Origin: Diospyros lotus
Lineage: Eukaryota; Streptophyta; Magnoliopsida; Ericales; Ebenaceae
Direction: 5' to 3'
Assembly: GCF_014633365.1 (NCBI RefSeq)
Contig: NC_068338.1
Coordinates: 21,338,616 to 21,402,615, forward strand
DNA length: 64,000 nt
Shown here: piece after piece, positions 1 through 64,000 of the stretch
Position numbering within the stretch: the first letter of the stretch is position 1
Layout of the letters: each line of letters begins with the position of its first letter
Notes under the pieces: model-generated
Seen by the model: only the letters and a program-made list of their open reading frames with translations
Database searches by the model: none
What the model was told of the DNA's origin: nothing
Position numbers and translations under genes: made by a program

Positions 1-31
1 GACAGGAATAACATGAGGCAACAAGGAATTT

Positions 32-688
32 TTGGAATTGGAGAGGAATTCTGCTACTGTGATTGAGAAGTTAGAAGAAGAAATATCACCTCAAAAGGCA
101 ATTACTGAAAGGCTGCAAGAGGAAAATGGGGAAGTATTTGATGAGGTGATTGACGAAGCCAAGGCCAACTCGTTACCCCTGGTGACTAGTACATGGACCG
201 AAGCATTTGGTGGTCTCTTGGATCAAAATTCTGTAAGAAATAGAATTGATAGTGGAGTTCCTAAGGATACTATTCCATTGTCTTTGGTTTCGGATAATGT
301 TGAGGATTCCTTAACTAACAATAAAGTGAAGACAACACCAGTAGGAGAAAGTCTAGTTGATCCTAAACAGTGTCACTGTGTTGCTGCCATTTTTGAAGAT
401 GATGAGAAGAGAGGAACATATGTGTTTCAGAATGATCATCATTTGAAGGCTTTTGGGTTGTAGGGTTCAGCTGCTAACTTTGACAAGGAGCAACTAAATT
501 CTTTAAGGGCACTTGATGTGGACCAATTGATGGGTTTTGGCATCATATTGGATCCTCAGACTATGGGTACCAGCAATCTTGATTGGATAGCTATTGTAAA
601 CCCAAGGGAAATGGTCTGTTACACCTTGGAGGTAGATGCAGCCTTGATTGCAATTGTTTGTAACAACTTGGGGTTTTGTTCCAGTTGA
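32..688 (+). pseudogene. Unrecognised ORF pair broken by one TAG
   Basis: An open frame of about 140 codons ends at a TAG (461-463) and continues in the same frame to a TGA at 686-688. The first part is acidic and coiled-coil-like at its start (many E, K and Q). The second part is more hydrophobic. I do not recognise a domain. There is no convincing ATG at the left end, so the frame probably enters from a deletion or from outside the window. It is followed by an A/G-rich tract and an LTR-like piece, so the internal region of a non-autonomous LTR element is the most likely origin. It lies in the last visible intron of the resolvase gene and on the opposite strand. A host exon is unlikely. Confidence 0.3.
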
Positions 689-806
689 TGAGAACATAAG
701 GGCAAAGAGGAATAGGCCTAGATGGAGAAAGAAAGAAAGAAGAATAAACTAGATAGAGAGAGCTGGTATTGGATGAAGAGATAGCAGCACAATCATTGTA
801 AGTTCT

Positions 807-1090
807 TGTCAGAATCTAATTATGACAAGTGATAATTCTCCTCAATCCGAGAAGAATTAGGGAAAAATTGAGGAAGAATAAAGAAAGAATTGAAGGAAAA
901 GGGAAAAGAAAGAGAGAGAGAAAGAGAGAGAATTGGCAGGAGAGAGAATGTGTGTATTGATAATTCTCTAGATGATTTAGGAGAGTGGCATTAGAGCTAT
1001 ATATATTGCTCTAGCTCACCCTTAGGCGCCAAAGGCCACTTGCCCAATTACAAATATTTGAATTCAACTTGTCTAACTGCCTAACCAACA
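807..1090 (-). repeat. LTR-like fragment, minus orientation
   Basis: Read on the minus strand it starts TG, has a TATA-like stretch near 1000 and a CT-rich leader, and ends with a short TCTGACA-type terminus like the gypsy LTRs elsewhere in this window (for example the ones ending at 37965 and 49160). The bases just right of 1090 look like a short polypurine tract on the minus strand. I found no matching target duplication, so the boundaries are tentative. Confidence 0.4.
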
Positions 1091-1115
1091 TTCCCGCTTA
1101 TTTGGAAATCCGAGA

Positions 1116-1483
1116 TGATGAGATAACAAGCTATCTTATGATAAAGATAGCTTATGGAAGAGACACAACCACATGGAGCTAATTGAAGATAAGGATAAGG
1201 AAGATTGAAGTCCCAAGAGATTATAGGAGCTGATATTATAAGAGATAATATGCAACAAATAATAAAGATAATGTACTCTAATTAGCCTATCTCTAAGTAG
1301 TTGTATATCCATAACATATTTAAGTTTAGTTAGGATTCTATCTCTTGTACAATAGCGTTAGCAACATAGAGTAAATCTGTATAAATAGGCAGTCTCCCAT
1401 GAATACAATTTAACGAGTTTGGTTGTTTCTTCCAACTCGGTTCTCCTAGAAGTTGCAGTCCAGGGTTGCTTAGGGTTTGTTCA
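1116..1483 (+). repeat. 5' LTR of copia element A
   Basis: The sequence upstream of the primer-binding site has the layout of a copia LTR: a TATA-like ATAAATA region near 1382, a transcribed leader, and a terminal CA at 1482-1483. The 5' end is uncertain because the matching 3' LTR is missing. TG dinucleotides near 1116-1119 are the best candidates. Confidence 0.55.
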
Positions 1484-1495
1484 TGGTATCAGAGC
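1484..1495 (+). other. Primer-binding site of copia element A
   Basis: TGGTATCAGAGC directly follows the LTR end. It is complementary to the 3' end of plant initiator tRNA-Met and is the usual PBS of Ty1/copia elements. Confidence 0.85.
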
Positions 1496-1527
1496 TTGAT
1501 TGATCCAAGCCTGAAACTTTCGAAATC

Positions 1528-2360
1528 ATGAATGACTCGAACAAGGAAAGTGCAGTCCACACAACTGCCGAGTCTTCCAACCCACGAACAACAATTCTTC
1601 CAGGCGCTTCCTTATCCACCAAGAGCCACACCTTGTAGATTACACAGCATTGACCAAATGGCAGGAACTTCCGGGAATGGTTCCAATCGGTTGTTTTGGT
1701 AATCAAAGGCAAAGGTAAGTATGGATATCTGTCGGGGGAAGTTACTGCACCATCCAAAGATGCTGCCAATTATCAAAGATGGGAGGCTGAGGACTCCATC
1801 ATGGCGTGGCTAATCAATTCAATGGAGCAAAAGATTAGCCGAACTTACCTCTTCTACAAGACTGTTAAGGAAATATGGGATGTAGTCCAAGAAATATATT
1901 TGGATCTCGAAAACACAACTTAGTGTTTTGAGATTAGGTTGGCTATTCGAAACACTAAACAAGGTCATTCTAGTGTGACTAAATACTATAATACATTGCT
2001 TGAACTATGGCAGGAGATGGATATATTTTATGATCCAAACTAGGAGTGCAAAGCAGACAACTTGAAATACAACAAAATGTTGGAAAAAGAAAGGGTTTTC
2101 GACTTTCTTCAAGGCCTAAATTCAAACCTTGATGAAGTTCGTGGTCGGCTTCTTGGCACCAAACCCCTTCCTTCACTCTGAGAGGTCTTTGCAGAAGTAA
2201 GAAGAGAAGAAAGCAAAAAAAGGGTAATGCTCACAGCCACCAATTCTCATACAAGTTCAGCCTTCGCAGCAACAAAAAGGGAAGAATTTTCAAGGTATAA
2301 ACCATGGTGTGAGCATTGCAACAAGCCCTTTCACACCAAAGATACCTGCTGGAAGCTACA
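1528..2360 (+). pseudogene. Copia gag remnant (element A)
   Basis: An ATG 33 bases after the PBS opens a gag-like frame that is soon broken by stops. The stretch at 1696-1923 carries a recognisable copia gag segment (GKYGYLSGEV, then a W-x7-W spacing and an EIWD motif). After more stops the frame ends in a zinc knuckle at about 2305-2350 with C-x2-C-x4-H-x4-C spacing. Gag would form the virus-like particle. At least four nonsense or frame changes are present, so it is dead. The normal protease and pre-integrase segments that should follow the knuckle are absent; integrase begins almost at once. Confidence 0.75.
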
Positions 2361-3334
2361 TGGGAAATCAACAATATACTCCTTCTAAACCATTTTACCT
2401 AATTCATAGTGATATTTGGGGCCCAACAAGAATTTCAAACTTGATTGGTGCCCGATGGTCTATCACTTTCATTGACGACCATACAAGGGTGTGTTGGGTG
2501 TATCTTATGAAAGAAAAATCTCAAGTCAATACCATTTTTCAAAGTTTTCATAAATTGATTCAAAACATGTTTCAATCCTCCATTTGCATTTTTAGGACTA
2601 ATAATGGTCATGAATATTTTTCTCACCCCTTAACCCAATATCTTACCACTCATGGGATTCTTCATCAAAGCACTTGCCCCTATACTTCTCAACAAAATGG
2701 TGTAGCTGAGAGGAAAAATCGCCATATACTTGAAGTGGCTAGATCTCTAATGCTTACTAGTTCTACTCCAAATAGGTATTGGGGAGAGGCGGTCCTCACA
2801 GCCTCTTATTTGATCAATAGGCTGCCATCCAAGGTCCTAAACTACCAAAACGCCTTGAATCATCTTGTATCCTTCTACCCTCATGTTCGCATCATAAACT
2901 CTCTTCCACCCAAAGTCTTTGTCTGCATTGTGTATGTCTATCAAAACACCCCTCGCCATCACAAACTTGACCCAAAAGCCCTTAAATGCATATTCATTGG
3001 CTATTCTCCTACCCAAAAAGGCTACAAATGTTATTGTCCCCTATCACAAAAATTCTTTATTTCTTGTGATGTGACATTAGTTGAGAATGAGTTCTACTAT
3101 TCTAGTGACTTGGTACAAAGAGAGGAAACTCATTGGGATCCCACAATCTCACATCTCTTCCCTCCTTTGTGTCAAAATCCTAACCTTGATGCCGCTCATC
3201 ACCCACAATATGTTCCTATTGAATCAGCCAACATTGACTCTTCCAGTCTACCTGCCCATCAACAAGCTGAGCCAATGGTGACTAATTCAGGAGGGGAAGT
3301 TTGCCTAGAAAAATCCATAGAAGAAAAGGCATAA
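2346..3334 (+). pseudogene. Copia integrase remnant (element A)
   Basis: This is the integrase core of a Ty1/copia polyprotein. It opens with the H-S-D-I-W-G-P motif that holds the first catalytic Asp. A second-Asp region follows in which the usual T-D-N-G-x-E reads T-N-N-G-H-E, so this Asp is lost. The Q-Q-N-G-V-A-E-R-K-N-R-H motif with the catalytic Glu is intact. The C-terminal part (DPKALKCIFIGYSPTQKGYK) is also clear. The frame is open for about 340 codons, yet its start lies directly after the gag zinc knuckle. An internal deletion has therefore removed protease and the integrase zinc-binding part. It cannot act on its own. Confidence 0.85.
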
Positions 3335-3503
3335 AAGTTTATTCAAGAAGACCCAAAAATCCTGTCCTCAACTCGACCAATCGTTAGAACCAGAGGAAGG
3401 TCCAACAATTGAGGGGAATACCACAAGTCACAGTGATCTAGACATTCCCATTGCTATCCGGAAAGGGGTAAGGTCATGTGTAAAGTACCCCATCTCAAAT
3501 TAC

Positions 3504-4880
3504 ATGTCATACTCCAAATTATCCTCACAATTCAAGGCATTCACCACGACTGTTGATGAGGTGACAGTACTACGAAATATTTATGAGGACCTGAAAGACC
3601 CAAAGTGGAAGGAAGCTATTAAAGAAGAAATGAAAGCCCTGGTTGAAAATCACACATGGGATATGGTTGAAATTCCCAAAGATAAGAAGATTGTAGGCTG
3701 CAAATGGGTGTTCCCTATCAAATATAGATCAGATGGAAGCATAGACAGGTAAGGCAAGGTTAGTGGCCCAAGGATACTCTCAAACCTATGGAATAGACTA
3801 AAAAGAAACATTTGCCCTTGTAGCTAAATTAAATTCCATAAGAGTATTACTATCTATTACTGTAAATCTTGATCAGGAATTGTTTTAGCTTGATATAAAA
3901 AATGCTTTTCTCAATGGGAAATTAGAAGAAGAGGTATACATGAGGATTCCACTTGGGCTTGAAGAAGGGAAAGATGGCAAGGTATTTAAGTTATAGAAAT
4001 CTCTCTATAGGCTAAAGCAATCTCCAAGGGCATGGTTCAATAAATTCAGCACTACACTCACTAAGTTTGGGTATACACAAGGAGAAGCAGATCATTCTCA
4101 TTGTGATATCATCATCACGGGTGACAACACTCAGGAAATTGCAGCACTCAAACAGAGGTTATTGGAGGAATTTGAAGTTAAAGATCTTGGAACTATGAAA
4201 TATTTCTTGGGAATGGAAGTGGCCAGAAGAAAGGAAGGTATCCTGATTTCAAAAAGAAAGTACACCTTGGATCTCCTTAAGGATTTAGGTATGCTAGGTT
4301 GCAACTAAGGTACACACCTCCAGAAAGAAATTGGAAGTATCTTGTAAAAGATGATGATCCTGCAATTGATAAAGAAAGGTATCAAAGGCTAGTTGGAAGA
4401 CTGATTTATCTCTCTCTCACTCGTATTGATATTGCCTATGCAGTGAGCATCGTGAGCTAGTTTATGCACTCACCAACTCAACAACATTTAGAGGTAGCAT
4501 ATCATATTTTGAGATACCTAAAAGGGACACTAGGAAAAGGGTTATTGTTCAAGAAGGGTAATGAACGAGGGCTAAATGCTTTGCTGATGCAGATTAGGCA
4601 AGGTCTGTGATTGATAGCCGATCAACCTCAGGTTTTTGCACCAAACTATGGGAAAACTTGGTAACATAGAGGAGTAAGAAACATACAGTGGTGGCACGAA
4701 GCAATGAGGAGGCAGAGTTTAGGGCAATTGCCCAAGGTATTTGTGAGCTTATTTGGCTGGTGAGACTGATGGAAGACATGAGAATGTCCTTGAAATTGCT
4801 AACATACCTTTATAGTGATAGCAAATTAGCTATAAATATCATCAATAATCTTATACAGCATGACTATAGGACATACAAAG
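3504..4880 (+). pseudogene. Copia RT-RNase H remnant (element A)
   Basis: Reverse transcriptase starts with the usual W-K-E-A-I-K-E-E-M motif and G-C-K-W-V-F, then is broken by several stops (near 3750, 3800, 3887, 3994). Conserved blocks such as DIKNAFLNG and SLYRLKQSPRAW remain readable. The region that should hold the catalytic Y-V-D-D box (near 4091-4125) is shortened: sequence jumps from A-D-H-S-H to D-I-I-I-T-G-D-N. RNase H is recognisable at 4688-4860 (ARSNEEAEFRAIAQG). The copy stops near 4880 where unrelated LTR-like DNA begins, and no 3' LTR follows. Confidence 0.8.
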
Positions 4881-5340
4881 ATGTTCTCTCTGAATTCCCT
4901 CCCGTTTCCCTTTGCTTTCTCCCTAATCTCTTCCTTTCTCTATTCTGTTTGCAACTCTCCCTCATTTTTGTCAAATTCTCCCTCCAATCCTTCTATTCTT
5001 AGTCTTAATTCTCTTGAATCCTTTTGAATTCCAATCCAAACCCTAGGCTAAACCCTAAATACACGACAGGCAGAGACGTTCTCTTTGGTCATCCAACCTC
5101 CCATCGGATGATCGACACGTGTCATCCCCGACATCCTCGGGAATCGTTCCCTATAAATACCCAACTACAAAACTCAAAAAGGGGACTTCCACATTCGGTA
5201 AATTCTAGACACTTAGAGCACTCTTATTGTTTCTCTGGGGTAATTACTTGATTCACGTACAGACTTAAGCATCAGAGGGTCATCGTGGGTGAACTTCCCT
5301 GCGAGCCTTATAACTCTTTTGTTGGTATGAACGGTGAAAT
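4881..5340 (+). repeat. LTR-derived fragments, gypsy-like
   Basis: 4881-5066 is CT-rich and ends in a CCTAGGCTAAACCCT stretch then ACGACA, resembling the U5 side of the gypsy LTR family seen at 18184-18598. 5067-5340 is a different LTR-like piece: a CTATAAATA box at about 5151 is followed some 100 bases later by an ACTTAAGCATCAGAGGGTC block, typical of the R-U5 region of plant Ty3/gypsy LTRs. Neither has a partner in the window, so family and ends are uncertain. Confidence 0.4.
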
Positions 5341-5553
5341 GAAGGATCTAATCACAACATCACTCCCTCTTGAGAGACTTCCAACTTTTTCTAGAGCTTC
5401 AAACTTCCTTCCTGAGAGACTCCTAGTTCTCTCTGGGAGCCCCATACCTTATTCTCAAAAGACCTTCACCTCTTCTCGAAAGCCCTTTGTTCATGAAAAA
5501 GACATCACAAGGAGTGGAATCTCTTTCAGCGAGCAACAGAGAACCACAGGATT
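5341..5553. other. Unassigned intron sequence before a minisatellite
   Basis: No domain or repeat was recognised apart from a gradual transition into the CTCTC-rich repeat that follows. Short open frames on both strands here look like by-products of the composition. Confidence 0.3.
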
Positions 5554-5751
5554 TTCTCAGCGGCCTCCTTTCTCTTGGTCGCCCAATTCCTCTCAGCAAC
5601 ACAATTCCTCTTGGCAACCTTGATCCTCTCGGTAGCTTCATTTCTCTCAGTAGCCTTGGTCCTCTCGACAACCTTATTTCTCTCGGCAGCCTTGGTCCTC
5701 TCTGCCACCTCATTCCTCTCAACTGACTCAACTCTCTCGAACACCCCACAA
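5554..5751. repeat. 18-bp minisatellite, about 11 copies
   Basis: Degenerate tandem units of 18 bp, most beginning CTCTC and many ending TTC, TTT or GTC (for example CTCTCGGCAGCCTTGGTC). Because 18 is a multiple of three, all frames stay open through it. The minus strand would read a six-residue E-R-x-K-A-x repeat. No start, partner gene or splice site supports translation. Confidence 0.85.
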
Positions 5752-5828
5752 CTCGTCCCACATTATAAATTCTGATTGTTGTATCTTTGGCAACAACAAT
5801 AACAAAAAGAAGTTTAAAAATGTAAAAC

Positions 5829-5855
5829 ATATATATATATATATATATATATATA
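5829..5855. repeat. AT dinucleotide microsatellite
   Basis: Thirteen or so uninterrupted AT repeats, 102 bases downstream of exon 4 of the resolvase gene, inside its intron 4. Confidence 0.95.
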
Positions 5856-5957
5856 AACAACAATTACACATGGATGCATTATTTTATATAAACATATATA
5901 CAAACAGAATCAAACATCAGACAGGCTTATGCCTGTGAAACATCAAGCACACCTTAC

Positions 5958-6084
5958 TTGAGCAGTTTCCCAAGAGTTTAAACTCATTCTTCCATACAAA
6001 AGATGGCACTGGAACAACAGAAAATCCTGAGGCAACTAACATACCAATCCAGAGTCCATATCCAAATCCCCCGCTCCACCATCC
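5958..6084 (-). CDS. MOC1: MOC1-type Holliday junction resolvase, exon 4
   Basis: Minus-strand exon of 127 nt, residues 192-233 plus one base of codon 234. It encodes the most conserved block of plant MOC1, a RuvC-fold resolvase of chloroplast nucleoids: [14 protein letters not shown], then [10 protein letters not shown] and a W-K-N-E-F-K-L tail. Acceptor: pyrimidine-rich tract ending TTTTGCAAG just right of 6084. Donor: CAA|GTAAGG, bases 5957 and below. The phase left over (one base) fits a following codon for Lys and then the D-D-S-R-R part of the family. That last exon should carry the two remaining catalytic acidic residues (K-K-D-H-G-R-A-E region). I looked for it in 1-5950 and did not find it, so it probably lies left of the window. 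In MOC1 the glycine-rich block helps recognise the DNA junction core (family knowledge). Confidence 0.9.
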
Positions 6085-6629
6085 CTTGCAAAAGAAAATA
6101 ATATTCAGTCTTCACTATGATGAACTTTTATGGCAAAACAGGGAGAAATAGTTATATGCTACAAATTTCAGAAGTCCAAAATAACAAATTTGAAAGAGCT
6201 AGAACCTTCTTTCATTAGAATATTAAAACAATAAAAAAACTTTCCTAAGATTGGAATGCCAGGGGAGTCCTTGAGCAGATTACTGCAATAGGAAAGCTAT
6301 AAACATCTTGCAAAGTATTTGCCAGAATTTAGGGCCTATTCTGATGTGCTAGTGTTCTTAATTTTAACTTCATGTTTCAAATATCTTTTGAGTATTGTTT
6401 CCAACATTCAAGAAAAAAGAAAAAGAAAAAGAAAGTACTTGAAGATTGCAGAAAATAGAATTTGAACCACAACATATTTCCACTAGGAAAATAATCTAGA
6501 AATAAAATTCAAGGAAGCAATCGTGAAAAGTGTAAACAACAGTTGTGCATAACAATAACTTTGTACAAAGTAGACATAACAGCATCCCACTTTAGTTGCA
6601 ATGTGAGACTTGATCTGGACTTCTATCAA
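6085..6629. other. Start of intron 3, nothing recognised
   Basis: AT-rich intron sequence between exon 4 and the LINE remnant. I see no coding signal or repeat beyond short A-rich runs. Confidence 0.4.
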
Positions 6630-6639
6630 ATCAGTGACT

Positions 6640-7400
6640 TTTGCCTTGTAGCTTGTGCATGTTGAATCAGTTAAGTGAATTTGTGTTTATAGATTTAGAA
6701 AAAGCTTATGAGAAAGTTCTTAGGAAGTCTTGTGAAGGGTCTCAAAGAAGAGAAGAGTTTGGATTGCTTATATGCAGGGTTATCAGAAACGTGTATCATA
6801 GAGAAAAAGTACGTGTCGTAAAATAGAGTAGATGTTGAGATTTTTCCAATTATAATTGGATTTACATCAAGGGTCTGCATTAAACTATTATTCAGATATC
6901 TTGGGTCTGCATCTGACTTTTTATGTGAGAGTAAAATTCTATTAAAGCTTAAAGGAAAATTTTATAAGATAGTTATAAGACCAACTTTGTTATATGACAC
7001 AATGTGAGGCAGTAAAACACCAACATGCAAAATATGAGCATAACATAAATGAAGATTTTCTAGTGAATGTGCTGCTATAAAAGGGAAGATAAAAATAGAA
7101 ATGCAGTTATTTGCAATAAGGTCAAAGTGGCTCCAATTAAAGATAAGATGTGCGAAACATGACTAAGATGGTTTAGTCATGTGAGAAAAAGACCAAAGGA
7201 GGCTGCAAGAAGAGTGGATGAAATGGAACAAATCCTTGGCAAAAAAAGGTAGAGGAAGACCAAGAAAAACTTGGTGAGAGACTCTTAGGTTTGGTATTAG
7301 TTATAAGAGCTAACCATAGATAGAAATGTTTGGCAAGCTAGAATTTATGTAGATGACCCCACATAGTAGGATTAAGGATTGATATGTTGTTGTCTTTAAT
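6640..7400 (+). mobile_element. LINE (non-LTR) 3' remnant
   Basis: A first piece reads F-V-F-I-D-L-E-K-A-Y-E-K-V, the reverse transcriptase motif A of plant RTE-like LINEs (FIDLEKAYDKV type). After several stops and a deletion, the typical C-terminal tail follows on the same strand: an L-K-G-K-F-Y-K-I-V-I-R-P-T-L-L-Y block near 6945-7000, an S-K-W-L-Q-L-K and H-V block, K-K-G-R-G-R-P-R-K-T-W near 7240-7275, and a final D-P-T near 7355. It ends in a TTGTTGTC-like stretch, as RTE 3' ends often do. Many nonsense changes show it is old. It sits antisense to the resolvase gene. Confidence 0.75.
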
Positions 7401-7707
7401 TTGCATGTAGTATTCCAATATTTATATATATATATATATTTATCTTTTTGTCATTTCGTCATTTGCATGTCTCTCTTGCTAAGTTGCATGCAGTAAATGA
7501 TTTTGCTATTTACGTTTTCATTCCTTGAAAAGGATGCATGTTGGAGCATTGTAAAACCATGATATGTCTTTTCACTTTGGAGTTAAGCTACAAATTATGT
7601 GTAGGTGCCAATTTAAGGTTGTCAGCTTACACACTAATATACTTTTGAATGTTGTTTGGCTATATAGATATGTAACATCCTGCACTTATATTTGAGGATT
7701 AACCCTG

Positions 7708-8162
7708 TGTTTGGCAGAGGGATCGGGTAGAGAATAGAATAGTACACAATGGAATGGGACATAGAGTAAAGGAAGTACTGTAAAGTTTGTTATCCTTCCA
7801 TTATTTGGGAAGATTGAAATGTAATTGAGCATAATATAACTTTGTTTGGATCAAGAATGGAAGGGGATGGAATGGTAAAAAAGAGAATAAAGTTACAATT
7901 ATACCCCTTTATTTTTAAAATAAGTAAGCAAGTTCTTAAATTTAATAATAAGGATAACGTAGAAGAACAATAAGAATATTAATAAATATTTTTCTTTCCC
8001 ACTCCTTCCCAAATTGGGGTGTAAGGAAAATAGGGGCACAAAAGGTTTCATGTACCCTCCCTCCCCTTCCATTCAATTATGAAAACCCCATCCAAACAAG
8101 GGAAATAGTCTCCCTTCCCCTCTTGTCCAGTCCCCTCTCTCTCTGTACCCTCTATCCAAACA
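7708..8162. mobile_element. MITE-like element with TGTTTGG termini
   Basis: The ends form an imperfect inverted repeat: TGTTTGGCAGAGGGAT at the left and the complement of CCCTCTATCCAAACA at the right, about 455 bp apart. The interior is AT-rich and non-coding, with several short mirrored pieces (ATTCCATT-like). The flanking TAA on both sides is a possible 3-bp target duplication, but the termini are too diverged to be sure of the superfamily. Confidence 0.5.
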
Positions 8163-8565
8163 TAATCTAAAGGAAGAACAAGGGTGAAGTGAGGGTCAAG
8201 AATTGACCTTCTAATTGATTGTAGCGGGAAATGATATGCAGGAATGAAGAGTCCACATTAGTCGACTTTTGATTGACTATCGCTAGCAAGTGAAAAACTC
8301 AGGTAAACAACTAACTTTGAACTCAATTTTGGACAATTAAATGAAGAAACAATTAGTTGCAGTTTGGATATGTTATAAGGCTTAATGAAGGGGTGGTTCT
8401 AATGGAATAAGAACTATTAATTTTTACAGAGATTTGTGAAAGTTGCATTAGTAACTTAATGAGGGTGATTTAGACTAATTAAACCCAAGATTATGCAACC
8501 ATTAGCTATAGGAGGATGCTTGGATAAGTGAGATCAGTTTAAAAGCTTCTAGAAGGAAGAGTGTT

Positions 8566-8738
8566 AAGTGTGAGAAGTTGAAGAAAGTAGCTTAAAGAAA
8601 GAAGGTCCTATCAGACATACAAGGAAAGGCTTGAATGAAGGATATTTTAATTAAGTGTGAGAAGTTGAAAGTAGCTTAAAGAGAGAAGGTCCTATCAGAC
8701 ATACAAGGAAAGGCTTGAATGAAGGATATTTTAATTAA
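8566..8738. repeat. Tandem duplication, about 87 bp, two copies
   Basis: 8566-8652 and 8653-8738 are near-identical direct copies beginning AAGTGTGAGAAGTTG and ending TTTTAATT. Differences are one short deletion and a base change, so the duplication is recent relative to its surroundings. Confidence 0.85.
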
Positions 8739-9000
8739 GGTAAGTGCATGGTTTTGGTTATTACATGATGGCATGATGTATGAAATGATTTTACAGCAAC
8801 CTAATGTGCAATGCGACATTCTATGCATGATATGTTGCATAATGTGGACATATTGCATAAAAGTGTTTTGAGTCCAGAAAGTGATGGTAAAAAAGCTTCA
8901 ATGCCATGAATGTGTAGTAATCATCCTAAAGCAATCATATAGAATGTTGGCTAATGTGAGCCTATAGCTTGGGCCAGACAATGATAATGATGCCAAGAGG
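8739..9000 (+). repeat. Diverged dispersed repeat, partner at 17211-17470
   Basis: This segment aligns, in opposite orientation, with 17211-17470. Shared blocks include AAGGTAAGT followed by ATGGTTTTGGTTATT-like sequence, CCTAATGTGC, GAATGTTGGCTAATGTGAGC and CTTGGGCCA. It is probably part of an old gypsy-type LTR. No ends can be set. Confidence 0.6.
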
Positions 9001-10276
9001 TGTAGTTCCGTGCATCTCTTTACAATTGAGACAAGGTACCATCCATGAGATGAGACACCCACCTAGGCGCATCATGCATGAATTATGCACCTCATGCGCG
9101 CATGACTCTTGTGCTAGCAAAACCCAAAAAGATTAAAACAAATTTATATCAAATCCTAAGAACATTAAAACAAAACCCCCATTAGCTATCCAACAGAACT
9201 GAGATATTGAAATGACAAAGGAGATTCAACTTCTGTTCTTATTCTTCATCAGTATATTTGACTATCAAACTTTTTAAGAATTTAACTTGTTGACACTTCA
9301 TTTTACTCTTCATCGGCAGATTCAACTATCAAAGGAGTTTCTGAAAGCCTTTAGCTTTATTTGTAATTGACGAATTTGCTTCTTGTCAATATCAAAGCAT
9401 ATTTGAGGAAAAATAACCACAACTTTTTGTGTCAAACACACACACATTCTCTCTCTCTCTCAAACACATGCATGTCTGCTCTCCACAAGGCATTATGTGG
9501 AGAGGATCCCATTGGGAACAAACTCATGGAACTTGGAATGTAATTAACCGTTGAATATAAATAAAAGAGAAAAACAAAAACTTTTTCTCTGTTTTTCCCT
9601 CCCAAGCCTTCACTTGTTATGTAAACTAAAATAGCACTAAGACAGCTAGTATAACGAGGTCAAACTAAAGAAGCAAAAGCAAAAAGCACATAATAGATCT
9701 TTCATTAATAGTGGAGCAAGGCATTATATTTGAGGCCCAAAATCAAATCTGATTAATCAATAAAGTAACCCAACGATGTGAAGCAACTTAGAAACTAAAT
9801 TTGGAAAGAAAATATGGTTATTATTGAAGTGTACAAGTATATAGTAAGGGGTATTATTGTAATTAGGGTAATTATACTCTTGTATATATACCTAGTCTAT
9901 ACATTTTAGAGATATACACATATTATTTTATTCCTCTACAGTTATATACGCATTCATCGACACAAGAATACTCCTGCAAACTCCATGTACTAAAAATTAA
10001 ATAAACCACAGTTAAGAAACTTATTATTCTGAAGGACAATAATATTGCTCATAAGGAAGAAAGAAAAATCATGTATCCCAGGAAATAGTTTCTGAATAAA
10101 GGAACAAAAATAATGCATATGATATGAAGGCCAATGCAAGGTTTGAAAGCATTGATCATAACAATAGTGATGACATTGACAAAAATTAAGCTTTGTGCAG
10201 TAGATATAACCCGTTGTACTATAAAGAAAAAAAGGAAGAAAGCATATTGTTTCTACTAATAAGTAACTCTGCAAAC
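9001..10276. other. Intron 3 remainder, no gene recognised
   Basis: AT-rich, with a CA then CT microsatellite at about 9437-9462. 9830-9985 contains a TTGTATATATACC box and resembles the promoter half of a small LTR, but without a second copy or target duplication this is only a suggestion. No exon-like reading was found. Confidence 0.35.
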
Positions 10277-10329
10277 CTGTTTACCATCTTGGGGATAAGG
10301 TAATGATTGCTCTATGTATGCAATGGTCC
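10277..10329 (-). CDS. MOC1: MOC1-type Holliday junction resolvase, exon 3
   Basis: Minus-strand exon of only 53 nt, completing Gly174 and encoding residues 175-191: T-I-A-Y-I-E-Q-S-L-P-Y-P-Q-D-G-K-Q. The A-Y-I-E-Q motif holds the second catalytic acidic residue of RuvC-type resolvases (Glu180 in this model). Acceptor: TTCATTCAG just right of 10329. Donor: CAG|GTTTGC. The entering phase (two bases) matches the one base left by exon 2, and the exit phase 0 matches exon 4. It is separated from exon 2 by about 21 kb and from exon 4 by about 4.2 kb. It is too short for ordinary ORF finding and would be easily missed. Confidence 0.9.
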
Positions 10330-10571
10330 CTGAATGAACAAAATCTTATATCAGATGGACATCATTTTCCACAGAAAATGTTTTAGAAAAAATATGTAGG
10401 AGACTACAAAAGGCAAGCATATAATGAAAAGATTCAAGTTAAAAAATGAAAAATGGATAGTATTTGCTAGCCTGTAAGACACTTGGCTAGAGACAGTGGT
10501 AAAAACGGCCTCCATTCTTCCTTTTTCTTAGGGTGGGGGAGTTGTTAAGTCAGACTAATAAGTTAAAAGTA
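10330..10571. other. Intron 2 end, nothing recognised
   Basis: AT-rich sequence between exon 3 and the first Mutator-type MITE; no features seen. Confidence 0.4.
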
Positions 10572-10580
10572 AAAAGAAAA

Positions 10581-11368
10581 GGGTAAATTACCAAAAGTAT
10601 ACTGAACTTCTGGTTTTGTCAATTTTAGAATGAACTTTCAATTTTTAAAATAGTTGTACCAAACTTTGTGTTTAGTTCAATTGTAGAACACCATTATAAT
10701 CTTTTAAATTCTACCACCAAATGCTAAAACAAACACTGAGGAATTGCTGGCGTGGATGATAAGGTGGCAACTAATTGCCACCTCATCCCCCCCCCCCCCT
10801 CTCTCTCTCTCTCACATGCACAATATTTTAACAAGAGAATATATTTTTTGTTACACAAGTATAACTATAAACTAAAATATATACTTTGTATAAAATAAAT
10901 GTGCATATATTTTATGTATTATGTGCAATATATAAATATGCACATATAAACTAAATAAATATATTCAATATATCTTTAAAAAAAATAGAGGTGGCAGCGG
11001 TCAGGAACTGCCGCCATCACAGAACCCCAAGCAGTGTTTAAGATACCCCCAATGGTGAGGGTTCAATGGTGACAACAGGCTGCCACCTCTCTCTCTACTT
11101 TTTATTTTTAATATATTTATTTGGTTTGTGTATGTATATGCACATATACATAAAAAAACATTTTTCCCAACTCATCGATCATGTCAGACTTCAATCCCAT
11201 CTAAGTCATCATGCATCTCAGTGTTTAACAGCAGAACCAAGCAGAGGGTTATGCAATTATAAAATTGAAACTGAACACAAAGTTTGGTATGGCTATTGAA
11301 AAAAATTGAGAGTTCGCTCAAAAATTTTAAAAAAGCCAAAGGTTCAGTATTTTTTTGGTAAGTTACCC
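10581..11368. mobile_element. Mutator-type MITE with 9-bp TSD
   Basis: Termini form an inverted repeat of about 28 bp: left GGGTAAATTACCAAAAGTAT, right the complement of ATTTTTTTGGTAAGTTACCC. Both sides are flanked by the identical 9-bp sequence AAAAGAAAA (10572-10580 and 11369-11377). Nine-base duplications are typical of Mutator-like elements. The 788-bp interior has no transposase; it contains C and CT simple repeats at about 10788-10813 and a GC-richer patch near 10990-11095 that may be captured DNA. Confidence 0.85.
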
Positions 11369-11377
11369 AAAAGAAAA

Positions 11378-12270
11378 AGGAAAGCAGAAAGAAAATAGAA
11401 TCTAAAGTCTCATCCTTCCTTTGGGACTTGTCTACAAAGTGAACACTACAACTATTCATTTAGATCAAGTTTGTGGTTAATGATGTGTAGATATCAGTAA
11501 ATAGATTATATTAGTATCTACCCCACCAAGCTTTCCAAAAGACAGCTTCATAGAGAATTATGATGTCAAGTGTGAGTATAGCCTGTATATGGTCAATAAA
11601 AGGATAGAGGTAGTTTATTTCATAATTATTAAACCAACAATTCAGTCAGCATATTATTTTGACCCATGTGTGTGCAGAACACTAGCCTAGATCACTTTTC
11701 CATTAAAGCAAAGGAAGAGCTGGAGTGACCAAGCAGAGTCCCATCTCCATGAAAGGGTACGCAATTTTGTTGACTTACCTTGATATGGAATAGTCAACTT
11801 AGTCTGGTTATAACCTGCCAGTCTGCCACATCCCATGAACTGACCTAATCCACAATGCCCAAGGGATTGTGATGATTGTGAAGAGTCCTTAATGAGCAAG
11901 ACTTACCCTTCATTTCATTTGTAGCAGAACCTCGACATTAGAGAAATCTATTTCTTCTCATTGTTAGTTCCTTAGGGTCAATAGTCGATGTGATTAGTCG
12001 ATTTTTCTTCCTTAGCCACTCAAATATGGACAGTCGACTATTCCATCCTCACAGTCTATCCTTCAGGTGACTATCGAATGCCCCAACACCCAAAACACAC
12101 CTTTCTCAACTCTCTTTTACAACAGATGATTTACCATCTGACTGTCAGTCAACAATCATGCCTGCAGTCGATCCCCAGTAGGTTGGTCCTTCCCTGCCTG
12201 CCTTGGATACATGTAGTTCTGGTCCACAATCAAGCCTGTTCATGAGATGTAAGATAGAGCAACTCTATGT
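11378..12270. other. Intron 2, unassigned with TCGACT motifs
   Basis: No coding signal. 11980-12075 carries several AGTCGA/TCGACT motifs (for example CAGTCGACTATT) like those in the LTRs at 36780-36960 and 47280-47465, which suggests old LTR debris. Confidence 0.35.
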
Positions 12271-12275
12271 ATAAT

Positions 12276-12548
12276 TGTTGGAACGAGGATAAGAAGCTAT
12301 GGCCAAGATCAAGATAGAGATAGGTTGTTTTTATTCTTTTATCTTTTGTATCTATTTTGTGTTTTATCTTCTTATTGTATATTTAAATTGATGTAATCTA
12401 GTCCTAGATATAAGGTAAGTAATCTAGTCCTAAAATATAGGAATGTAATCTAGTCCTAAAATATAGGAGAATTCTTAGGAAACTTCTTGTATAAATTCTA
12501 TTATTGACATCAATAAAATAATTAAGGAATACCGCTTCCTTTCCCACA
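12276..12548 (+). repeat. 5' LTR of copia element C
   Basis: Starts TGTTGGAACGAGG and ends CCCACA. It is 26 bp longer than the 3' copy because a GTAATCTAGTCCTAAAATAT unit is duplicated. Confidence 0.92.
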
Positions 12549-12560
12549 TGGTATCAGAGC
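12549..12560 (+). other. Primer-binding site of copia element C
   Basis: TGGTATCAGAGC, matching initiator tRNA-Met, directly after the 5' LTR. Confidence 0.9.
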
Positions 12561-12766
12561 TATAGGCCGAGTATGATACATCGTAACCCTAGTGCCTTCA
12601 TCGCATAGCCTTTGATTTGATCCCTCTATTGGTCCTGCCTTCATTGCACTATTCTGGGCCACCCTTCTTTACACCTGACGTGCCTTTATTGCACCCACAA
12701 GCTTGTTGTTTCAAGAATTTCTAGTAACCGACAGCAGTTCCAGATTCCAGTCACTCTAAGATTGCA

Positions 12767-12812
12767 ATGGCAGAACTATCAAATGTAGCAAGTCCAAACC
12801 ATGCACGAGGGG
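12767..12812 (+). pseudogene. Gag start of copia element C, truncated
   Basis: An ATG 207 bases after the PBS begins M-A-E-L-S-N-V-A-S-P, then meets the inverted block near 12813. The open frame continues to 13042 only by chance through the opposite-strand RT. Confidence 0.55.
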
Positions 12813-14060
12813 ACTATTTGTGTCCATATAGGGCTTTCTTGAGTTTACAAACCCGAGTCTTCCCATCTCCTTCATGTGTAAAGCCTGGAGGGATTTCCAT
12901 AAAGACTTCTTCCTCTAAATCTCCATGTAAGAAGGCATTTTTGACATCGAATTGTTGCAATTTCCATCCAAATTTAGCTGCCAATGCTATTAGAATTCTT
13001 ACCGTAGTCATTTTTTCCATAGGTGCAAAAGTTTCTAGATAATCAATACCATAAGATTGAGTATAACCCTTGGCCACTAGGCGGGCCTTATACTTGTCAA
13101 GAGTTCCATTGACTTTGTATTTGACATTAAAAATCCACTTGCAACCCACTAGTTTGGTATCCTTTGATCTAGGAACTAATTCTCAGGTTTGCTTTTTCTT
13201 TAGGGCATCCATTTCTTCTAACATAGCCTTCTTCCAATTATGGTCTTTTACAGCTTCTTCTACCGATTTGGGAATAACAATTGCATCCAATGATGTTAGG
13301 AAGCTTTGATATTGAGCGGATACACGATGGTATGATAGATAAGAAGCTAATGGATGTTTGGTGCAAGTTCTAACACCTTTTCAAATGGCAATGGAAAGGT
13401 CCAAGTCCAAGGGTTCTGATTGGGGTTGAGATGTACTGGGGTTGGTGGCTGGGTCTTTACTTGGTGTAATTTCTAGGCTAGTATTCGGAGCCGATGATGG
13501 GCCTGGCTGCAGTTCTTCAATGGGCTGCCTTCTCTTGTACACATAGAGAGAAATCTTGTACCTTATAGGAGAATCGAGCCTCAAGTGAGGATGATTAGTT
13601 GGTAAGGGTTGAGGTGTCATAATAGGGCTGGAATCTTGGGAAGGATCCTAACCGGCTGCTCGTCTCGAGACTTGCATTTAGAAATTCCCAATCCAAATCT
13701 ACATGATTTGTATCTGCTGGCCTTGCTGGAATGGGAGCAAAATAGGGTTGAAATTCATTGAATGTGACATCTTTTGAAACATAGAACTTTCGAGTGTTTG
13801 GGTGGTAGCACTTATACTCTTTTTGTGTTGGAGAATATCCAAGGAAGATGCACTTAAGGGCCCTAGGGTCCAACTTGCCTCTATGGATTTTGAGTATGTG
13901 AACAAAACATACACATCCAAACACTCTTAAGAGTAGCTGAGTATGAAGATTAAAGTTTGGAAAAAATGAATTTAAAGATTGAAAAGGACTTTGACCATTG
14001 AGAACCCTAGATGGTACCCTATTAATGACATAAGTAGCAGTTAACACAGCTAAGATTTTC
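12813..14060 (-). pseudogene. Inverted integrase-RT block of copia element C
   Basis: Read on the minus strand from 14060 downward, this gives the integrase end (TATYVINRVPSRVLNGQ, then LDPRALKCIFLGYSPTQKEY), a linker, and the RT N-terminal half from G-C-K-W-I-F (about 13149) through ETFAPM and [11 protein letters not shown] to C-K-L-K-K-A-L-Y-G at about 12820. The RT then resumes on the plus strand at 14068. Order and polarity show that one contiguous segment was flipped inside the element. Several stops are present (near 13620 and in 13150-13380). Confidence 0.85.
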
Positions 14061-14067
14061 AAAGGCC

Positions 14068-15431
14068 ATGCTTTCTATGGGATACCACCAAAGCCAAGGA
14101 GACCAAACTCTATTTATCAAACATATAGGAGAAAAGGTAACAGTTTTGCTTGTTTATGTGGATGATATTGTGGTGATAGGGAATGACACAACTGAACAAG
14201 ACTGTCTCAAACAAAACTTAGCTTGTGAATTTGAAATCAAAGATCTCAGTCAATTGCGATATTTCTTAGGCATAGAAGTAGCACACTCAAAGGAAGGTAT
14301 TTTCTTATCTCAACGAAAATATATCTTGGATTTGCTTGATGAAACAGGGCTATTAGGGGGAAAAGGAGGAAAGATACCTATTGATCCCAATACAAAATTG
14401 CAAGCCAATAAAGGTGGACAAAGAGAGATTTCAACGCTTGGTAGGGCGATTAATATATCTGTCACATACTAGACCTGACATATCATTTGCTATCAGCCAA
14501 TTCATGCATGATCCTAATGAAGAACATATGATAGCAGTAAGGAAGATTCTATGTTATCTTAAACCTACACCTGGAAAAGGGATCTTATTCACTCCAAGGA
14601 CAGACTTAAAGCTTCAAGGATATACAGATGCGGATTATGGTGGCTCACTGGTTGACTGAAGATCTACAATCGGGTACTGTGTATTTCTAGGAGAAAATTG
14701 ATAGATTATTGAAGATAATCTATCTGGGTTTACTGAATTTGGAGAGAATTACAACTGAAAAAGTAAACAAATGAAATGAAAGTGGACTTCCGAGATGTCT
14801 ACACTCTCCTGAATTCCTCCTACTCAAAAAGATGCCTTCCCCCTCTACTATCTTTCCTACTTAACTGTTATTCCAGCCATCCTCCTCTAACCGATTATGT
14901 TATCCGCACATGCCACCAGCTTGCTCTACCCATAATACCCTTTAACCACTTTTGTTGCTTTCTCCCTTACTCGTATCACTATTCTGCTCCTACTTATTCT
15001 GTCGTTGATAACAGAATTGTATGGGTTTTCTATCAAAAATTTGATCTCCTGGAGATAAAAAGCAAGGGGTGGTGGCTAGACCCGGTGTTGAGGCAGAATT
15101 TAAAGCTATGGCTCTCGGTGTATGTGAGCTCTTATGGGTAAAGATTATCCTAGAAGATTTGAAAATTCCGATACAAAGGCCTATTGAACTCTTGGGAGAT
15201 AATCAATCAGCTATAATTATAGCCTACAATCCGGTGCAACCTGAAAAAACCAAGCATATCGAAATTGATAGACATTTCCTAAAGGAAAAATTAGACAGGG
15301 GTCTAATGAAGATTTCATATATTCCTTCCAACCATCAAGTGGCTGATGTTCTTACAAAAGGTTTGCCAAATATCCAATTTGAAGTCTTGATCAATAAGCT
15401 GGGCATGATTGATATCTACTCCCCAACTTGA
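14068..15431 (+). pseudogene. RT second half and RNase H of copia element C
   Basis: The plus-strand frame starts M-L-S-M-G-Y-H-Q-S-Q-G-D-Q and retains the catalytic box L-V-Y-V-D-D-I-V (14149-14172). It continues through FLGIEVAHSKEGIFLSQRKY. A small frame change near 14380-14400 leads to the RLVGRLIYLSHTRPDISFA block. RNase H starts near 14590 (G-Y-T-D-A-D-Y-G), is interrupted by the solo LTR at 14699-15035, and resumes to 15431 with A-E-F-K-A-M-A and I-E-I-D-R-H-F. A stop follows the solo LTR near 15060. Confidence 0.85.
14699..15035. mobile_element. Solo LTR inside copia element C
   Basis: 337 bp starting TGATAG and ending CTATCA, flanked by identical 5-bp duplications AAAAT (14694-14698 and 15036-15040). 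Removing it with one duplication leaves RNase H in a continuous frame at this point, which confirms the boundaries. No internal region remains, so it is a solo LTR or very small element. Its family is not otherwise seen in the window. Confidence 0.85.
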
Positions 15432-15438
15432 GGGGGAA
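15430..15438 (+). other. Polypurine tract of copia element C
   Basis: GAGGGGGAA sits directly before the 3' LTR and would prime plus-strand DNA synthesis. Confidence 0.85.
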
Positions 15439-15685
15439 TGTTGGAACAAGGATAAGAAGCTTCGGCCAAGATCAAGATAGAGATAGGTTGTTTTCATTCT
15501 TTTATCTTTTGTATCTATTTTGTGTTTTATCTTCTTATTGTATATTTAAATTGATATAATCTAGTCCTAGATATAAGGTAAGTAATCTAATCCTAAAATA
15601 TAGGAGAATTCTTAGGAAACTTCTTGTATAAATTCTATTATTGACATCAATAAAATAATTAAGGAATACTGCTTCCTTTTCCACA
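15439..15685 (+). repeat. 3' LTR of copia element C
   Basis: 247 bp, TGTTGGAACAAGG to TTCCACA, about 3% different from the 5' LTR outside the 26-bp duplication. The ATAAT duplication follows. Confidence 0.92.
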
Positions 15686-15836
15686 ATAATCACATAACTT
15701 CATTGCCAATTGATATGATATCATATGATCAACTTTCAACATTAATATTTAAGCTTCTGCATACAGTTACATACTTCAAAAACGTAAAAATATTCTGCAT
15801 ATCTTCTTCCCTCATCTACCCCCAAGCTATTAGTTA

Positions 15837-16204
15837 GGGCAAATAGCAAAAAAAACCCGAACCTTTTCATGAATTTGCTACTTTATCCAATCGTTTCAAT
15901 TTTGGTAATTATATCATAATTGGCTCAATTGGGTGCAATTTTATCCAACACTTGACTCGAGTTAGCCATTTTATTTTTCATATTATTTTTTTATTTTTCT
16001 ACATGTACATGTGAGTCCCACCTAAATTTTTATTTTTTTTTGACACGTGGCGTACCACGTCAGTAATGACGCACGCCTCACAAATCAATTTCAGGTGTTG
16101 GATAAAATTGCACCCAATTAAGGCAATTGGGATATAATTGCCAAAATTGAAACTACTGGATAAAATTGCAAATTCGCAAAAAGGTTTGGGTTTGCTATTT
16201 GCCC
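15837..16204. mobile_element. Mutator-type MITE with 9-bp TSD, second copy type
   Basis: Inverted termini GGGCAAATAGCAAAAAAAAC and the complement of GGGTTTGCTATTTGCCC enclose 368 bp of AT-rich non-coding sequence. The perfect 9-bp flank TATTAGTTA is found at 15828-15836 and 16205-16213. Internal mirrored pieces (TTGGTAATTATAT with its complement, GGTGCAATTTTATCCA with its complement) extend the hairpin well beyond the ends. Confidence 0.92.
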
Positions 16205-16213
16205 TATTAGTTA

Positions 16214-16944
16214 TCATTCCCCTTCCTTGCCTAGTCTGGAATTGTAAAAACGCAACCCATGACAAGGTAATCTCAATAGAGCATGACATGACAATGCAAT
16301 CACACATATAGTTACCAGATTCGTCCCACCACCTGGGAACCGCGTACTGGTACATTGATGATCTGGAATGCCATGGTACATGTTCCAAATCGTCAATATT
16401 GCAGATCCAAAAGAACACAGAATGGAAGAAGAAGAAGAAGAAGAAGAGCATCAATTCCAGAACAGTAAGAGTTGATTTATAAAAAGAAGAGCATCAAAGC
16501 TGTTACCTCCTCTTATTCCTTTCTCTCTGTAATAGCTCATGGTAGGTTAATCTTCCAAAGCAAACATTGGATAAGAGAAGGGGGAAAAAGAGTTGAGTGG
16601 CTTAACTCTCAAGTCTTTCACTTAATTTTTGTCAACCCTATGCAGTTTTTTATTTCTCTTTTGTTGTGGTTCTTATGCAAACTTTGATGTATTGATGTAT
16701 GGACCATGGGTTATGGAATTGAAGTTATGAACTCTGAATATGAATTATGAATGCCAATATTTTGTATTCAGAATTTTTTTCTCAACTTTCAAGACTTTGT
16801 TCATGAATCTTGCGAGTTTTGTTTTATGTCTTCATTCTTTTCAATCCTAATCCTAGGTAAGTAAGTTAATCATTTCTCTTTTTTAAGAATTTTGCTCTTT
16901 GCATAAATATTTTTCTAACTTTGAAGATAATATATTATATGTTT
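16214..16944. other. Intron 2, unassigned, with GAA microsatellite
   Basis: A GAA repeat of about 8 units lies near 16424-16448. The rest is AT-rich with no recognisable coding or repeat structure. Confidence 0.4.
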
Positions 16945-17560
16945 TGCAGGCATTTCGCTTTGGCACACCAAAATATGCATAGAAATGTTCCATGACCTAA
17001 AGTGGCAAACTCAAGAAGCCTACCCCCATGTACTGCATTCCAAGCAAAGTGGCATACCATGTCCCCATGCCGTGCTCCGGATACCAAATGTCCAGCAAAC
17101 CAAGTAACTATGATCACACATTTCATGAAGGCAATCTCTAACCTTGACTTTTTTTCATTCATTGGGTGTACACCCTCCTAAATTCAAGCCTCATTCTTCC
17201 CATGGCAACTTTCAGATTATTTGGCCCAAGACCGTAGGCTCACATTAGCCAACATTCTCTACCATTACACAAGGATCGTTACAACACATTTATGGAATTG
17301 AAACTTCTTTACCAACACATGCTAGACTCAACATAGCCATATTATGCACATGTATCATGCAGACAACATGTCAAATAGCACATTAGGCTGCCATAAAAAC
17401 ATTATATGCATCATTCCATATGTGCAATAACCATAACCAAGTACTTACCTCCTTTAAGCTTTGGCTTCTCTAGCCTTTCAGTAGAGATTTAGCCTTCTCC
17501 TCTGCTTTCTTTCACTTTTTCCTAAGTGGGATGGCCTATTTATAGGTTAGCTATCCTTTT
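16945..17560 (-). repeat. Diverged dispersed repeat, LTR-like, minus
   Basis: 17211-17470 is the inverted partner of 8739-9000. Read on the minus strand, the unit has a TATAAATAGGCC box (17534-17545) followed by a leader and then the shared AAGGTAAGT block, so an LTR or promoter-bearing element is likely. The right edge touches the truncated copia element D. Confidence 0.5.
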
Positions 17561-17667
17561 CTTGCCACCTTTTTCTCATTCAACCACCTCAACACCTGCT
17601 TCATCACAAGAAGGTCACTCCCTCTTCTAGAAACCTTTACACCCTTCTCCATGTCTCACCAAAAACT

Positions 17668-18183
17668 AGTTTTTTCTCGCACAAAGTAACAATCTATTTC
17701 AATGCTTGGTCCTTTCATGAAAAACAGGATTAGAGGCAATATGAAGAGCAACCCGATTGTCACACATAAGCTGCATAAAACCTGAATCAGCTACTTGGTC
17801 CTTAAGAAGTTGTTTCAATCTTATCAGCTCACATGTAGCTAATGCCATGGCTTTATACTCAGCTTTAGCACTAGACCTAGCATCAACATGCTGCTTTTTA
17901 CTCTTTCAAGAAACCAGATTGCCTCCAACCAAAACACAATAGCCAAAAGTGGACTATCTATCAAATGGACAGCCTGCCCAATCAATATCTACATAACCAA
18001 TCACTTGTGTATGACCTTTATCCTCAAATAGTAAACTTTTACCAGGTGAACTCTTAATATATCGTAAAATACACACCAAAGCCTGCCAATGACCATTGCC
18101 AAGAGAATCCAAAAACTAGCTAACCACACTAACAACAAATGCAATATCTGGTCAAGTCATTGTAAGATAATTCAGCTCCCCAA
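17668..18183 (-). pseudogene. RNase H and RT end of copia element D
   Basis: Minus-strand reading gives T-M-T-R-P-D-I-A-F, then L-R-Y-I-K-S-S-P-G-K, Y-V-D-I-D-W-A-G-C and [11 protein letters not shown], ending F-V-R-E-K-T. A stop in the S-T-F-G-Y-C-V region and at least two others make it non-functional. The copy is cut off at about 17668. Confidence 0.8.
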
Positions 18184-18598
18184 TGTCATGAACCTAGGGC
18201 TTAACCTAGGATCAGTTTGGGAATTGGAAGAATCCAATTCAGCTAAGGCCAAGAACAGAAGGAAATTAGGGGGAGATTTGAAAGAATGAGGGGGAAATTA
18301 GAAAAAGTGTTAGGGGGATTAGAAGAACAGAAAAGAAGGAGATGAAGATCAAGAAAGGGGAGAGAATTTGGAGGAGAAATTAGATTTCAACTCATTAATT
18401 CCTGGATAAAGAAAAAAACCCATTACAACAATCTTATATAGGCATATTTGCCTTCTAACAGCCTAGCACATGCTCCCATGTGCTTCTAACCACTTGCTAA
18501 AATATATCCTAACAATTATTATAAACCTATTACAAGATTACCCCTTTATTATATCTCTATTACAATATTGACCTTCCATTACTCCTAGGGACATGACA
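18184..18598 (-). mobile_element. Solo gypsy LTR in copia element D
   Basis: 415 bp, TGTCATG to CATGACA, flanked by identical CCCAA (18179-18183 and 18599-18603). On the minus strand it has a TATATAAGA box near 18435 and a CT-rich leader, so transcription would run minus. It is the same family as the split LTR at 37304-37617 plus 43098-43164. It cuts the copia RT within the R-L-V-G motif. Confidence 0.9.
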
Positions 18599-20372
18599 CC
18601 CAACTAGTCTCTTATAACGCCTTGGATCACAAATAGGCTCCCTCTCTCTAGGAACAAGCACAGAATTAGGATCCATAGGCATATCAATGGGCCTATAAAC
18701 CTCCTCCAAGAGAGATACAAATGCTATACCTAGATCTAATAACCTCAATACCCAAGAAATACCCTAGTGGACCCAAATCCTTAGTTTGAAAATAATAATG
18801 TAAATGAGTCTTCAATTAAGAAATTCTCTGCTCATCATCACCAATAATGACAATATCATTTACATAAACAACCAAGTAGATAACACCACCAAGAGTATGG
18901 AAATAGAAAACATAATGGTTAACTTCACTCCTAGTCAATCCGAAAGATTGAACTATAGAGCTAAAGCGACCAACTAGCATATAGGTGATTGCTTCAAACC
19001 ATACAATGATTTTTTGAGGTGACAAACCAGGTGATGCCCCCCCCCCCCCCCCCTCCCCCCGGGCACGCGCAACAAACTGAAGTGGTTGCTCCATATAAAC
19101 CTCATCAAAAAGATCACCATGGAAAAAGGTACTTTTTTATGTCAAGCTAGTGAAAAGGCCAATGTCTAATGGTAGCAATGGAAAGAAACAAACTCACTCT
19201 CAAGAAGATCACCATGGAGAAAGGCATTTTTTATGTCAAGCTGATGAAGAGGCCAATGTCTAATGGCAGCAATGGAAAGAAACAATGAACTGAAACAATA
19301 TTAGCCACAGGGGAAAAGGTATCTCCATAATCAAGACCAAAGGTCTGTGAATAACCCTTGGCAACCATGCTTTTAATCTATCAATAGAGCCATCAAGACC
19401 AACTTTAATAGTAAAAACCCAGCAGTAACCAACTAAGGACATCTCGAGCGGAAGGGGAACCAAATCTCAAATCCCATTAGCAAAAAAACAGACATCTCCT
19501 CTTCCATAGCATGATGCAAACTAGGGTGAGCAAGAGCCTTTGCAATTGTGTTAGGAATAGAAATAGACAAAAGAGCAGAAACAAAGGTAGAAGGGATAGA
19601 AGATAAATTAATGATAGCTCAAGAAAGTGTAAATAGGATGAAGATAACGAGAAGAACAAGTACCTCTACATAGAGAAGGCTAAATTGGATGGGAAACTAA
19701 AGGAATAATGGCACCTGTAGGGAGACAAGCATCTAAAAGAACTACAACATTTGGAGGAACATGAGGTGAAGAAACCACACCACCTGAAGGAATAGAAGCT
19801 GGAATAGAAGAAGGTCAGAACGATGCTAATATGTCAAGAGAAGACAAGAAGGAATAGAGAAGTAATGGGAGAAGAGATAGTAGGAACTAAGGAAGAAAAA
19901 TAAGGAAAAGAACCTCAACAAGAGATAAGGAAGAAGGGAAAAAGAAGCAAAGAAAGGACTAGTCTCAAAGAACGTAACATTAGAACAAAGAAAATAACGA
20001 TTAAGATAGGGGGAAAACCACTTATAATCCTTTTGAAACCAAGAATACTTTAGGAAGACACATTTAACATATCAAGGTGATAGTTTGTCCCTTCTTGGTG
20101 ATAAAAGATGAACAAAACAAGCGAAACCAAAAATACAACGAGGAAAAGGATATAAGGGTTCATGAGGAAAAAGGAGAGTATGAGAAATACGTCCATTAAG
20201 AATAGTAGAAGGCATCCAATTAATCAAATAGTAGGAAGTCAAAAGAGTAACATCCCCCAAAAAAAAAGATGAACATGCATATGAACCAATAAGGTATGGA
20301 TGTCTCAAATGACAAGACGATTTTAACATTCCGCCACCCCATTTTGTTGTGGAATATATGGACACAAAGTTT
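18599..20372 (-). pseudogene. RT and integrase end of copia element D
   Basis: On the minus strand: integrase end at about 20372-20072 (S-Y-Y-L-I-N-W-M-P-S-T-I-L-N-G), a long degraded linker, RT start near 19460-19300 (G-Y-C-W-V-F-T-I-K), and the second half at 19094-18816 with V-V-Y-V-N-D-I-V-I-I-G-D-D. The catalytic box therefore reads Y-V-N-D instead of Y-V-D-D. A duplicated stretch (19098-19180 and 19200-19290, sharing AAGATCACCATGGA and AGGCCAATGTCTAATGG) and a long C run at 19037-19060 add further damage. Confidence 0.75.
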
Positions 20373-20641
20373 TGAAGCAGTATACAAGAGCTTGAAAGGA
20401 AACTTAGGGCAGAAAACAAAGAGAGGAGAAGAAATTCTCAATATTCACCAGTGAATCAAAAATGAATACAACACAATACTCAAAGAAGAGAAGCTACTAT
20501 TTATATAGCAGCTGCCTTATTAAAGGTACCTTACACCAAGGCACCTTATAACCGCCTAACTACAATAAACCAATAGAAGGAGCAATATAATACAACAACA
20601 TAATAATAAAGATACAATAAGAAGCATGCTATACTCTCACA
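20373..20641 (-). repeat. 3' LTR of copia element E
   Basis: 269 bp; on the plus strand it begins TGAAGCAGTATAC and ends ATACTCTCACA. It carries about 10 bases absent from the 5' copy near 20545. Confidence 0.92.
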
Positions 20642-20650
20642 TTCCCCCTC
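20642..20650 (-). other. Polypurine tract of copia element E
   Basis: Minus-strand GAGGGGGAA immediately before the 3' LTR, identical in form to the tract of copia C. Confidence 0.85.
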
Positions 20651-20731
20651 AAATCAAACCCCATAGAGGAAGAACTTGAGATCCTGGAGCTTCTTGGAGA
20701 ATTAACAGACAATAAGCCAACAACAAATAAG

Positions 20732-21277
20732 CTACTCCTTGAGTGTTGATTTGAGAGAAGCTCCTAGAAGATCTGGCTTCCGAACAAGAGACATCCTTAG
20801 ACGTAGCTTATCACATAAAAGCTGAAAATGACTTCTAGCTAGGCCTTTAGTAAAAACATCTGCAATCTGATAGTAAGTAGGAACATAGCGAATTTCAACC
20901 TCCCCATTCTCAACTTTCTCTCGCACAAAGTGAATGTCAATTTCCAAATGCTTAGTGCGAGCATGAAAAACAGGGTTCTCAACAATGCTTTTAGTAGCTA
21001 GGTTATCACTCCAGAGAACAGGAACATGAGCACATGGATAGCCAAGCTCTGAAAACAAGGATTTTAACCACATAATCTCAGTCACACCTTGAGTGATTGC
21101 TCTGTATTCGGCTTCTCCTACTGACCTAGCTACAATCGACTGCTTACGAGAACTCCATATAATCAAATTACTGCCAAGAAACACACAACCCACTAGTAGA
21201 TCGGTGAGTGACTTTACAACCGGCGTGATCAGCATTTGTATACACTGTGAGAGAGAGATCAGCTAAGGAGGGAGAAA
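20732..21277 (-). pseudogene. RNase H of copia element E
   Basis: An open minus-strand frame with V-Y-T-N-A-D-H-A-G, C-V-F-L-G-S-N-L-I-I-W-S-S-R-K-Q, V-G-E-A-E-Y-R-A-I-T-Q-G and H-L-E-I-D-I-H-F-V-R-E-K, the standard order of copia RNase H. It ends with a terminal D-V-F-T-K-G-L block and a stop. This segment is intact, but it is cut off from RT by the 2-kb LTR at 21283-23341. Confidence 0.88.
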
Positions 21278-21282
21278 AGAAC

Positions 21283-23341
21283 TGTTGAGTGTAGATTTTG
21301 ATGATTGATGATTGGCATGTGTGAATGTGAATGTTCATTTATATTTTATGTACTAACAAAGCATGAAGCCTTCATAAGGCTTACAAAGCTATTCTCTAGT
21401 GATTTCATGACACAGGTTATATATAGAAACTTCTTATATTGATATAGAGATTTCATTATATATGGAAACAAGTTTTTAGAGAGCTTTCTAGAAATTTGAG
21501 TATTTGAGCTATGTATGGAAAGTTCTTCTTGGAATGGAAAGTCTAGAAGATATATATGGAATCATTGTTCATATATGGGAAGTTCAAAAGATCTATATGG
21601 AAGTTTTTGAGAAGATTGGAGTAGTCCACTATATGGAGTAGCCATATATGTAACTTGGCGACATGGCAGCCACGTGGAGCTCACTTATCAAGGATACATC
21701 ATCTCGTTGGTCTAGATATGGTAAGAGAATCAAGGAGTAAATTTAAAGGTTCCTAAAAGCTCCTTTACTCAGTTAAATATGGAAGATTTTTTTGAATTGC
21801 ATTCAAATGGAGAAGTTAAAGATTCAACATTATTGTTCAACATTAATGGAGGAAATTAAGGTTTGAAAATTAAACCTTGATTGATATTACTTTCCTTTAT
21901 TGCTGATTCTCTCTCATTAAAAGGATATGGAGGCTCAAATCATGGAATCAAGTATCCTACTAATTATGGCCAATTGATATCTTCATTATGGGAGAATATT
22001 CAAAGGATATCTTGCATATATTCAGCTACACAAATTGATTCTCTACTTGTCAACATTTTTTAGTATGGAAACTTGATCAATTAAGGGCTTTTGAAGTTAT
22101 AATTGATATATTCATTGTTGGACAAATTTGCTTCATTATTTGGTTGGATTTTACACCATTTGGAGGTTAAAATTCAAATTTCAAATTAGCTATGCTTGTT
22201 ATGGAAGCTAAGGGGCCAATTGCACAATCAAAGGAGTTTGAAGATCAACTAGAAGTCAGAATTTATCATTTCTTATTTATTGTCGATTTTGCAAGAATTA
22301 TGAAAGGTTTTGATGATATTTTAATCCTTAAAATTAGCCAAGCATTACTGGAATTGATTTGCTCATTCAAAGCTGATTGGAGATCAACAAAAGTCAAAGG
22401 TCTTGAAGATCAATCAAGTTAGCTGATTATGGAAGGTAAATCAAGAATTCAATACGAACGGCTGAAATTGGCTTGAAGACTTGACACATGGAGAGCTGAG
22501 ATTGATCAAGGAAAGTCTTCTCTAACACTATATAAAAGGGTCTCTTGAAGGCTTTGGAACAACTTTTGGAAGCCCTGTTATTTTCTACATCATTGGCCAA
22601 GATTTTCGTTCTCTCTAAGTCTTTCTTTTCCACTATCTTCTTGAGAGAAAACTAAGAGAGTTCTCTACACTTCATTGTATTATTTTTGAGAGAACCCTAT
22701 TTCTCAATCTCTACTATTCTTGTATCTTGTAAAGAGCGTACAAAATCCAAACTAATGAATGTGAGACTCCAGAAGTAGTTTGGTGGTGGTGAAGCCAAGT
22801 GAAGGCTTTGGTGATTGTAACAAAAGTTTCATATAGTGGATTTGGTTGAAAATCCTAAGGAAGAAAATCCTTAGGTAGTGCATGTAAGCCATAAGGGCCG
22901 AACCACTATACATCGTTGTGTTCTTCTTCTTTTCACTCTTTACTTATTCTTGCTTGATTATACTTGTTTGTTTTTGGTTTTGTGGCCAAATCCTAAGGCC
23001 TACATTCTTGTTGGTTATTATATTCTAATTTGCTTTAATTGATCATTCTTTGTACTCATTCAATATTCCATTTGGTTTATTTAAAGTCTTGTTATTGTGT
23101 GCATTCAAATCACATGTTTTCACCAAGTTGTAATTTGAAGAGTATATTAGATCTAAGCACATACTAGCACAACCGGCAGATATCATATTATCCATCTAGT
23201 ATTTAAGTGCTCCCGTACTCTCAACTACAATTTTGGTTTGTATTAAATTTATTTTCTCATATATATACATGCATAAGTTTTGCATTAAAGTTTTAAAAGG
23301 TGTCAATTCACCCCCCCTCTTGACTAGGTTAGAACTCAACA
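21283..23341 (+). mobile_element. Long solo LTR (2.06 kb) in copia element E
   Basis: Begins TGTTGAG and ends CTCAACA, with identical AGAAC duplications at 21278-21282 and 23342-23346. It contains no polyprotein. A CTATATAAAAGGG box at about 22527 is followed by a leader and a long U5, and the right end has a CACCCCCCCTCTTG block near 23310-23322 like those of long copia LTRs of the SIRE type. Plus orientation is inferred from the TATA box. Open frames of 60-76 codons inside look spurious. It is most simply a solo LTR, though a small non-autonomous element cannot be excluded. Confidence 0.8.
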
Positions 23342-23346
23342 AGAAC

Positions 23347-23806
23347 AACCCCAAACCGAGAGAACCTTTAAGATACTGAAGCAGATGCTTGCAAGCAACC
23401 CAATGTTACTGCTTAGGGGCTGAATGAAACTGACTGAGCCAGTTAACAACGAAAGTAATATCCGGTCTGGTATACGTGAGATATTGCAAGGATCTAATCA
23501 CAGTGCGATAGAGAGAAGGATTAGAGAAAGAATCACCCTCATCAGTCAAAGAGTCTTCTGTGTAAACTGGATTCTCACAAAGCTTACAATCTAATATGAT
23601 TGTTTCTTTAACAGATCAATTGTATACTTAGTTTGAGTGAGGTAAAGTCAATCAGTGTTATGGTGAGCCTCAAAACCAAGAAAATAGCTGACAGAACCTA
23701 GGGTTTTGAGAGCAAAATGTGTATTCAAATCTTGAATACAAGCTCTAAGGGCTGAAGTATCTGAACCAGTAATTAGTATGTCATCGACATAGACTAAAAC
23801 AAATAG
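23347..23806 (-). pseudogene. RT second half of copia element E
   Basis: Minus-strand reading starts L-V-Y-V-D-D-I-L (Y-V-D-D at 23780-23791), then I-T-G-S-D-T-S-A-L, H-F-A-L-K-T-L-G, Y-F-L-G-F-E and L-T-Q-T-K-Y-T-I-D-L-L. Downstream the frame is damaged near 23600. The catalytic box is preserved. Confidence 0.8.
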
Positions 23807-23811
23807 CACAA

Positions 23812-24121
23812 TGTCATGTACCTAGGTCACCAGATTGTAATAAAGAAGAGATTGTAAGGGTAAATAGGGAAATAGCGGGTGTTTAGGCGCTGGCATGGCT
23901 CGGCTGCTGTAACAGACTTTGGCGCCAATTCAGCTGAGAACTCCTTAAAAACAGAGTTCCAGTTGTTTGGGAAATCATCTAATGAAATTCGAATCATTGA
24001 TTCTTCAAATTTCCCTCTTAATTTCTCTCTCTCACTCTCTTCTCTCTCTCTCGTCTTCTTCTTTTCCCTCCATTTTTCCTTCTTCACCTAAAACCCCTAC
24101 TATCAGATCGGTGATCTGACA
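23812..24121 (+). mobile_element. Solo gypsy LTR in copia element E
   Basis: 310 bp starting TGTCATGTACC and ending GATCTGACA, flanked by identical CACAA (23807-23811, 24122-24126). The end resembles that of the gypsy LTR at 37618-37965. It has a CT-rich leader at about 24010-24075. It sits a few codons before the Y-V-D-D box of copia E; discounting the insertion rejoins the RT frame exactly there. Confidence 0.9.
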
Positions 24122-24126
24122 CACAA

Positions 24127-25832
24127 ACTTAGCAGTTCTCTTAACAAACAAGGAGGCATCTGAAACTGCTCTAATGAAACCCCAAGACTGTAGAGCAACT
24201 CTCAACTTGGTATACCAGGCCCTAGGTGCCTGTTTTAACCTATAAAGAGATTTCTTCAACTTGCAAACATGAGTAGGGAACCGAGAATGAACAAACCCTT
24301 TCGGTTGAGACATAAAGACATCCTCACTCAAATCACCATTTAAGAAGGCATTGTTGACATCCACTTGTTGGATGTCCCAACCAAAGGTAACAATCAAGGA
24401 AAACAACACTTGGATTGTTGGGGCTTTAACAATAGGACAGAAAGTCTCGGCATAGTCAATACCAGGATTTTGATGAAACCCCTTCACCACTAAATGTGCT
24501 TTGTAACAAAGAACTATACCATCTGCTTTGTATTTAATCCGGAAAACCCACTTGTAACCAATAACATTCATGTCTTTAGAGAAAGGAACTAAATCCCAAG
24601 TGTGATTACGTTGTAAGGCAGTATATTCTTCTTTCATAGCCTTAACCCATTGTAAATCTAAGGCGGCCTCACGAATAGTACTAGGTTCCAAAGAGCTCAC
24701 TAAGGCATGAGGGGATGAAGTGGTAAGAAGTTTAGCCTTGGATTGGGTAACCATAGGATGAACAGAAGGTTTAGGAACACGAGAGGACAAGGATGATGAG
24801 GATACAGGAGAATGAGGTTGAGTGATAGATGGTAAAGGCTGAGAAGCAAAAGCAGCAGGAGATGAAGCTGCAGAAGGTGGAGAAGAAGATAAGGAGGAAG
24901 AACCCAAAGGTTGTGCTACTGCAGAGGAAGGAAAGGGAGGAAATGAATGAAAGAACAAAGCAGATGGACGATCAGGAATAGTAGAAGGAACACCAGATGA
25001 AGAAGAAGCAAACTGAAACAAAATAGGATAAGGAAAATAATTTGGATTAAAGAGAACATGTCTAGAAAAATAGACACGACCAAAAAGATGCAAACATTTA
25101 TAGCCTGCATGACCATGACTACACCCAATAAAGATACATTTGGTTGAGAAAGTTGAACTTATGCTTGGCATAGGGGCGAAGATAGGGAAAACATGCACAA
25201 CCAAAAGGCTGAAGGATGAGATAATTGGGTGATTTAAGAGACAACATCTCAAAGGGTGTTCGAAACTTCAAAGGAGCTAAGGGGAGCAGGTTTATAAGAT
25301 AAACTGCATTTTGGAACGCCTCAACCCAAAACTTAAGAGGCATAGCAGCATGACTTAACAAAGTGAGTCCTATTTCTGCTATGTGACGGTGTTTTCTTTC
25401 AACAACACCGTTCTGCTGAGAGGTATGAGGGAAGGTAAAATGAGGTTGAATGCCATGCGAATGTAAATAAGGTAGAAAAGCTCTAAACTCCCCCCCATTA
25501 TCTGTTTGTAGAGCCTTAATCTTAGCATTATACTGAAGTTCAGCTAGTTTATGAGAAGTGATAAAAACTGACAAAGCACTAGATTTTAACTTTAGAGAGT
25601 ATAGCTAGGTATAGCGAGTGTAGACATCAACAAAAACAATGTAGTAGCGATATCCTTCAGTTGATAAAGTGGGAGAAGGCCCCCATAGGTCAAAATAGAC
25701 CAGTTCAAGTGGTCTAACTGCTATGATTTCACAATCAGAAAAGGGAAGCTGATGAAGCTTACCAATTTTGCAAGAATCACAAAAAGAAAGAGCTGACAGA
25801 GAAAATGGAACTTGAATTTTATTCAACACCAA
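24127..25832 (-). pseudogene. Integrase and RT first half of copia element E
   Basis: From 25832: a pre-integrase zinc-binding end (S-F-C-D-S-C-K-I-G-K-L-H), then F-D-L-W-G-P and the core (A-L-Q-T-D-N-G-G-E-F, T-S-Q-Q-N-G-V-V-E-R-K-H-R-H) with all three catalytic acidic positions present. The C-terminal F-I-G-C-S-H-G-H-A-G-Y-K block and a Ser/Pro-rich linker follow, then RT from W-V-K-A-M-K-E-E-Y through D-V-N-N-A-F-L-N-G-D-L to S-L-Y-R-L-K-Q-A-P-R-A-W. There is a stop near 25604 and a frame change near 25119-25252. Confidence 0.88.
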
Positions 25833-25874
25833 TCGCAGTACATTGAGTGAAGGATGCCCCAGTCTTGTGTGCCA

Positions 25875-26420
25875 CTACTTGCAAGCATTATTAGTTTGGG
25901 CAACATTTACATTTACAGTAGAAGACAATCCTAAATTAGAAGGAGCTAACTGTTTGGAATTTTGAAAAGAAAAACGATTACATGTTGAAGATGTACTGCG
26001 TACAAGAGACCTAGGACTAAAAGAATGTGCTGGAAGCCTGAAATCAATAGAAGCAATAGCTGAATTCAGTTGATATAGCCCATCCTTAAGCTGCCCTCTA
26101 AGTAGCACTTGTTCGGTGTTCTTATCCTTAATCACACAAGTATGAGAATCAAATTCAGCAACAAGGTCATGATCCTTAGTTAACTGAGAGACACTGGTTA
26201 AATTTTTCCGCATGTTAGGAACATGTAAAACATTAGGTAAGGTAATGCAAGACATAGGCTGAGAATGAGAATACAATTGTCCAAGGCCAACATTTGAGAT
26301 TGAGAGTTTCTTACCATTATCAACGGACACTTTATCTCCACCACTGTAAGGGGTATACAATGAGAGATTTTGAAGATTGGTGGTGATGTGATTTGTTGCT
26401 CCAGAATCAACAAACCACAA
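25875..26420 (-). pseudogene. Protease and pre-integrase of copia element E
   Basis: Open minus-strand frame beginning W-F-V-D-S-G-A-T-N-H-I, the aspartic protease active site of Ty1/copia. It continues to L-P-N-V-L-H-V-P-N-M-R-K-N-L-T-S-V-S and D-G-L-Y-Q-L, the pre-integrase region. A stop at about 25875 separates it from the zinc-binding part of integrase. Confidence 0.88.
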
Positions 26421-26456
26421 CTAATCTAAAATAGGTGGCTGGCGGTCAAAAGGCTG

Positions 26457-27575
26457 TCAATCTAAAGGCTGTTGAGGAAAATGATTATAGTGAGCACTCT
26501 GGACCGAACCAACATCACTCATGTAGACCTCATTAGAGTCACTTAGGGAGGCTATATAAGCTTTAGAATCTAACTGTGTGTTCACTGGTGAATTACCAAA
26601 CCTGTTATGACTTGGAACAGTTCTAAAGGATCTTTGGAAATTCCTATCAAAACGATGATAACATCGATCAACCAAATGCCCTGGTTTGCCACACAATTGG
26701 CAATAAAAACGTCTACCAGACTGATGGCCTTAGCCGTGTCCTCCTCATGTACCAAAACCACCTCCTCTCTAATTGTGACCTCCTCTCATATTCTAAAAAT
26801 TATTAACTCCTCTTCGATTATAATCAGCCAAATTAACTTGCATAGAAGGTGCGACTGAGTCAAAACTAACCGTCGACTGTGGTAAATTCTTAGAGATTAA
26901 CCTCTGTCCATGCATTAACAGCAAGTACTGGAGCTTGTCCAGATCTACATCATTCATCTGGTATGTCACCAAGCTAACTACAGTTTTGTAGTCATGGTCT
27001 AAACCATTAAGAATTGCAAGAAGTAATTCTTTTTCATCCAAAGGTTCACTTATAGTGGCTAGCAAATGTCCAATTGTCTTAATCTTGAGAATATAGTCGT
27101 TAATCGACAGGTCATCTTTCTTAACTAGTCGTAGCTGCTGCTTAAGTTGAAACGATCTAGCAATAGTTTGCCTTGAATACAAATTCTCAAGTGTAGACCA
27201 TACCTCAGTTGACAACTCGCAGTGTATTACCTACGCCAATACGTCTTTATCAATTATAGAGAACAACCAGCTAAGGCGAAGCTGATCCGATCGCAACCAT
27301 GCCATATACTCTGGATTCAACATCGGTCCTCCAGCTTCCTTATCACTAGGCTCAACAACATACTTAGGCGATGGTGAAACCCTATTCAAGAATGGAAACA
27401 AATCGAAGTCGCGAATTGTAGTTAAAACTTGCGTCTTCCAGAAAATATAGTTTCCAGAATCCAATTTGATAGGAATCGCAATTGCACCAAAATCAGATTG
27501 CAAAAAGAGAGAAAAGGTAGATGATGAGCGAGGTGGTGAAGAGGAGGAAACACCTTGAACAGGCGAAGGATCCAT
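26457..27575 (-). pseudogene. Gag of copia element E
   Basis: ATG at 27575 (M-D-P-S-P-V-Q-G), 16 bases after the PBS on the minus strand. The N-terminal half (L-D-S-G-N-Y-I-F-W-K-T-Q-V) runs to a stop at 27231. The frame resumes as W-S-T-L-E-N-L-Y and L-V-K-K-D-D-L-S-I-N-D-Y-I-L-K-I to 26793. A zinc knuckle follows (C-G-K-P-G-H-L-V-D-R-C-Y-H near 26690). Three interruptions in total. The capsid and nucleic-acid-binding parts are both clear. Confidence 0.88.
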
Positions 27576-27590
27576 GACTTACGTTAGAAC

Positions 27591-27601
27591 CTCTGATACC
27601 A
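27591..27601 (-). other. Primer-binding site of copia element E
   Basis: Minus-strand TGGTATCAGAG directly after the 5' LTR; matches initiator tRNA-Met. Confidence 0.9.
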
Positions 27602-27860
27602 TGAAGCAGTATACAAGAGCTTGAAAGGAAACTTAGGGCAGAAAACAAAGAGAGGAAAAGAAATTCTCAATATTCACCATTGAATAAAAAATGAATACAA
27701 CACAATACACAATGAAGAGACGCTACTATTTATATAGCAGCTGCCTTATTAAAGGTACCTTACACCGAGGCACCTAACTTACAATAAACCAATAGAAGCA
27801 GCAACATAATACAACAACATACCAATAAAGATACAATAAGAAGCTTGCTATACTCTCACA
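27602..27860 (-). repeat. 5' LTR of copia element E
   Basis: 259 bp. On the minus strand it begins TGTGAGAGTATAGC, has a CTATATAAATAG box near 27735, and ends CTGCTTCA. Confidence 0.92.
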
Positions 27861-27865
27861 AGTTT

Positions 27866-29309
27866 GATGAAGAATGCCATGAGAAGATAGAAAAGATTGA
27901 AAAGACTTGGAACAATATTCCTTGGCATTATAACTTCGAAGGATACAAATAGAAGAATCAAATTATGTCTTAACCTCATTATAAAATAAAGTAAATAAAG
28001 ACAACTACTTAGTTTGTTCCTTCATCAAATGGAGCCAAGTACACTGAGAATAATCATCAATAAGAGTAACAAAGTCAGAAAATCTTGTTTAGCTTTAACT
28101 TGACTTGGACCCCAAATATCATAATGCACAAGGGAAAAGGGAGGATCAACTCTTTTATTAATCCAATTAGGAAAATGAGCATACATGTTTGCCCAATTGG
28201 CAAGATTCATAGTCTAATGATTGTAAAGAAAACAAAGATGGGATCATCCATTTAGTAAAGACAAATGAGGATGACCCAATCTACAATGAATTGACAAAGG
28301 TGTGGCAATAGTAACAAAACAAACAAATGGTAAAGATAGATCATAAAGGCCTTCAAATTCACGTCTTGTGCTAGTCATTCACCTAGTATTCCAACCAACA
28401 ATCAAGAGATTTAGTCAAATGACTAATAGAGATTAAATTATAAGGACTGAGGCAAATGTAAGACTGACTTAAAAGATGATGAAGGCAATGGATTGGCTTG
28501 GCCAATACCCCTAGGAGTGGCCTTAGAACCATTAGCCACCATAATAGAAGGCAATGTATTAGAGGACTCAATATGAGAAAACAAAGATTTATTACCAGAA
28601 ATATGTTCAGGGGCTGCAGAATCAAGGATCCAAGGACTAAGCAATGAATGAGATACACAAGCAAAAGAAGAAGAATCAGCTATTGGAAAAGTAACAGAAC
28701 CTGCAGCTTATGCAACTGAGGCTACGGAAGTAGATGCTTGCTTAGTTGCTTGGAACTAGCAAAATTCAGCTAACTCCCCCACAAAAATAAGTTGAGAAAC
28801 AGCACCTGACCCTGAAATAGCACCCTGTCCAGCTGAAACTGAGGTAGAAACAAAATATGCAGTCAGCTGGTCAGTGATATCATCCAGAGGCCACATTTGC
28901 TTTAGGTGGATGACCATGTAATGCATAACAGGTCTCTTTATAATGACCTGGTTTGTGACTGTACGAGCAAGAAGGCCGTTTTCCCCCTTTTCCATCAAGC
29001 TGTGGTTGCTTATTCTTGGACTGATTACCAAAGGATGTAGCCTGAGAAACCATAACAGACCCCTCAGCTGCTGAATCAGGGCCAGAAAAAGTCTTACTAT
29101 GCAGCAGCCTTGCAGACACTTCTTCCACAGCAGTAGGAATGACGGGTCCACTGAGGATTTGTGTCCTAACCCTCTCCAAGTCAGGTCCTAATCGAGCCAA
29201 TGTAAGCACTATGAACAGTTTATCACATCGGACACGCTGTTCAGCATCACTTTCAGTGATTGGCAGCGTGATATTAAAATCTGTCACAGCAGATTGAACC
29301 TTTCCCATA
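27866..29309 (-). pseudogene. Gag end, protease and integrase start of copia D
   Basis: From 29308 downward on the minus strand: a gag segment (L-A-R-L-G-P-D-L-E-R-V-R-T-Q-I-L), a knuckle-like C-S-Y-S-H-K-P-G-H-Y-K-E-T-C whose second Cys is Ser, then a protease block W-I-L-D-S-A-A-P-E-H-I at about 28620 where the usual D-S-G is D-S-A. The integrase start Y-D-I-W-G-P-S-Q-V lies near 28110, and its core begins before copia E interrupts. Stops and frame changes are frequent. The copia fragment F at 34935 belongs to the same family. Confidence 0.78.
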
Positions 29310-29815
29310 TGTTATCATATCTAAATCTCCTTTTTGAAGATTAAACAATGTACTAATAATTGTGTACAAACAATGAATGCCATTTGTATGCATGTGACCA
29401 TATTTCTACACACCTTTAGTAAACACGAAAAAAAGGCACCAGATCTAGTTCAATGGACTGCCACAACACAGAAACAAGTTACGGATCAACCTTATCCCAT
29501 AATGTCCCATCATTCTTGTGGAAACATCTAATGTTTTACAATAATAGAAGTTGTTGCTGTTATGTTTTGTCTTTGATTATGTGGTAGTATGTTGTTAATT
29601 GTAAGTTGAATTGCTGTTTGTAATAGCTAGGTTTGGGTGTGAGGCAGTGCCTCTCTTGTTGTGTGATGAGCTTGCATATATAAGCAGCTCACAGCCTCTC
29701 TTTGTAAGTTAAGATTCATTTTTCATTTCAGTAAAATTTGTGCAAGGTTTATTCTCTCTCGAGTGTTTTGTGCTTCCTCTTCGTGTGCCCTAGGGCTCCC
29801 TTTACAATTCTCTAG
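29310..29815 (+). repeat. LTR-like insertion in gag of copia D
   Basis: Gag of copia D breaks at about 29815 and resumes at 29308 with intervening DNA that is not gag. On the plus strand it has a GCATATATAAGCAG box near 29670 followed by a leader, as an LTR would. I could not find clean TG/CA ends or a target duplication, and some gag is missing, so an insertion with deletion is likely. Confidence 0.4.
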
Positions 29816-29995
29816 TATCTCACTCAATTTCTTAGTCACATGATTGCTAACCCCTTGGCCTCGAAGCCACATTTTAACTGAAGCTGACCAGGGAAAATAA
29901 TATTTCCCATTCAGTTTTTCAGTTGTAATCACAGGAGTACCAGATATGTTTGGAACACCAACAGTAGGATTGGAGATTACCTCTGAACCAGACAT
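29816..29995 (-). pseudogene. Gag start of copia element D
   Basis: ATG at 29995 (M-S-G-S-E-V-I-S-N-P). The conserved K-L-N-G-K-Y-Y-F-P-W-S-A-S-V block and the M-W-L-R-G-Q-G-V motif of copia gag follow, and the frame is broken near 29815. Confidence 0.75.
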
Positions 29996-30371
29996 GTTGT
30001 AATAAACCCTAATTTCAACAACCAACACAACAAGAGACCACCATAATATCAGATCACAGACTTAGGGATTCCAGAACACTAGATCACAACTTCAGGAATT
30101 TGAGAGCAGATGACAGCCGATCGCACCAGATAAATCTCAACCAGCAGATCACAGCAAAGAAATCTCAACCAGCAGCGCAGCAAATCCAGCAGGTCAGACA
30201 AGATTTCCAGAGATCCAGCAGGTCAGACCAGAGATCCAGAGGAGGTCAGATCACAGCTCTTGATCTCAATGGAAGATAAAATCCTCAAACCAAGAGGATA
30301 CAATCCTAGACAAGATTTGATGATTGAATTACATCAAATCTGCTCTAATTCTCCAGATTTACCCCTCGATG

Positions 30372-30383
30372 GTTCTGATACCA
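30372..30383 (-). other. Primer-binding site of copia element D
   Basis: Minus-strand TGGTATCAGAAC, one base off the usual PBS, directly after the LTR. Confidence 0.8.
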
Positions 30384-30604
30384 TGAAAAATGGTATACAG
30401 AATTGAGAGAAAAAGAAGAGAGGAAAAAAGAAATTGGAGGAAAAAGAACAATTCAATTCTATTAAGCTAGGGTTACAAGTATTTATACCAAAACACTATA
30501 ACTGCTATGTACAAGCTACCTATGCTAGGTACAAGGTACAACTAATATATACGGCACAACTAATACAACCAAGCTAATATGAATTCTCAAAAAATTTCTC
30601 ATCA
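30384..30604 (-). repeat. 5' LTR of copia element D
   Basis: About 220 bp. The minus strand carries GTATAAATAC near 30483 and ends in TTTTTCA just before the PBS. The right boundary (30601 or 30604) is chosen on TG/CA rules only because no second LTR survives. Confidence 0.65.
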
Positions 30605-31448
30605 TTCAATTTTAAGGAAGAAATCCAAGTTTCTATCACAAGTGGTAGAGGAACTTCATCGACTTGTAATTAGAACTTCTAAAGGCTTTTTAAGTAATGG
30701 TGTCAGGCAATTGAATAAAAATTGAATAGCTTTGCTTTGATTGGCAAAAAAAGAAAAGTATTGCTTTCTTACTCTCTTAATTTCTCTCCCTAGTTTATCC
30801 CCCTCATTGCTGTTGTTCATGTCCTATTTCTCCCACTATGTTATTTCTTCTCTCTCTCCTGTCAACTATAACTATTTCTTGAGACAAAGTCATATAATAT
30901 GTCATTTGCTTAAAAAGATGCTTGTGAGAATTGGGCTACATTTCTTCAAAACTGTGCAGACTGCAATCTAGGGATTGATGGCTAGTAGTTATGTGGTGGC
31001 CATTTATGAATGAAGCAACTCGTTAGCTTTTGAAAACAAAAGAGAAATGATTTGTGTACTAGTTATCCAACGTGTCCTAGCTTCACCAATAATGTGAATT
31101 TGCAAACCAAGTTTCTGCAGTCTCTTTCACTCTGTTAGATGCGCAGCCAGCCATAGCAATAAATAGGTCCCCTTTATAGCCCAGCCCAAGAAAAGTACAT
31201 AAGAAATTGCTTGCAAAATACACTTCGTTTTGTGCTTTTTCATACTGTTGATTGTGAAAAGGGATCTGAAGAGGCATCTTCACTCTTAGGTCAACAACAA
31301 TAATCACAAGCCTTAATCACTAAGGTGGATTCGGCTATTACCTGGACAAAATCATTAATATTCAATATAGTATCAAAAGCTATTTGCCATAAAAAGAGCC
31401 TAGAGAGAGAGAGAGAGTTTTGGAAAGGTTACAACTACAAAGACGTAC
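30605..31448. other. Intron 2 start, no gene assigned
   Basis: A 74-codon minus-strand open frame at 31083-31307 (ending N-S-H-Y-W) has a protein-like composition but matches nothing I know and is not needed by the resolvase reading frame. A GA run lies at 31404-31416. Confidence 0.35.
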
Positions 31449-31554
31449 CAAGTGGAGCATCAAAACTCCTAATCAACTGAACAATGGACTTGGCATCTAA
31501 ACGTCGTCGGAGACTTCTACCCACCAACACTTTTAGATTAGGAGAATCAAATAC
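31449..31554 (-). CDS. MOC1: MOC1-type Holliday junction resolvase, exon 2
   Basis: Minus-strand exon of 106 nt encoding residues 139-173 plus the first base of Gly174: [12 protein letters not shown], then [14 protein letters not shown] and S-F-D-A-P-L. This is the segment that follows the first catalytic Asp in plant MOC1. Acceptor: TTTCTTTCATCTTATAG immediately right of 31554. Donor: TTG|GTACGT at 31448 and below. Phase 0 on entry fits exon 1, and phase 1 on exit fits exon 3. Intron 1 on its 5' side is about 27.8 kb and intron 2 about 21.1 kb, both made up mostly of retrotransposons. Confidence 0.92.
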
Positions 31555-33579
31555 CTATAAGATGAAAGAAAATATTGCAAAAATTAAACAGTGAAATAGC
31601 TTCTCTTTCTTTCTTTCAAGACATGTTCTTTTGTCTAAAGTAGTCCTACTCATTCAACCCTTAATTTATTGACTAATCCAAGCACATCCACAGGTGAAAT
31701 ATTAATGTCATGATGAGCTTTTGCAATCCACAGAGCAAACTTCATATTCACCAGCTGACAAGAAAAGGATTCAGAAGAAATAAACTTGGGTTGTTCAACA
31801 TAAATTATCCTGCATTGCTGTGGGTATAGTCGCAGACGATAGAGCATCTCAAGCAAGCAATAAATCAGGGGAATTCATTAAGGTAGGTGAATAACCTGGA
31901 AAAAGAATTATTTAGAGGTGTATGGCACGAGATGGAGTCTTCCTGGCAACATGGACTTCCATAGTGGGAGAGGGCATTGAATGAACTTGTAGCATGGTGT
32001 GCTCACTGCAGGAAGGTCAGAACACTTAACCATATTTGAACTTCTTTTTTTTTTTTTTTTTGAATTACAACAAATTAGGCACGCTTGTTCATTGAAGTCA
32101 CCACGGTAGATACTCCTCCTGGGATGTTTGGTTTTAGAAGTGTTACAGAGAACTGGCAGCTAGAATGCATAAGCAGAAAATTTTTATCTGCATTACAGCC
32201 TTACAATTATTAAAAGCACAGAGGGCACTAGAAGTGGAAGGGAATGAGAAAGAAGTTTTAGGTGAGTGTTCTATGAAGTATTGGATAAAGAGAAAATAAA
32301 GTACACAGTTGGCTTAGATGACATGTGGAGTGGTTAGGTGACATTCCATGGAAGAATTTGCATGGCACCAGCATTACATTCCCTCTTGATTGTGTGAGAG
32401 AAAAGAAGAAACAATCAATCATCTGATGTTGCATCAACCAGAAGTTCTAAAGTCTGGGAGTTATCTCCAGATCAACACTCGACCAATCCCGAGATTTTTG
32501 TCGGATATTTGGTTCATATGAACTTTAGACTATCTACAGAACAGCTCCTTTGTCCTTTGATTCATTAGGGAAAAAAAATACACATGCAAACTTTTAAATG
32601 AACAAAGCTGAAAAAACACAAAAGCATGCCTCTTTGACTCTTGCATTCGTACCTATTGTTTTACTTCTATCTCTTCTATTTCATTCATAGAACTTTCAAG
32701 AGTAGTGTTCAAGTTAGGGACCTTGAGCCCCTCTTGGCTCTTATTTTGCTCTCATATATAAATAGGATCCCAGAGCAAAGCAGCAACCATCCAATAATTA
32801 TTTTGTGCATCAAGTAAAAGGAGATATCTAATGTATACATCAAACAGCTCTACTGTTGTGAATTATCAAATGCACAGCTGCATAAAGTTTCATCTTATAT
32901 GATTTAAAGAAAACCTTTCTAGTGCATTGGGCATACAGGACAGGATAGTCATAGGTCTGCAAAAATCTAAATAATTCTAATGCATGCTACATAAACTAAT
33001 GTAGACTTATAGGATTTCTATAACCAGGGTAACCAAATGATTAACTGTATTGATAGAACCCAGACCCACACCAAACAGCAATTTTTAGAGAATAACACCA
33101 ATATCAAACCTTGCAGGTAAGGTGCCTTGGGTAGAATACCTGAGCCTAAACAGTAAAATAAAAACATTAACTAATTGCCTAAACTCAACTCAGTCCAATA
33201 TCAAGATAAAGCTCACTTAATCAAGCCCACACGCGCACACATGAAAATCCCAACTCTGTTCATATACACAAAATTGTCACATTATAAAAATTAGAAAACA
33301 TTGCTTTAGTTTTTTGGTGCCCATTATTTTTGAATTCAAAATTAAGATTTCAAAGCATTTGAATATCTTTTTCACAAAATTAACGTTACATAAAGACATA
33401 AAGAACGCTACACTTAGATATAATTCTAGCAGACAAGTTGGTAGATATTGTTGTATGGATGGAAAAAGCCTCATTAAGTTTAAAAGAACATAACACAAAG
33501 TTTAATAAACTCAAAATAATGCTTCCAACACTTTCAAAGGAGAATTAGATGTTCTATAAATAAGTTTGTTTGAATAAAG
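31555..33579. other. Intron 1, 3' part, nothing assigned
   Basis: AT-rich intron sequence without a recognisable gene or repeat apart from a T run at about 32046-32062. Short minus-strand open frames (for example 31650-31856) show no family motif and no splice support. Confidence 0.35.
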
Positions 33580-33838
33580 CGAAAGAAGCTATGAAAAAGA
33601 CAGAACAGTAAAGCAATTGGAGCAGATAATATCTCAATACAAGCATGAAAGTGCAAGGGAAGAAAAGGTAAGCTGTGGTTAATGAAATTATTTAACACTA
33701 CCCCTTAAATCAAAGAGGATGCTTAACAAGAAGAGAAAGAGGACTCTAGTGCCTATCTGCAAGAACAAAGAAGATATTCAAAGTTATGGAAATTACATGG
33801 GAATCAAGCTAGTATGCCATACTATAAAACTTCGGACA
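33580..33838 (+). mobile_element. LINE (non-LTR) RT fragment
   Basis: With frame changes, the plus strand reads an E-A-M-K-K-T start, then V-P-I-C-K-N-K-E-D-I-Q-S-Y-G-N-Y and G-I-K-L-V-C-H-T-I-K-L, the RT region just upstream of motif A in plant RTE-like LINEs. It is probably the same family as 6640-7400, which holds the downstream part. It ends where the TIR element begins. Confidence 0.7.
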
Positions 33839-33884
33839 AGGGCATAGTTGGCAAAGGCTCAAGGCATACTGAGGCCCAAGAGCA

Positions 33885-34838
33885 TAGTTGTCAAAGGTGT
33901 AAGGCGCACTGAGGTGCAAATTAATGCTTGTAGCCCAGGAACAAGGTGCAAGGCAAAGCGCATGCGGCACATGAGGCGCACATTTATTCAAAATGCTAAT
34001 AAAATACGTAGATGTTATTCTTTTCCATATGTACCTATAAAGAGATAGATGCAAACTTATAAAATCGCAAATGACAAATAACCAACCCTATAATAATAAC
34101 TATATTATTGCAAAAATCCTTTTCCATATGTACCTATAAGAAGATAGATGCACACTTATAAAATCACAAATAACAAATAACCAATCCTATAATAATAACT
34201 ATATTATTGCAAAAGATAATTAATTTCTTTTGCAATTAGTTCTCTAAGCGATTAGAGAAAAGAAAAAATTAGAACAAAACACTGCCAAAAACAATTATAG
34301 GAAAACAATTAGTTTCTTCTAACTTCTTTTGCAATTAGAAGAAAGAAAAAAAATTGCAGCAGAACAAACAGCAAAAACAGTTACAAAAAAACTAGTTTCT
34401 TTTAAATTTGCAAAAGAAATTAGAAGGGAGAGAAAAAAAATCAGTAGAGCACATAATGAAAACTTTTGTTTCTTAGCAATTAGTTTCTCCTAAATTGCAA
34501 TAGAAATTAGAAGGGAAAAAATAGATTAGAACACACAGCGAAAATCAATTACAACAAAGAATTAGAGTAGAACACATAGCAGACCTCCGCTTCACACTGC
34601 TAGATTTGCCTCTCACCAACATACAAAAATATGTAATCAAATCAACAGGAAATAAGATTCTAAGATGACAAATGGACAAGAAATAGGTTTCAATACACTT
34701 ATATATAAGGCATGCACCTTGTGCCTTGCAGGAGGCACATGCCTCATGCACCTCAAGCATGGTGCTACGCCTCAGTAGTGAGCACATGGAGCTACGCCTT
34801 GCACCTAGGTGTGCCTTAGGCACGCCTTTTGACAACTA
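33885..34838. mobile_element. TIR element with TAGTTGTCAAAGG ends
   Basis: Left end TAGTTGTCAAAGGTGTAAGG and right end, on the other strand, TAGTTGTCAAAAGGCGTGCC form inverted termini that continue with C/G-rich CACTGAGGTGC-like sequence. The 954-bp interior is AT-rich and non-coding. A second, diverged left end lies just outside at about 33843-33880. Such ends are common among plant non-autonomous DNA elements. I could not define a target duplication. Confidence 0.65.
34018..34216. repeat. Tandem duplication of about 100 bp
   Basis: Two direct copies that share TTTTCCATATGTACCTATAA, then ATAGATGCA, ACTTATAAAATC and AACTATATTATTGCAAAA, inside the TIR element. Looser third and fourth partial copies may follow to about 34520 (AATTAGTTTCTT blocks). 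Confidence 0.8.
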
Positions 34839-34934
34839 CGCGCAAGAGTACGTGGACCTAGGTGCAAGCCTTTTGGATGTGAGGCACATATTTAAAAAAT
34901 TTGTAAAAAAATAATTATAAACCATTATTTTTGA

Positions 34935-36045
34935 TGTTGTAGAGAATGCAGTTAATATCGTACAGAATAGAGCTAGTTAGCTTGTATGTTGTAGATAGCT
35001 TGTGTGCTGTACATACTTGTGTACCTAGCAGGTATATATATATATATATATATACCTGAACCTAACTGAAAACAGATTTGAGATCTGAATTTTTCCTTCC
35101 ATTTGTTCTCTCTCTTTCTCTCTACCTCTTATATCTCTCTTTCATGGTATCAGAGCCCTAGAGAATTTAATTGGAGTAGATTCTCTGCATCAATCAACAT
35201 CTTAGACTCAGATCTTGATTGTGATTCAGATTCTTAATTCCAGATTTTTTATCCTGATTGCAAAATCCAGTGGATTGCACATCAGGTACTGATTGCAACA
35301 TCATCTTGTTCCCTAGATCGTGAGGTTCTCCTGTGATCTGAAGATTGAACCCGCTGCAATCTAAGCTAGGGTTTGATCTGGTTCTGTGAGGTTTGGACTG
35401 GTGTTGGATTGTTGCTGTTGTTCATTGAAAGCTGGGGTTTGTCAACCAGATCTGTCTTTCCTGGTGATCTGTAGCTTCTTTCTTTTCCTCCAGTTGTTGA
35501 GAGTTTCATTATATACCAAACAACCTCAACAAGTCTCTCAAAATGTAAGTCAATCTGTCACACAACCTCAGCAAGGTGGTGGTCGGCGACCTAAGGTTAA
35601 TGTGGCTGGACAGGGAAGTGGAGAAGGATCTGTTTCAGCTAATTTTTGGTGAAGAACCAGCTGAATTCCATCAGTTTCAAGCAACAAGACAGGTCTCTTC
35701 CCCCATAGCTTCTGGCTCAGGGAGTCAGTCCAGTCTCTTCTTCATCTGGTATTTCTTTGGCAGCAGGTTCTCATTAGCCCTTGGATCATTGATTCCGCTG
35801 CCTCTGAACATATATCCAGTAATAAGTCTTTGTTCTCCCATTTTAATTCATCCAATACACTACCACCAATTACTGTGGCCGATGGCTCTCAAGCGGTTCC
35901 CACAGGCACAGGTTGTGCTAATCTATTACCTTTATTGTCTCTTAACTCTGTTTTGCATGTTCCTAACTGTCCCGATAAATCTAATTTCTGTCAGCAGCCT
36001 GACCAGATACTTAATTGTCACATTATCTTTCTGAACACTTAAGCA
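34935..36045 (+). mobile_element. Copia element F fragment, plus strand
   Basis: 5' LTR 34935-35144 (TG to CA, with an AT microsatellite at about 35034-35054), PBS TGGTATCAGAGC at 35145-35156, leader, and then only the end of gag (GGGRRPKVNVAGQGSG near 35574-35630) and the protease region (S-N-K-S-L-F-S-H-F-N-S-S-N-T-L-P near 35820-35870). The first two thirds of gag are deleted, and the copy stops near 36045 without integrase, RT or 3' LTR. The protease block is closely like that of copia D. The active-site D-S-A-A-S-E-H-I reading also lacks the usual Gly. Confidence 0.75.
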
Positions 36046-36649
36046 CACTTTGGTTACACTCAACTAAACACACTAAGATTCATCCACAAAAAGCCTCTGA
36101 AGGAGTTGTGCATTGTGCTCAAGGCGCGTTCTTTAAAACACTAGCTAGTAGCATGCAAGAATACAACTCTTAGCACCATAAGACAGGATCATAGAATCCA
36201 ATAATTATTGTATCCATGCATTTTGATCTATCTTCTAGGCTACTGACCAAGACTCAAATCATTCAAATCCCTTTTTGACTCCCCTTAAAATGTTTGATTC
36301 TATCCTTTTGTGCACTACTCTAAAGTAAAGATATCATATTTGGTAATGATCTCCAACCTTTAACAATTAATAAATCTCTACAAAAATGTCGAGCCTATTT
36401 AAACAAGATTAAATAAGTAAATAAAAAATTAATATGTCCATTTGTGGTTGTCAGTTGACTCAGTTCAACCAATAATAAAGCAACGTGATAATTTCCCAGA
36501 TAAGTAGCAATTAATTGATTAATTTTCAAGTATTGTGAGAAATCTGAGCTTCATGTAGTCATCACCTAGGTATCTGTCATATAGAGTCCAACGTATGCAG
36601 TAGGGAGGAGAGGCATTTGATTCAGGAAAAGATGCTTTCAGGACAATAG
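36046..36649. other. Intron 1, unassigned between elements
   Basis: No gene or repeat recognised. It serves as the left flank of gypsy element G (target AAATG at 36650-36654). Confidence 0.4.
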
Positions 36650-36654
36650 AAATG

Positions 36655-37303
36655 TGATAGGAATATTTTGTTGAGCCTGTCGTGAGCTGATTACAGAAAA
36701 TGGACAGTAACAGAACCAAGAAAATGGACAGTAACAGAACCAAAGTTACTCGAGTACTAGACAGGTCGCGGCAAGTAACTTAAGCTAGATAGTCAAGTAA
36801 CTCAACAGAATAATCAAGCAGCAAAACAAATAGTCGAGTGAGGGCAGTTGAGTGATGAAACACGTTAGTCGAGAAACACACACAGAATAGTCGAATAACA
36901 AAGCAGGACAGTCAAGTAAAAAAGGGGAAAGTAGTCGATTAACAAGGGAATTTAGTTGATTAATTAAAGAGGAAAAACAGAAAATGAGTAACTTGCCACT
37001 AAGTGATAATGCAAATGCAACCACACTTATATAAGAGCTAGGAATTCGCCACACCTGATCAGCAAGTGATGAGAAAAAACTGGAATATATAGAAAATCTG
37101 GTTTCATCCAAAGATGCAAATGGCTGGTCCTGTCTTCTCTTATATAGGAGAGAAGCCCATGATTACATTAACTGTTTTCTGAGAATTACTGCAGACACCT
37201 AGGGATCTTGGGTAGTTTTAAATGCCTAGTGTTCTGGGGATTTCATGGGGAATACAGGTTAGTAACTGTTGAGTGGCATGGGGAAGATGAGAAATGGAAG
37301 CCG
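36655..37303 (-). repeat. 3' LTR of gypsy G, left part
   Basis: Aligns base by base with 47170-47796. It contains a degenerate series of TAGTCGA-like motifs between about 36770 and 36960. It has a short duplication (AACAGAACCAAGAAAATGGAC) near 36700-36735 that the 5' LTR lacks. It is interrupted at about 37303 by the LTR of element H. Confidence 0.88.
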
Positions 37304-37617
37304 TGCACCTAGAGTTTAACCTAGGATTGGATTGTAAATCTGAAGAATCCGATGGGTTTAGGACCAAGAACAGAATGATTGGAGGGGGGAAATTGGACAG
37401 AAATGGGGAAAGATAACAGATAGAAATGAGGAGGAGAGTTGAAGATCAGAATAGAGTGAGAGAAATTATCAGAACGGGAGGAAGAAATCAAAGAGAATTT
37501 GAGAGAGAAAAATAAGATTCAATTATCATTCAACATATTCCTCTCATCCGTTTACAGTAGCCTTTTATAGGCATACCTAACTCCTAACTGAATGCATAAC
37601 ACTCATGTGCTTCTAAC
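37304..37617 (-). repeat. LTR of gypsy H, left part
   Basis: Same family as the solo LTR at 18184-18598: shared ACCTAG, TTTAACCTAGGAT, GAAGAATCC and TATAGGCATA blocks. Cut at 37617 by gypsy I; continues at 43098. Confidence 0.8.
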
Positions 37618-37965
37618 CATCATAGACCAAGGATGTGAGGGTAATTAGAATAATATAAGGCAGTATTGTAATAACTATGTAAAAGAATAATTCAAATTCC
37701 TTCAAGCGGGCGCGCGCTGGGCAGTTAGTTACTGCCGAGCCAACTTGTAATTCGCATATAAATACTAAATGGTAGAGGATGGGGAATTATGTAAGGATTA
37801 TTCCACAAATTCCTTTCCCTCCCTTTTCTCAATTTGCTCTTACTTTCTCTCTCTCTTCTGTTCTAATTCTTAATTTCTCTCTCTCTCTTTCTCTCAATCT
37901 TTCCCTCCTACAACACCTCCTTCCCATTTACGGAAGGAGCCCTACTGTCAGATCCGAGTCTGACA
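37618..37965 (+). repeat. 5' LTR of gypsy element I
   Basis: 348 bp, ending CGAGTCTGACA. GCATATAAATAC box near 37755 followed by a CT-rich leader. Confidence 0.92.
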
Positions 37966-37967
37966 TT

Positions 37968-37979
37968 TGGTATCAAAGC
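37968..37979 (+). other. Primer-binding site of gypsy element I
   Basis: TGGTATCAAAGC, two bases after the LTR; one mismatch to the initiator tRNA-Met PBS. Confidence 0.8.
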
Positions 37980-37997
37980 CAAGACCTGGAGTTGGTA

Positions 37998-39280
37998 ATG
38001 GTTGATGGAATGCGCGCTAAACAGTTGGAGAACAGATTGGATGCAATTGAAATTGGATTGCGACATCATCAAGAACAGGTGGAAGAGAGGTTGGAGATGA
38101 TGGAGTTGGGAATGAGGCACACGCAGGAGTAGATCGAAATACACGAAATCGCTAGATCGCGCGGTGAATGGCATTCAGGAAGAATTCACGGGACTCAGTT
38201 AGCAATTGACGGCAGCTTTGAGCATGTTTGCGAGGCAACCGGACGTCAGTTTGCCAACAGATTTTCCCCCAAAACCACCATCCGCACCCATCCTAACTTC
38301 ACTGACATACCATCCGCGACACCCAGATCCAAGAGGTGGCGGAGATCTAGTTGAATTCGAAGAAGGTATGAATTACCGGAACCAGGGAAGGACCAATCCA
38401 CCCCATCCTGGTCCACAAATGGAGATCCCAGTTTTTGATCGGGATAAGCCGAGGTGGTGGGTACGTAGATGTGAACGGGTAATCTACCAGCATCGCATCG
38501 CTGAAGAGGATAAGGTATGTTTGGCTGCATCATACTTAGATGACATGGCGGATGCTTGGTTCCAAACTTGGAGCCATGGTAGAGGGGATTTGAGTTGGCC
38601 GGAGTTCGTTAGCCAATTGTGCCGAAGATTTGGGGAGAAAAACCGATCTGATGTCATTGAGGAGTTTAACAAATTGAAACAAAATGGCACGGTGGAGGAA
38701 TATCAAACTAGATTTGAGGAGTTAAGGGCCTTACTTTCATTGTCTCGTCCATATCTAGATGAGGAGTATTTTGTTTCAAGTTTTATCAGTGGGTTGGAGG
38801 AGTTAATTTGGCCTACAGTTAAGATGTTGTTTCCCACCACAGTGGCCCAAGCAGCTAAACAAGCTCGCCTGCATGAGCTATCGATGGAAAACCTTGCTAG
38901 GAGGCATAGGCTATCATCCAAAAACAACCGAGAGGAGCACAACCTTGAGGTGTATCCTAGGGGTAATACTTCACAATGGCAGAGAGGAGGATCCATGGGA
39001 AAGACCAATCAGCCTATCTTACAGCCCAAGAATCTGTCGGTGGATCAAAAGAGACAATTAAGCCTATGTTTTCGTTGTGGAGAGAAGTATGGGCAGGGTC
39101 ATCAGTGTAAGAAACTTCTCCTAACTATGGAAGGACAGGAGGAAGGAGAGGACGAGGAAGTAGGGACAGAGGAGGATGATGAGAAGCTTAAAGGGAATGA
39201 AGGAGGTGAAATCTCCATGCATGCTCTTCAAGGTCAGGCAACTAGTAGAGTCATTAAGGTGAAAGGGATGGTCCGCAAAA
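37998..39280 (+). pseudogene. Gag of gypsy element I
   Basis: ATG at 37998 opens a coiled-coil-like N-terminus that stops at 38132. In another frame, 38206 onward carries the gag core: K-P-R-W-W-V-R-R-C-E-R-V, Y-L-D-D-M-A-D-A-W-F-Q, W-P-E-F-V-S-Q-L-C-R-R-F and S-F-I-S-G-L-E-E. The nucleocapsid motif C-F-R-C-G-E-K-Y-G-Q-G-H-Q-C lies near 39070-39112, followed by an acidic stretch. Gag of gypsy J (49600-50340) is clearly the same family. One frameshift near 38132-38206 inactivates it. Confidence 0.85.
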
Positions 39281-39962
39281 GAAGTTTAGTGGTGCTAATT
39301 GACAGTGGCAGCACTCATAACTTCCTTGATGAAACAACTGCCCACAGCCAGCAGTGCAATCTTCAAGAAACACCTCCCCTCTCAGTACTAGCACTCATAA
39401 CTTCCTTGATGAAACAACTGCCCACAGCCTGCAGTGCAATCTTCAAGAAACACCTCCCCTCTCAGTACTAATAGCCAATGGAGCTAAGATGGTAAGCCAA
39501 CTAAGGTGCAGGGGATTCAAGTGGTTAATGAGTAGGCGAGAGTTCTTGGCTGATCTGAGAATACTCAAACTGGGAGGGCGTCATGTGGTGTTAGGGGTAG
39601 ATTGGATGAAGACCGTAAGTCCATTGGTGTTTGATTTCAACACATTGGAGGTCACATTTAACTAGGAAGGCCAGCGAGTAACTCTACATGGCAGTCAAGA
39701 AGTGGGAGAATGTAAGGTGGTGTCTGGCAAAAGAATTCAAAAGTTGTTGGATCAAGGGAGTACCATCGTGGGACAACTACACTCCATTTACACAATGGAG
39801 GTTAAGGGGAAGCTTGCTGGAGATCAACAACATGTCCCTCACAGAGACAAGTCGATGTTAACAATGAACGGCCAAGTACATCCTCTTAGACTTATTCACG
39901 ATTTATTAATGGAATTTGAGGATCTGTTTGTCGTTCCCCAGTCCCTTCCACTCCATTGAATC
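39281..39962 (+). pseudogene. Protease of gypsy element I with 80-bp duplication
   Basis: The aspartic protease motif V-L-I-D-S-G-S-T-H-N-F is followed at once by a tandem duplication: 39311-39390 and 39391-39470 differ by a single base. Because 80 is not a multiple of three, it shifts the frame. After the second copy the protease continues (L-G-G-R-H-V-V-L-G-V-D-W-M), with a stop near 39664 and another at 39957. Confidence 0.88.
39311..39470 (+). repeat. 80-bp tandem duplication in the protease
   Basis: Two adjacent direct copies starting GCACTCATAACTTCC and ending CTCAGTACTA, one mismatch (CCAGCA versus CCTGCA). Confidence 0.95.
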
Positions 39963-41800
39963 CATGATCACTCCATCCACCTTAAACCCAATAGTGAACC
40001 AGTTAATTTGAAAGCCTATCGATACTCCCCCATACAAAAGGCAGAAATAGAGAAACTTATACGAGAAATGTTGTCCAAAAACCTTGTACAACCAAGCCAA
40101 AGCCCCTATGCTTCACCAGTCTTCCTAGTTAAGAAAAAAGATGGGTCGTGGAGGTTTTGTGTGGATTATAGGTAACTTAACTCACTAACCATCAAGAACC
40201 AATTCCCTATTCCCATTATTGAAGACCTGTTGGATGAATTAACCGGAGCATCCATTTTTTCTAAACTAGATTTAATCTCCGGTTACCATCAAATTCGCAT
40301 GAACCCCTTTGACTGTCCAAAGACTACTTTAGAACCCATCAAGGACATTACGAATTCTTGGTAATGCCCTTCAGCCTAACCAATGCTCCCACTACGTTTC
40401 AAGCATTGATGAACCACATTTTTGCTCCATATTTGCGCAAATTTGTCTTGGTATTCTTTGACGATATCCTCATATACAGCTCCACCCTAGCCCAACATCT
40501 AACCCACCTCAAGCTGGCATTTCAGATCCTTAGATTCCATAAACTGTATATGAAGAGGTCTAAATGTTCATTTGCAGAAGAAAAGGTGGAGTACTTGGGC
40601 CATATTATATCCGGACAAGGAGTGAGCACCGATCCACACAAAATTGAAGCTATGAAGAGTTGGCCACGGCCAAAAACACTGAAGGAGCTGTGGGGTTTCC
40701 TAGGCCTTACTGGATACTATAGAAGGTTTATAAGAGGCTATGGGGTGATAAGCAAGGCACTAACTAATTTATTGAAGAAGAATAGTTTCAATTGGGGTCC
40801 GGAAGCAGAGGTGGCATTTGAATCTCTCAAGGCAGCCATGACTCAAGCCCCAACACTATCCCTCCCGGATTTCTCCAAAGAGTTTGTCTTAGAAACGGAT
40901 GCATGTGATACTGGAATAGGGGCTGTGCTCAGCCAAGAAGGGCGCCCTATGGCGTATCTAAGCCAATCACTGGCTCCACGCCACCTGGGGCTCAACATCT
41001 ATGACAAAAAGCTACTGGCAGTTTTAATGGCAGTGGAAAAATGGAGATACTACTTAGAGGGCAAGAAATTCACCATTAAAACCGACCACGAGAGCCTCAA
41101 ATTCTTAACCCACCAAAGGGTGCATAATCAATTACAAAGAAAGGGAATCACTAAGCTCATGGGCTTTGACTTTGTTATCCTCTATCAACAAGGAAAAGAG
41201 AACAGAGCAGTCGATGCCCTGTCCAGGAGGGATGGCTTAGCATCCTGCCTTGCCATTTCAGTGCTAGTCCCGAATTGGGTGCAAGATATAGCCCACAGCT
41301 ATGATCAAACTCCTTGGATCCGAGATTTAATCACCAATATAGCAGTAAGGACCACTTCTGACCCAAACTATCAGTTAAAAGGGGCACTGCTGCGGTTCCA
41401 AAATAGGGTAGTTATTGGGGATGACAACCAGCTGAAACAGAAGATCCTACAGAGCCTGCATGACTCTCCCATTAGGGATCATTCAGGACTCAACGTCACT
41501 TACCAACGGGTCAGACAACTCTTCTACTGGAAGGGAATAAAAAAAGACGTGAACCGGTTTTCCCTGGCATGCAGTACATGTCAAAGGTGCAAACATGAGC
41601 AAATACCCTACCCAGGCTTCCTACAATCGTTGGAAATACCTTCGCAAGCTTGGGAATTGATTTCAATAGACTTTGTGGAAGGGTTACCGAAATCTGAGGG
41701 AGCCGACACTCTATTGGTGGTGGTAGACAAACTAACCAAATTCAGCCCTTCCTCACACTGGCTCATCCATTCACAGCGGCTGAAGGAGCTAGAAAGTTGA
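39963..41800 (+). pseudogene. RT, RNase H and integrase start of gypsy I
   Basis: RT runs from Q-P-S-Q-S-P-Y-A-S-P-V and W-R-F-C-V-D-Y-R (followed by a stop) to S-K-L-D-L, Y-H-Q-I-R and, after a frame change near 40330-40360, V-M-P-F and the catalytic box F-F-D-D (40454-40465). RNase H: L-E-T-D-A, Y-D-K-K-L-L-A-V, T-D-H-E-S-L-K. Integrase zinc-binding H-D-S-P...H and C-S-T-C lies at 41455-41585, and the first catalytic Asp is in I-S-I-D-F-V-E-G-L-P. The frame is lost again near 41740. The 40358-41800 part is open for 480 codons. Confidence 0.9.
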
Positions 41801-42730
41801 TGGATACAGTCTTTAAGATTCATGGCTTACCTAAGGCGGTAGTATCCGATCGTGACAAGGTCTTTACCAGCCAATTTTGGAAGACCTTATTTCAAGGGCT
41901 AGGCATCAAGCTGCACCTCTCTTCAGCATACCATCCCGAAACAGATGGGTAGACGGAGAGAGTTAATCAGTGCCTCGAAACCTATCTAAGATGCCTATGT
42001 ATCTCCAAACCCAGAAGCTGGAGTCGGTGGGTGGCATTGGCACAATGGTGGTATAACACCAACTATCATACCGCACACAAACGAACCCCTTTTGAAGCTC
42101 TATTCGGGTATTTACCCCCCATTATTCCAGCGGTAATGTAGTACTCCCCCACTGAAACGTCTACTGACCTGTATCTAAAGGACCCGCAAGAAGCTCTCCA
42201 CACCATCAAGCAAGAACTAGCCTTAGCCAGTCAAAGAATGAAGCAGCTGGCAAATAAACATAGAACAAAAAGGCAGTTTGAAGAAGGAGAGGAGGTTTAT
42301 CTAAAAGTCAAAAGGTTCCAATAGCATCTCTTTTGCAAAGGGCCAATATCTAAGCTCAGACCCAAGTTCTACGGGCCATTCAAAATTCTAGCTAAGGTGG
42401 GACCCGTGGCTTACCACCTATAGCTACCGGAAGGAGTGGGTCTACACCCCGTCTTCCACGTTTCGCTCTTGAAGAAATCGATCGGCCCTACGGAGCTCAC
42501 CAGTAGAACACTGCCAGCACCACTGGAAGCCATAGCAGAGACAGGTGAACCCTTGGCAGTGTTGGACAAACGAGTGATATACAACGAGACTGCTCCATTG
42601 ACTCAAGTCCTGGTATAATGGTCACACCTCCATCCGGACAACACAACATGGGAGTATCTTCCCGACCTCCTACAACGATTTCTAAGAAGTTCCAGCCTCC
42701 TTTAATTTCTTGGGGACAAGAAATATTTTT
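41801..42730 (+). pseudogene. Integrase end of gypsy element I
   Basis: Continues in another frame: I-H-G-L-P-K-A-V-V-S-D-R-D-K-V-F (second Asp), S-S-A-Y-H-P-E-T-D-G then a stop, and Q-C-L-E-T-Y-L-R-C. The C-terminal region has F-Y-G-P-F-K-I-L, H-P-V-F-H-V-S-L-L-K and a final W-S-H-L-H-P-D-N-T-T-W-E, a chromodomain-like remnant. At least four stops. Confidence 0.82.
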
Positions 42731-42743
42731 AAGGGGGGGAAAA
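42731..42743 (+). other. Polypurine tract of gypsy element I
   Basis: AAGGGGGGGAAAA ends a base or two before the 3' LTR. Confidence 0.8.
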
Positions 42744-42744
42744 T

Positions 42745-43092
42745 TGTCATAGACCAAGGGTGTGGGGGTAATTAGAGCAGTATAGGGCAATATTGTAATA
42801 ACTATGTAAAGGAATAATTCAAATTCCTTCAAGCGGGCTACGCCGGGCAGTTAGTTACTGCCGCGCCAACTTGTAATTCGCATATAAATATTAGATGGTA
42901 GAGGGTGGGAATTATGTGAGGATTATTCCACAAATTCCTTTCCCTCCCTTTTCTCAATTTGCTCTCACTTTCTCTCTCTCTCTTCCGTTCTAATTCTTAA
43001 TTTCTCTCTCTCTCTTTCTCTCAATCTTTCCCTCCTACAACATCTCCTTCCCATTTACGAAAGGAGCCCTACTGTCAGATCCGAGTCTAACA
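42745..43092 (+). repeat. 3' LTR of gypsy element I
   Basis: 348 bp, TGTCATAGACC to CGAGTCTAACA, followed by the CTAAC duplication. Confidence 0.92.
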
Positions 43093-43097
43093 CTAAC

Positions 43098-43164
43098 CAA
43101 TTGCTAAAATATCTCCTAACAATTATTTTAAGCCCATTACCATATTGCTCCTAGGGTCATGATA
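43098..43164 (-). repeat. LTR of gypsy H, right part
   Basis: Continues the LTR interrupted at 37617: shared ATTGCTAAAATAT-, CCTAACAATTATT- and CTCCTAGGG-CATGA blocks with 18480-18598. The next bases (43165 on) are a minus-strand polypurine tract, so this is a 3' LTR of a minus-strand element. Confidence 0.8.
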
Positions 43165-44721
43165 ATTCCCCCCCTCCTTGAGAGAGTTCTTGTCCCCAAG
43201 AACTTGCAACAAGTAAGCATTGCCCTTCATCCAATCCCAACCTTTTCTATCTAGTTTATCCCTCTTTCTTTCTATCTCCTTCTAGGCCACTTCCTTTTCA
43301 CCTTTATGTTCTTTCTGTTTTGCCTTTCCTGCCAAGGTAGAGTGTATTCTTCGAGAGTCCTTATATAGAGATTATGCCAATGAGTTGTAATAACAAGCAA
43401 TCCAGCAGCAACCTCCTCTTCCATCTTCTGCCAGGACCTAAACCTTGTGGCAGTTCTTCTATTTCATCCACTTAAGTTGTTCCTTCCCTGCCAAAACCAA
43501 CACTGGAGACTGTTTGATACCTACTTTAACCCAAGTTAAGGACAACTCAGTCAGCTTCGAAACCAAAGTCCCAACGAAAGAATGTCTTTTCTCAACCCCT
43601 AGCTTCTTCCTTGGATCCAAGTCCATAATGAGTGTTTGTCTAAGTGCATCAGCCTTAAGATCAGTTTCTGTAGAGCCAATATACAATTGTTCAAGTCCTA
43701 GTTGTTCATCAGACCTTCTTCAACAGCATGTGGACCATCACAATCGTGACCTTACCTCGGATAGATGTTATAGGCATTGTCATTCTCAGCTCCAATCTAA
43801 TTTAGAGACTGATTATCACCCGAATCATCAACTTCCTGCTCTTGTAAAATGTGGCCTACACCAATCTCCTTATCCAATCTTCTTTTATCTTCGGAATCCT
43901 GAGTTTCCATTGACAAGTTTGCTTCAGTTACAGTGCCCACATCCTTAATATTGACTAAAGTTTCAGTCGGAACCTCCTGATTCCATGCAAATAATCCAAG
44001 AACTCTTTTTTCTTTGTGTTTGCTAGAATTTTCCTCTACATGAACTTTCTTTTCAAAAATATCCGATGGTCCCTTTGCATCTGTTGTCCTATCCATCTAA
44101 TTGTTACCGATTCACCACCAATATCATCTCTGATGTTGCAGTCATCATTCTCAATAATTCTGCCTAAATTAAAATACTCCTTCTGCACATGCTCAGAGGT
44201 TAGCAGTGAATCAGTTTCCCGCCATCTTGACTTCTCCTTCAGCTACTCCATTTTAAGGAATTCCTCTTGGTTAAAACTTCCACAATAATCATCAAAGAAC
44301 TCAACGAGAAAATAGTAGCAATATTTCTTAGTCAGTATCATCGCAAACTCCTGCAACTGCTCGTGTAACATACGATCGAATTCCTCACACGTTCCATGTA
44401 TCCCGTTGCTTGTTTCCTTGCGCCTTTGACTAAACTGATTATCAATTTTCTTTTCCCATGTCCCAAGATTTTAGTCAAACTCCTCATGATTTATGTTCAA
44501 TCCAACTGGAAACGTAGTATTCTTCTGTTGCAATTGAGGCTCCCATGGCCTCGTGCACGTACTGCCTGTCTTGGCAGAATTTTCACGGGCAGAACAAGCC
44601 ATAGGCCAAGAAACTTAAGCTCTTTCCACCTTGCTTCATCTCCCAAATTCAAATGTCCGAACCAAGGGCTGCTCTCTGGCTTGGAAATTAACCACGTGGG
44701 CCGGTAATAGCCTTAGCAGAT
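43165..44721 (-). mobile_element. Internal remnant of gypsy element H
   Basis: Starts with a polypurine tract and a minus-strand frame resembling the end of a gypsy polyprotein (L-G-T-R-T-L-S near 43185-43205). A 99-codon minus-strand frame at 43797-44096 is acidic and Lys/Glu-rich with no recognised domain. No RT or integrase motif was found, and there is no second LTR before the sequence rejoins the LTR of element G near 44722. Element H is therefore a truncated or non-autonomous copy. Confidence 0.5.
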
Positions 44722-44880
44722 CAAAATTCACCTGGCTAGCTGCTAGAGGGAGGGGGGTTTACAAGTCTTGGGGTGCCAGCAATTGGGTCGGGTGAATCTG
44801 TAGGCCCAGTTTTGATCAAGACCAGATTTAGTTGGACAATTTGGGCGATGGCCCAGGTTATTAGGCCTTGATATATATCA
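44722..44880 (-). repeat. 3' LTR of gypsy G, right part
   Basis: Matches 47855-48016 (GTGGGCCCAGTTT-, AAGACCAGATTTAG, CGATGGCCCAGGTTATT, CCTTGATATATATCA). About 40 bases of the LTR are missing between this part and 37303. Confidence 0.85.
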
Positions 44881-45756
44881 ATCCCCCCTTGTTGGAGAGG
44901 ATTTGACCTCAAATCCAGGTTTCCAAATTGTTGCCAATCAAAGTTTGTAATCCTTTTCTTTATGTCTTGCATTCATGAAAATAAATTTGGAGCAGTAGCC
45001 TCTAAGCTTGAGTTCAATTTTCTAAAATCATGTGATCTTCCTTGTTCCTGTTGGCTTATGCTATCTTTTCCTATCAACAAAACTTGGTTGTAAACTTCTT
45101 GATCTTACTCGGCATTATCAGTAACATGTTCACCAGTAGTCTCAGAATTATAATAGAACTTTTTTACACATGGCTTGTCCAATCTATCCCACACACTGAC
45201 CCTAGACTTTTTGTTTCGATGGGTTGTTTGTTGAACTACTTTCTCTATAAGGGTTTAGAGGATTTCCATAGGTTATTGCTCAATTTGGCCTTTATAAAGT
45301 TGGGAGGGACTTAAACACAAAAAATATAATTTTAAAAATAAGACAATAATGATAATATTAAAATGCAAGAACTTTTTACAATTATTCCTCACAATTTTTT
45401 ATACTTTGATAACACCATATAATGACTTCATTATCAATTTTATTAAATACATCATTTTCAACATACACAACTAAGCTATTATTCATCCATTGGTCTTCAA
45501 TCTTATTACATAAATTGATTATTCACAATGTTCATTGCAGAAAATGCTCTTTTAGCTATAACAATAGCAACCGAAAGAAAGAAAATTGGGTGGATATTGG
45601 GAAAGCAAGAAATAGGATAAATTTGGAAATGAAATGGATTAGGACTTAGGACTTAGTGGATTTGGACCATTTAACCTATTTAGGCTAACTTGGCTCCGCC
45701 CTTGCCGCCCAAGGAAAAGGTGGTTGGCATTCATACGAACCACATCGCATAGGACT
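44881..45756 (-). other. Internal region of gypsy G, pol mostly deleted
   Basis: Begins with a minus-strand polypurine tract (complement of ATCCCCCCTT) and the last codons of a polyprotein (F-G-N-L-D-L-R-S-N-P). The rest to 45756 shows no RT, RNase H or integrase motif. 45310-45420 is strongly AT-rich. Foreign sequence has probably replaced pol. Confidence 0.5.
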
Positions 45757-46960
45757 TCATCTTAATAGGGCCTGCCAATAGAGAAGGGGACCAATAACTT
45801 GCTCTATTATTGTTACCTTGTTGTCCTTATTTAGCCATTGGAGGTTGTAAGGATGGGTATGTGAAGTAGTGGGTAACTTGAGCTTCTCAACAAGGGTGGA
45901 TGAGGCCACGTTGGTGCAACTGTCACTATCAATGATAAGATCACACACTTTTCCTTACACAGTACACTAGGTTTGGAAGATCGTGTGACTTTGTTCTTCA
46001 TGGGCTGGCACTGACATTTAGTAGTCTTCTAATCATAAGCATTTCTCCCTCATCCGTGTGTTCAACATGGGTTTCACTTGAGGGGTCACAAGAGTCTTCT
46101 CTCTCTTTGCCAGAATCTTCATCCGGGGACCCTTGGACCATCAATACCTTGCAGATGGAGCATTCTAAAGCTATGTGTCCATGGCCGAGGCACTTGAAAC
46201 ATTTGATATTGCTGGATCTTTTTGGGGTTTGGGGAGTGTCCTTAGGTTCTTTTCCTTTCTTTAGTCTTGAATCCAGTTCAGCCTTGGAAGAACTATCCTT
46301 GGAGGAACTGCCCTTGTTAGGAGCAGTCTCCTTATCGCTGTCCTTGAGAGTGAATCTCTTGGGGGTTTTGAGTTGTTTCTCCACCTTGACAGCAAGTCTA
46401 ATCACATCTTCTAGGGAATAGTAATGCTATAGTTCACTAAGTGAGCAATTTCCTTGTTTAATCCTGCAATAAATCTTGCCATGGTCTGCTCCTGTGGCTC
46501 ATGCAGATTGCATTTTAACATTAGGGTCTCGAATTCTCAAGCATAATCTTCAACAGTTAGATTTCGTTGTCGTAGTCCCTGTAATTGATCATACAGCTCC
46601 TACTTGTAGTTGCCGGGTATGAACTTTCTTGTCATTAATTTCGTCATCTTACTCCAGCTTCTTACAGCACTTTTGCCTTCTAGTCATCTCTAGGCCTTCA
46701 CCCTTTCCCACCATAGGCTGGCATATTCTTTTAGCCTCAGTATAGAAATGGCACATCTTTTTCATCCAGGTAGTCCTTGTAATCGAAAATCCTTCAACTC
46801 ATTGCAGCCATTCAAGGAACTCGTCCAGGGAAGACCCTCCCTTGAATTCTGGAATGTTCACTCTATAATCATCCTTTGGTTGTTGTTGGTGTCTTCCAGT
46901 CCGCGGTGCACGTTCTTCCTTCAAATCTAGGTTATTTGTTGAATCCATTTCTTCCTCAGA
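45757..46960 (-). pseudogene. Gag and protease of gypsy element G
   Basis: From 46960 down on the minus strand: Y-R-V-N-I-P-E-F-K-G-G (gag capsid start), degraded middle with many stops, then a Lys/Ser-rich tail and a zinc knuckle C-F-K-C-L-G-H-G-H-I-A-L-E-C near 46190. The protease follows at 45948-45757 with D-L-I-I-D-S-D-S-C-T-N-V-A-S, in which the active-site D-S-G reads D-S-D. Polyprotein order and strand agree with the LTRs. Not functional. Confidence 0.78.
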
Positions 46961-47169
46961 GCTTGAATGAACGACTAGATGAGGTGCTGGTGGTGTTCTT
47001 CTTCGTGATCGTGGCGTCTGCTATTGCATGGCAGACATCGGTTGTGCCATCTGCTCCCATCCCTGTTGGAGGCTTTGAATTTGCGCTTATTCCACAGTCA
47101 AATTTCTTGGTGTCCTTTTGTTTTCCATTTCTTGACGGTGATTCACAACCTCAGTCTCTTATACCAAAT

Positions 47170-48016
47170 TGATAGGAATATTTTGTTGAGCCTGTCATCA
47201 GCTGATTACAGAAAACACAGTAACAGAACCAAAGTTACAAGTACTAGACAGGTCGGGGTGAGTAACTTAAGCTAGATAGTCAAGTAACTCAACAGAATAA
47301 TCGAGCAACAAAACAAACAGTCGAGTGAGGGCAGTTGAGTAGCAAGGCAGATTAGTCGAGTGATGAAACAGGTTAGTCGAGAAACACATAGAGAATAGTC
47401 GACTAACAAAGCAGGACAGTTGAGTAAAAAAGGGGAAAGTAGTCGATTGACAACGAAAGTTAGTCAATTAATTAAAGAGGAAAAACAGAAACTGGGTAAC
47501 TCGCAACTAAGTGATAATGCAAATGCAACCACACTTAGATAAGAGCTAGGAATACTTGACCAATAAGTGATGAGAAAAAACTGAAATAGGTAGAAAATCT
47601 GGTTTCATCCAAAGATGCAAATGGCCGGTCATGTCTTCTCTTATATAGGAGAGAAGCCCATGATTACATTAACTGTTTTCTGGGAATTACAGCAGACACC
47701 TAGGGACGTTGGGTAGTTTTAAATGCCTAGTGTTCTAGGGATTTCATGGGGAATATAGGTTAGTAACTGTTGAGTGGCACGGGGAAGATGAGAGATGGAT
47801 TAACGAGAGAAGCTGGGAAGTTAGGTTCTTGACTTTCTGCTCTTTACTGAAGAAGAGCTGGCATCCATTGGAGGAGAATCTCGGCAGCTGCTTGGGGGGG
47901 GTCTTGGGCCGGCAGCAGTTGGGTCAGGTGAGTCTGTGGGCCCAGTTTCAATCAAGACCAGATTTAGTCAGACAGTTTTGGCGATGGCCCAGGTTATTGG
48001 GCCTTGATATATATCA
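47170..48016 (-). repeat. 5' LTR of gypsy element G
   Basis: 847 bp. It contains TAGTCGA-like motifs at about 47280-47465 in the same order as the 3' copy. A PBS-like TTTGGTATAAGAG lies just left on the minus strand. The AAATG duplication follows at 48017-48021. Confidence 0.9.
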
Positions 48017-48021
48017 AAATG

Positions 48022-48812
48022 TGAGTAAGGTGTGAAATACAGTGATCAGTAAGAAAAAGAACTGGTTAATAACTCACCAGAGATTTGTGCATTCAACCCT
48101 GATTAATTGGCATTTCAGGTATACTTGAGTTGAACCAAATGGAGATCCATAAGCACTAGCCTCTTTTTAGTTAAAATAAAATCTTTTGAGTCTTTTAAAG
48201 ATACAAATGCATTTTCAAGCAGACTCTTAACCCTAGTAAGTCGGGTCAGAAACAGTTTACCAGTTAGTTTTAGATAAAACAATCCAAAATTGTTTAATGT
48301 CCAGACTTCATGTTTTATATGGCTCACTAACTCCAAATCAAATAGATCTCAAACAAGTATCTCAGTCCCACTATGGCCAATAATCCTAAGAAACTAACGA
48401 AGCGAAAATGGATATCCAAAAATCCATGGATTAAGAAATTGCTAACAACCAAAATATACTATATACCATCCTATTCATGAAACCACTGAAACAACCCTGA
48501 GAGACTTGAAAATTGAAATAGTTACCTATCATCCATGAAGAAACTTCTTACACCACACCAACCCATTGAATTGATTTACTTCAATAAAACCAACCGAAGG
48601 AATATTGATCCATGACCGATTAAATAGATGAATACAACAAATCAGAATGCAGTCCGGATATTTCATCCAAAACACGACAAAAACTTAAAACGGGAGAACT
48701 TCTCATATTCAAAATTCACGTGAAAAATATATTCCTGTACTTAAAATCATGAAGTCCCTTAGACTTGTCCCTGGATTCACTCCTAAGTTCAACACCATTA
48801 CCAGAACCACTC
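48022..48812. other. Intron 1, unassigned between gypsy G and J
   Basis: No coding motif or repeat recognised. It continues the host sequence interrupted at 36654 and ends at the target CACTC of gypsy J. Confidence 0.4.
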
Positions 48813-49160
48813 TGTCACGAGACTATAATGTAAATAAGGAGATTACTAAGGTAGAGGGATAGAGGGTACTATTGTAATATCGAGTAGATTGGTAGTTACA
48901 ACACATGAGTCTAATTCAAATGTAATCCAAATGTTAGTGCCAAAGCTTGGTAAATATAAACCAACCTTTGCGGACGGAAGAGGCATCCATTGAGAATTCA
49001 ATTGATTCATTTTTCCCTCTTAGCTTCTCAATCTCTCTCTATATATATATCTTTCTCTCTATCTCCTTGTTCCTCCTCCTTTCTTTTTGATCTATCAATC
49101 TGAGCGCAATTCTTACTGAATTGCAAGAGAACTCTCCCTTGTCAGAATCCTAGTCTGACA
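48813..49160 (+). repeat. 5' LTR of gypsy element J
   Basis: TGTCACGAGAC to TAGTCTGACA; GGTAAATATAAACC promoter-like box near 48953; CT-rich leader. A PBS-like TAGGTATCAAAGC follows at 49163. Confidence 0.92.
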
Positions 49161-49201
49161 ATTAGGTATCAAAGCATCATCTTGGGCGATCGGAGTAGGA
49201 G

Positions 49202-50395
49202 ATGGCAGATGGAACCAAGATGAAGCAAATGGAGTCGCAGCTCCACCAAGTGTCGACGACGATAGTGGAAATGCAGAGTAGGATGGAGGTGTTGGAGAAT
49301 TCTGTGGATCGAAGAATTGAAGGAGAGATGAATGTGTGGCGCAAGGAAAGCAGATCGCAGACGACGAGGCTGGAGGATCAAATAAGGGAGCAGGGTCAGG
49401 CCCTCAGAGATCAGATGCAACAGTTTGTTCTGATGCTTACTCACTAGACTCAGGTAAGGATTTCACTTGAATTTCCCCTGAGAAAGATCTGAGCCAATCT
49501 TACATGAACAGGGAGATAACTTTCGATCGGAGGGATCGGTGGAGTTGGAGGTTGAACGACAGGTGATGGAGGAGAATGTAGGAGTCAGGAGGCAAGGTAA
49601 TGGAACTGAATCGCATCAAACCAGTCTCCCTATGACTAAGATGGAGATACCTCTATTTGATGGCCAAAACCCGAGGTGGTGGGTGAGGCATTGTGAAAGG
49701 GTGTTCAACTTGTGCAATGTGGCTGAAACCCAGAAGGTGACTCTCGCAGCCGCTTATCTAAATGACGCGAGAGATGCATGGTATCAAGGCTGGAGTGGGG
49801 TGAAGGAAGAGTACACCTAGGGGGGAATTTGTAGAAGGGTTGTGTGACCAATTTGGTGAGAAGGGAATGCTGGATGTGGTTAAAGAGTTTAATAAGATGA
49901 GACAAGGGAGATTGATGCAAGCCTATCAACAAAGGTTTGAAGAGTTGAAGGCCCTCATGTTGCTCTCAAATCCTACCCTCACAGAGGGGTACTTCGTGTC
50001 AAGCTTCATTAGCAACTTGAACGAAGAAATTCGTCCCACAGTCAAGATGTTTCAACCCAAGACTGTCCAACAAGTCATTGAGTGTGCCAGACTTCAGGAG
50101 TTGATGGTGGAGGCACTGGTTAAGAAGCAAAAGGGTGTCAATAAAGGGTGGCAGATGGTGCCCTTGCAACAAAGTAGCAAAGGATGGGGTAAGAAAGGAA
50201 GAACCATGGGCCAAGGTAACAAGGGGTCAGCAACCCTACCAACAGCCCCTCAACCATTTCCAGGAAACTTGGCAGAGCAGAGGCGGTTAGCAGGTCCTCT
50301 GCTTCAGGTGTGGAGACAAATACACACCAGGCCACCAAAGTAAAAGGTAGTTGTTGCTGCTAGAGGGGACAAAAGAAAAAGTGGGAGAACAAAAG
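49202..50395 (+). pseudogene. Gag of gypsy element J
   Basis: ATG at 49202 (M-A-D-G-T-K-M-K-Q), a coiled-coil-like start to 49447, then broken frames. The core is clear: N-P-R-W-W-V-R-H-C-E-R-V-F at 49668-49706, F-N-K-M-R-Q-G-R-L and S-F-I-S-N-L-N-E-E. The nucleocapsid box C-F-R-C-G-D-K-Y-T-P-G-H-Q is read in another frame near 50300-50335, where its last Cys is Ser. Several stops and shifts. Confidence 0.83.
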
Positions 50396-52538
50396 GACGA
50401 ATACAATCAGGAGGAGGATGGAGAAGAGGAGAAGGTGGAGATCTCCTTGCATGCTCTAAGGGGAGAGGTTACCAATAAAATTATCAAGGTGGAGGGAAAG
50501 GCAAGAGATAGACGTTTGATGATTTTGATCGATAGCGGAAGCACTCACGACTTCCTAGACGAGGGGATAGCTAAGAGATTGAAATGCAGCCTAACGGGGA
50601 CTCAACCTTTGTCAATCACCGTAGCTAACGACCAACAAATTTTGTGTAGATCAACATGTGTTGGGTTCTGTTGGCAAATGCAAGGGGAAGACTTTGAGGC
50701 TGACCTATGCCTATTGAAGTTGGGGGGATGTGATATGGTCCTAGGGGTTGATTGGATGAGGGAAGTCAGCCCCATCTGTTTTGACTTTAACAAGATAGAG
50801 GTGACATTCGAGAAGAGGGCTATCAACCTCAAACCCAATGCCGAGCCAATTAACAACCGCTCATATAGATACCGCCCAAAACAAAAGGCTGAAATTGGAC
50901 ACATGATCAAAGACATGCTAAATACCTCTATTATACAGCCAAGTACCAGCCCTTATGCCTCTCCCTTGCTATTAGTCAAAAAGAAAGATAGTAGTTGGTA
51001 GTTTTGTATTGATTATCGCCAACTCAATTTCCTAACCATAAAGAATAAATTCCCTATACCCATTATTGAAGATTTGTTAGATGAATTGCATGGAGCTAAA
51101 GTTTTTTCTAAGCTTGATCTTAGATCTGGATATCATCAAATTCGAATGCACCCCAATGATATCCACAAAACTGCCTTTAGAACCCACTAAGGGCATTATA
51201 AATTCTTTGTAATTCCCTTTGGATTGACCAACGCTCCAGCAACTTTTCAACCCCTTATGAACCAAATATTTGAACCTTACCTATGCCAATTTATTTTGGT
51301 ATTCTTTGATGACATTCTTGTATACAACCCTACCTTTGCCAAACACCTAGAGCACTTAAGGACTAGTCTACAAGTCCTCCGATTTAATAAGTTGTATATT
51401 AAGAAGGTGGCAGCCATGACTGCCTAGCCAAGACTTGCCAATGTGAAAGCCCTATAGGTGTTCTTGGGCCTTACAAGATATTATCGCAGATTTGTCAAAG
51501 ACTATGGCATTATCAGTAGGCCATTGACAGAGTTACTGAAGAAAGAGGGGTTTCAGTGGAATGAGAGGATAGAGGAAGCTTTTGGGAGGTTAAAGGCTTC
51601 CATGAGTGAGGTACCTATGCTGAGCTTACCCGATTTTAATTAGCCTTTTGTACTAGAAATAGATGCAAGTGATGGTGGGGTGGGGGCAGTCTTGATGCAA
51701 GGAGGAAGGCCTTTAGCCTTTATTAGCCAGACATTGGCCCCTAAACACTTGCGTCTCAATGTCTATGATAAGGAGCTTCTGGTTGTTCTAATAGCAGTTG
51801 AAAAATGGCAACACTACCTTGAAGGAGGGAGGTTCATTATAAGGACGGATCACAAGAGCCTTAAGTTTCTGTTAAAACAGAAACTTCACACTCACCTTCA
51901 GATGAAAGGCATGTCAAAGTTAATGGGGCTTGACTACGTCATTCAATACCGAAGAGGCCATGAGAACAAAGCAATCAATGCTTTCTCTCGTTGTGTGGAA
52001 TAAAGGGCCTCAACTGCTATCACTGCCCTTACTCCTAATTGGTTCAGGGAAGTAACAGCAAGCTACACAAAAGGAGAGTGGATCAAGGAGCTGATAGAGC
52101 AAATGGTCCTAGACCCAGATAGCAAACTAGGCTATACCTTAAGGAATGGGCTACTGAGATATAAGGAAAGAATGGTAATTGGTGAGGATAAGGCTCTCAG
52201 AAAAAGGTATTGAAGGCGTTACATGATTCCCCTGTGGGTGGCCATTCTAAAATACAGAATACTTACAGCAAGATTAAACAACTGTTCTTTTGGCTAAGGT
52301 TGAGAAGGGAAGTGGCGGAGTATGTGAAGGGTTGTGATACTTACAACTGGTGTAAGCATGAAAACATTCACCCCCCAGGGTTGTTCAACCTCTACCCATT
52401 CCTAACCAAGCATGGACCCACATTAGCATGGATTTTGTAGAAGGATTGCCAAAGTCAGAGGGTATGGATTGTGTACTAGTGATGGTTGATCGTTTGACCA
52501 AATATGCCCACTTCTTGGGCATATCCCAACCCTTTCAC
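50396..52538 (+). pseudogene. Protease, RT, RNase H, integrase start of gypsy J
   Basis: Protease L-I-D-S-G-S-T-H-D-F near 50526-50555 and V-L-G-V-D-W-M. RT: Y-R-Y-R-P-K-Q-K-A-E-I, S-P-Y-A-S-P-L-L-L-V-K-K-K-D with a stop at 50999, [12 protein letters not shown], and F-F-D-D near 51303. A deletion of roughly 70-80 bp follows L-Y-I-K-K at about 51408. RNase H: L-E-I-D-A-S-D (51655), D-K-E-L-L, T-D-H-K-S-L-K. Integrase: H-D-S-P...H, C-D-T-Y-N-W-C and M-D-F-V-E-G-L-P, ending in H-P-F-type sequence where the MITE sits. About eight stops or shifts. Confidence 0.85.
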
Positions 52539-52703
52539 CAGGGGCAGATGCAGAGGAGGGTCTGGGGCTGGGATGTGCCTGGGCTTTTATATATTTATAT
52601 ATATATATATATATTACTATTTAGGTTATATATATATTTTACTATTTAGCTGGGGTTAGCATGGGCAGAAGCCCGTGCCAGCCCCCCCCTACATCCGCCC
52701 CTG
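52539..52703. mobile_element. hAT-type MITE in gypsy J integrase
   Basis: 165 bp with inverted ends CAGGGGCAGATGCAGAGGAG and the complement of TACATCCGCCCCTG. Flanks CCTTTCAC (52531-52538) and CCCTTCAC (52704-52711) form an 8-bp target duplication with one difference, as expected for hAT. The interior is an AT repeat and TATTTAG motifs. Confidence 0.88.
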
Positions 52704-52711
52704 CCCTTCAC

Positions 52712-53073
52712 TACACAGGAGGTGGCAAGGGCTTTCTTTGACCAGGTGGGCAAACTTCGTGGGTTGCCTTAGGTGATTGTTTCAAATAGGGACAAAGTCT
52801 TCACAAGCCTCCTTTGGAAAGAGCTCATGAAATCCCTAAGGGCACAGCTACACATGTCCTCCTCCTATCACTCGGAGACAAATGGACACACTAAAAGGAC
52901 TAATCAATGCCTTGAGACGTACTTAAGGTGTGTGAGCCTAGTGCATCTTACCGGGTGGCACAAGTGGCTCTCCCTAGCTCAATGGTGGTACAACACCACC
53001 CCACACTCTTCTCTAAAGATGACACCGTTTGAAGCATTATATGGGTACAAACCTCCTTTCTTACCACTAAAAG
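52712..53073 (+). pseudogene. Integrase core of gypsy J before gypsy K
   Basis: T-Q-E-V-A-R-A-F-F, G-L-P then a stop (52770), V-S-N-R-D-K-V-F (second Asp region), [16 protein letters not shown], and W-Y-N-T-T-P-H-S-S. The frame is then cut by gypsy K at GAAGC and resumes at 58341. Confidence 0.85.
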
Positions 53074-53078
53074 GAAGC

Positions 53079-53458
53079 TGTTAGGCCGCCGATATTGCAA
53101 ACATACCAAAGGCGCAACAAGAATCAAGGGAATATTGGGAACACCGCGAGTGGACGTAACGGCCAGCATGTGCGCCAGGGGTAGAGTAGGCATTTGGCTG
53201 GGTTGTGTAACAAACCAGCAGGTGCATGAGCATAACCCAAATACGGTTATGGTGGAGGGATAACAACCTATAAAAAGGAGGTTAGAAGGGAGAGAAGGTG
53301 TGAAGAATTTAGAGTTTTCTGGGAAGGAGAGTTCTGGGCCTCTCGAATGCCCAGTTTGTTGCTTGTTTTCCATTGTTTTCCTTGTAATTGAGAGTTGCTA
53401 TACAGCCGAAACTCACCTAATTCACTGAAATTCCTACCTATTGTGTTGAATCTCATCA
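53079..53458 (+). repeat. 5' LTR of gypsy element K
   Basis: TGTTAGGCCGCC to TCTCATCA. TATAAAAAGG box at 53269-53278. Confidence 0.95.
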
Positions 53459-53461
53459 ATT

Positions 53462-53473
53462 TGGTATCAGAGC
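53462..53473 (+). other. Primer-binding site of gypsy element K
   Basis: TGGTATCAGAGC, three bases after the LTR; matches initiator tRNA-Met. Confidence 0.9.
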
Positions 53474-53487
53474 ATTCATCAATCACC

Positions 53488-54687
53488 ATGGTAAACCTAA
53501 CTGAGAGGGTGGGGGACCTGGAGGAGAAGGTCGACACGATGAGGGGAGAGATTCAAACCATAAACCGGAACGTAGCAGAAATGCTCGAACAGTTCGCCAT
53601 CCTGCGAACAAGGTGGGACAAACAGGAACGGGAGAGGAAGGCTAAGGCCCATGGGAGCGGATGGCCAACGGAGTTTACCCCAAATTCCAAAGTGACCCCG
53701 GGGTGCGGCATGAACCAAGGAATGGAAGGAGGCATGAGCGCTGCATGGCGACAGGAAGGGAGAGGTCGACGACTGGAAATGCCAACCTTCGCGGGAGACA
53801 ACCCGAACGATTGGATTTTCAGGGCGAAGAGGTACTTCTCGATCAACCAGCTGTCCGATGATGAGAAGATCGAGTCCACAGCATTGTGCTTCGAGGTAGG
53901 GGCCCTCGCTTGGTTCCAGTGGGAGTCTAGGCGCAGGAGGATCCGCAGTTGGGAAGGGCTCAAGCAGGGAATTCTCAACCGATTTCGTCCAACTCAAGAA
54001 GGGTCACTAGAGGAGAGGTTCCTGGCTCTACGACAAGAGAGTACTGTCAAGGATTATCGGCTGATGTTCGAGACTTTGGCTGTGCCAGTGTCGGATGTCT
54101 CCGAGGCGTTCTTGGAGGGCCATTTTATCAACGGCCTTAAGCCAGAAATCAAGGCTGAGATCAGGGTACTGCAACCTAGGGGGTTGGATCGAATCATGAT
54201 GATGGCACAGTGTATCGAGGATAAAAATGCAGCCATGCTTAGCTGCAGTAGGGCATTCGGACCAACGAGGAGTATTTTCCGTACCCACTCTACAACCAAT
54301 GTTGTTCGGCCCCCTCCCATACAATCAAGAAGCCCGACTCCTCATTCGAGAGTCTTTGGTCAGGTGAGCAACAAGCTGCCAGTGGCTGGTAGTGGCAGCA
54401 ATACCCCTTTTAAACGACTCAGTGAGGCCGAGTGGAAAGCCAAAAGGGAGAAGGGATTATGCTTCCGTTGTTATGAGAAATATTTAGTTGGCCACAGGTG
54501 CAAGAACAAGAAGCTGCACGTTATGATGATTTATGATGAAGAAAAGGAAGAGGAAGGAGTTGAGGGGGAAACAGGAGAAGAAGAGGAAGTGGGGCAAGGC
54601 AGTGAGGTCATTGAACTCTCCATGAATTCAGTGGTGGGGTTGACAACACCGCAAACAATGAAGCTGCAAGGGGATATAGAAGGGTAA
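53488..54687 (+). CDS. Gag of gypsy element K
   Basis: ATG at 53488, 14 bases after the PBS; 399 codons to a TAA at 54685-54687. The N-terminus is a heptad-rich coiled coil (E-R-V-G-D-L-E-E-K-V). The capsid domain holds F-A-G-D-N-P-N-D-W-I-F-R-A-K-R-Y-F (about residues 100-116), A-L-A-W-F-Q-W, and H-F-I-N-G-L-K-P. The nucleocapsid box C-F-R-C-Y-E-K-Y-L-V-G-H-R-C follows near 54460-54505, then an acidic tail. It would assemble the particle and package element RNA in the cytoplasm. The open frame is intact. In this family gag and pol usually form one polyprotein, so the terminal TAA is either a nonsense mutation or a readthrough site. Confidence 0.88.
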   Translation: MVNLTERVGDLEEKVDTMRGEIQTINRNVAEMLEQFAILRTRWDKQERERKAKAHGSGWPTEFTPNSKVTPGCGMNQGMEGGMSAAWRQEGRGRRLEMPTFAGDNPNDWIFRAKRYFSINQLSDDEKIESTALCFEVGALAWFQWESRRRRIRSWEGLKQGILNRFRPTQEGSLEERFLALRQESTVKDYRLMFETLAVPVSDVSEAFLEGHFINGLKPEIKAEIRVLQPRGLDRIMMMAQCIEDKNAAMLSCSRAFGPTRSIFRTHSTTNVVRPPPIQSRSPTPHSRVFGQVSNKLPVAGSGSNTPFKRLSEAEWKAKREKGLCFRCYEKYLVGHRCKNKKLHVMMIYDEEKEEEGVEGETGEEEEVGQGSEVIELSMNSVVGLTTPQTMKLQGDIEG

Positions 54688-57600
54688 CCAGTGGTAGTAC
54701 TTATCGATGGAGGGGCGACGCACAACTTTATAGCGGCAGAACTGGTGCAACGGTTGGGGTTGCCACGAACAGATACTACCAGATATGGGGTGATTATGGG
54801 GATAGGAATGGCGATGCAAGGAGCCGGCATTTGCAAGGGGGTGAAATTGCACCCACAAAACTTACAAATCGTGGAGGATTTTCTGCCCTTAGAGTTGGGT
54901 AGTTCTGATGTAATCCTTGGGATGAAGTGGCTGGCAGCAATGGGGAAGATGAGAGTGGATTGGAAGGCTTTAACTATGAAGTTTCAAGTTGAGGGATTGG
55001 CCGTGACCTTGCAAGGAGATCCTAGCTTAAGCAAAAGCTTGGTATCCTTCAAGGCTATGATGAAGGCCTTCGAGGAGAATGGAGAAGGAATGTTGTTGGA
55101 GCTGGGAACAATGGCAGCGCAATACAATGACAGCCAAGTAGAGGTTCCACCGTTCCTAAAAGAGGTGTTAGCTGAGTTTGAGGAGGTGTTCACAACACCT
55201 GAAGGGCTGCCTCCTTCCAGAAAAAAGGATCATGCAATCAACCTACTACCAAGCACGGTACCAGTTAGTGTTAGGCCCTATCGTTATCCTTACCTCCAGA
55301 AAAACGAGATTGAGAAGATAGTAGGAGAGATGCTAGCAGCGGGGATTATACAACCTAGTTCCAGCCCTTTTTCTAGTCCGGTCCTGCTTGTCAAGAAGAA
55401 GGATGCAGGGTGGTGTTTTTGTGTGGACTATAGGGCTTTGATTAAGGTGACCGTGCCCGACAAGTTTCCAATTCCCGTGAGCGAAGAGTTGTTGGATGAG
55501 CTTCATGGGGCCAAGGTCTTTTCCAAACTTGACCTTAAATCTGGGTATCATCAAATTCGCGTTAGGGCTGAGGATATTCCAAAGATAGCCTTCCGGACGC
55601 ATGAAGGCCATTACGAGTTCCTTGTAATGCCCTTCGGATTGACTAACGCGCTAGCCACGTTTCAGACACTGATGAATGACATTTTCAGGGAGCAGATGAG
55701 GCGTTTTGTGTTAGTCTTTTTTGATGACATATTGGTTTTCAGCAAGGATTTTGAACAGCATGCACAACACTTATGTTGTGTTCTGGAGGTGCTGGCAGCT
55801 AATCAACTATTTGCGAATAGGAAGAAGTGTTTGTTTGGACAACTGGAAATTGAGTACTTAGGCCACATTATATCACAACAAGGGGTTTCAGCTGATTGTA
55901 GCAAGATAAAAGCTATGTTAGATTGGCTCACTCCTACCACATTGAAGGAATTGCGTGGTTTCCTTGGTCTCACGGGATATTATAGGCGTTTTGTTAAGGA
56001 TTATGGCAGGTTAGCATAGCCTCTCACGGAGCGACTACGAAAGAACAATTTGTTTTGGGATGAGGCAACTGAGCAAGCTTTCCAAAGGCTCAAGGCTGCC
56101 ATGGTATCACTGCCTGTTTTGGCTTTGTCGAATTTTGACAAGCCATTTGTGGTGGAGACGGATGCGTCTGGACAAGATATTGGGGTAATTTTAATGCAAG
56201 ATCATAGACCTATTGCTTATTTCAGTCAGGCCTTCAATCAGTTGGGAAGGCGGAAATCAGTTTATGAGAGAGAGTTGATGGCCATTGTATTTGCGGTGCA
56301 AAAGTGGCGGCATTATTTGTTGGGACAGAAGTTTGTGGTCAGGACCGACCAAAAGAGCCTCAAATTTTTGATGGAGCAAAGGTTGGTAAGCCCAGAATAT
56401 CAGAAGTGGATGATTAAGTTAATGGAATTTCAGTTCGAAATTCAATATAGGCCTGGACTGGAAAACAAGGCTGCGGATGGATTGTCCCGCATCAGCCACT
56501 CTGCTGCCCTTCTAGCCTTAACCGTCCCTCAGGTTCTCCAACTTGATCAGCTGGTTCGAGAAGTAGAAGAAAATCAGTGGCTGCAAGGTGTGGTCAAGGA
56601 TCTCCAGCTTGATCCTACTTCCAGACCCCATTTCCAGTTGGTGGACAACCACCTCCTCTACAAGGGTAGGTTGTACCTACCGAAGGGCTCTTCTCTCATT
56701 CCATTGCTTTTACATGAGGGACATGATGGGAATGTGGGAGGACACTCGGGATTCTTGAAAACCTACAAGAGAATTGCCGCCAATGTATACTGGCCAAGTA
56801 TGAAGAGGGACATCCACAAGTATGTGAGTCATTGTGCTGTCTGCCAGCAAAACAAGGGGCTAACCCTAAAGCCGGGAGGGCTCCTGCAACCCCTTCCCCT
56901 ATCCCAAACCAAATTTGGGACGACATTGCTATGGACTTTATCGAAGGCTTACCAAGGTCAGGCAAAATGGACTCGATTTTGGTGGTAGTGGATAGACTCA
57001 GTAAGTATGGGCATTTTATCGGGCTTAAACACCCTTTTACAGCTAGAGAGGTGGCAGGAATCTTCATTAAGGAAGTTGTGAGGCTTCATGGTTTACCACG
57101 GTCAATTGTATCCGATAGGGACAAGATCTTCATGAGCAAATTTTGGGAGGAATTGTTCCGTCTCCAAGGCACCAAGCTCCACCGCAGCACAGCTTACCAT
57201 CCACAAACGGATGGTCAAACAAAGGTGTTGAATAGGACATTGGAGACATACCTTCGCTGTTTTGCTTCCTCTAAACCTAAAGCTTGGTTTGTGTGGCTGC
57301 CTTAGGCTGAACTTTGGTACAACACTTCGTACCACACAGCCTCGAGAATTACACCGTTCCAGGCAGTTTATGGGCGAGAACCACCACCAATCTTGAGGGT
57401 TGAAAGGGGATCCACTCCTGTTTCAATAGTGGAGCAACAACTGGTGGAAAGAGCTCAAGCAGTAATGAAGAAGGGGGTTGATATGAAAAGAAGAGCAGTG
57501 AAGTTTATGGTTGGGGACTTAGTTTACTTGAAACTAAGACCCTATCGTAGGAAGACATTGGCTGGACGTTCCAATGAGAAGTTGGCTCCTAGGTTCTATG

Positions 57601-58061
57601 GTCCATTTGAAGTTGAAAAGGAAATTGGACCTGTCGCTTACAAGTTAAAGCTGCCTTCACACTGCAGCATTCACCCAGTCTTCCATGTGTCCCAGCTACG
57701 AGAAGCCAAGGGTGCGTTGCAAGCCAATGTGGAGATTCCTAACCAGTTGAGTGCAGATTTGGAGATGTTGGTTGAACCGGAGGCAGTGCTAGGGGTCAAG
57801 CTAGGAACAAGAAGTAATTTACGGGGATTGGAAGTCTTACTTCAATGGAAGGGGTTACCTCCTTTGGAAGCCACTTGGGAGCCTTATAGCCTAATTCAGC
57901 AGCAATTTCCCTCTTTTCACCTTGAGGACAAGGTGAAAGTTGGGGAGGGGAGTAATGTTAGGCCGCTGATATTGCAAACATACCAAAGGCGCAACAAGAA
58001 TCAAGGGAATATTGGGAACACCACGAGTGGGCGTAACGGCCAGCATGTGCGCCAGGGGTAG
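54688..58061 (+). pseudogene. Pol of gypsy element K with chromodomain
   Basis: In the gag frame after the TAA: protease [13 protein letters not shown] (the usual D-S-G reads D-G-G), then RT with [13 protein letters not shown] and F-F-D-D (55719-55730). A TAG at 56017-56019 is followed by RNase H (V-V-E-T-D-A-S-G, R-T-D-Q-K-S-L-K) and the integrase zinc region (H-E-G-H...H, C-A-V-C). A frame change lies near 56890-56905. The core continues with [16 protein letters not shown] and Y-H-P-Q-T-D-G-Q-T; a TAG follows at 57303-57305. The C-terminus has H-P-V-F-H-V-S-Q-L and a chromodomain (V-L-L-Q-W-K-G-L-P-P-L-E-A-T-W-E). The frame runs into the 3' LTR to 58061. Confidence 0.92.
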
Positions 58062-58335
58062 AGTAGGCATTTGGCTAGGTTGTGTAACAAACCAGCAGGT
58101 GCATGAGCATAACCCAAATACGGTTATGGTGGAGGGATAACAACCTATAAAAAGGAGGTTAGAAGGGAGAGAAGGTGTGAAGAATTTAGAGTTTTCTGGG
58201 GAGGAGAGTTCTGGGCCTCTCGAATGCCCAGTTTGTTGCTTGTTTTCCATTGTTTTCCTTGTAATTGAGAGTTGCTATATAGCCGAAACTCACCTAATTC
58301 ACTGGAATTCCTACCTATTGTGTTGAATCTCATCA
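57956..58335 (+). repeat. 3' LTR of gypsy element K
   Basis: 380 bp, about 98% identical to the 5' LTR; preceded by the purine tract TTGGGGAGGGGAGTAA. Confidence 0.95.
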
Positions 58336-58340
58336 GAAGC

Positions 58341-58892
58341 CATAATCAGGTAGCTACTGTGGACAATTACTTGGTTCAAATGCAGCAAATGTTGCATACC
58401 CTGAAGGAGTTGTCCAATGCCCAAAATCGAATGAAACAATATGTAAACAGAAAGAGGAGTGAAAGGTTCTTCTTAGTAGGAGATAAGGTGTATCTAAAAT
58501 TGAGGCAAGCCCAACTAAAGAGTATATCCCCTAAGTCAATTACTAAGTCGAGTCCCAAATACTATGGCCCTTATGAAGTGATAGCCAAGGTGGGGCAGAT
58601 GGCCTACGGACTCGAACTTCCGAAGGGGTCTCACATACACCCCATGTTCCATGTGTCACTCCTTAAACGCTCCCTAGGCAACAATCCAATCAGTTCTATC
58701 CTACCCTTAGCAATACAACCAACTCAACAAGAGACGAAATCTATAGCTATAGCGGACAGGAGAATCATCTACAAGCACGCGGCACCTATCACTGAGGTGT
58801 TAGTTCACTGGTCTAATCTCCACCCCGAAAACAACACCTAGGAGTACCTCCCCAACCTGTTGAAGCAGTTTCCTAAGGCAGCAGGGCTCTAG
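58341..58892 (+). pseudogene. Integrase end of gypsy J after gypsy K
   Basis: Resumes the integrase C-terminal region: V-G-D-K-V-Y-L-K-L-R, K-Y-Y-G-P-Y-E-V, H-P-M-F-H-V-S-L-L-K, and V-L-V-H-W-S-N-L-H-P-E-N-N-T, then a stop where Trp is expected before E-Y-L-P. It mirrors the end of gypsy I. Confidence 0.85.
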
Positions 58893-58937
58893 TGATTCAC
58901 ATGAGGACAAGTAATGTTCCTAGCGCGCGCGCACGCC

Positions 58938-58952
58938 GGGGGGGGGGGGGAA
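58938..58952 (+). other. Polypurine tract of gypsy element J, expanded G run
   Basis: An uninterrupted run of about 13 G bases then AAT precedes the 3' LTR. A CG-alternating stretch (GCGCGCGCGCACGCC) lies just upstream. Confidence 0.75.
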
Positions 58953-58953
58953 T

Positions 58954-59136
58954 TGTCACGGGACTACAATGCAAATAAGAAGATTACTAAGGTAGAAAGA
59001 TAGAGGGTACTATTGTAATATGGATTAGATTGGTAGTTATCTAATTCAAATGTAATCCAAATGTTGGCGACAAGGCTTGGTAAATATAAACCAACCTTCG
59101 CGGCCGGGAGAGGCATCCATTGGGAATTCAATTGAT

Positions 59137-59176
<40 letters not shown>

Positions 59177-59268
59177 GTTCTTCCTTCTTTCCTTCTGACC
59201 TATCAGTTCCCGAGCAATTCTTACTGAATTGCGAGAGAACTCTCCCCTGTCAGAATCCTATTCTGACA
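58954..59268 (+). repeat. 3' LTR of gypsy element J
   Basis: 315 bp, TGTCACGGGAC to TATTCTGACA. It contains an expanded CT microsatellite at 59141-59173 that the 5' LTR lacks. Confidence 0.92.
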
Positions 59269-59352
59269 CACTCATAACTTCCACACCAATATGATAAACA
59301 CTCATTATATTGACACCATTACACATATATGTGTAGAGAGAAGCCGTCAAAC

Positions 59353-59766
59353 CTGAGCAGAACAGCCGTCGGAACCGTCGGTTTTCAATAGGGCCAAAGC
59401 GCCAGAAACATCAGGATCGATTCCAATTATCCACGGGGAGTCGGAATTGCGGCTGCAGACATGCAGAACGTCTTGGCCATTGAGCTTGTCCGGCAAGGGG
59501 CAAGAGAGAGAAGCGAGCCAGTTCTCCTTCAGCTGAGCGTCCGAAACCTTGGCCTTGGCTCTTCCGTTACTCTCCAAGGCGACACTCTTTCTGCGACCCT
59601 TCCGTTCTTTGGCAGTCGTCGGTGCCAAATTTGGGGAAGACACGACACAGAAACGTCTAATGGTAGGGCAACGGAAGCCGAGTTTTGATCCAAACTTGGA
59701 GGGGATTGAGTTCATGGAGTAGGGGTTTGCAGGCTGCAATGGAGGCTGGATTTGAAGGGTCTCCAT
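59353..59766 (-). CDS. MOC1: MOC1-type Holliday junction resolvase, exon 1
   Basis: Minus-strand first coding exon, 414 nt, residues 1-138. ATG at 59766 (M-E-T-L-Q-I-Q-P-P-L) is the first in-frame ATG; the upstream TTG codons are leader. Residues 1 to about 60 are rich in Ser, Pro, Arg and Lys with few acidic residues, as in a plastid transit peptide. The family segment L-K-E-N-W-L-A-S-L-S-C-P-L-P lies at 79-92. The RuvC-fold start W-I-I-G-I-D-P-D-V-S-G-A-L-A holds the first catalytic Asp (Asp117). The exon ends S-A-Q with donor CAG|GTTTGA. The predicted enzyme cuts four-way DNA junctions in chloroplast nucleoids (family knowledge). The family name is secure; full function depends on the last exon, which is not in the window. 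Confidence 0.95.
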
Positions 59767-59830
59767 CAACAAACGTACAGAGAGAGAGAGAGAGAGAGAG
59801 AGACGAGTGACCTGTTCAAATTGGCGCCCA
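59767..59830 (-). promoter_or_regulatory. MOC1 5' leader with CT repeat and E2F-like site
   Basis: On the gene strand, a CT microsatellite (59779-59803) lies about 13 bases upstream of the ATG. TTGGCGCC (59821-59828) fits the E2F consensus TTSSCGSS and reads as a near-palindrome on both strands. Confidence 0.5.
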
Positions 59831-59983
59831 GTTGATTGGGATATCTTCTTCCCCTCCCTCTCCTCTCGAGTGCCATTTTGTTCACCCCTTTAACGGGGTG
59901 AACATAACACTCGTTACTTTGGGTTAAATATCATCTTTTCACTAACGGAGATTAGTTAAAATTGGCACTCAAATATTGCAATA

Positions 59984-59991
59984 TTCCCGCC
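59984..59991. promoter_or_regulatory. Second E2F-like motif upstream of MOC1
   Basis: TTCCCGCC, a perfect fit to TTSSCGSS, 218 bp upstream of the ATG. A nearby inverted repeat (GTTCACCCC / GGGGTGAAC, 59879-59902) separates the two motifs. Confidence 0.45.
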
Positions 59992-61220
59992 CATTGGAGT
60001 CTTCGTATCTCCCTCTCAACCTCCACCATCTTTATTTGCTTCTCTCTCTCTCTCTCTCTCACCAGTAACAGTGATGTCCTCACAGGAACCAATAACAACG
60101 TCGGTCCTCTGACGTCCCCCCTAGCAACGGCGTCTCTCTTTCCAATGCATCTCCTCCACCTCCGCGACTTCTCTCTATTCTCATCACTTCCTATCTCGTG
60201 TTCAATTATCGTGGTCATCACTTCCTCCTAATCCTATGACCATTGTCGACATCTGCCACAATCACCACCTCTTCCTATTTCGACTGTTCCAAACATTTTC
60301 GTAGTTAAATAACCTCAATTTTCAAATACATGAGATTTCGTTAGTGCTCTAGTTCCTTAACCAGGTTTGATCTTCATTTTGCTCTTTTTCATTATAAGAT
60401 ATGCAAATTAAAAACTATCTGTAAGTGGCTATACTTGTTTTCTTCGATTAGGATTTAATTTAGTTTTTTTAGAAACCAACTAACACACATAGTGTTATTA
60501 AGTTACTTGTAAGATTAATTGATACCCGCACTAAGGATATATTGACTTTAAAAAAAAAAAATAGATGCCTAATAAAGTAATAGGTAAGAAGAAGCTGACC
60601 TGAATGTACGTTTATCCTAATTGCAGAGTACTTAATTAAATTTTTAAGGACTATAAGAAATAAAAAAGAATGTAGAACTTGCTCAAAGCCTAAATTATAT
60701 CCTCTTAACTCCTAGTTATCATTGGATTACTTAGGATTATTGCCCTTATGCGATCCCCTATCGCTCGTGCCCTCGATTTCGGCAAATGAGGTAAATCGCA
60801 GATGAAGACTTTACCTCACTACGTAGGGCAATGAATCGAAACCACGACTTATTGGCGCGAATTTCAACTTATTGTGACCCAACCACTGGAGCTGTGCTCT
60901 ATGGGCTTTATCTTTGAATTACTGTTGTATAGGCTTATGTTCTCTACTATCTTTCTGTCTCTGTTTCTAAACAACACCTTAGTATGTTTTATCTGGATAT
61001 CAAATTCATAATTTATTCTATGTGCAAACATTTGTTATCATTCTTCTTTCACTAGCACTTGACAATATTGTATAATTGTTTGTAATTATGGCAGTGCTAT
61101 TCTTTTTAAGTATCAAGTTCTTAAAAAGTCACAAATGCAGTTTATCTCACTTTTTATTTTCTTTCATTTGCTTAAAACATACAGCCTAGTTTGTCATAAT
61201 TAAATACTTGGATTTTAGTA
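59992..61220. other. Upstream region of MOC1, nothing else assigned
   Basis: A CT run lies at about 60040-60059. The two opposed 89-codon frames at 59952-60231 overlap each other completely and show no family motif. 60700-60860 is a GC-richer patch without recognised content. A run of A lies at 60550-60560. No divergent gene is evident. Confidence 0.35.
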
Positions 61221-62294
61221 ATGGAAGCAAATATCAGTAGTTCTTGTGAAGGAATGAGTATTCAAGACTTGGATTTTAGTAATGATACTGAATGTCTAAA
61301 AAAAATAATAGATGTCTAAAAATTGGAATGACATTTGGCACAACAAAAAAGCATATGATTTCTATAATACATATGCAAGACAAGTTGGCTTCAGTGTAGG
61401 GATATTAAGAACAAACAAGAACAAATCTGACAAAAATAAAATCTAACGACAAGCACTGGTTTGTTCGTGTGAGGGCACTTCCAAAAAAATCAAGACACCC
61501 CCCCCCCCCCCCAAACAAAACAAAAAAGATATATTCAACGATTTGATTGTAAAGCAAAATTTCTAATTAAACGGATTCTCGATCATAAATATAGACTAAT
61601 TGAGTTCAAGTCGGAGCATACTCATGATCTTGTCCCACTTTAGCATTCCCATTATTTGAGGTCTCGAAGGAAAATCGATTTTTCACAAGCTGAATTTATG
61701 AAGAAAATGTGTTCATTTGGAATAAAGCAAGAACAATTTTTATCCTACATGTGCGAAGAAGTTGGTGGAGCCCAAAACCTTAATTTCACAAGATCTGACT
61801 GCAAAAAATTTATTACAAAGAATACAGGCTAAATTTTTCAAAAAGAGTGATATTGAATGTCTCATTGAATACTTCAAACAAAAGAAAGGGGAAAACAAAT
61901 ATTTTTTTTACTCTTTTCAAACCCATGAAGATGGTAAGATATGCGATGTATTTTTTGTGATGCAAAATCAAGATAGGATTATAGGTTATTTGGTGATGCA
62001 ATATATTTCGATACAACATTTAAGACAAACAATTATGATATGTTATGTGCATCAATTGTCAGCATCAACCATCACGGGCAAACATCACTTTTTGGACGTG
62101 GTATGTTAGATGGTGAAACAACTGATGCGGTAATGTGGTTGTTTACTACTTTCTTTGAGGTTATGGAAGGAAAAAAATTGAAAAGCATAATTATAGATCA
62201 ATCTACAACTATATCAAGTGTTGTTGATGCAGTATTTGTAATGACTCGATATTTTTGGAAAATAATAATAATAATAATTTGTTTTTGTATTTAG
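61221..62294 (+). pseudogene. FAR1-related / MULE-domain pseudogene
   Basis: A decayed copy of a FAR1-related sequence, the plant family derived from Mutator-like transposases. ATG at 61221 (M-E-A-N-I-S-S-S). The FAR1 DNA-binding region is readable at 61355-61440 (A-Y-D-F-Y-N-T-Y-A-R-Q-V-G-F-S-V). The spacer and start of the MULE transposase domain are at 61762-62000 (I-E-Y-F-K-Q-K-K-G-E-N, F-F-Y-S-F-Q). After a frame change near 61985-62010 the domain continues (F-D-T-T-F-type, then S-I-N-H-H-G-Q-T-S-L-F-G and M-W-L-F-T-T-F-F) to about 62260, ending in an ATA repeat. The SWIM zinc finger is missing. A C run at 61498-61512 interrupts the DNA-binding domain. Non-functional. Confidence 0.78.
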
Positions 62295-62449
62295 ATGATC
62301 TATTTATTGGAGATTTTGTGGAATAAGGAATTTAAGGAAGGAAATTAATATTAATGTCATCAGAAGTCTTGAGAGTTTTTCGCATATGGCAAAGAGGAAT
62401 TTTATGTGTAAGCTTAAAAAGTCAAAATTTGATAATTTAATAGGAAAAA
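62295..62449. other. Short unassigned stretch
   Basis: AT-rich; nothing recognised between the FAR1-type pseudogene and the LTR candidate. Confidence 0.4.
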
Positions 62450-64000
62450 TGTAAAACGACCCGTTAGTGAATCTAGATTATTTTGTCATTATTTTGATAG
62501 TGTTATGTTTTGGTATTATTTGATCTAAATGTTTCAAATATTTAATGTGATGCATGAAGTTCAAAATTAAAGAGATTTATGTGTGGGAAAGTCAACGAAA
62601 AATTATGGAAAAATTATGATGTGAAAAGGTTGAAAAGTTAAGTGATATGGAATTGTGAATTGGTTGAAAAGTCGAGTGGAAAGGGGAGGAATAGTAAAAA
62701 TTGAAATGGGAATTTGAAGGAGTAGCCAGTTGTGCGTGTGGATATATATATATGTGTGTGTGTGTGTGATTTATGTTATATTTAAATGAATTAAAGAGGG
62801 ATATGTGTAATATTTATTCAATTGTGAGGGGTAAAATTTGGGGATTGAAAAAATATATAAAGAGGAGAAGGGGGCTTGGCTTGCAAGCCATCTTCTTTCT
62901 TCTCCTCTCCTCATTTCATTTTTTTCTTCTCTTGTCTTCTTCTTATTTTTGATTTTGGAGCTATCAAGGGGGTGAGAGTTGCAACTTTCAACAAGTTCTT
63001 GTTTGTTTTGTCATCCAAGGCAAGTTCCTTTGTTTCTTTCTCCATTTCTTTGTAAGCTCTTTTCTATTTCTTTCAAGTGCAAAACCCTAACTTCTATATT
63101 CTTGTTATGTAATTTATTTTCCTCTTTTACAAGCTCTTTAATCTTCTCATTCAATTGAGTGATTCATCTATTTCATTTTGGTTATGGTTTTGTGAAACCC
63201 AGTATTTGTTTTTGGTAGAATAGTTTCAATCTGGTTGGTTGTAATTCGTGTAGTTTTTCTTCGTTTTTGGTAAACTGAGCATATGGTATACATGAGGTCT
63301 TGTTTCACCTCATCTTTTCAAAGAAATGGCGTATTTTTTTGTTAGGATTTGAGCTATGTAAGTTCTAGTTGATTTTGGGAGCATTTTGTTCATCCATTTT
63401 CGTTTTTGGGTCTCAAGAATCGACTATTTTGAGCCAAAGTCGACTCTGTATATCAAGTTCTCGACCAGATCGACTAAGTTGATATAGAACTTGACTTTCC
63501 AATTCTAAAAGTCAACTTTCTAGAAGTTGACTTTCCATTTTAGATTGCGCATGTTGTACTCTTTAAGGCATCACTTTTTGTAATTATATCCGATTTGAGA
63601 TTCGTTTGTTGCGTTATAAATTAGACTCGATAAGATTCATTTTGATATATAACTTCAATCATTTGGCTTCAATTTGGACCTACAAGGGCCTTGTTAAACT
63701 CTACTATAAAATTTCATAATTTCACTATAACACATAATTTGGCTTGCTTCAATTTTTGAGGTGTAACTCTCTGTGCTTATATCAAATTTGAAATCTGTTT
63801 ATTGTTATATAAACTAGACATTATAGGCTTCGATTTGGTATATGACTTGAACTATTTGGTGAAGATTTGAGTCAGTAACTGTCGACGTTTGATTTCGGCC
63901 GACCGTGATTCGTTTTGGGCCGCGGTGAGTCAATCCAAAAAAATACCGAGAAGGAAGGAAGAAAACCCCCCCCTCCCCCAAAGTTCCAAGCGTGTACACC
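62450..64000 (+). repeat. Probable gypsy LTR, start only
   Basis: The start TGTAAAACGACCCG resembles the TGTAACGCCCCG-type termini of chromovirus (Tekay/Del-like) LTRs. A GTGTG microsatellite lies near 62753-62768 and an AAATATATAAAG box at about 62850, followed by a CT-rich leader and long transcribed-looking DNA with several AGTCGACT/GTTGACTTT motifs (63420-63540). No end, PBS or coding part lies inside the window. Confidence 0.4.

Follow-up and report, generated by a model that had tools for sequence, protein, structure and literature searches.

We analyzed a stretch of 64,000 nucleotides on contig NC_068338.1 of the date plum, Diospyros lotus (hereafter, the window), and the sequence to its left. 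This chromosomal locus is very probably a single intact nuclear MOC1 gene with six exons and retrotransposon-inflated introns, and its product is predicted from sequence to be a RuvC-like chloroplast Holliday-junction resolvase. Exons and introns are listed below in window coordinates, with negative positions lying to the left of the window.

Exon 1: 59353 to 59766, minus strand, 414 bp, ATG at 59766, residues 1-138 including D117 and D119, located by tblastn with six foreign homologues
Intron 1: 31555 to 59352, minus strand, 27,798 bp, GT-AG
Exon 2: 31449 to 31554, minus strand, 106 bp
Intron 2: 10330 to 31448, minus strand, 21,119 bp, GT-AG
Exon 3: 10277 to 10329, minus strand, 53 bp, carries E180
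Intron 3: 6085 to 10276, minus strand, 4,192 bp
Exon 4: 5953 to 6084, minus strand, 132 bp, donor AAG/GTGTGC
Intron 4: -15427 to 5952 (in-window part 1 to 5952), minus strand, 21,380 bp
Exon 5: -15500 to -15428, minus strand, 73 bp, left of the window (locus L003)
Intron 5: between exons 5 and 6, minus strand, 2,602 bp, splits the segment K-K-D-H-G/R-A-E
Exon 6: -18194 to -18103, minus strand, 92 bp including the stop, carries E263, left of the window (locus L003)

Translation of the six exons, joined across GT-AG introns, exactly reproduces a public protein (P0001, "Holliday junction resolvase MOC1, chloroplastic [Diospyros lotus]") of 289 aa, which is a normal length. The coding sequence of 870 bp makes up only 1.1% of the 78-kb gene, spans 77,961 bp from ATG to stop, and is free of stops and frameshifts. 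All intron borders are GT-AG, and the exons form a complete, non-overlapping set that is colinear on one strand and in phase. The original prediction had described four minus-strand MOC1 exons in this region; their identity, phases, and positions hold, except for the end of exon 4, which had been placed at 5958. This donor was rejected as 5 bp off, because only the donor after 5953 yields P0001 in frame. The lengths given for introns 1–3 (27.8, 21.1, and 4.2 kb) are correct, and intron 4, put at over 5.9 kb, indeed exceeds this bound at its full length. Giant introns are present as proposed; the suggested span of "more than 53 kb" falls short of the actual one, and MOC1 introns fill 92% of the window, in agreement with the view that nearly all of it is intron. 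The search for a last exon to the left of base 1 revealed two exons, located 15.4-18.2 kb away, which share the expected K-K-D-H-G-R-A-E segment between them. The expectation that gene finders would call only an exon-1 gene did not hold up: the exact full-length protein is public, and an exon-1-only Diospyros protein is absent among 24 matches. The 233-aa protein of the first four exons matched no Pfam model.

Sequence comparisons with proteins from outside Diospyros support each of the exons. Six such homologues, used as independent tblastn queries, match all six exons (36/36 query-exon pairs, E 7e-34 to 0.002), and their best match off the exons in 124 kb has an E of 0.018. Shuffled queries (n = 120) reached an E as low as 0.008, so that the weakest single query-exon pair, P0097 against exon 6 with an E of 0.002, comes close to this noise level. 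The original prediction had named a complete MOC1 gene elsewhere as the competing outcome; no second MOC1 was found in the 630-Mb assembly by protein search or by DNA search with exon 1. The protein search gave five matches from eight scored candidates, all at this locus and corresponding to exons 1, 2, 4, 5, and 6, with exon 3 being too short for that search, and the exon 1 sequence matches the assembly once at the DNA level. MOC1 thus appears to be single copy in D. lotus.

The encoded protein is homologous over residues 109-279 to the RuvC-like domain of NtMOC1, the best of nine matching PDB sequences (E 7.7e-79), and its acidic tetrad D117, D119, E180, and E263 aligns with D116, D118, E175, and E258 of NtMOC1. 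The spliced product was modelled with AlphaFold2 (mean pLDDT 69.6, pTM 0.63), and nearly all of the first 71 residues score below 50; the N-terminus is unconserved and disordered, as for a putative transit peptide. Foldseek comparison with this model returned NtMOC1 and ZmMOC1 chains as the top 12 matches (best E 7.6e-22), followed by RuvC; the modelled fold is that of an RNase H-like resolvase. The active-site residues are spread over exon 1 (D117, D119), exon 3 (E180), and exon 6 (E263), so that an active enzyme requires crossing all introns 1-5, and a stop or skip after exon 4 would remove E263.

The introns consist largely of retrotransposons. LTR-delimited elements account for 53,111 of 77,091 intron bp (69%), or 36,517 bp (47%) when only elements with target-site duplications (TSDs) are counted; no LTR-delimited element was detected in intron 3. 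The individual elements are as follows.

Element A: about -14806 to 5800 (in-window 1 to 5800), outer LTR element in intron 4, LTR identity 86%
Element B: -12338 to -7209, young copia nested in A, left of the window
Element C: -4692 to -135, young copia nested in A, left of the window
Element D: 12276 to 15685, plus strand (from the primer-binding site), short copia in intron 2, TSD ATAAT, LTR identity 96.8%
Element E: 20373 to 27860, minus strand (the gene's strand), copia in intron 2, TSD AGTTT, LTR identity 94.2%
Element F: 36650 to 47799 (ends approximate), minus strand, outer LTR element in intron 1, LTR identity 92.8%
Element G: 37618 to 43092, plus strand, Ty3/gypsy nested in F, TSD CTAAC, LTR identity 93.4%, 5' end CA for TG
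Element H: 48813 to 59268, plus strand, outer Ty3/gypsy in intron 1, TSD CACTC, LTR identity 87.0%
Element I: 53079 to 58335, plus strand, Ty3/gypsy with chromodomain nested in H, TSD GAAGC, LTR identity 98.2%

As predicted, these retrotransposons are nested, with three outer elements (A, F, and H) containing four inner ones (B and C in A, G in F, I in H). Among the ten LTR pairs, six combine TG..CA ends with an exact 5-bp TSD, and a seventh has a TSD and one altered end; TSDs of A and F were looked for and not found, and the ends of both are approximate. Copia-type integrase/RT fragments lie on the plus strand inside A (2228-4305), and D contains reverse-transcriptase pieces on both strands. 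F was assigned to the minus strand on the basis of a gag-like frame with a zinc knuckle (46001-46426), and the right end of H lies 84 bp from the exon-1 donor. Outer LTR pairs are more diverged than nested ones, with K2P values of 0.160 for A against 0.018 and 0.017 for B and C, and of 0.146 for H against 0.019 for I; the values for F (0.076) and the nested G (0.071) leave their ages not clearly different. No host gene nested in the introns was found among stop-to-stop frames of at least 100 aa (77/82 frames scanned against Pfam), a scan that short-exon genes escape. The scanned frames match 21 Pfam families, 18 of which are of retroelement type. A Ribosomal_L36 match (24.0 bits, below the 26.1 cut-off) was taken as chance. 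One frame upstream of MOC1 matches MULE and a related family.

Three other readings of the locus were considered. It is very unlikely that the gene is dying or dead, with insertions that have already ended productive transcription behind a frame that still looks intact. The young insertions B, C, and I (LTR K2P 0.017-0.019) mean that such a loss could be too recent to mark the coding sequence, but the older insertions A and H (K2P about 0.15) have been tolerated for so long that damage would be expected by now if the gene were dead. Instead, the frame, the GT-AG borders, the active-site residues, and the normal length are all retained, and the own-genome protein search found no other MOC1. Less probable still is an assembly artefact, in which misplaced repeat-rich sequence separates the exons of one ordinary gene. 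The locus is rich in repeats; however, the 124 kb examined contain zero N, the exons follow one another in order on a single strand, matching TSDs flank seven insertions on either side, which misjoins would not produce, and nested LTRs are less diverged than outer ones. Transposons can carry gene pieces, but that they captured exon-like fragments here while the true MOC1 lies at another locus is scarcely credible, given exons that are complete, non-overlapping, and in order and phase, the single exon 1 DNA match in 630 Mb, and a protein without a match outside the locus.

A single intact gene thus remains the preferred reading, in which ordinary MOC1 introns were enlarged by successive Copia and Ty3/gypsy insertions on both strands, some of them into earlier insertions. 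The whole 78 kb would be transcribed, with the polymerase reading through TE-filled introns that are presumably methylated heterochromatin; in other plants, such read-through is helped by an IBM2-type complex preventing premature polyadenylation. The TE-filled introns, including those of 20-28 kb, would then be spliced out, and the protein would act in the chloroplast, where it would resolve the junctions formed when plastid DNA recombines. Differences between paired LTRs comprise 179 transitions and 47 transversions, and transitions are more frequent at CG/CHG (71/309) than at CHH sites (107/1,022; odds ratio 2.55, p 1e-7), a comparison confined to LTR pairs. CpG depletion as a sign of TE-specific methylation was dropped, because CpG values are lower still in introns without LTR elements (0.19-0.28 vs 0.32-0.43), and the depletion is not element-specific.

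A bolder and improbable extension is that MOC1 dose is now regulated by the giant heterochromatic introns. If transcripts were polyadenylated prematurely within intron 4, or if exon 5 were skipped, the outcome might be a stable protein with D117, D119, and E180 but without E263, a nuclease-dead partner in a dimeric enzyme. For exon-5 skipping, the predicted product has 241 aa. The level of plastid recombination in Diospyros would then depend on how frequently 21 kb of retrotransposons are traversed by polymerase and spliceosome. If true, this would suggest, together with MSH1, that introns of this kind have arisen repeatedly in single-copy organelle-DNA maintenance genes.

A non-exhaustive literature search found no paper on the structure of the D. 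lotus MOC1 gene. The protein itself is already public, and plant genes stretched by intronic retrotransposons are already known (MSH1, Chloranthus, maize PIKK genes). Knowledge of MOC1 itself is unchanged by this gene structure. NtMOC1 and ZmMOC1 belong to the same family by sequence, fold, and active-site residues, and the date-plum protein shows no difference from them, the difference being the 78-kb gene span. What the locus illustrates is that an apparent intergenic transposon graveyard can be the interior of one essential-type gene, and it offers a compact test case for transcription and splicing through nested heterochromatic retrotransposons in plants.

The maize TTT/PIKK proteins are much longer than date-plum MOC1. 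According to PMC5681926, their genes are single-copy and carry intronic LTR insertions that are methylated at CG/CHG, yet are still expressed and spliced, with ZmATM spanning about 131 kb; expression and methylation were measured there, whereas those of date-plum MOC1 are predicted. In Chloranthus spicatus (PMC8626473), long introns derive mainly from LTR elements, and 876/2,184 orthologues exceed 20 kb. This lengthening is genome-wide, in contrast to D. oleifera, which has a mean gene length of 6.8 kb and a mean intron of 1.1 kb (PMC6917749); by this measure, date-plum MOC1 is about 11 times the mean gene length of its genus-mate. The plant organelle-genome maintenance gene MSH1 is described in PMC10487979 as mostly singleton and inflated by TE-filled introns, exceeding 50 kb in 34 species, with a longest gene of 805,861 bp and a longest intron of 101,025 bp. 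On that account, MSH1 resembles date-plum MOC1 in organelle-DNA maintenance, single-copy tendency, and TE-inflated introns, but has about 1,100 residues and many more introns, compared with 289 residues and five introns. With a length above 20 kb and introns composed mostly of LTR elements, date-plum MOC1 fits among the TE-inflated long genes of plants.

The gene drawn out across this stretch encodes MOC1, a chloroplast Holliday junction resolvase, and lies on contig C1 (54,509,687 bases; window C1:21338616-21402615) of the 630,139,270-base assembly of Diospyros lotus, the date plum (Ebenaceae, Ericales). A protein search with the 233 residues of the original prediction yielded 437 proteins with E <= 0.001 among 688 candidates (best 120 listed). 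The best match, P0001, has 289 aa, is 100% identical across the whole query and carries the NCBI name 'Holliday junction resolvase MOC1, chloroplastic [Diospyros lotus]'; the D. lotus MOC1 protein is already public as a protein record. The four exons in the window stand as originally described, apart from the end of exon 4, which is at 5953 rather than 5958. For the rest of the gene, expected left of base 1 (negative coordinates), a further 50 kb was searched, and two more exons are present there, with the K-K-D-H-G/R-A-E region at the intron-5 junction. At the exon-4/-5/-6 borders, a single combination among the nearby GT/AG choices gives the exact P0001 translation.

59766-59353, minus strand, MOC1 exon 1 (414 bp)
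31554-31449, minus strand, exon 2 (106 bp)
10329-10277, minus strand, exon 3 (53 bp)
6084-5953, minus strand, exon 4 (132 bp)
-15428 to -15500, minus strand, exon 5 (73 bp), located by P0001 match
-18103 to -18194, minus strand, exon 6 (92 bp, stop codon included), located by P0001 match

The exons total 870 bp and introns 1-5 (27,798, 21,119, 4,192, 21,380 and 2,602 bp) 77,091 bp, giving a span of 77,961 bp from ATG to stop, of which 1.1% is coding; introns occupy about 92% of the window. A CT/GA microsatellite (59805-59785) lies immediately upstream of the ATG, and a frame with a MULE transposase domain is on the plus strand at 61977-62294, roughly 2 kb ahead of the start.

Because P0001 derives from the same genome, six non-Diospyros homologues served as queries for a chance test. 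They matched the exons in 36/36 query-exon pairs (E 7e-34 to 0.002); their best non-exon matches in 124 kb ranged from E 0.018 to 2.9, and 120 shuffled-query controls reached no E below 0.008. The weakest exons were exon 3 (E 3e-6 best, 2e-4 worst) and exon 6 (2e-7 to 0.002). As DNA, exon 1 has one match in the whole genome. The whole protein gave five matches with E <= 0.001 among eight scored candidates, namely exons 1, 2, 4, 5 and 6 of this locus, exon 3 being below the detectable size. Neither search found a second MOC1 locus, so that a complete MOC1 elsewhere, the alternative raised originally, is without support in this assembly. Gene finders had been expected to call exon 1 only; this did not hold, as full-length P0001 is public and the 24 proteins found with the exon-1 frame (best by E-value 46% identical) include no exon-1-only Diospyros entry. 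The original observation was correct and careful, and the gene is real.

All nine PDB sequence matches are tobacco or maize MOC1 (best E 7.7e-79). The reported NtMOC1 active site, D116, D118, E175 and E258 (PMC7078210), aligns with D117 and D119 (exon 1), E180 (exon 3) and E263 (exon 6) of the D. lotus protein; among 36 chosen sequences the first three are invariant and E263 nearly so (90% or more). An AlphaFold2 model from the same sequences reached a mean pLDDT of 69.6 and a pTM of 0.63, with low values chiefly over the first 71 residues. In a Foldseek comparison with the PDB, the best 12 matches of this predicted structure were MOC1 chains (top E 7.6e-22); RuvC from bacteria and phages came next.

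In 11 of the best 120 homologues listed (437 in all; P0001 included), similarity breaks off short of residue 265. Six of them break at 235-239, adjoining the intron-4 junction, four at the intron-5 junction (259-260) and one at 252. Four that break at 235-239 (P0030, P0072, P0073 and P0120, from Vigna, Juglans and Momordica) share a KEG.RLY tail, which would fit a skipped exon 5 and a shifted reading frame. The final glutamate of the active site would be missing from a protein of this kind; a D. lotus product with that skip would have 241 aa (exons 5-6 region, L003:1806-4572, in a stretch fetched left of the window). The predicted proteins P0002 and P0003 (Camellia) and P0012 (Rhododendron) have additional residues precisely where intron 5 would interrupt the sequence (KKDH...RAE), which probably reflect a mis-annotated intron. 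Given these breaks and extra residues, introns 4 and 5 appear to occupy the same positions in other eudicots.

Ten direct-repeat pairs were tested as LTR pairs, nine intronic (elements A-I) and one, J, downstream of MOC1. TG..CA ends with exact 5-bp target-site duplications delimit B, C, D, E, H and I (6/10 pairs); G has a duplication, but its 5' end is CA instead of TG, and none was found for A, F or J. Copia domains (RVT_2, copia gag) occur in introns 2 and 4, in frames within and between elements, and mainly Ty3/gypsy domains (Ty3_capsid, RVT_1, Tf2-1 SH3, chromo) in intron 1.

-45485 to -42363 (fetched stretch L006), pair J, 95.7% identical direct repeats without a convincing target-site duplication
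35665-36039, copia-type fragment in intron 1

The elements are nested, A containing B and C, F containing G, and H containing I. K2P distances between paired LTRs are 0.160 (A), 0.146 (H), 0.076 (F), 0.071 (G), 0.060 (E), 0.033 (D), 0.019 (I), 0.018 (B) and 0.017 (C). At the usual plant substitution rates of 7e-9 or 1.3e-8 per site per year, which are not Diospyros-specific, A and H inserted about 6-11 My ago and B, C and I about 0.6-1.3 My ago; F and G (0.076 vs 0.071) are indistinguishable in age. The LTR of element I has at least 41 genome matches, its own two included (40/313 candidates scored), and therefore belongs to a dispersed family. LTR-delimited DNA makes up 53,111 of 77,091 intron bp (69%), or 36,517 bp (47%) counting TSD-bearing elements only, with A and F as wholes left out; only 773 bp of intron 4 lie beyond A, and no LTR-delimited element was found in introns 3 and 5. 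Since LTR retrotransposons are reported to form 55-59% of the D. lotus genome (PMC11524226), the MOC1 introns are about as retrotransposon-rich as the genome.

A second CT/GA microsatellite (59160-59128), just within intron 1, lies inside the right-hand LTR of H. The reverse transcriptase of D is split between RVT_2 6-124 on the minus strand (12817-13182) and RVT_2 135-242 on the plus strand (14038-14469), with SH3 on minus (13598-14074) and the primer-binding site on plus, which looks like an internal inversion (12549-14469).

Differences between paired LTRs comprise 179 transitions and 47 transversions. Transition sites account for 31/112 CG, 40/197 CHG and 107/1,022 CHH cytosines (CG plus CHG vs CHH, odds ratio 2.55, p 1e-7, for non-independent sites in LTR pairs only), a bias consistent with earlier cytosine methylation in these elements. 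By itself it would be a weak indication, the more so as the intron portions that lack LTR elements show the stronger CpG depletion.

By analogy with other plants, the intronic elements of MOC1 would form heterochromatin, and an IBM2-type protein would block premature polyadenylation within the introns, as described at heterochromatic intronic transposable elements in both Arabidopsis and rice (PMC7145194). Good expression and splicing are reported for maize genes whose introns contain methylated retrotransposons (PMC5681926). In Chloranthus, expression is reported to drop once introns exceed 40 kb (PMC8626473), a limit above the longest MOC1 intron (27.8 kb). D. lotus MOC1 is a striking, yet precedented case of a known kind: it spans about 11 times the 6.8-kb average gene reported for D. 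oleifera (PMC6917749), and MSH1 is reported to exceed 50 kb in 34 species (PMC10487979).
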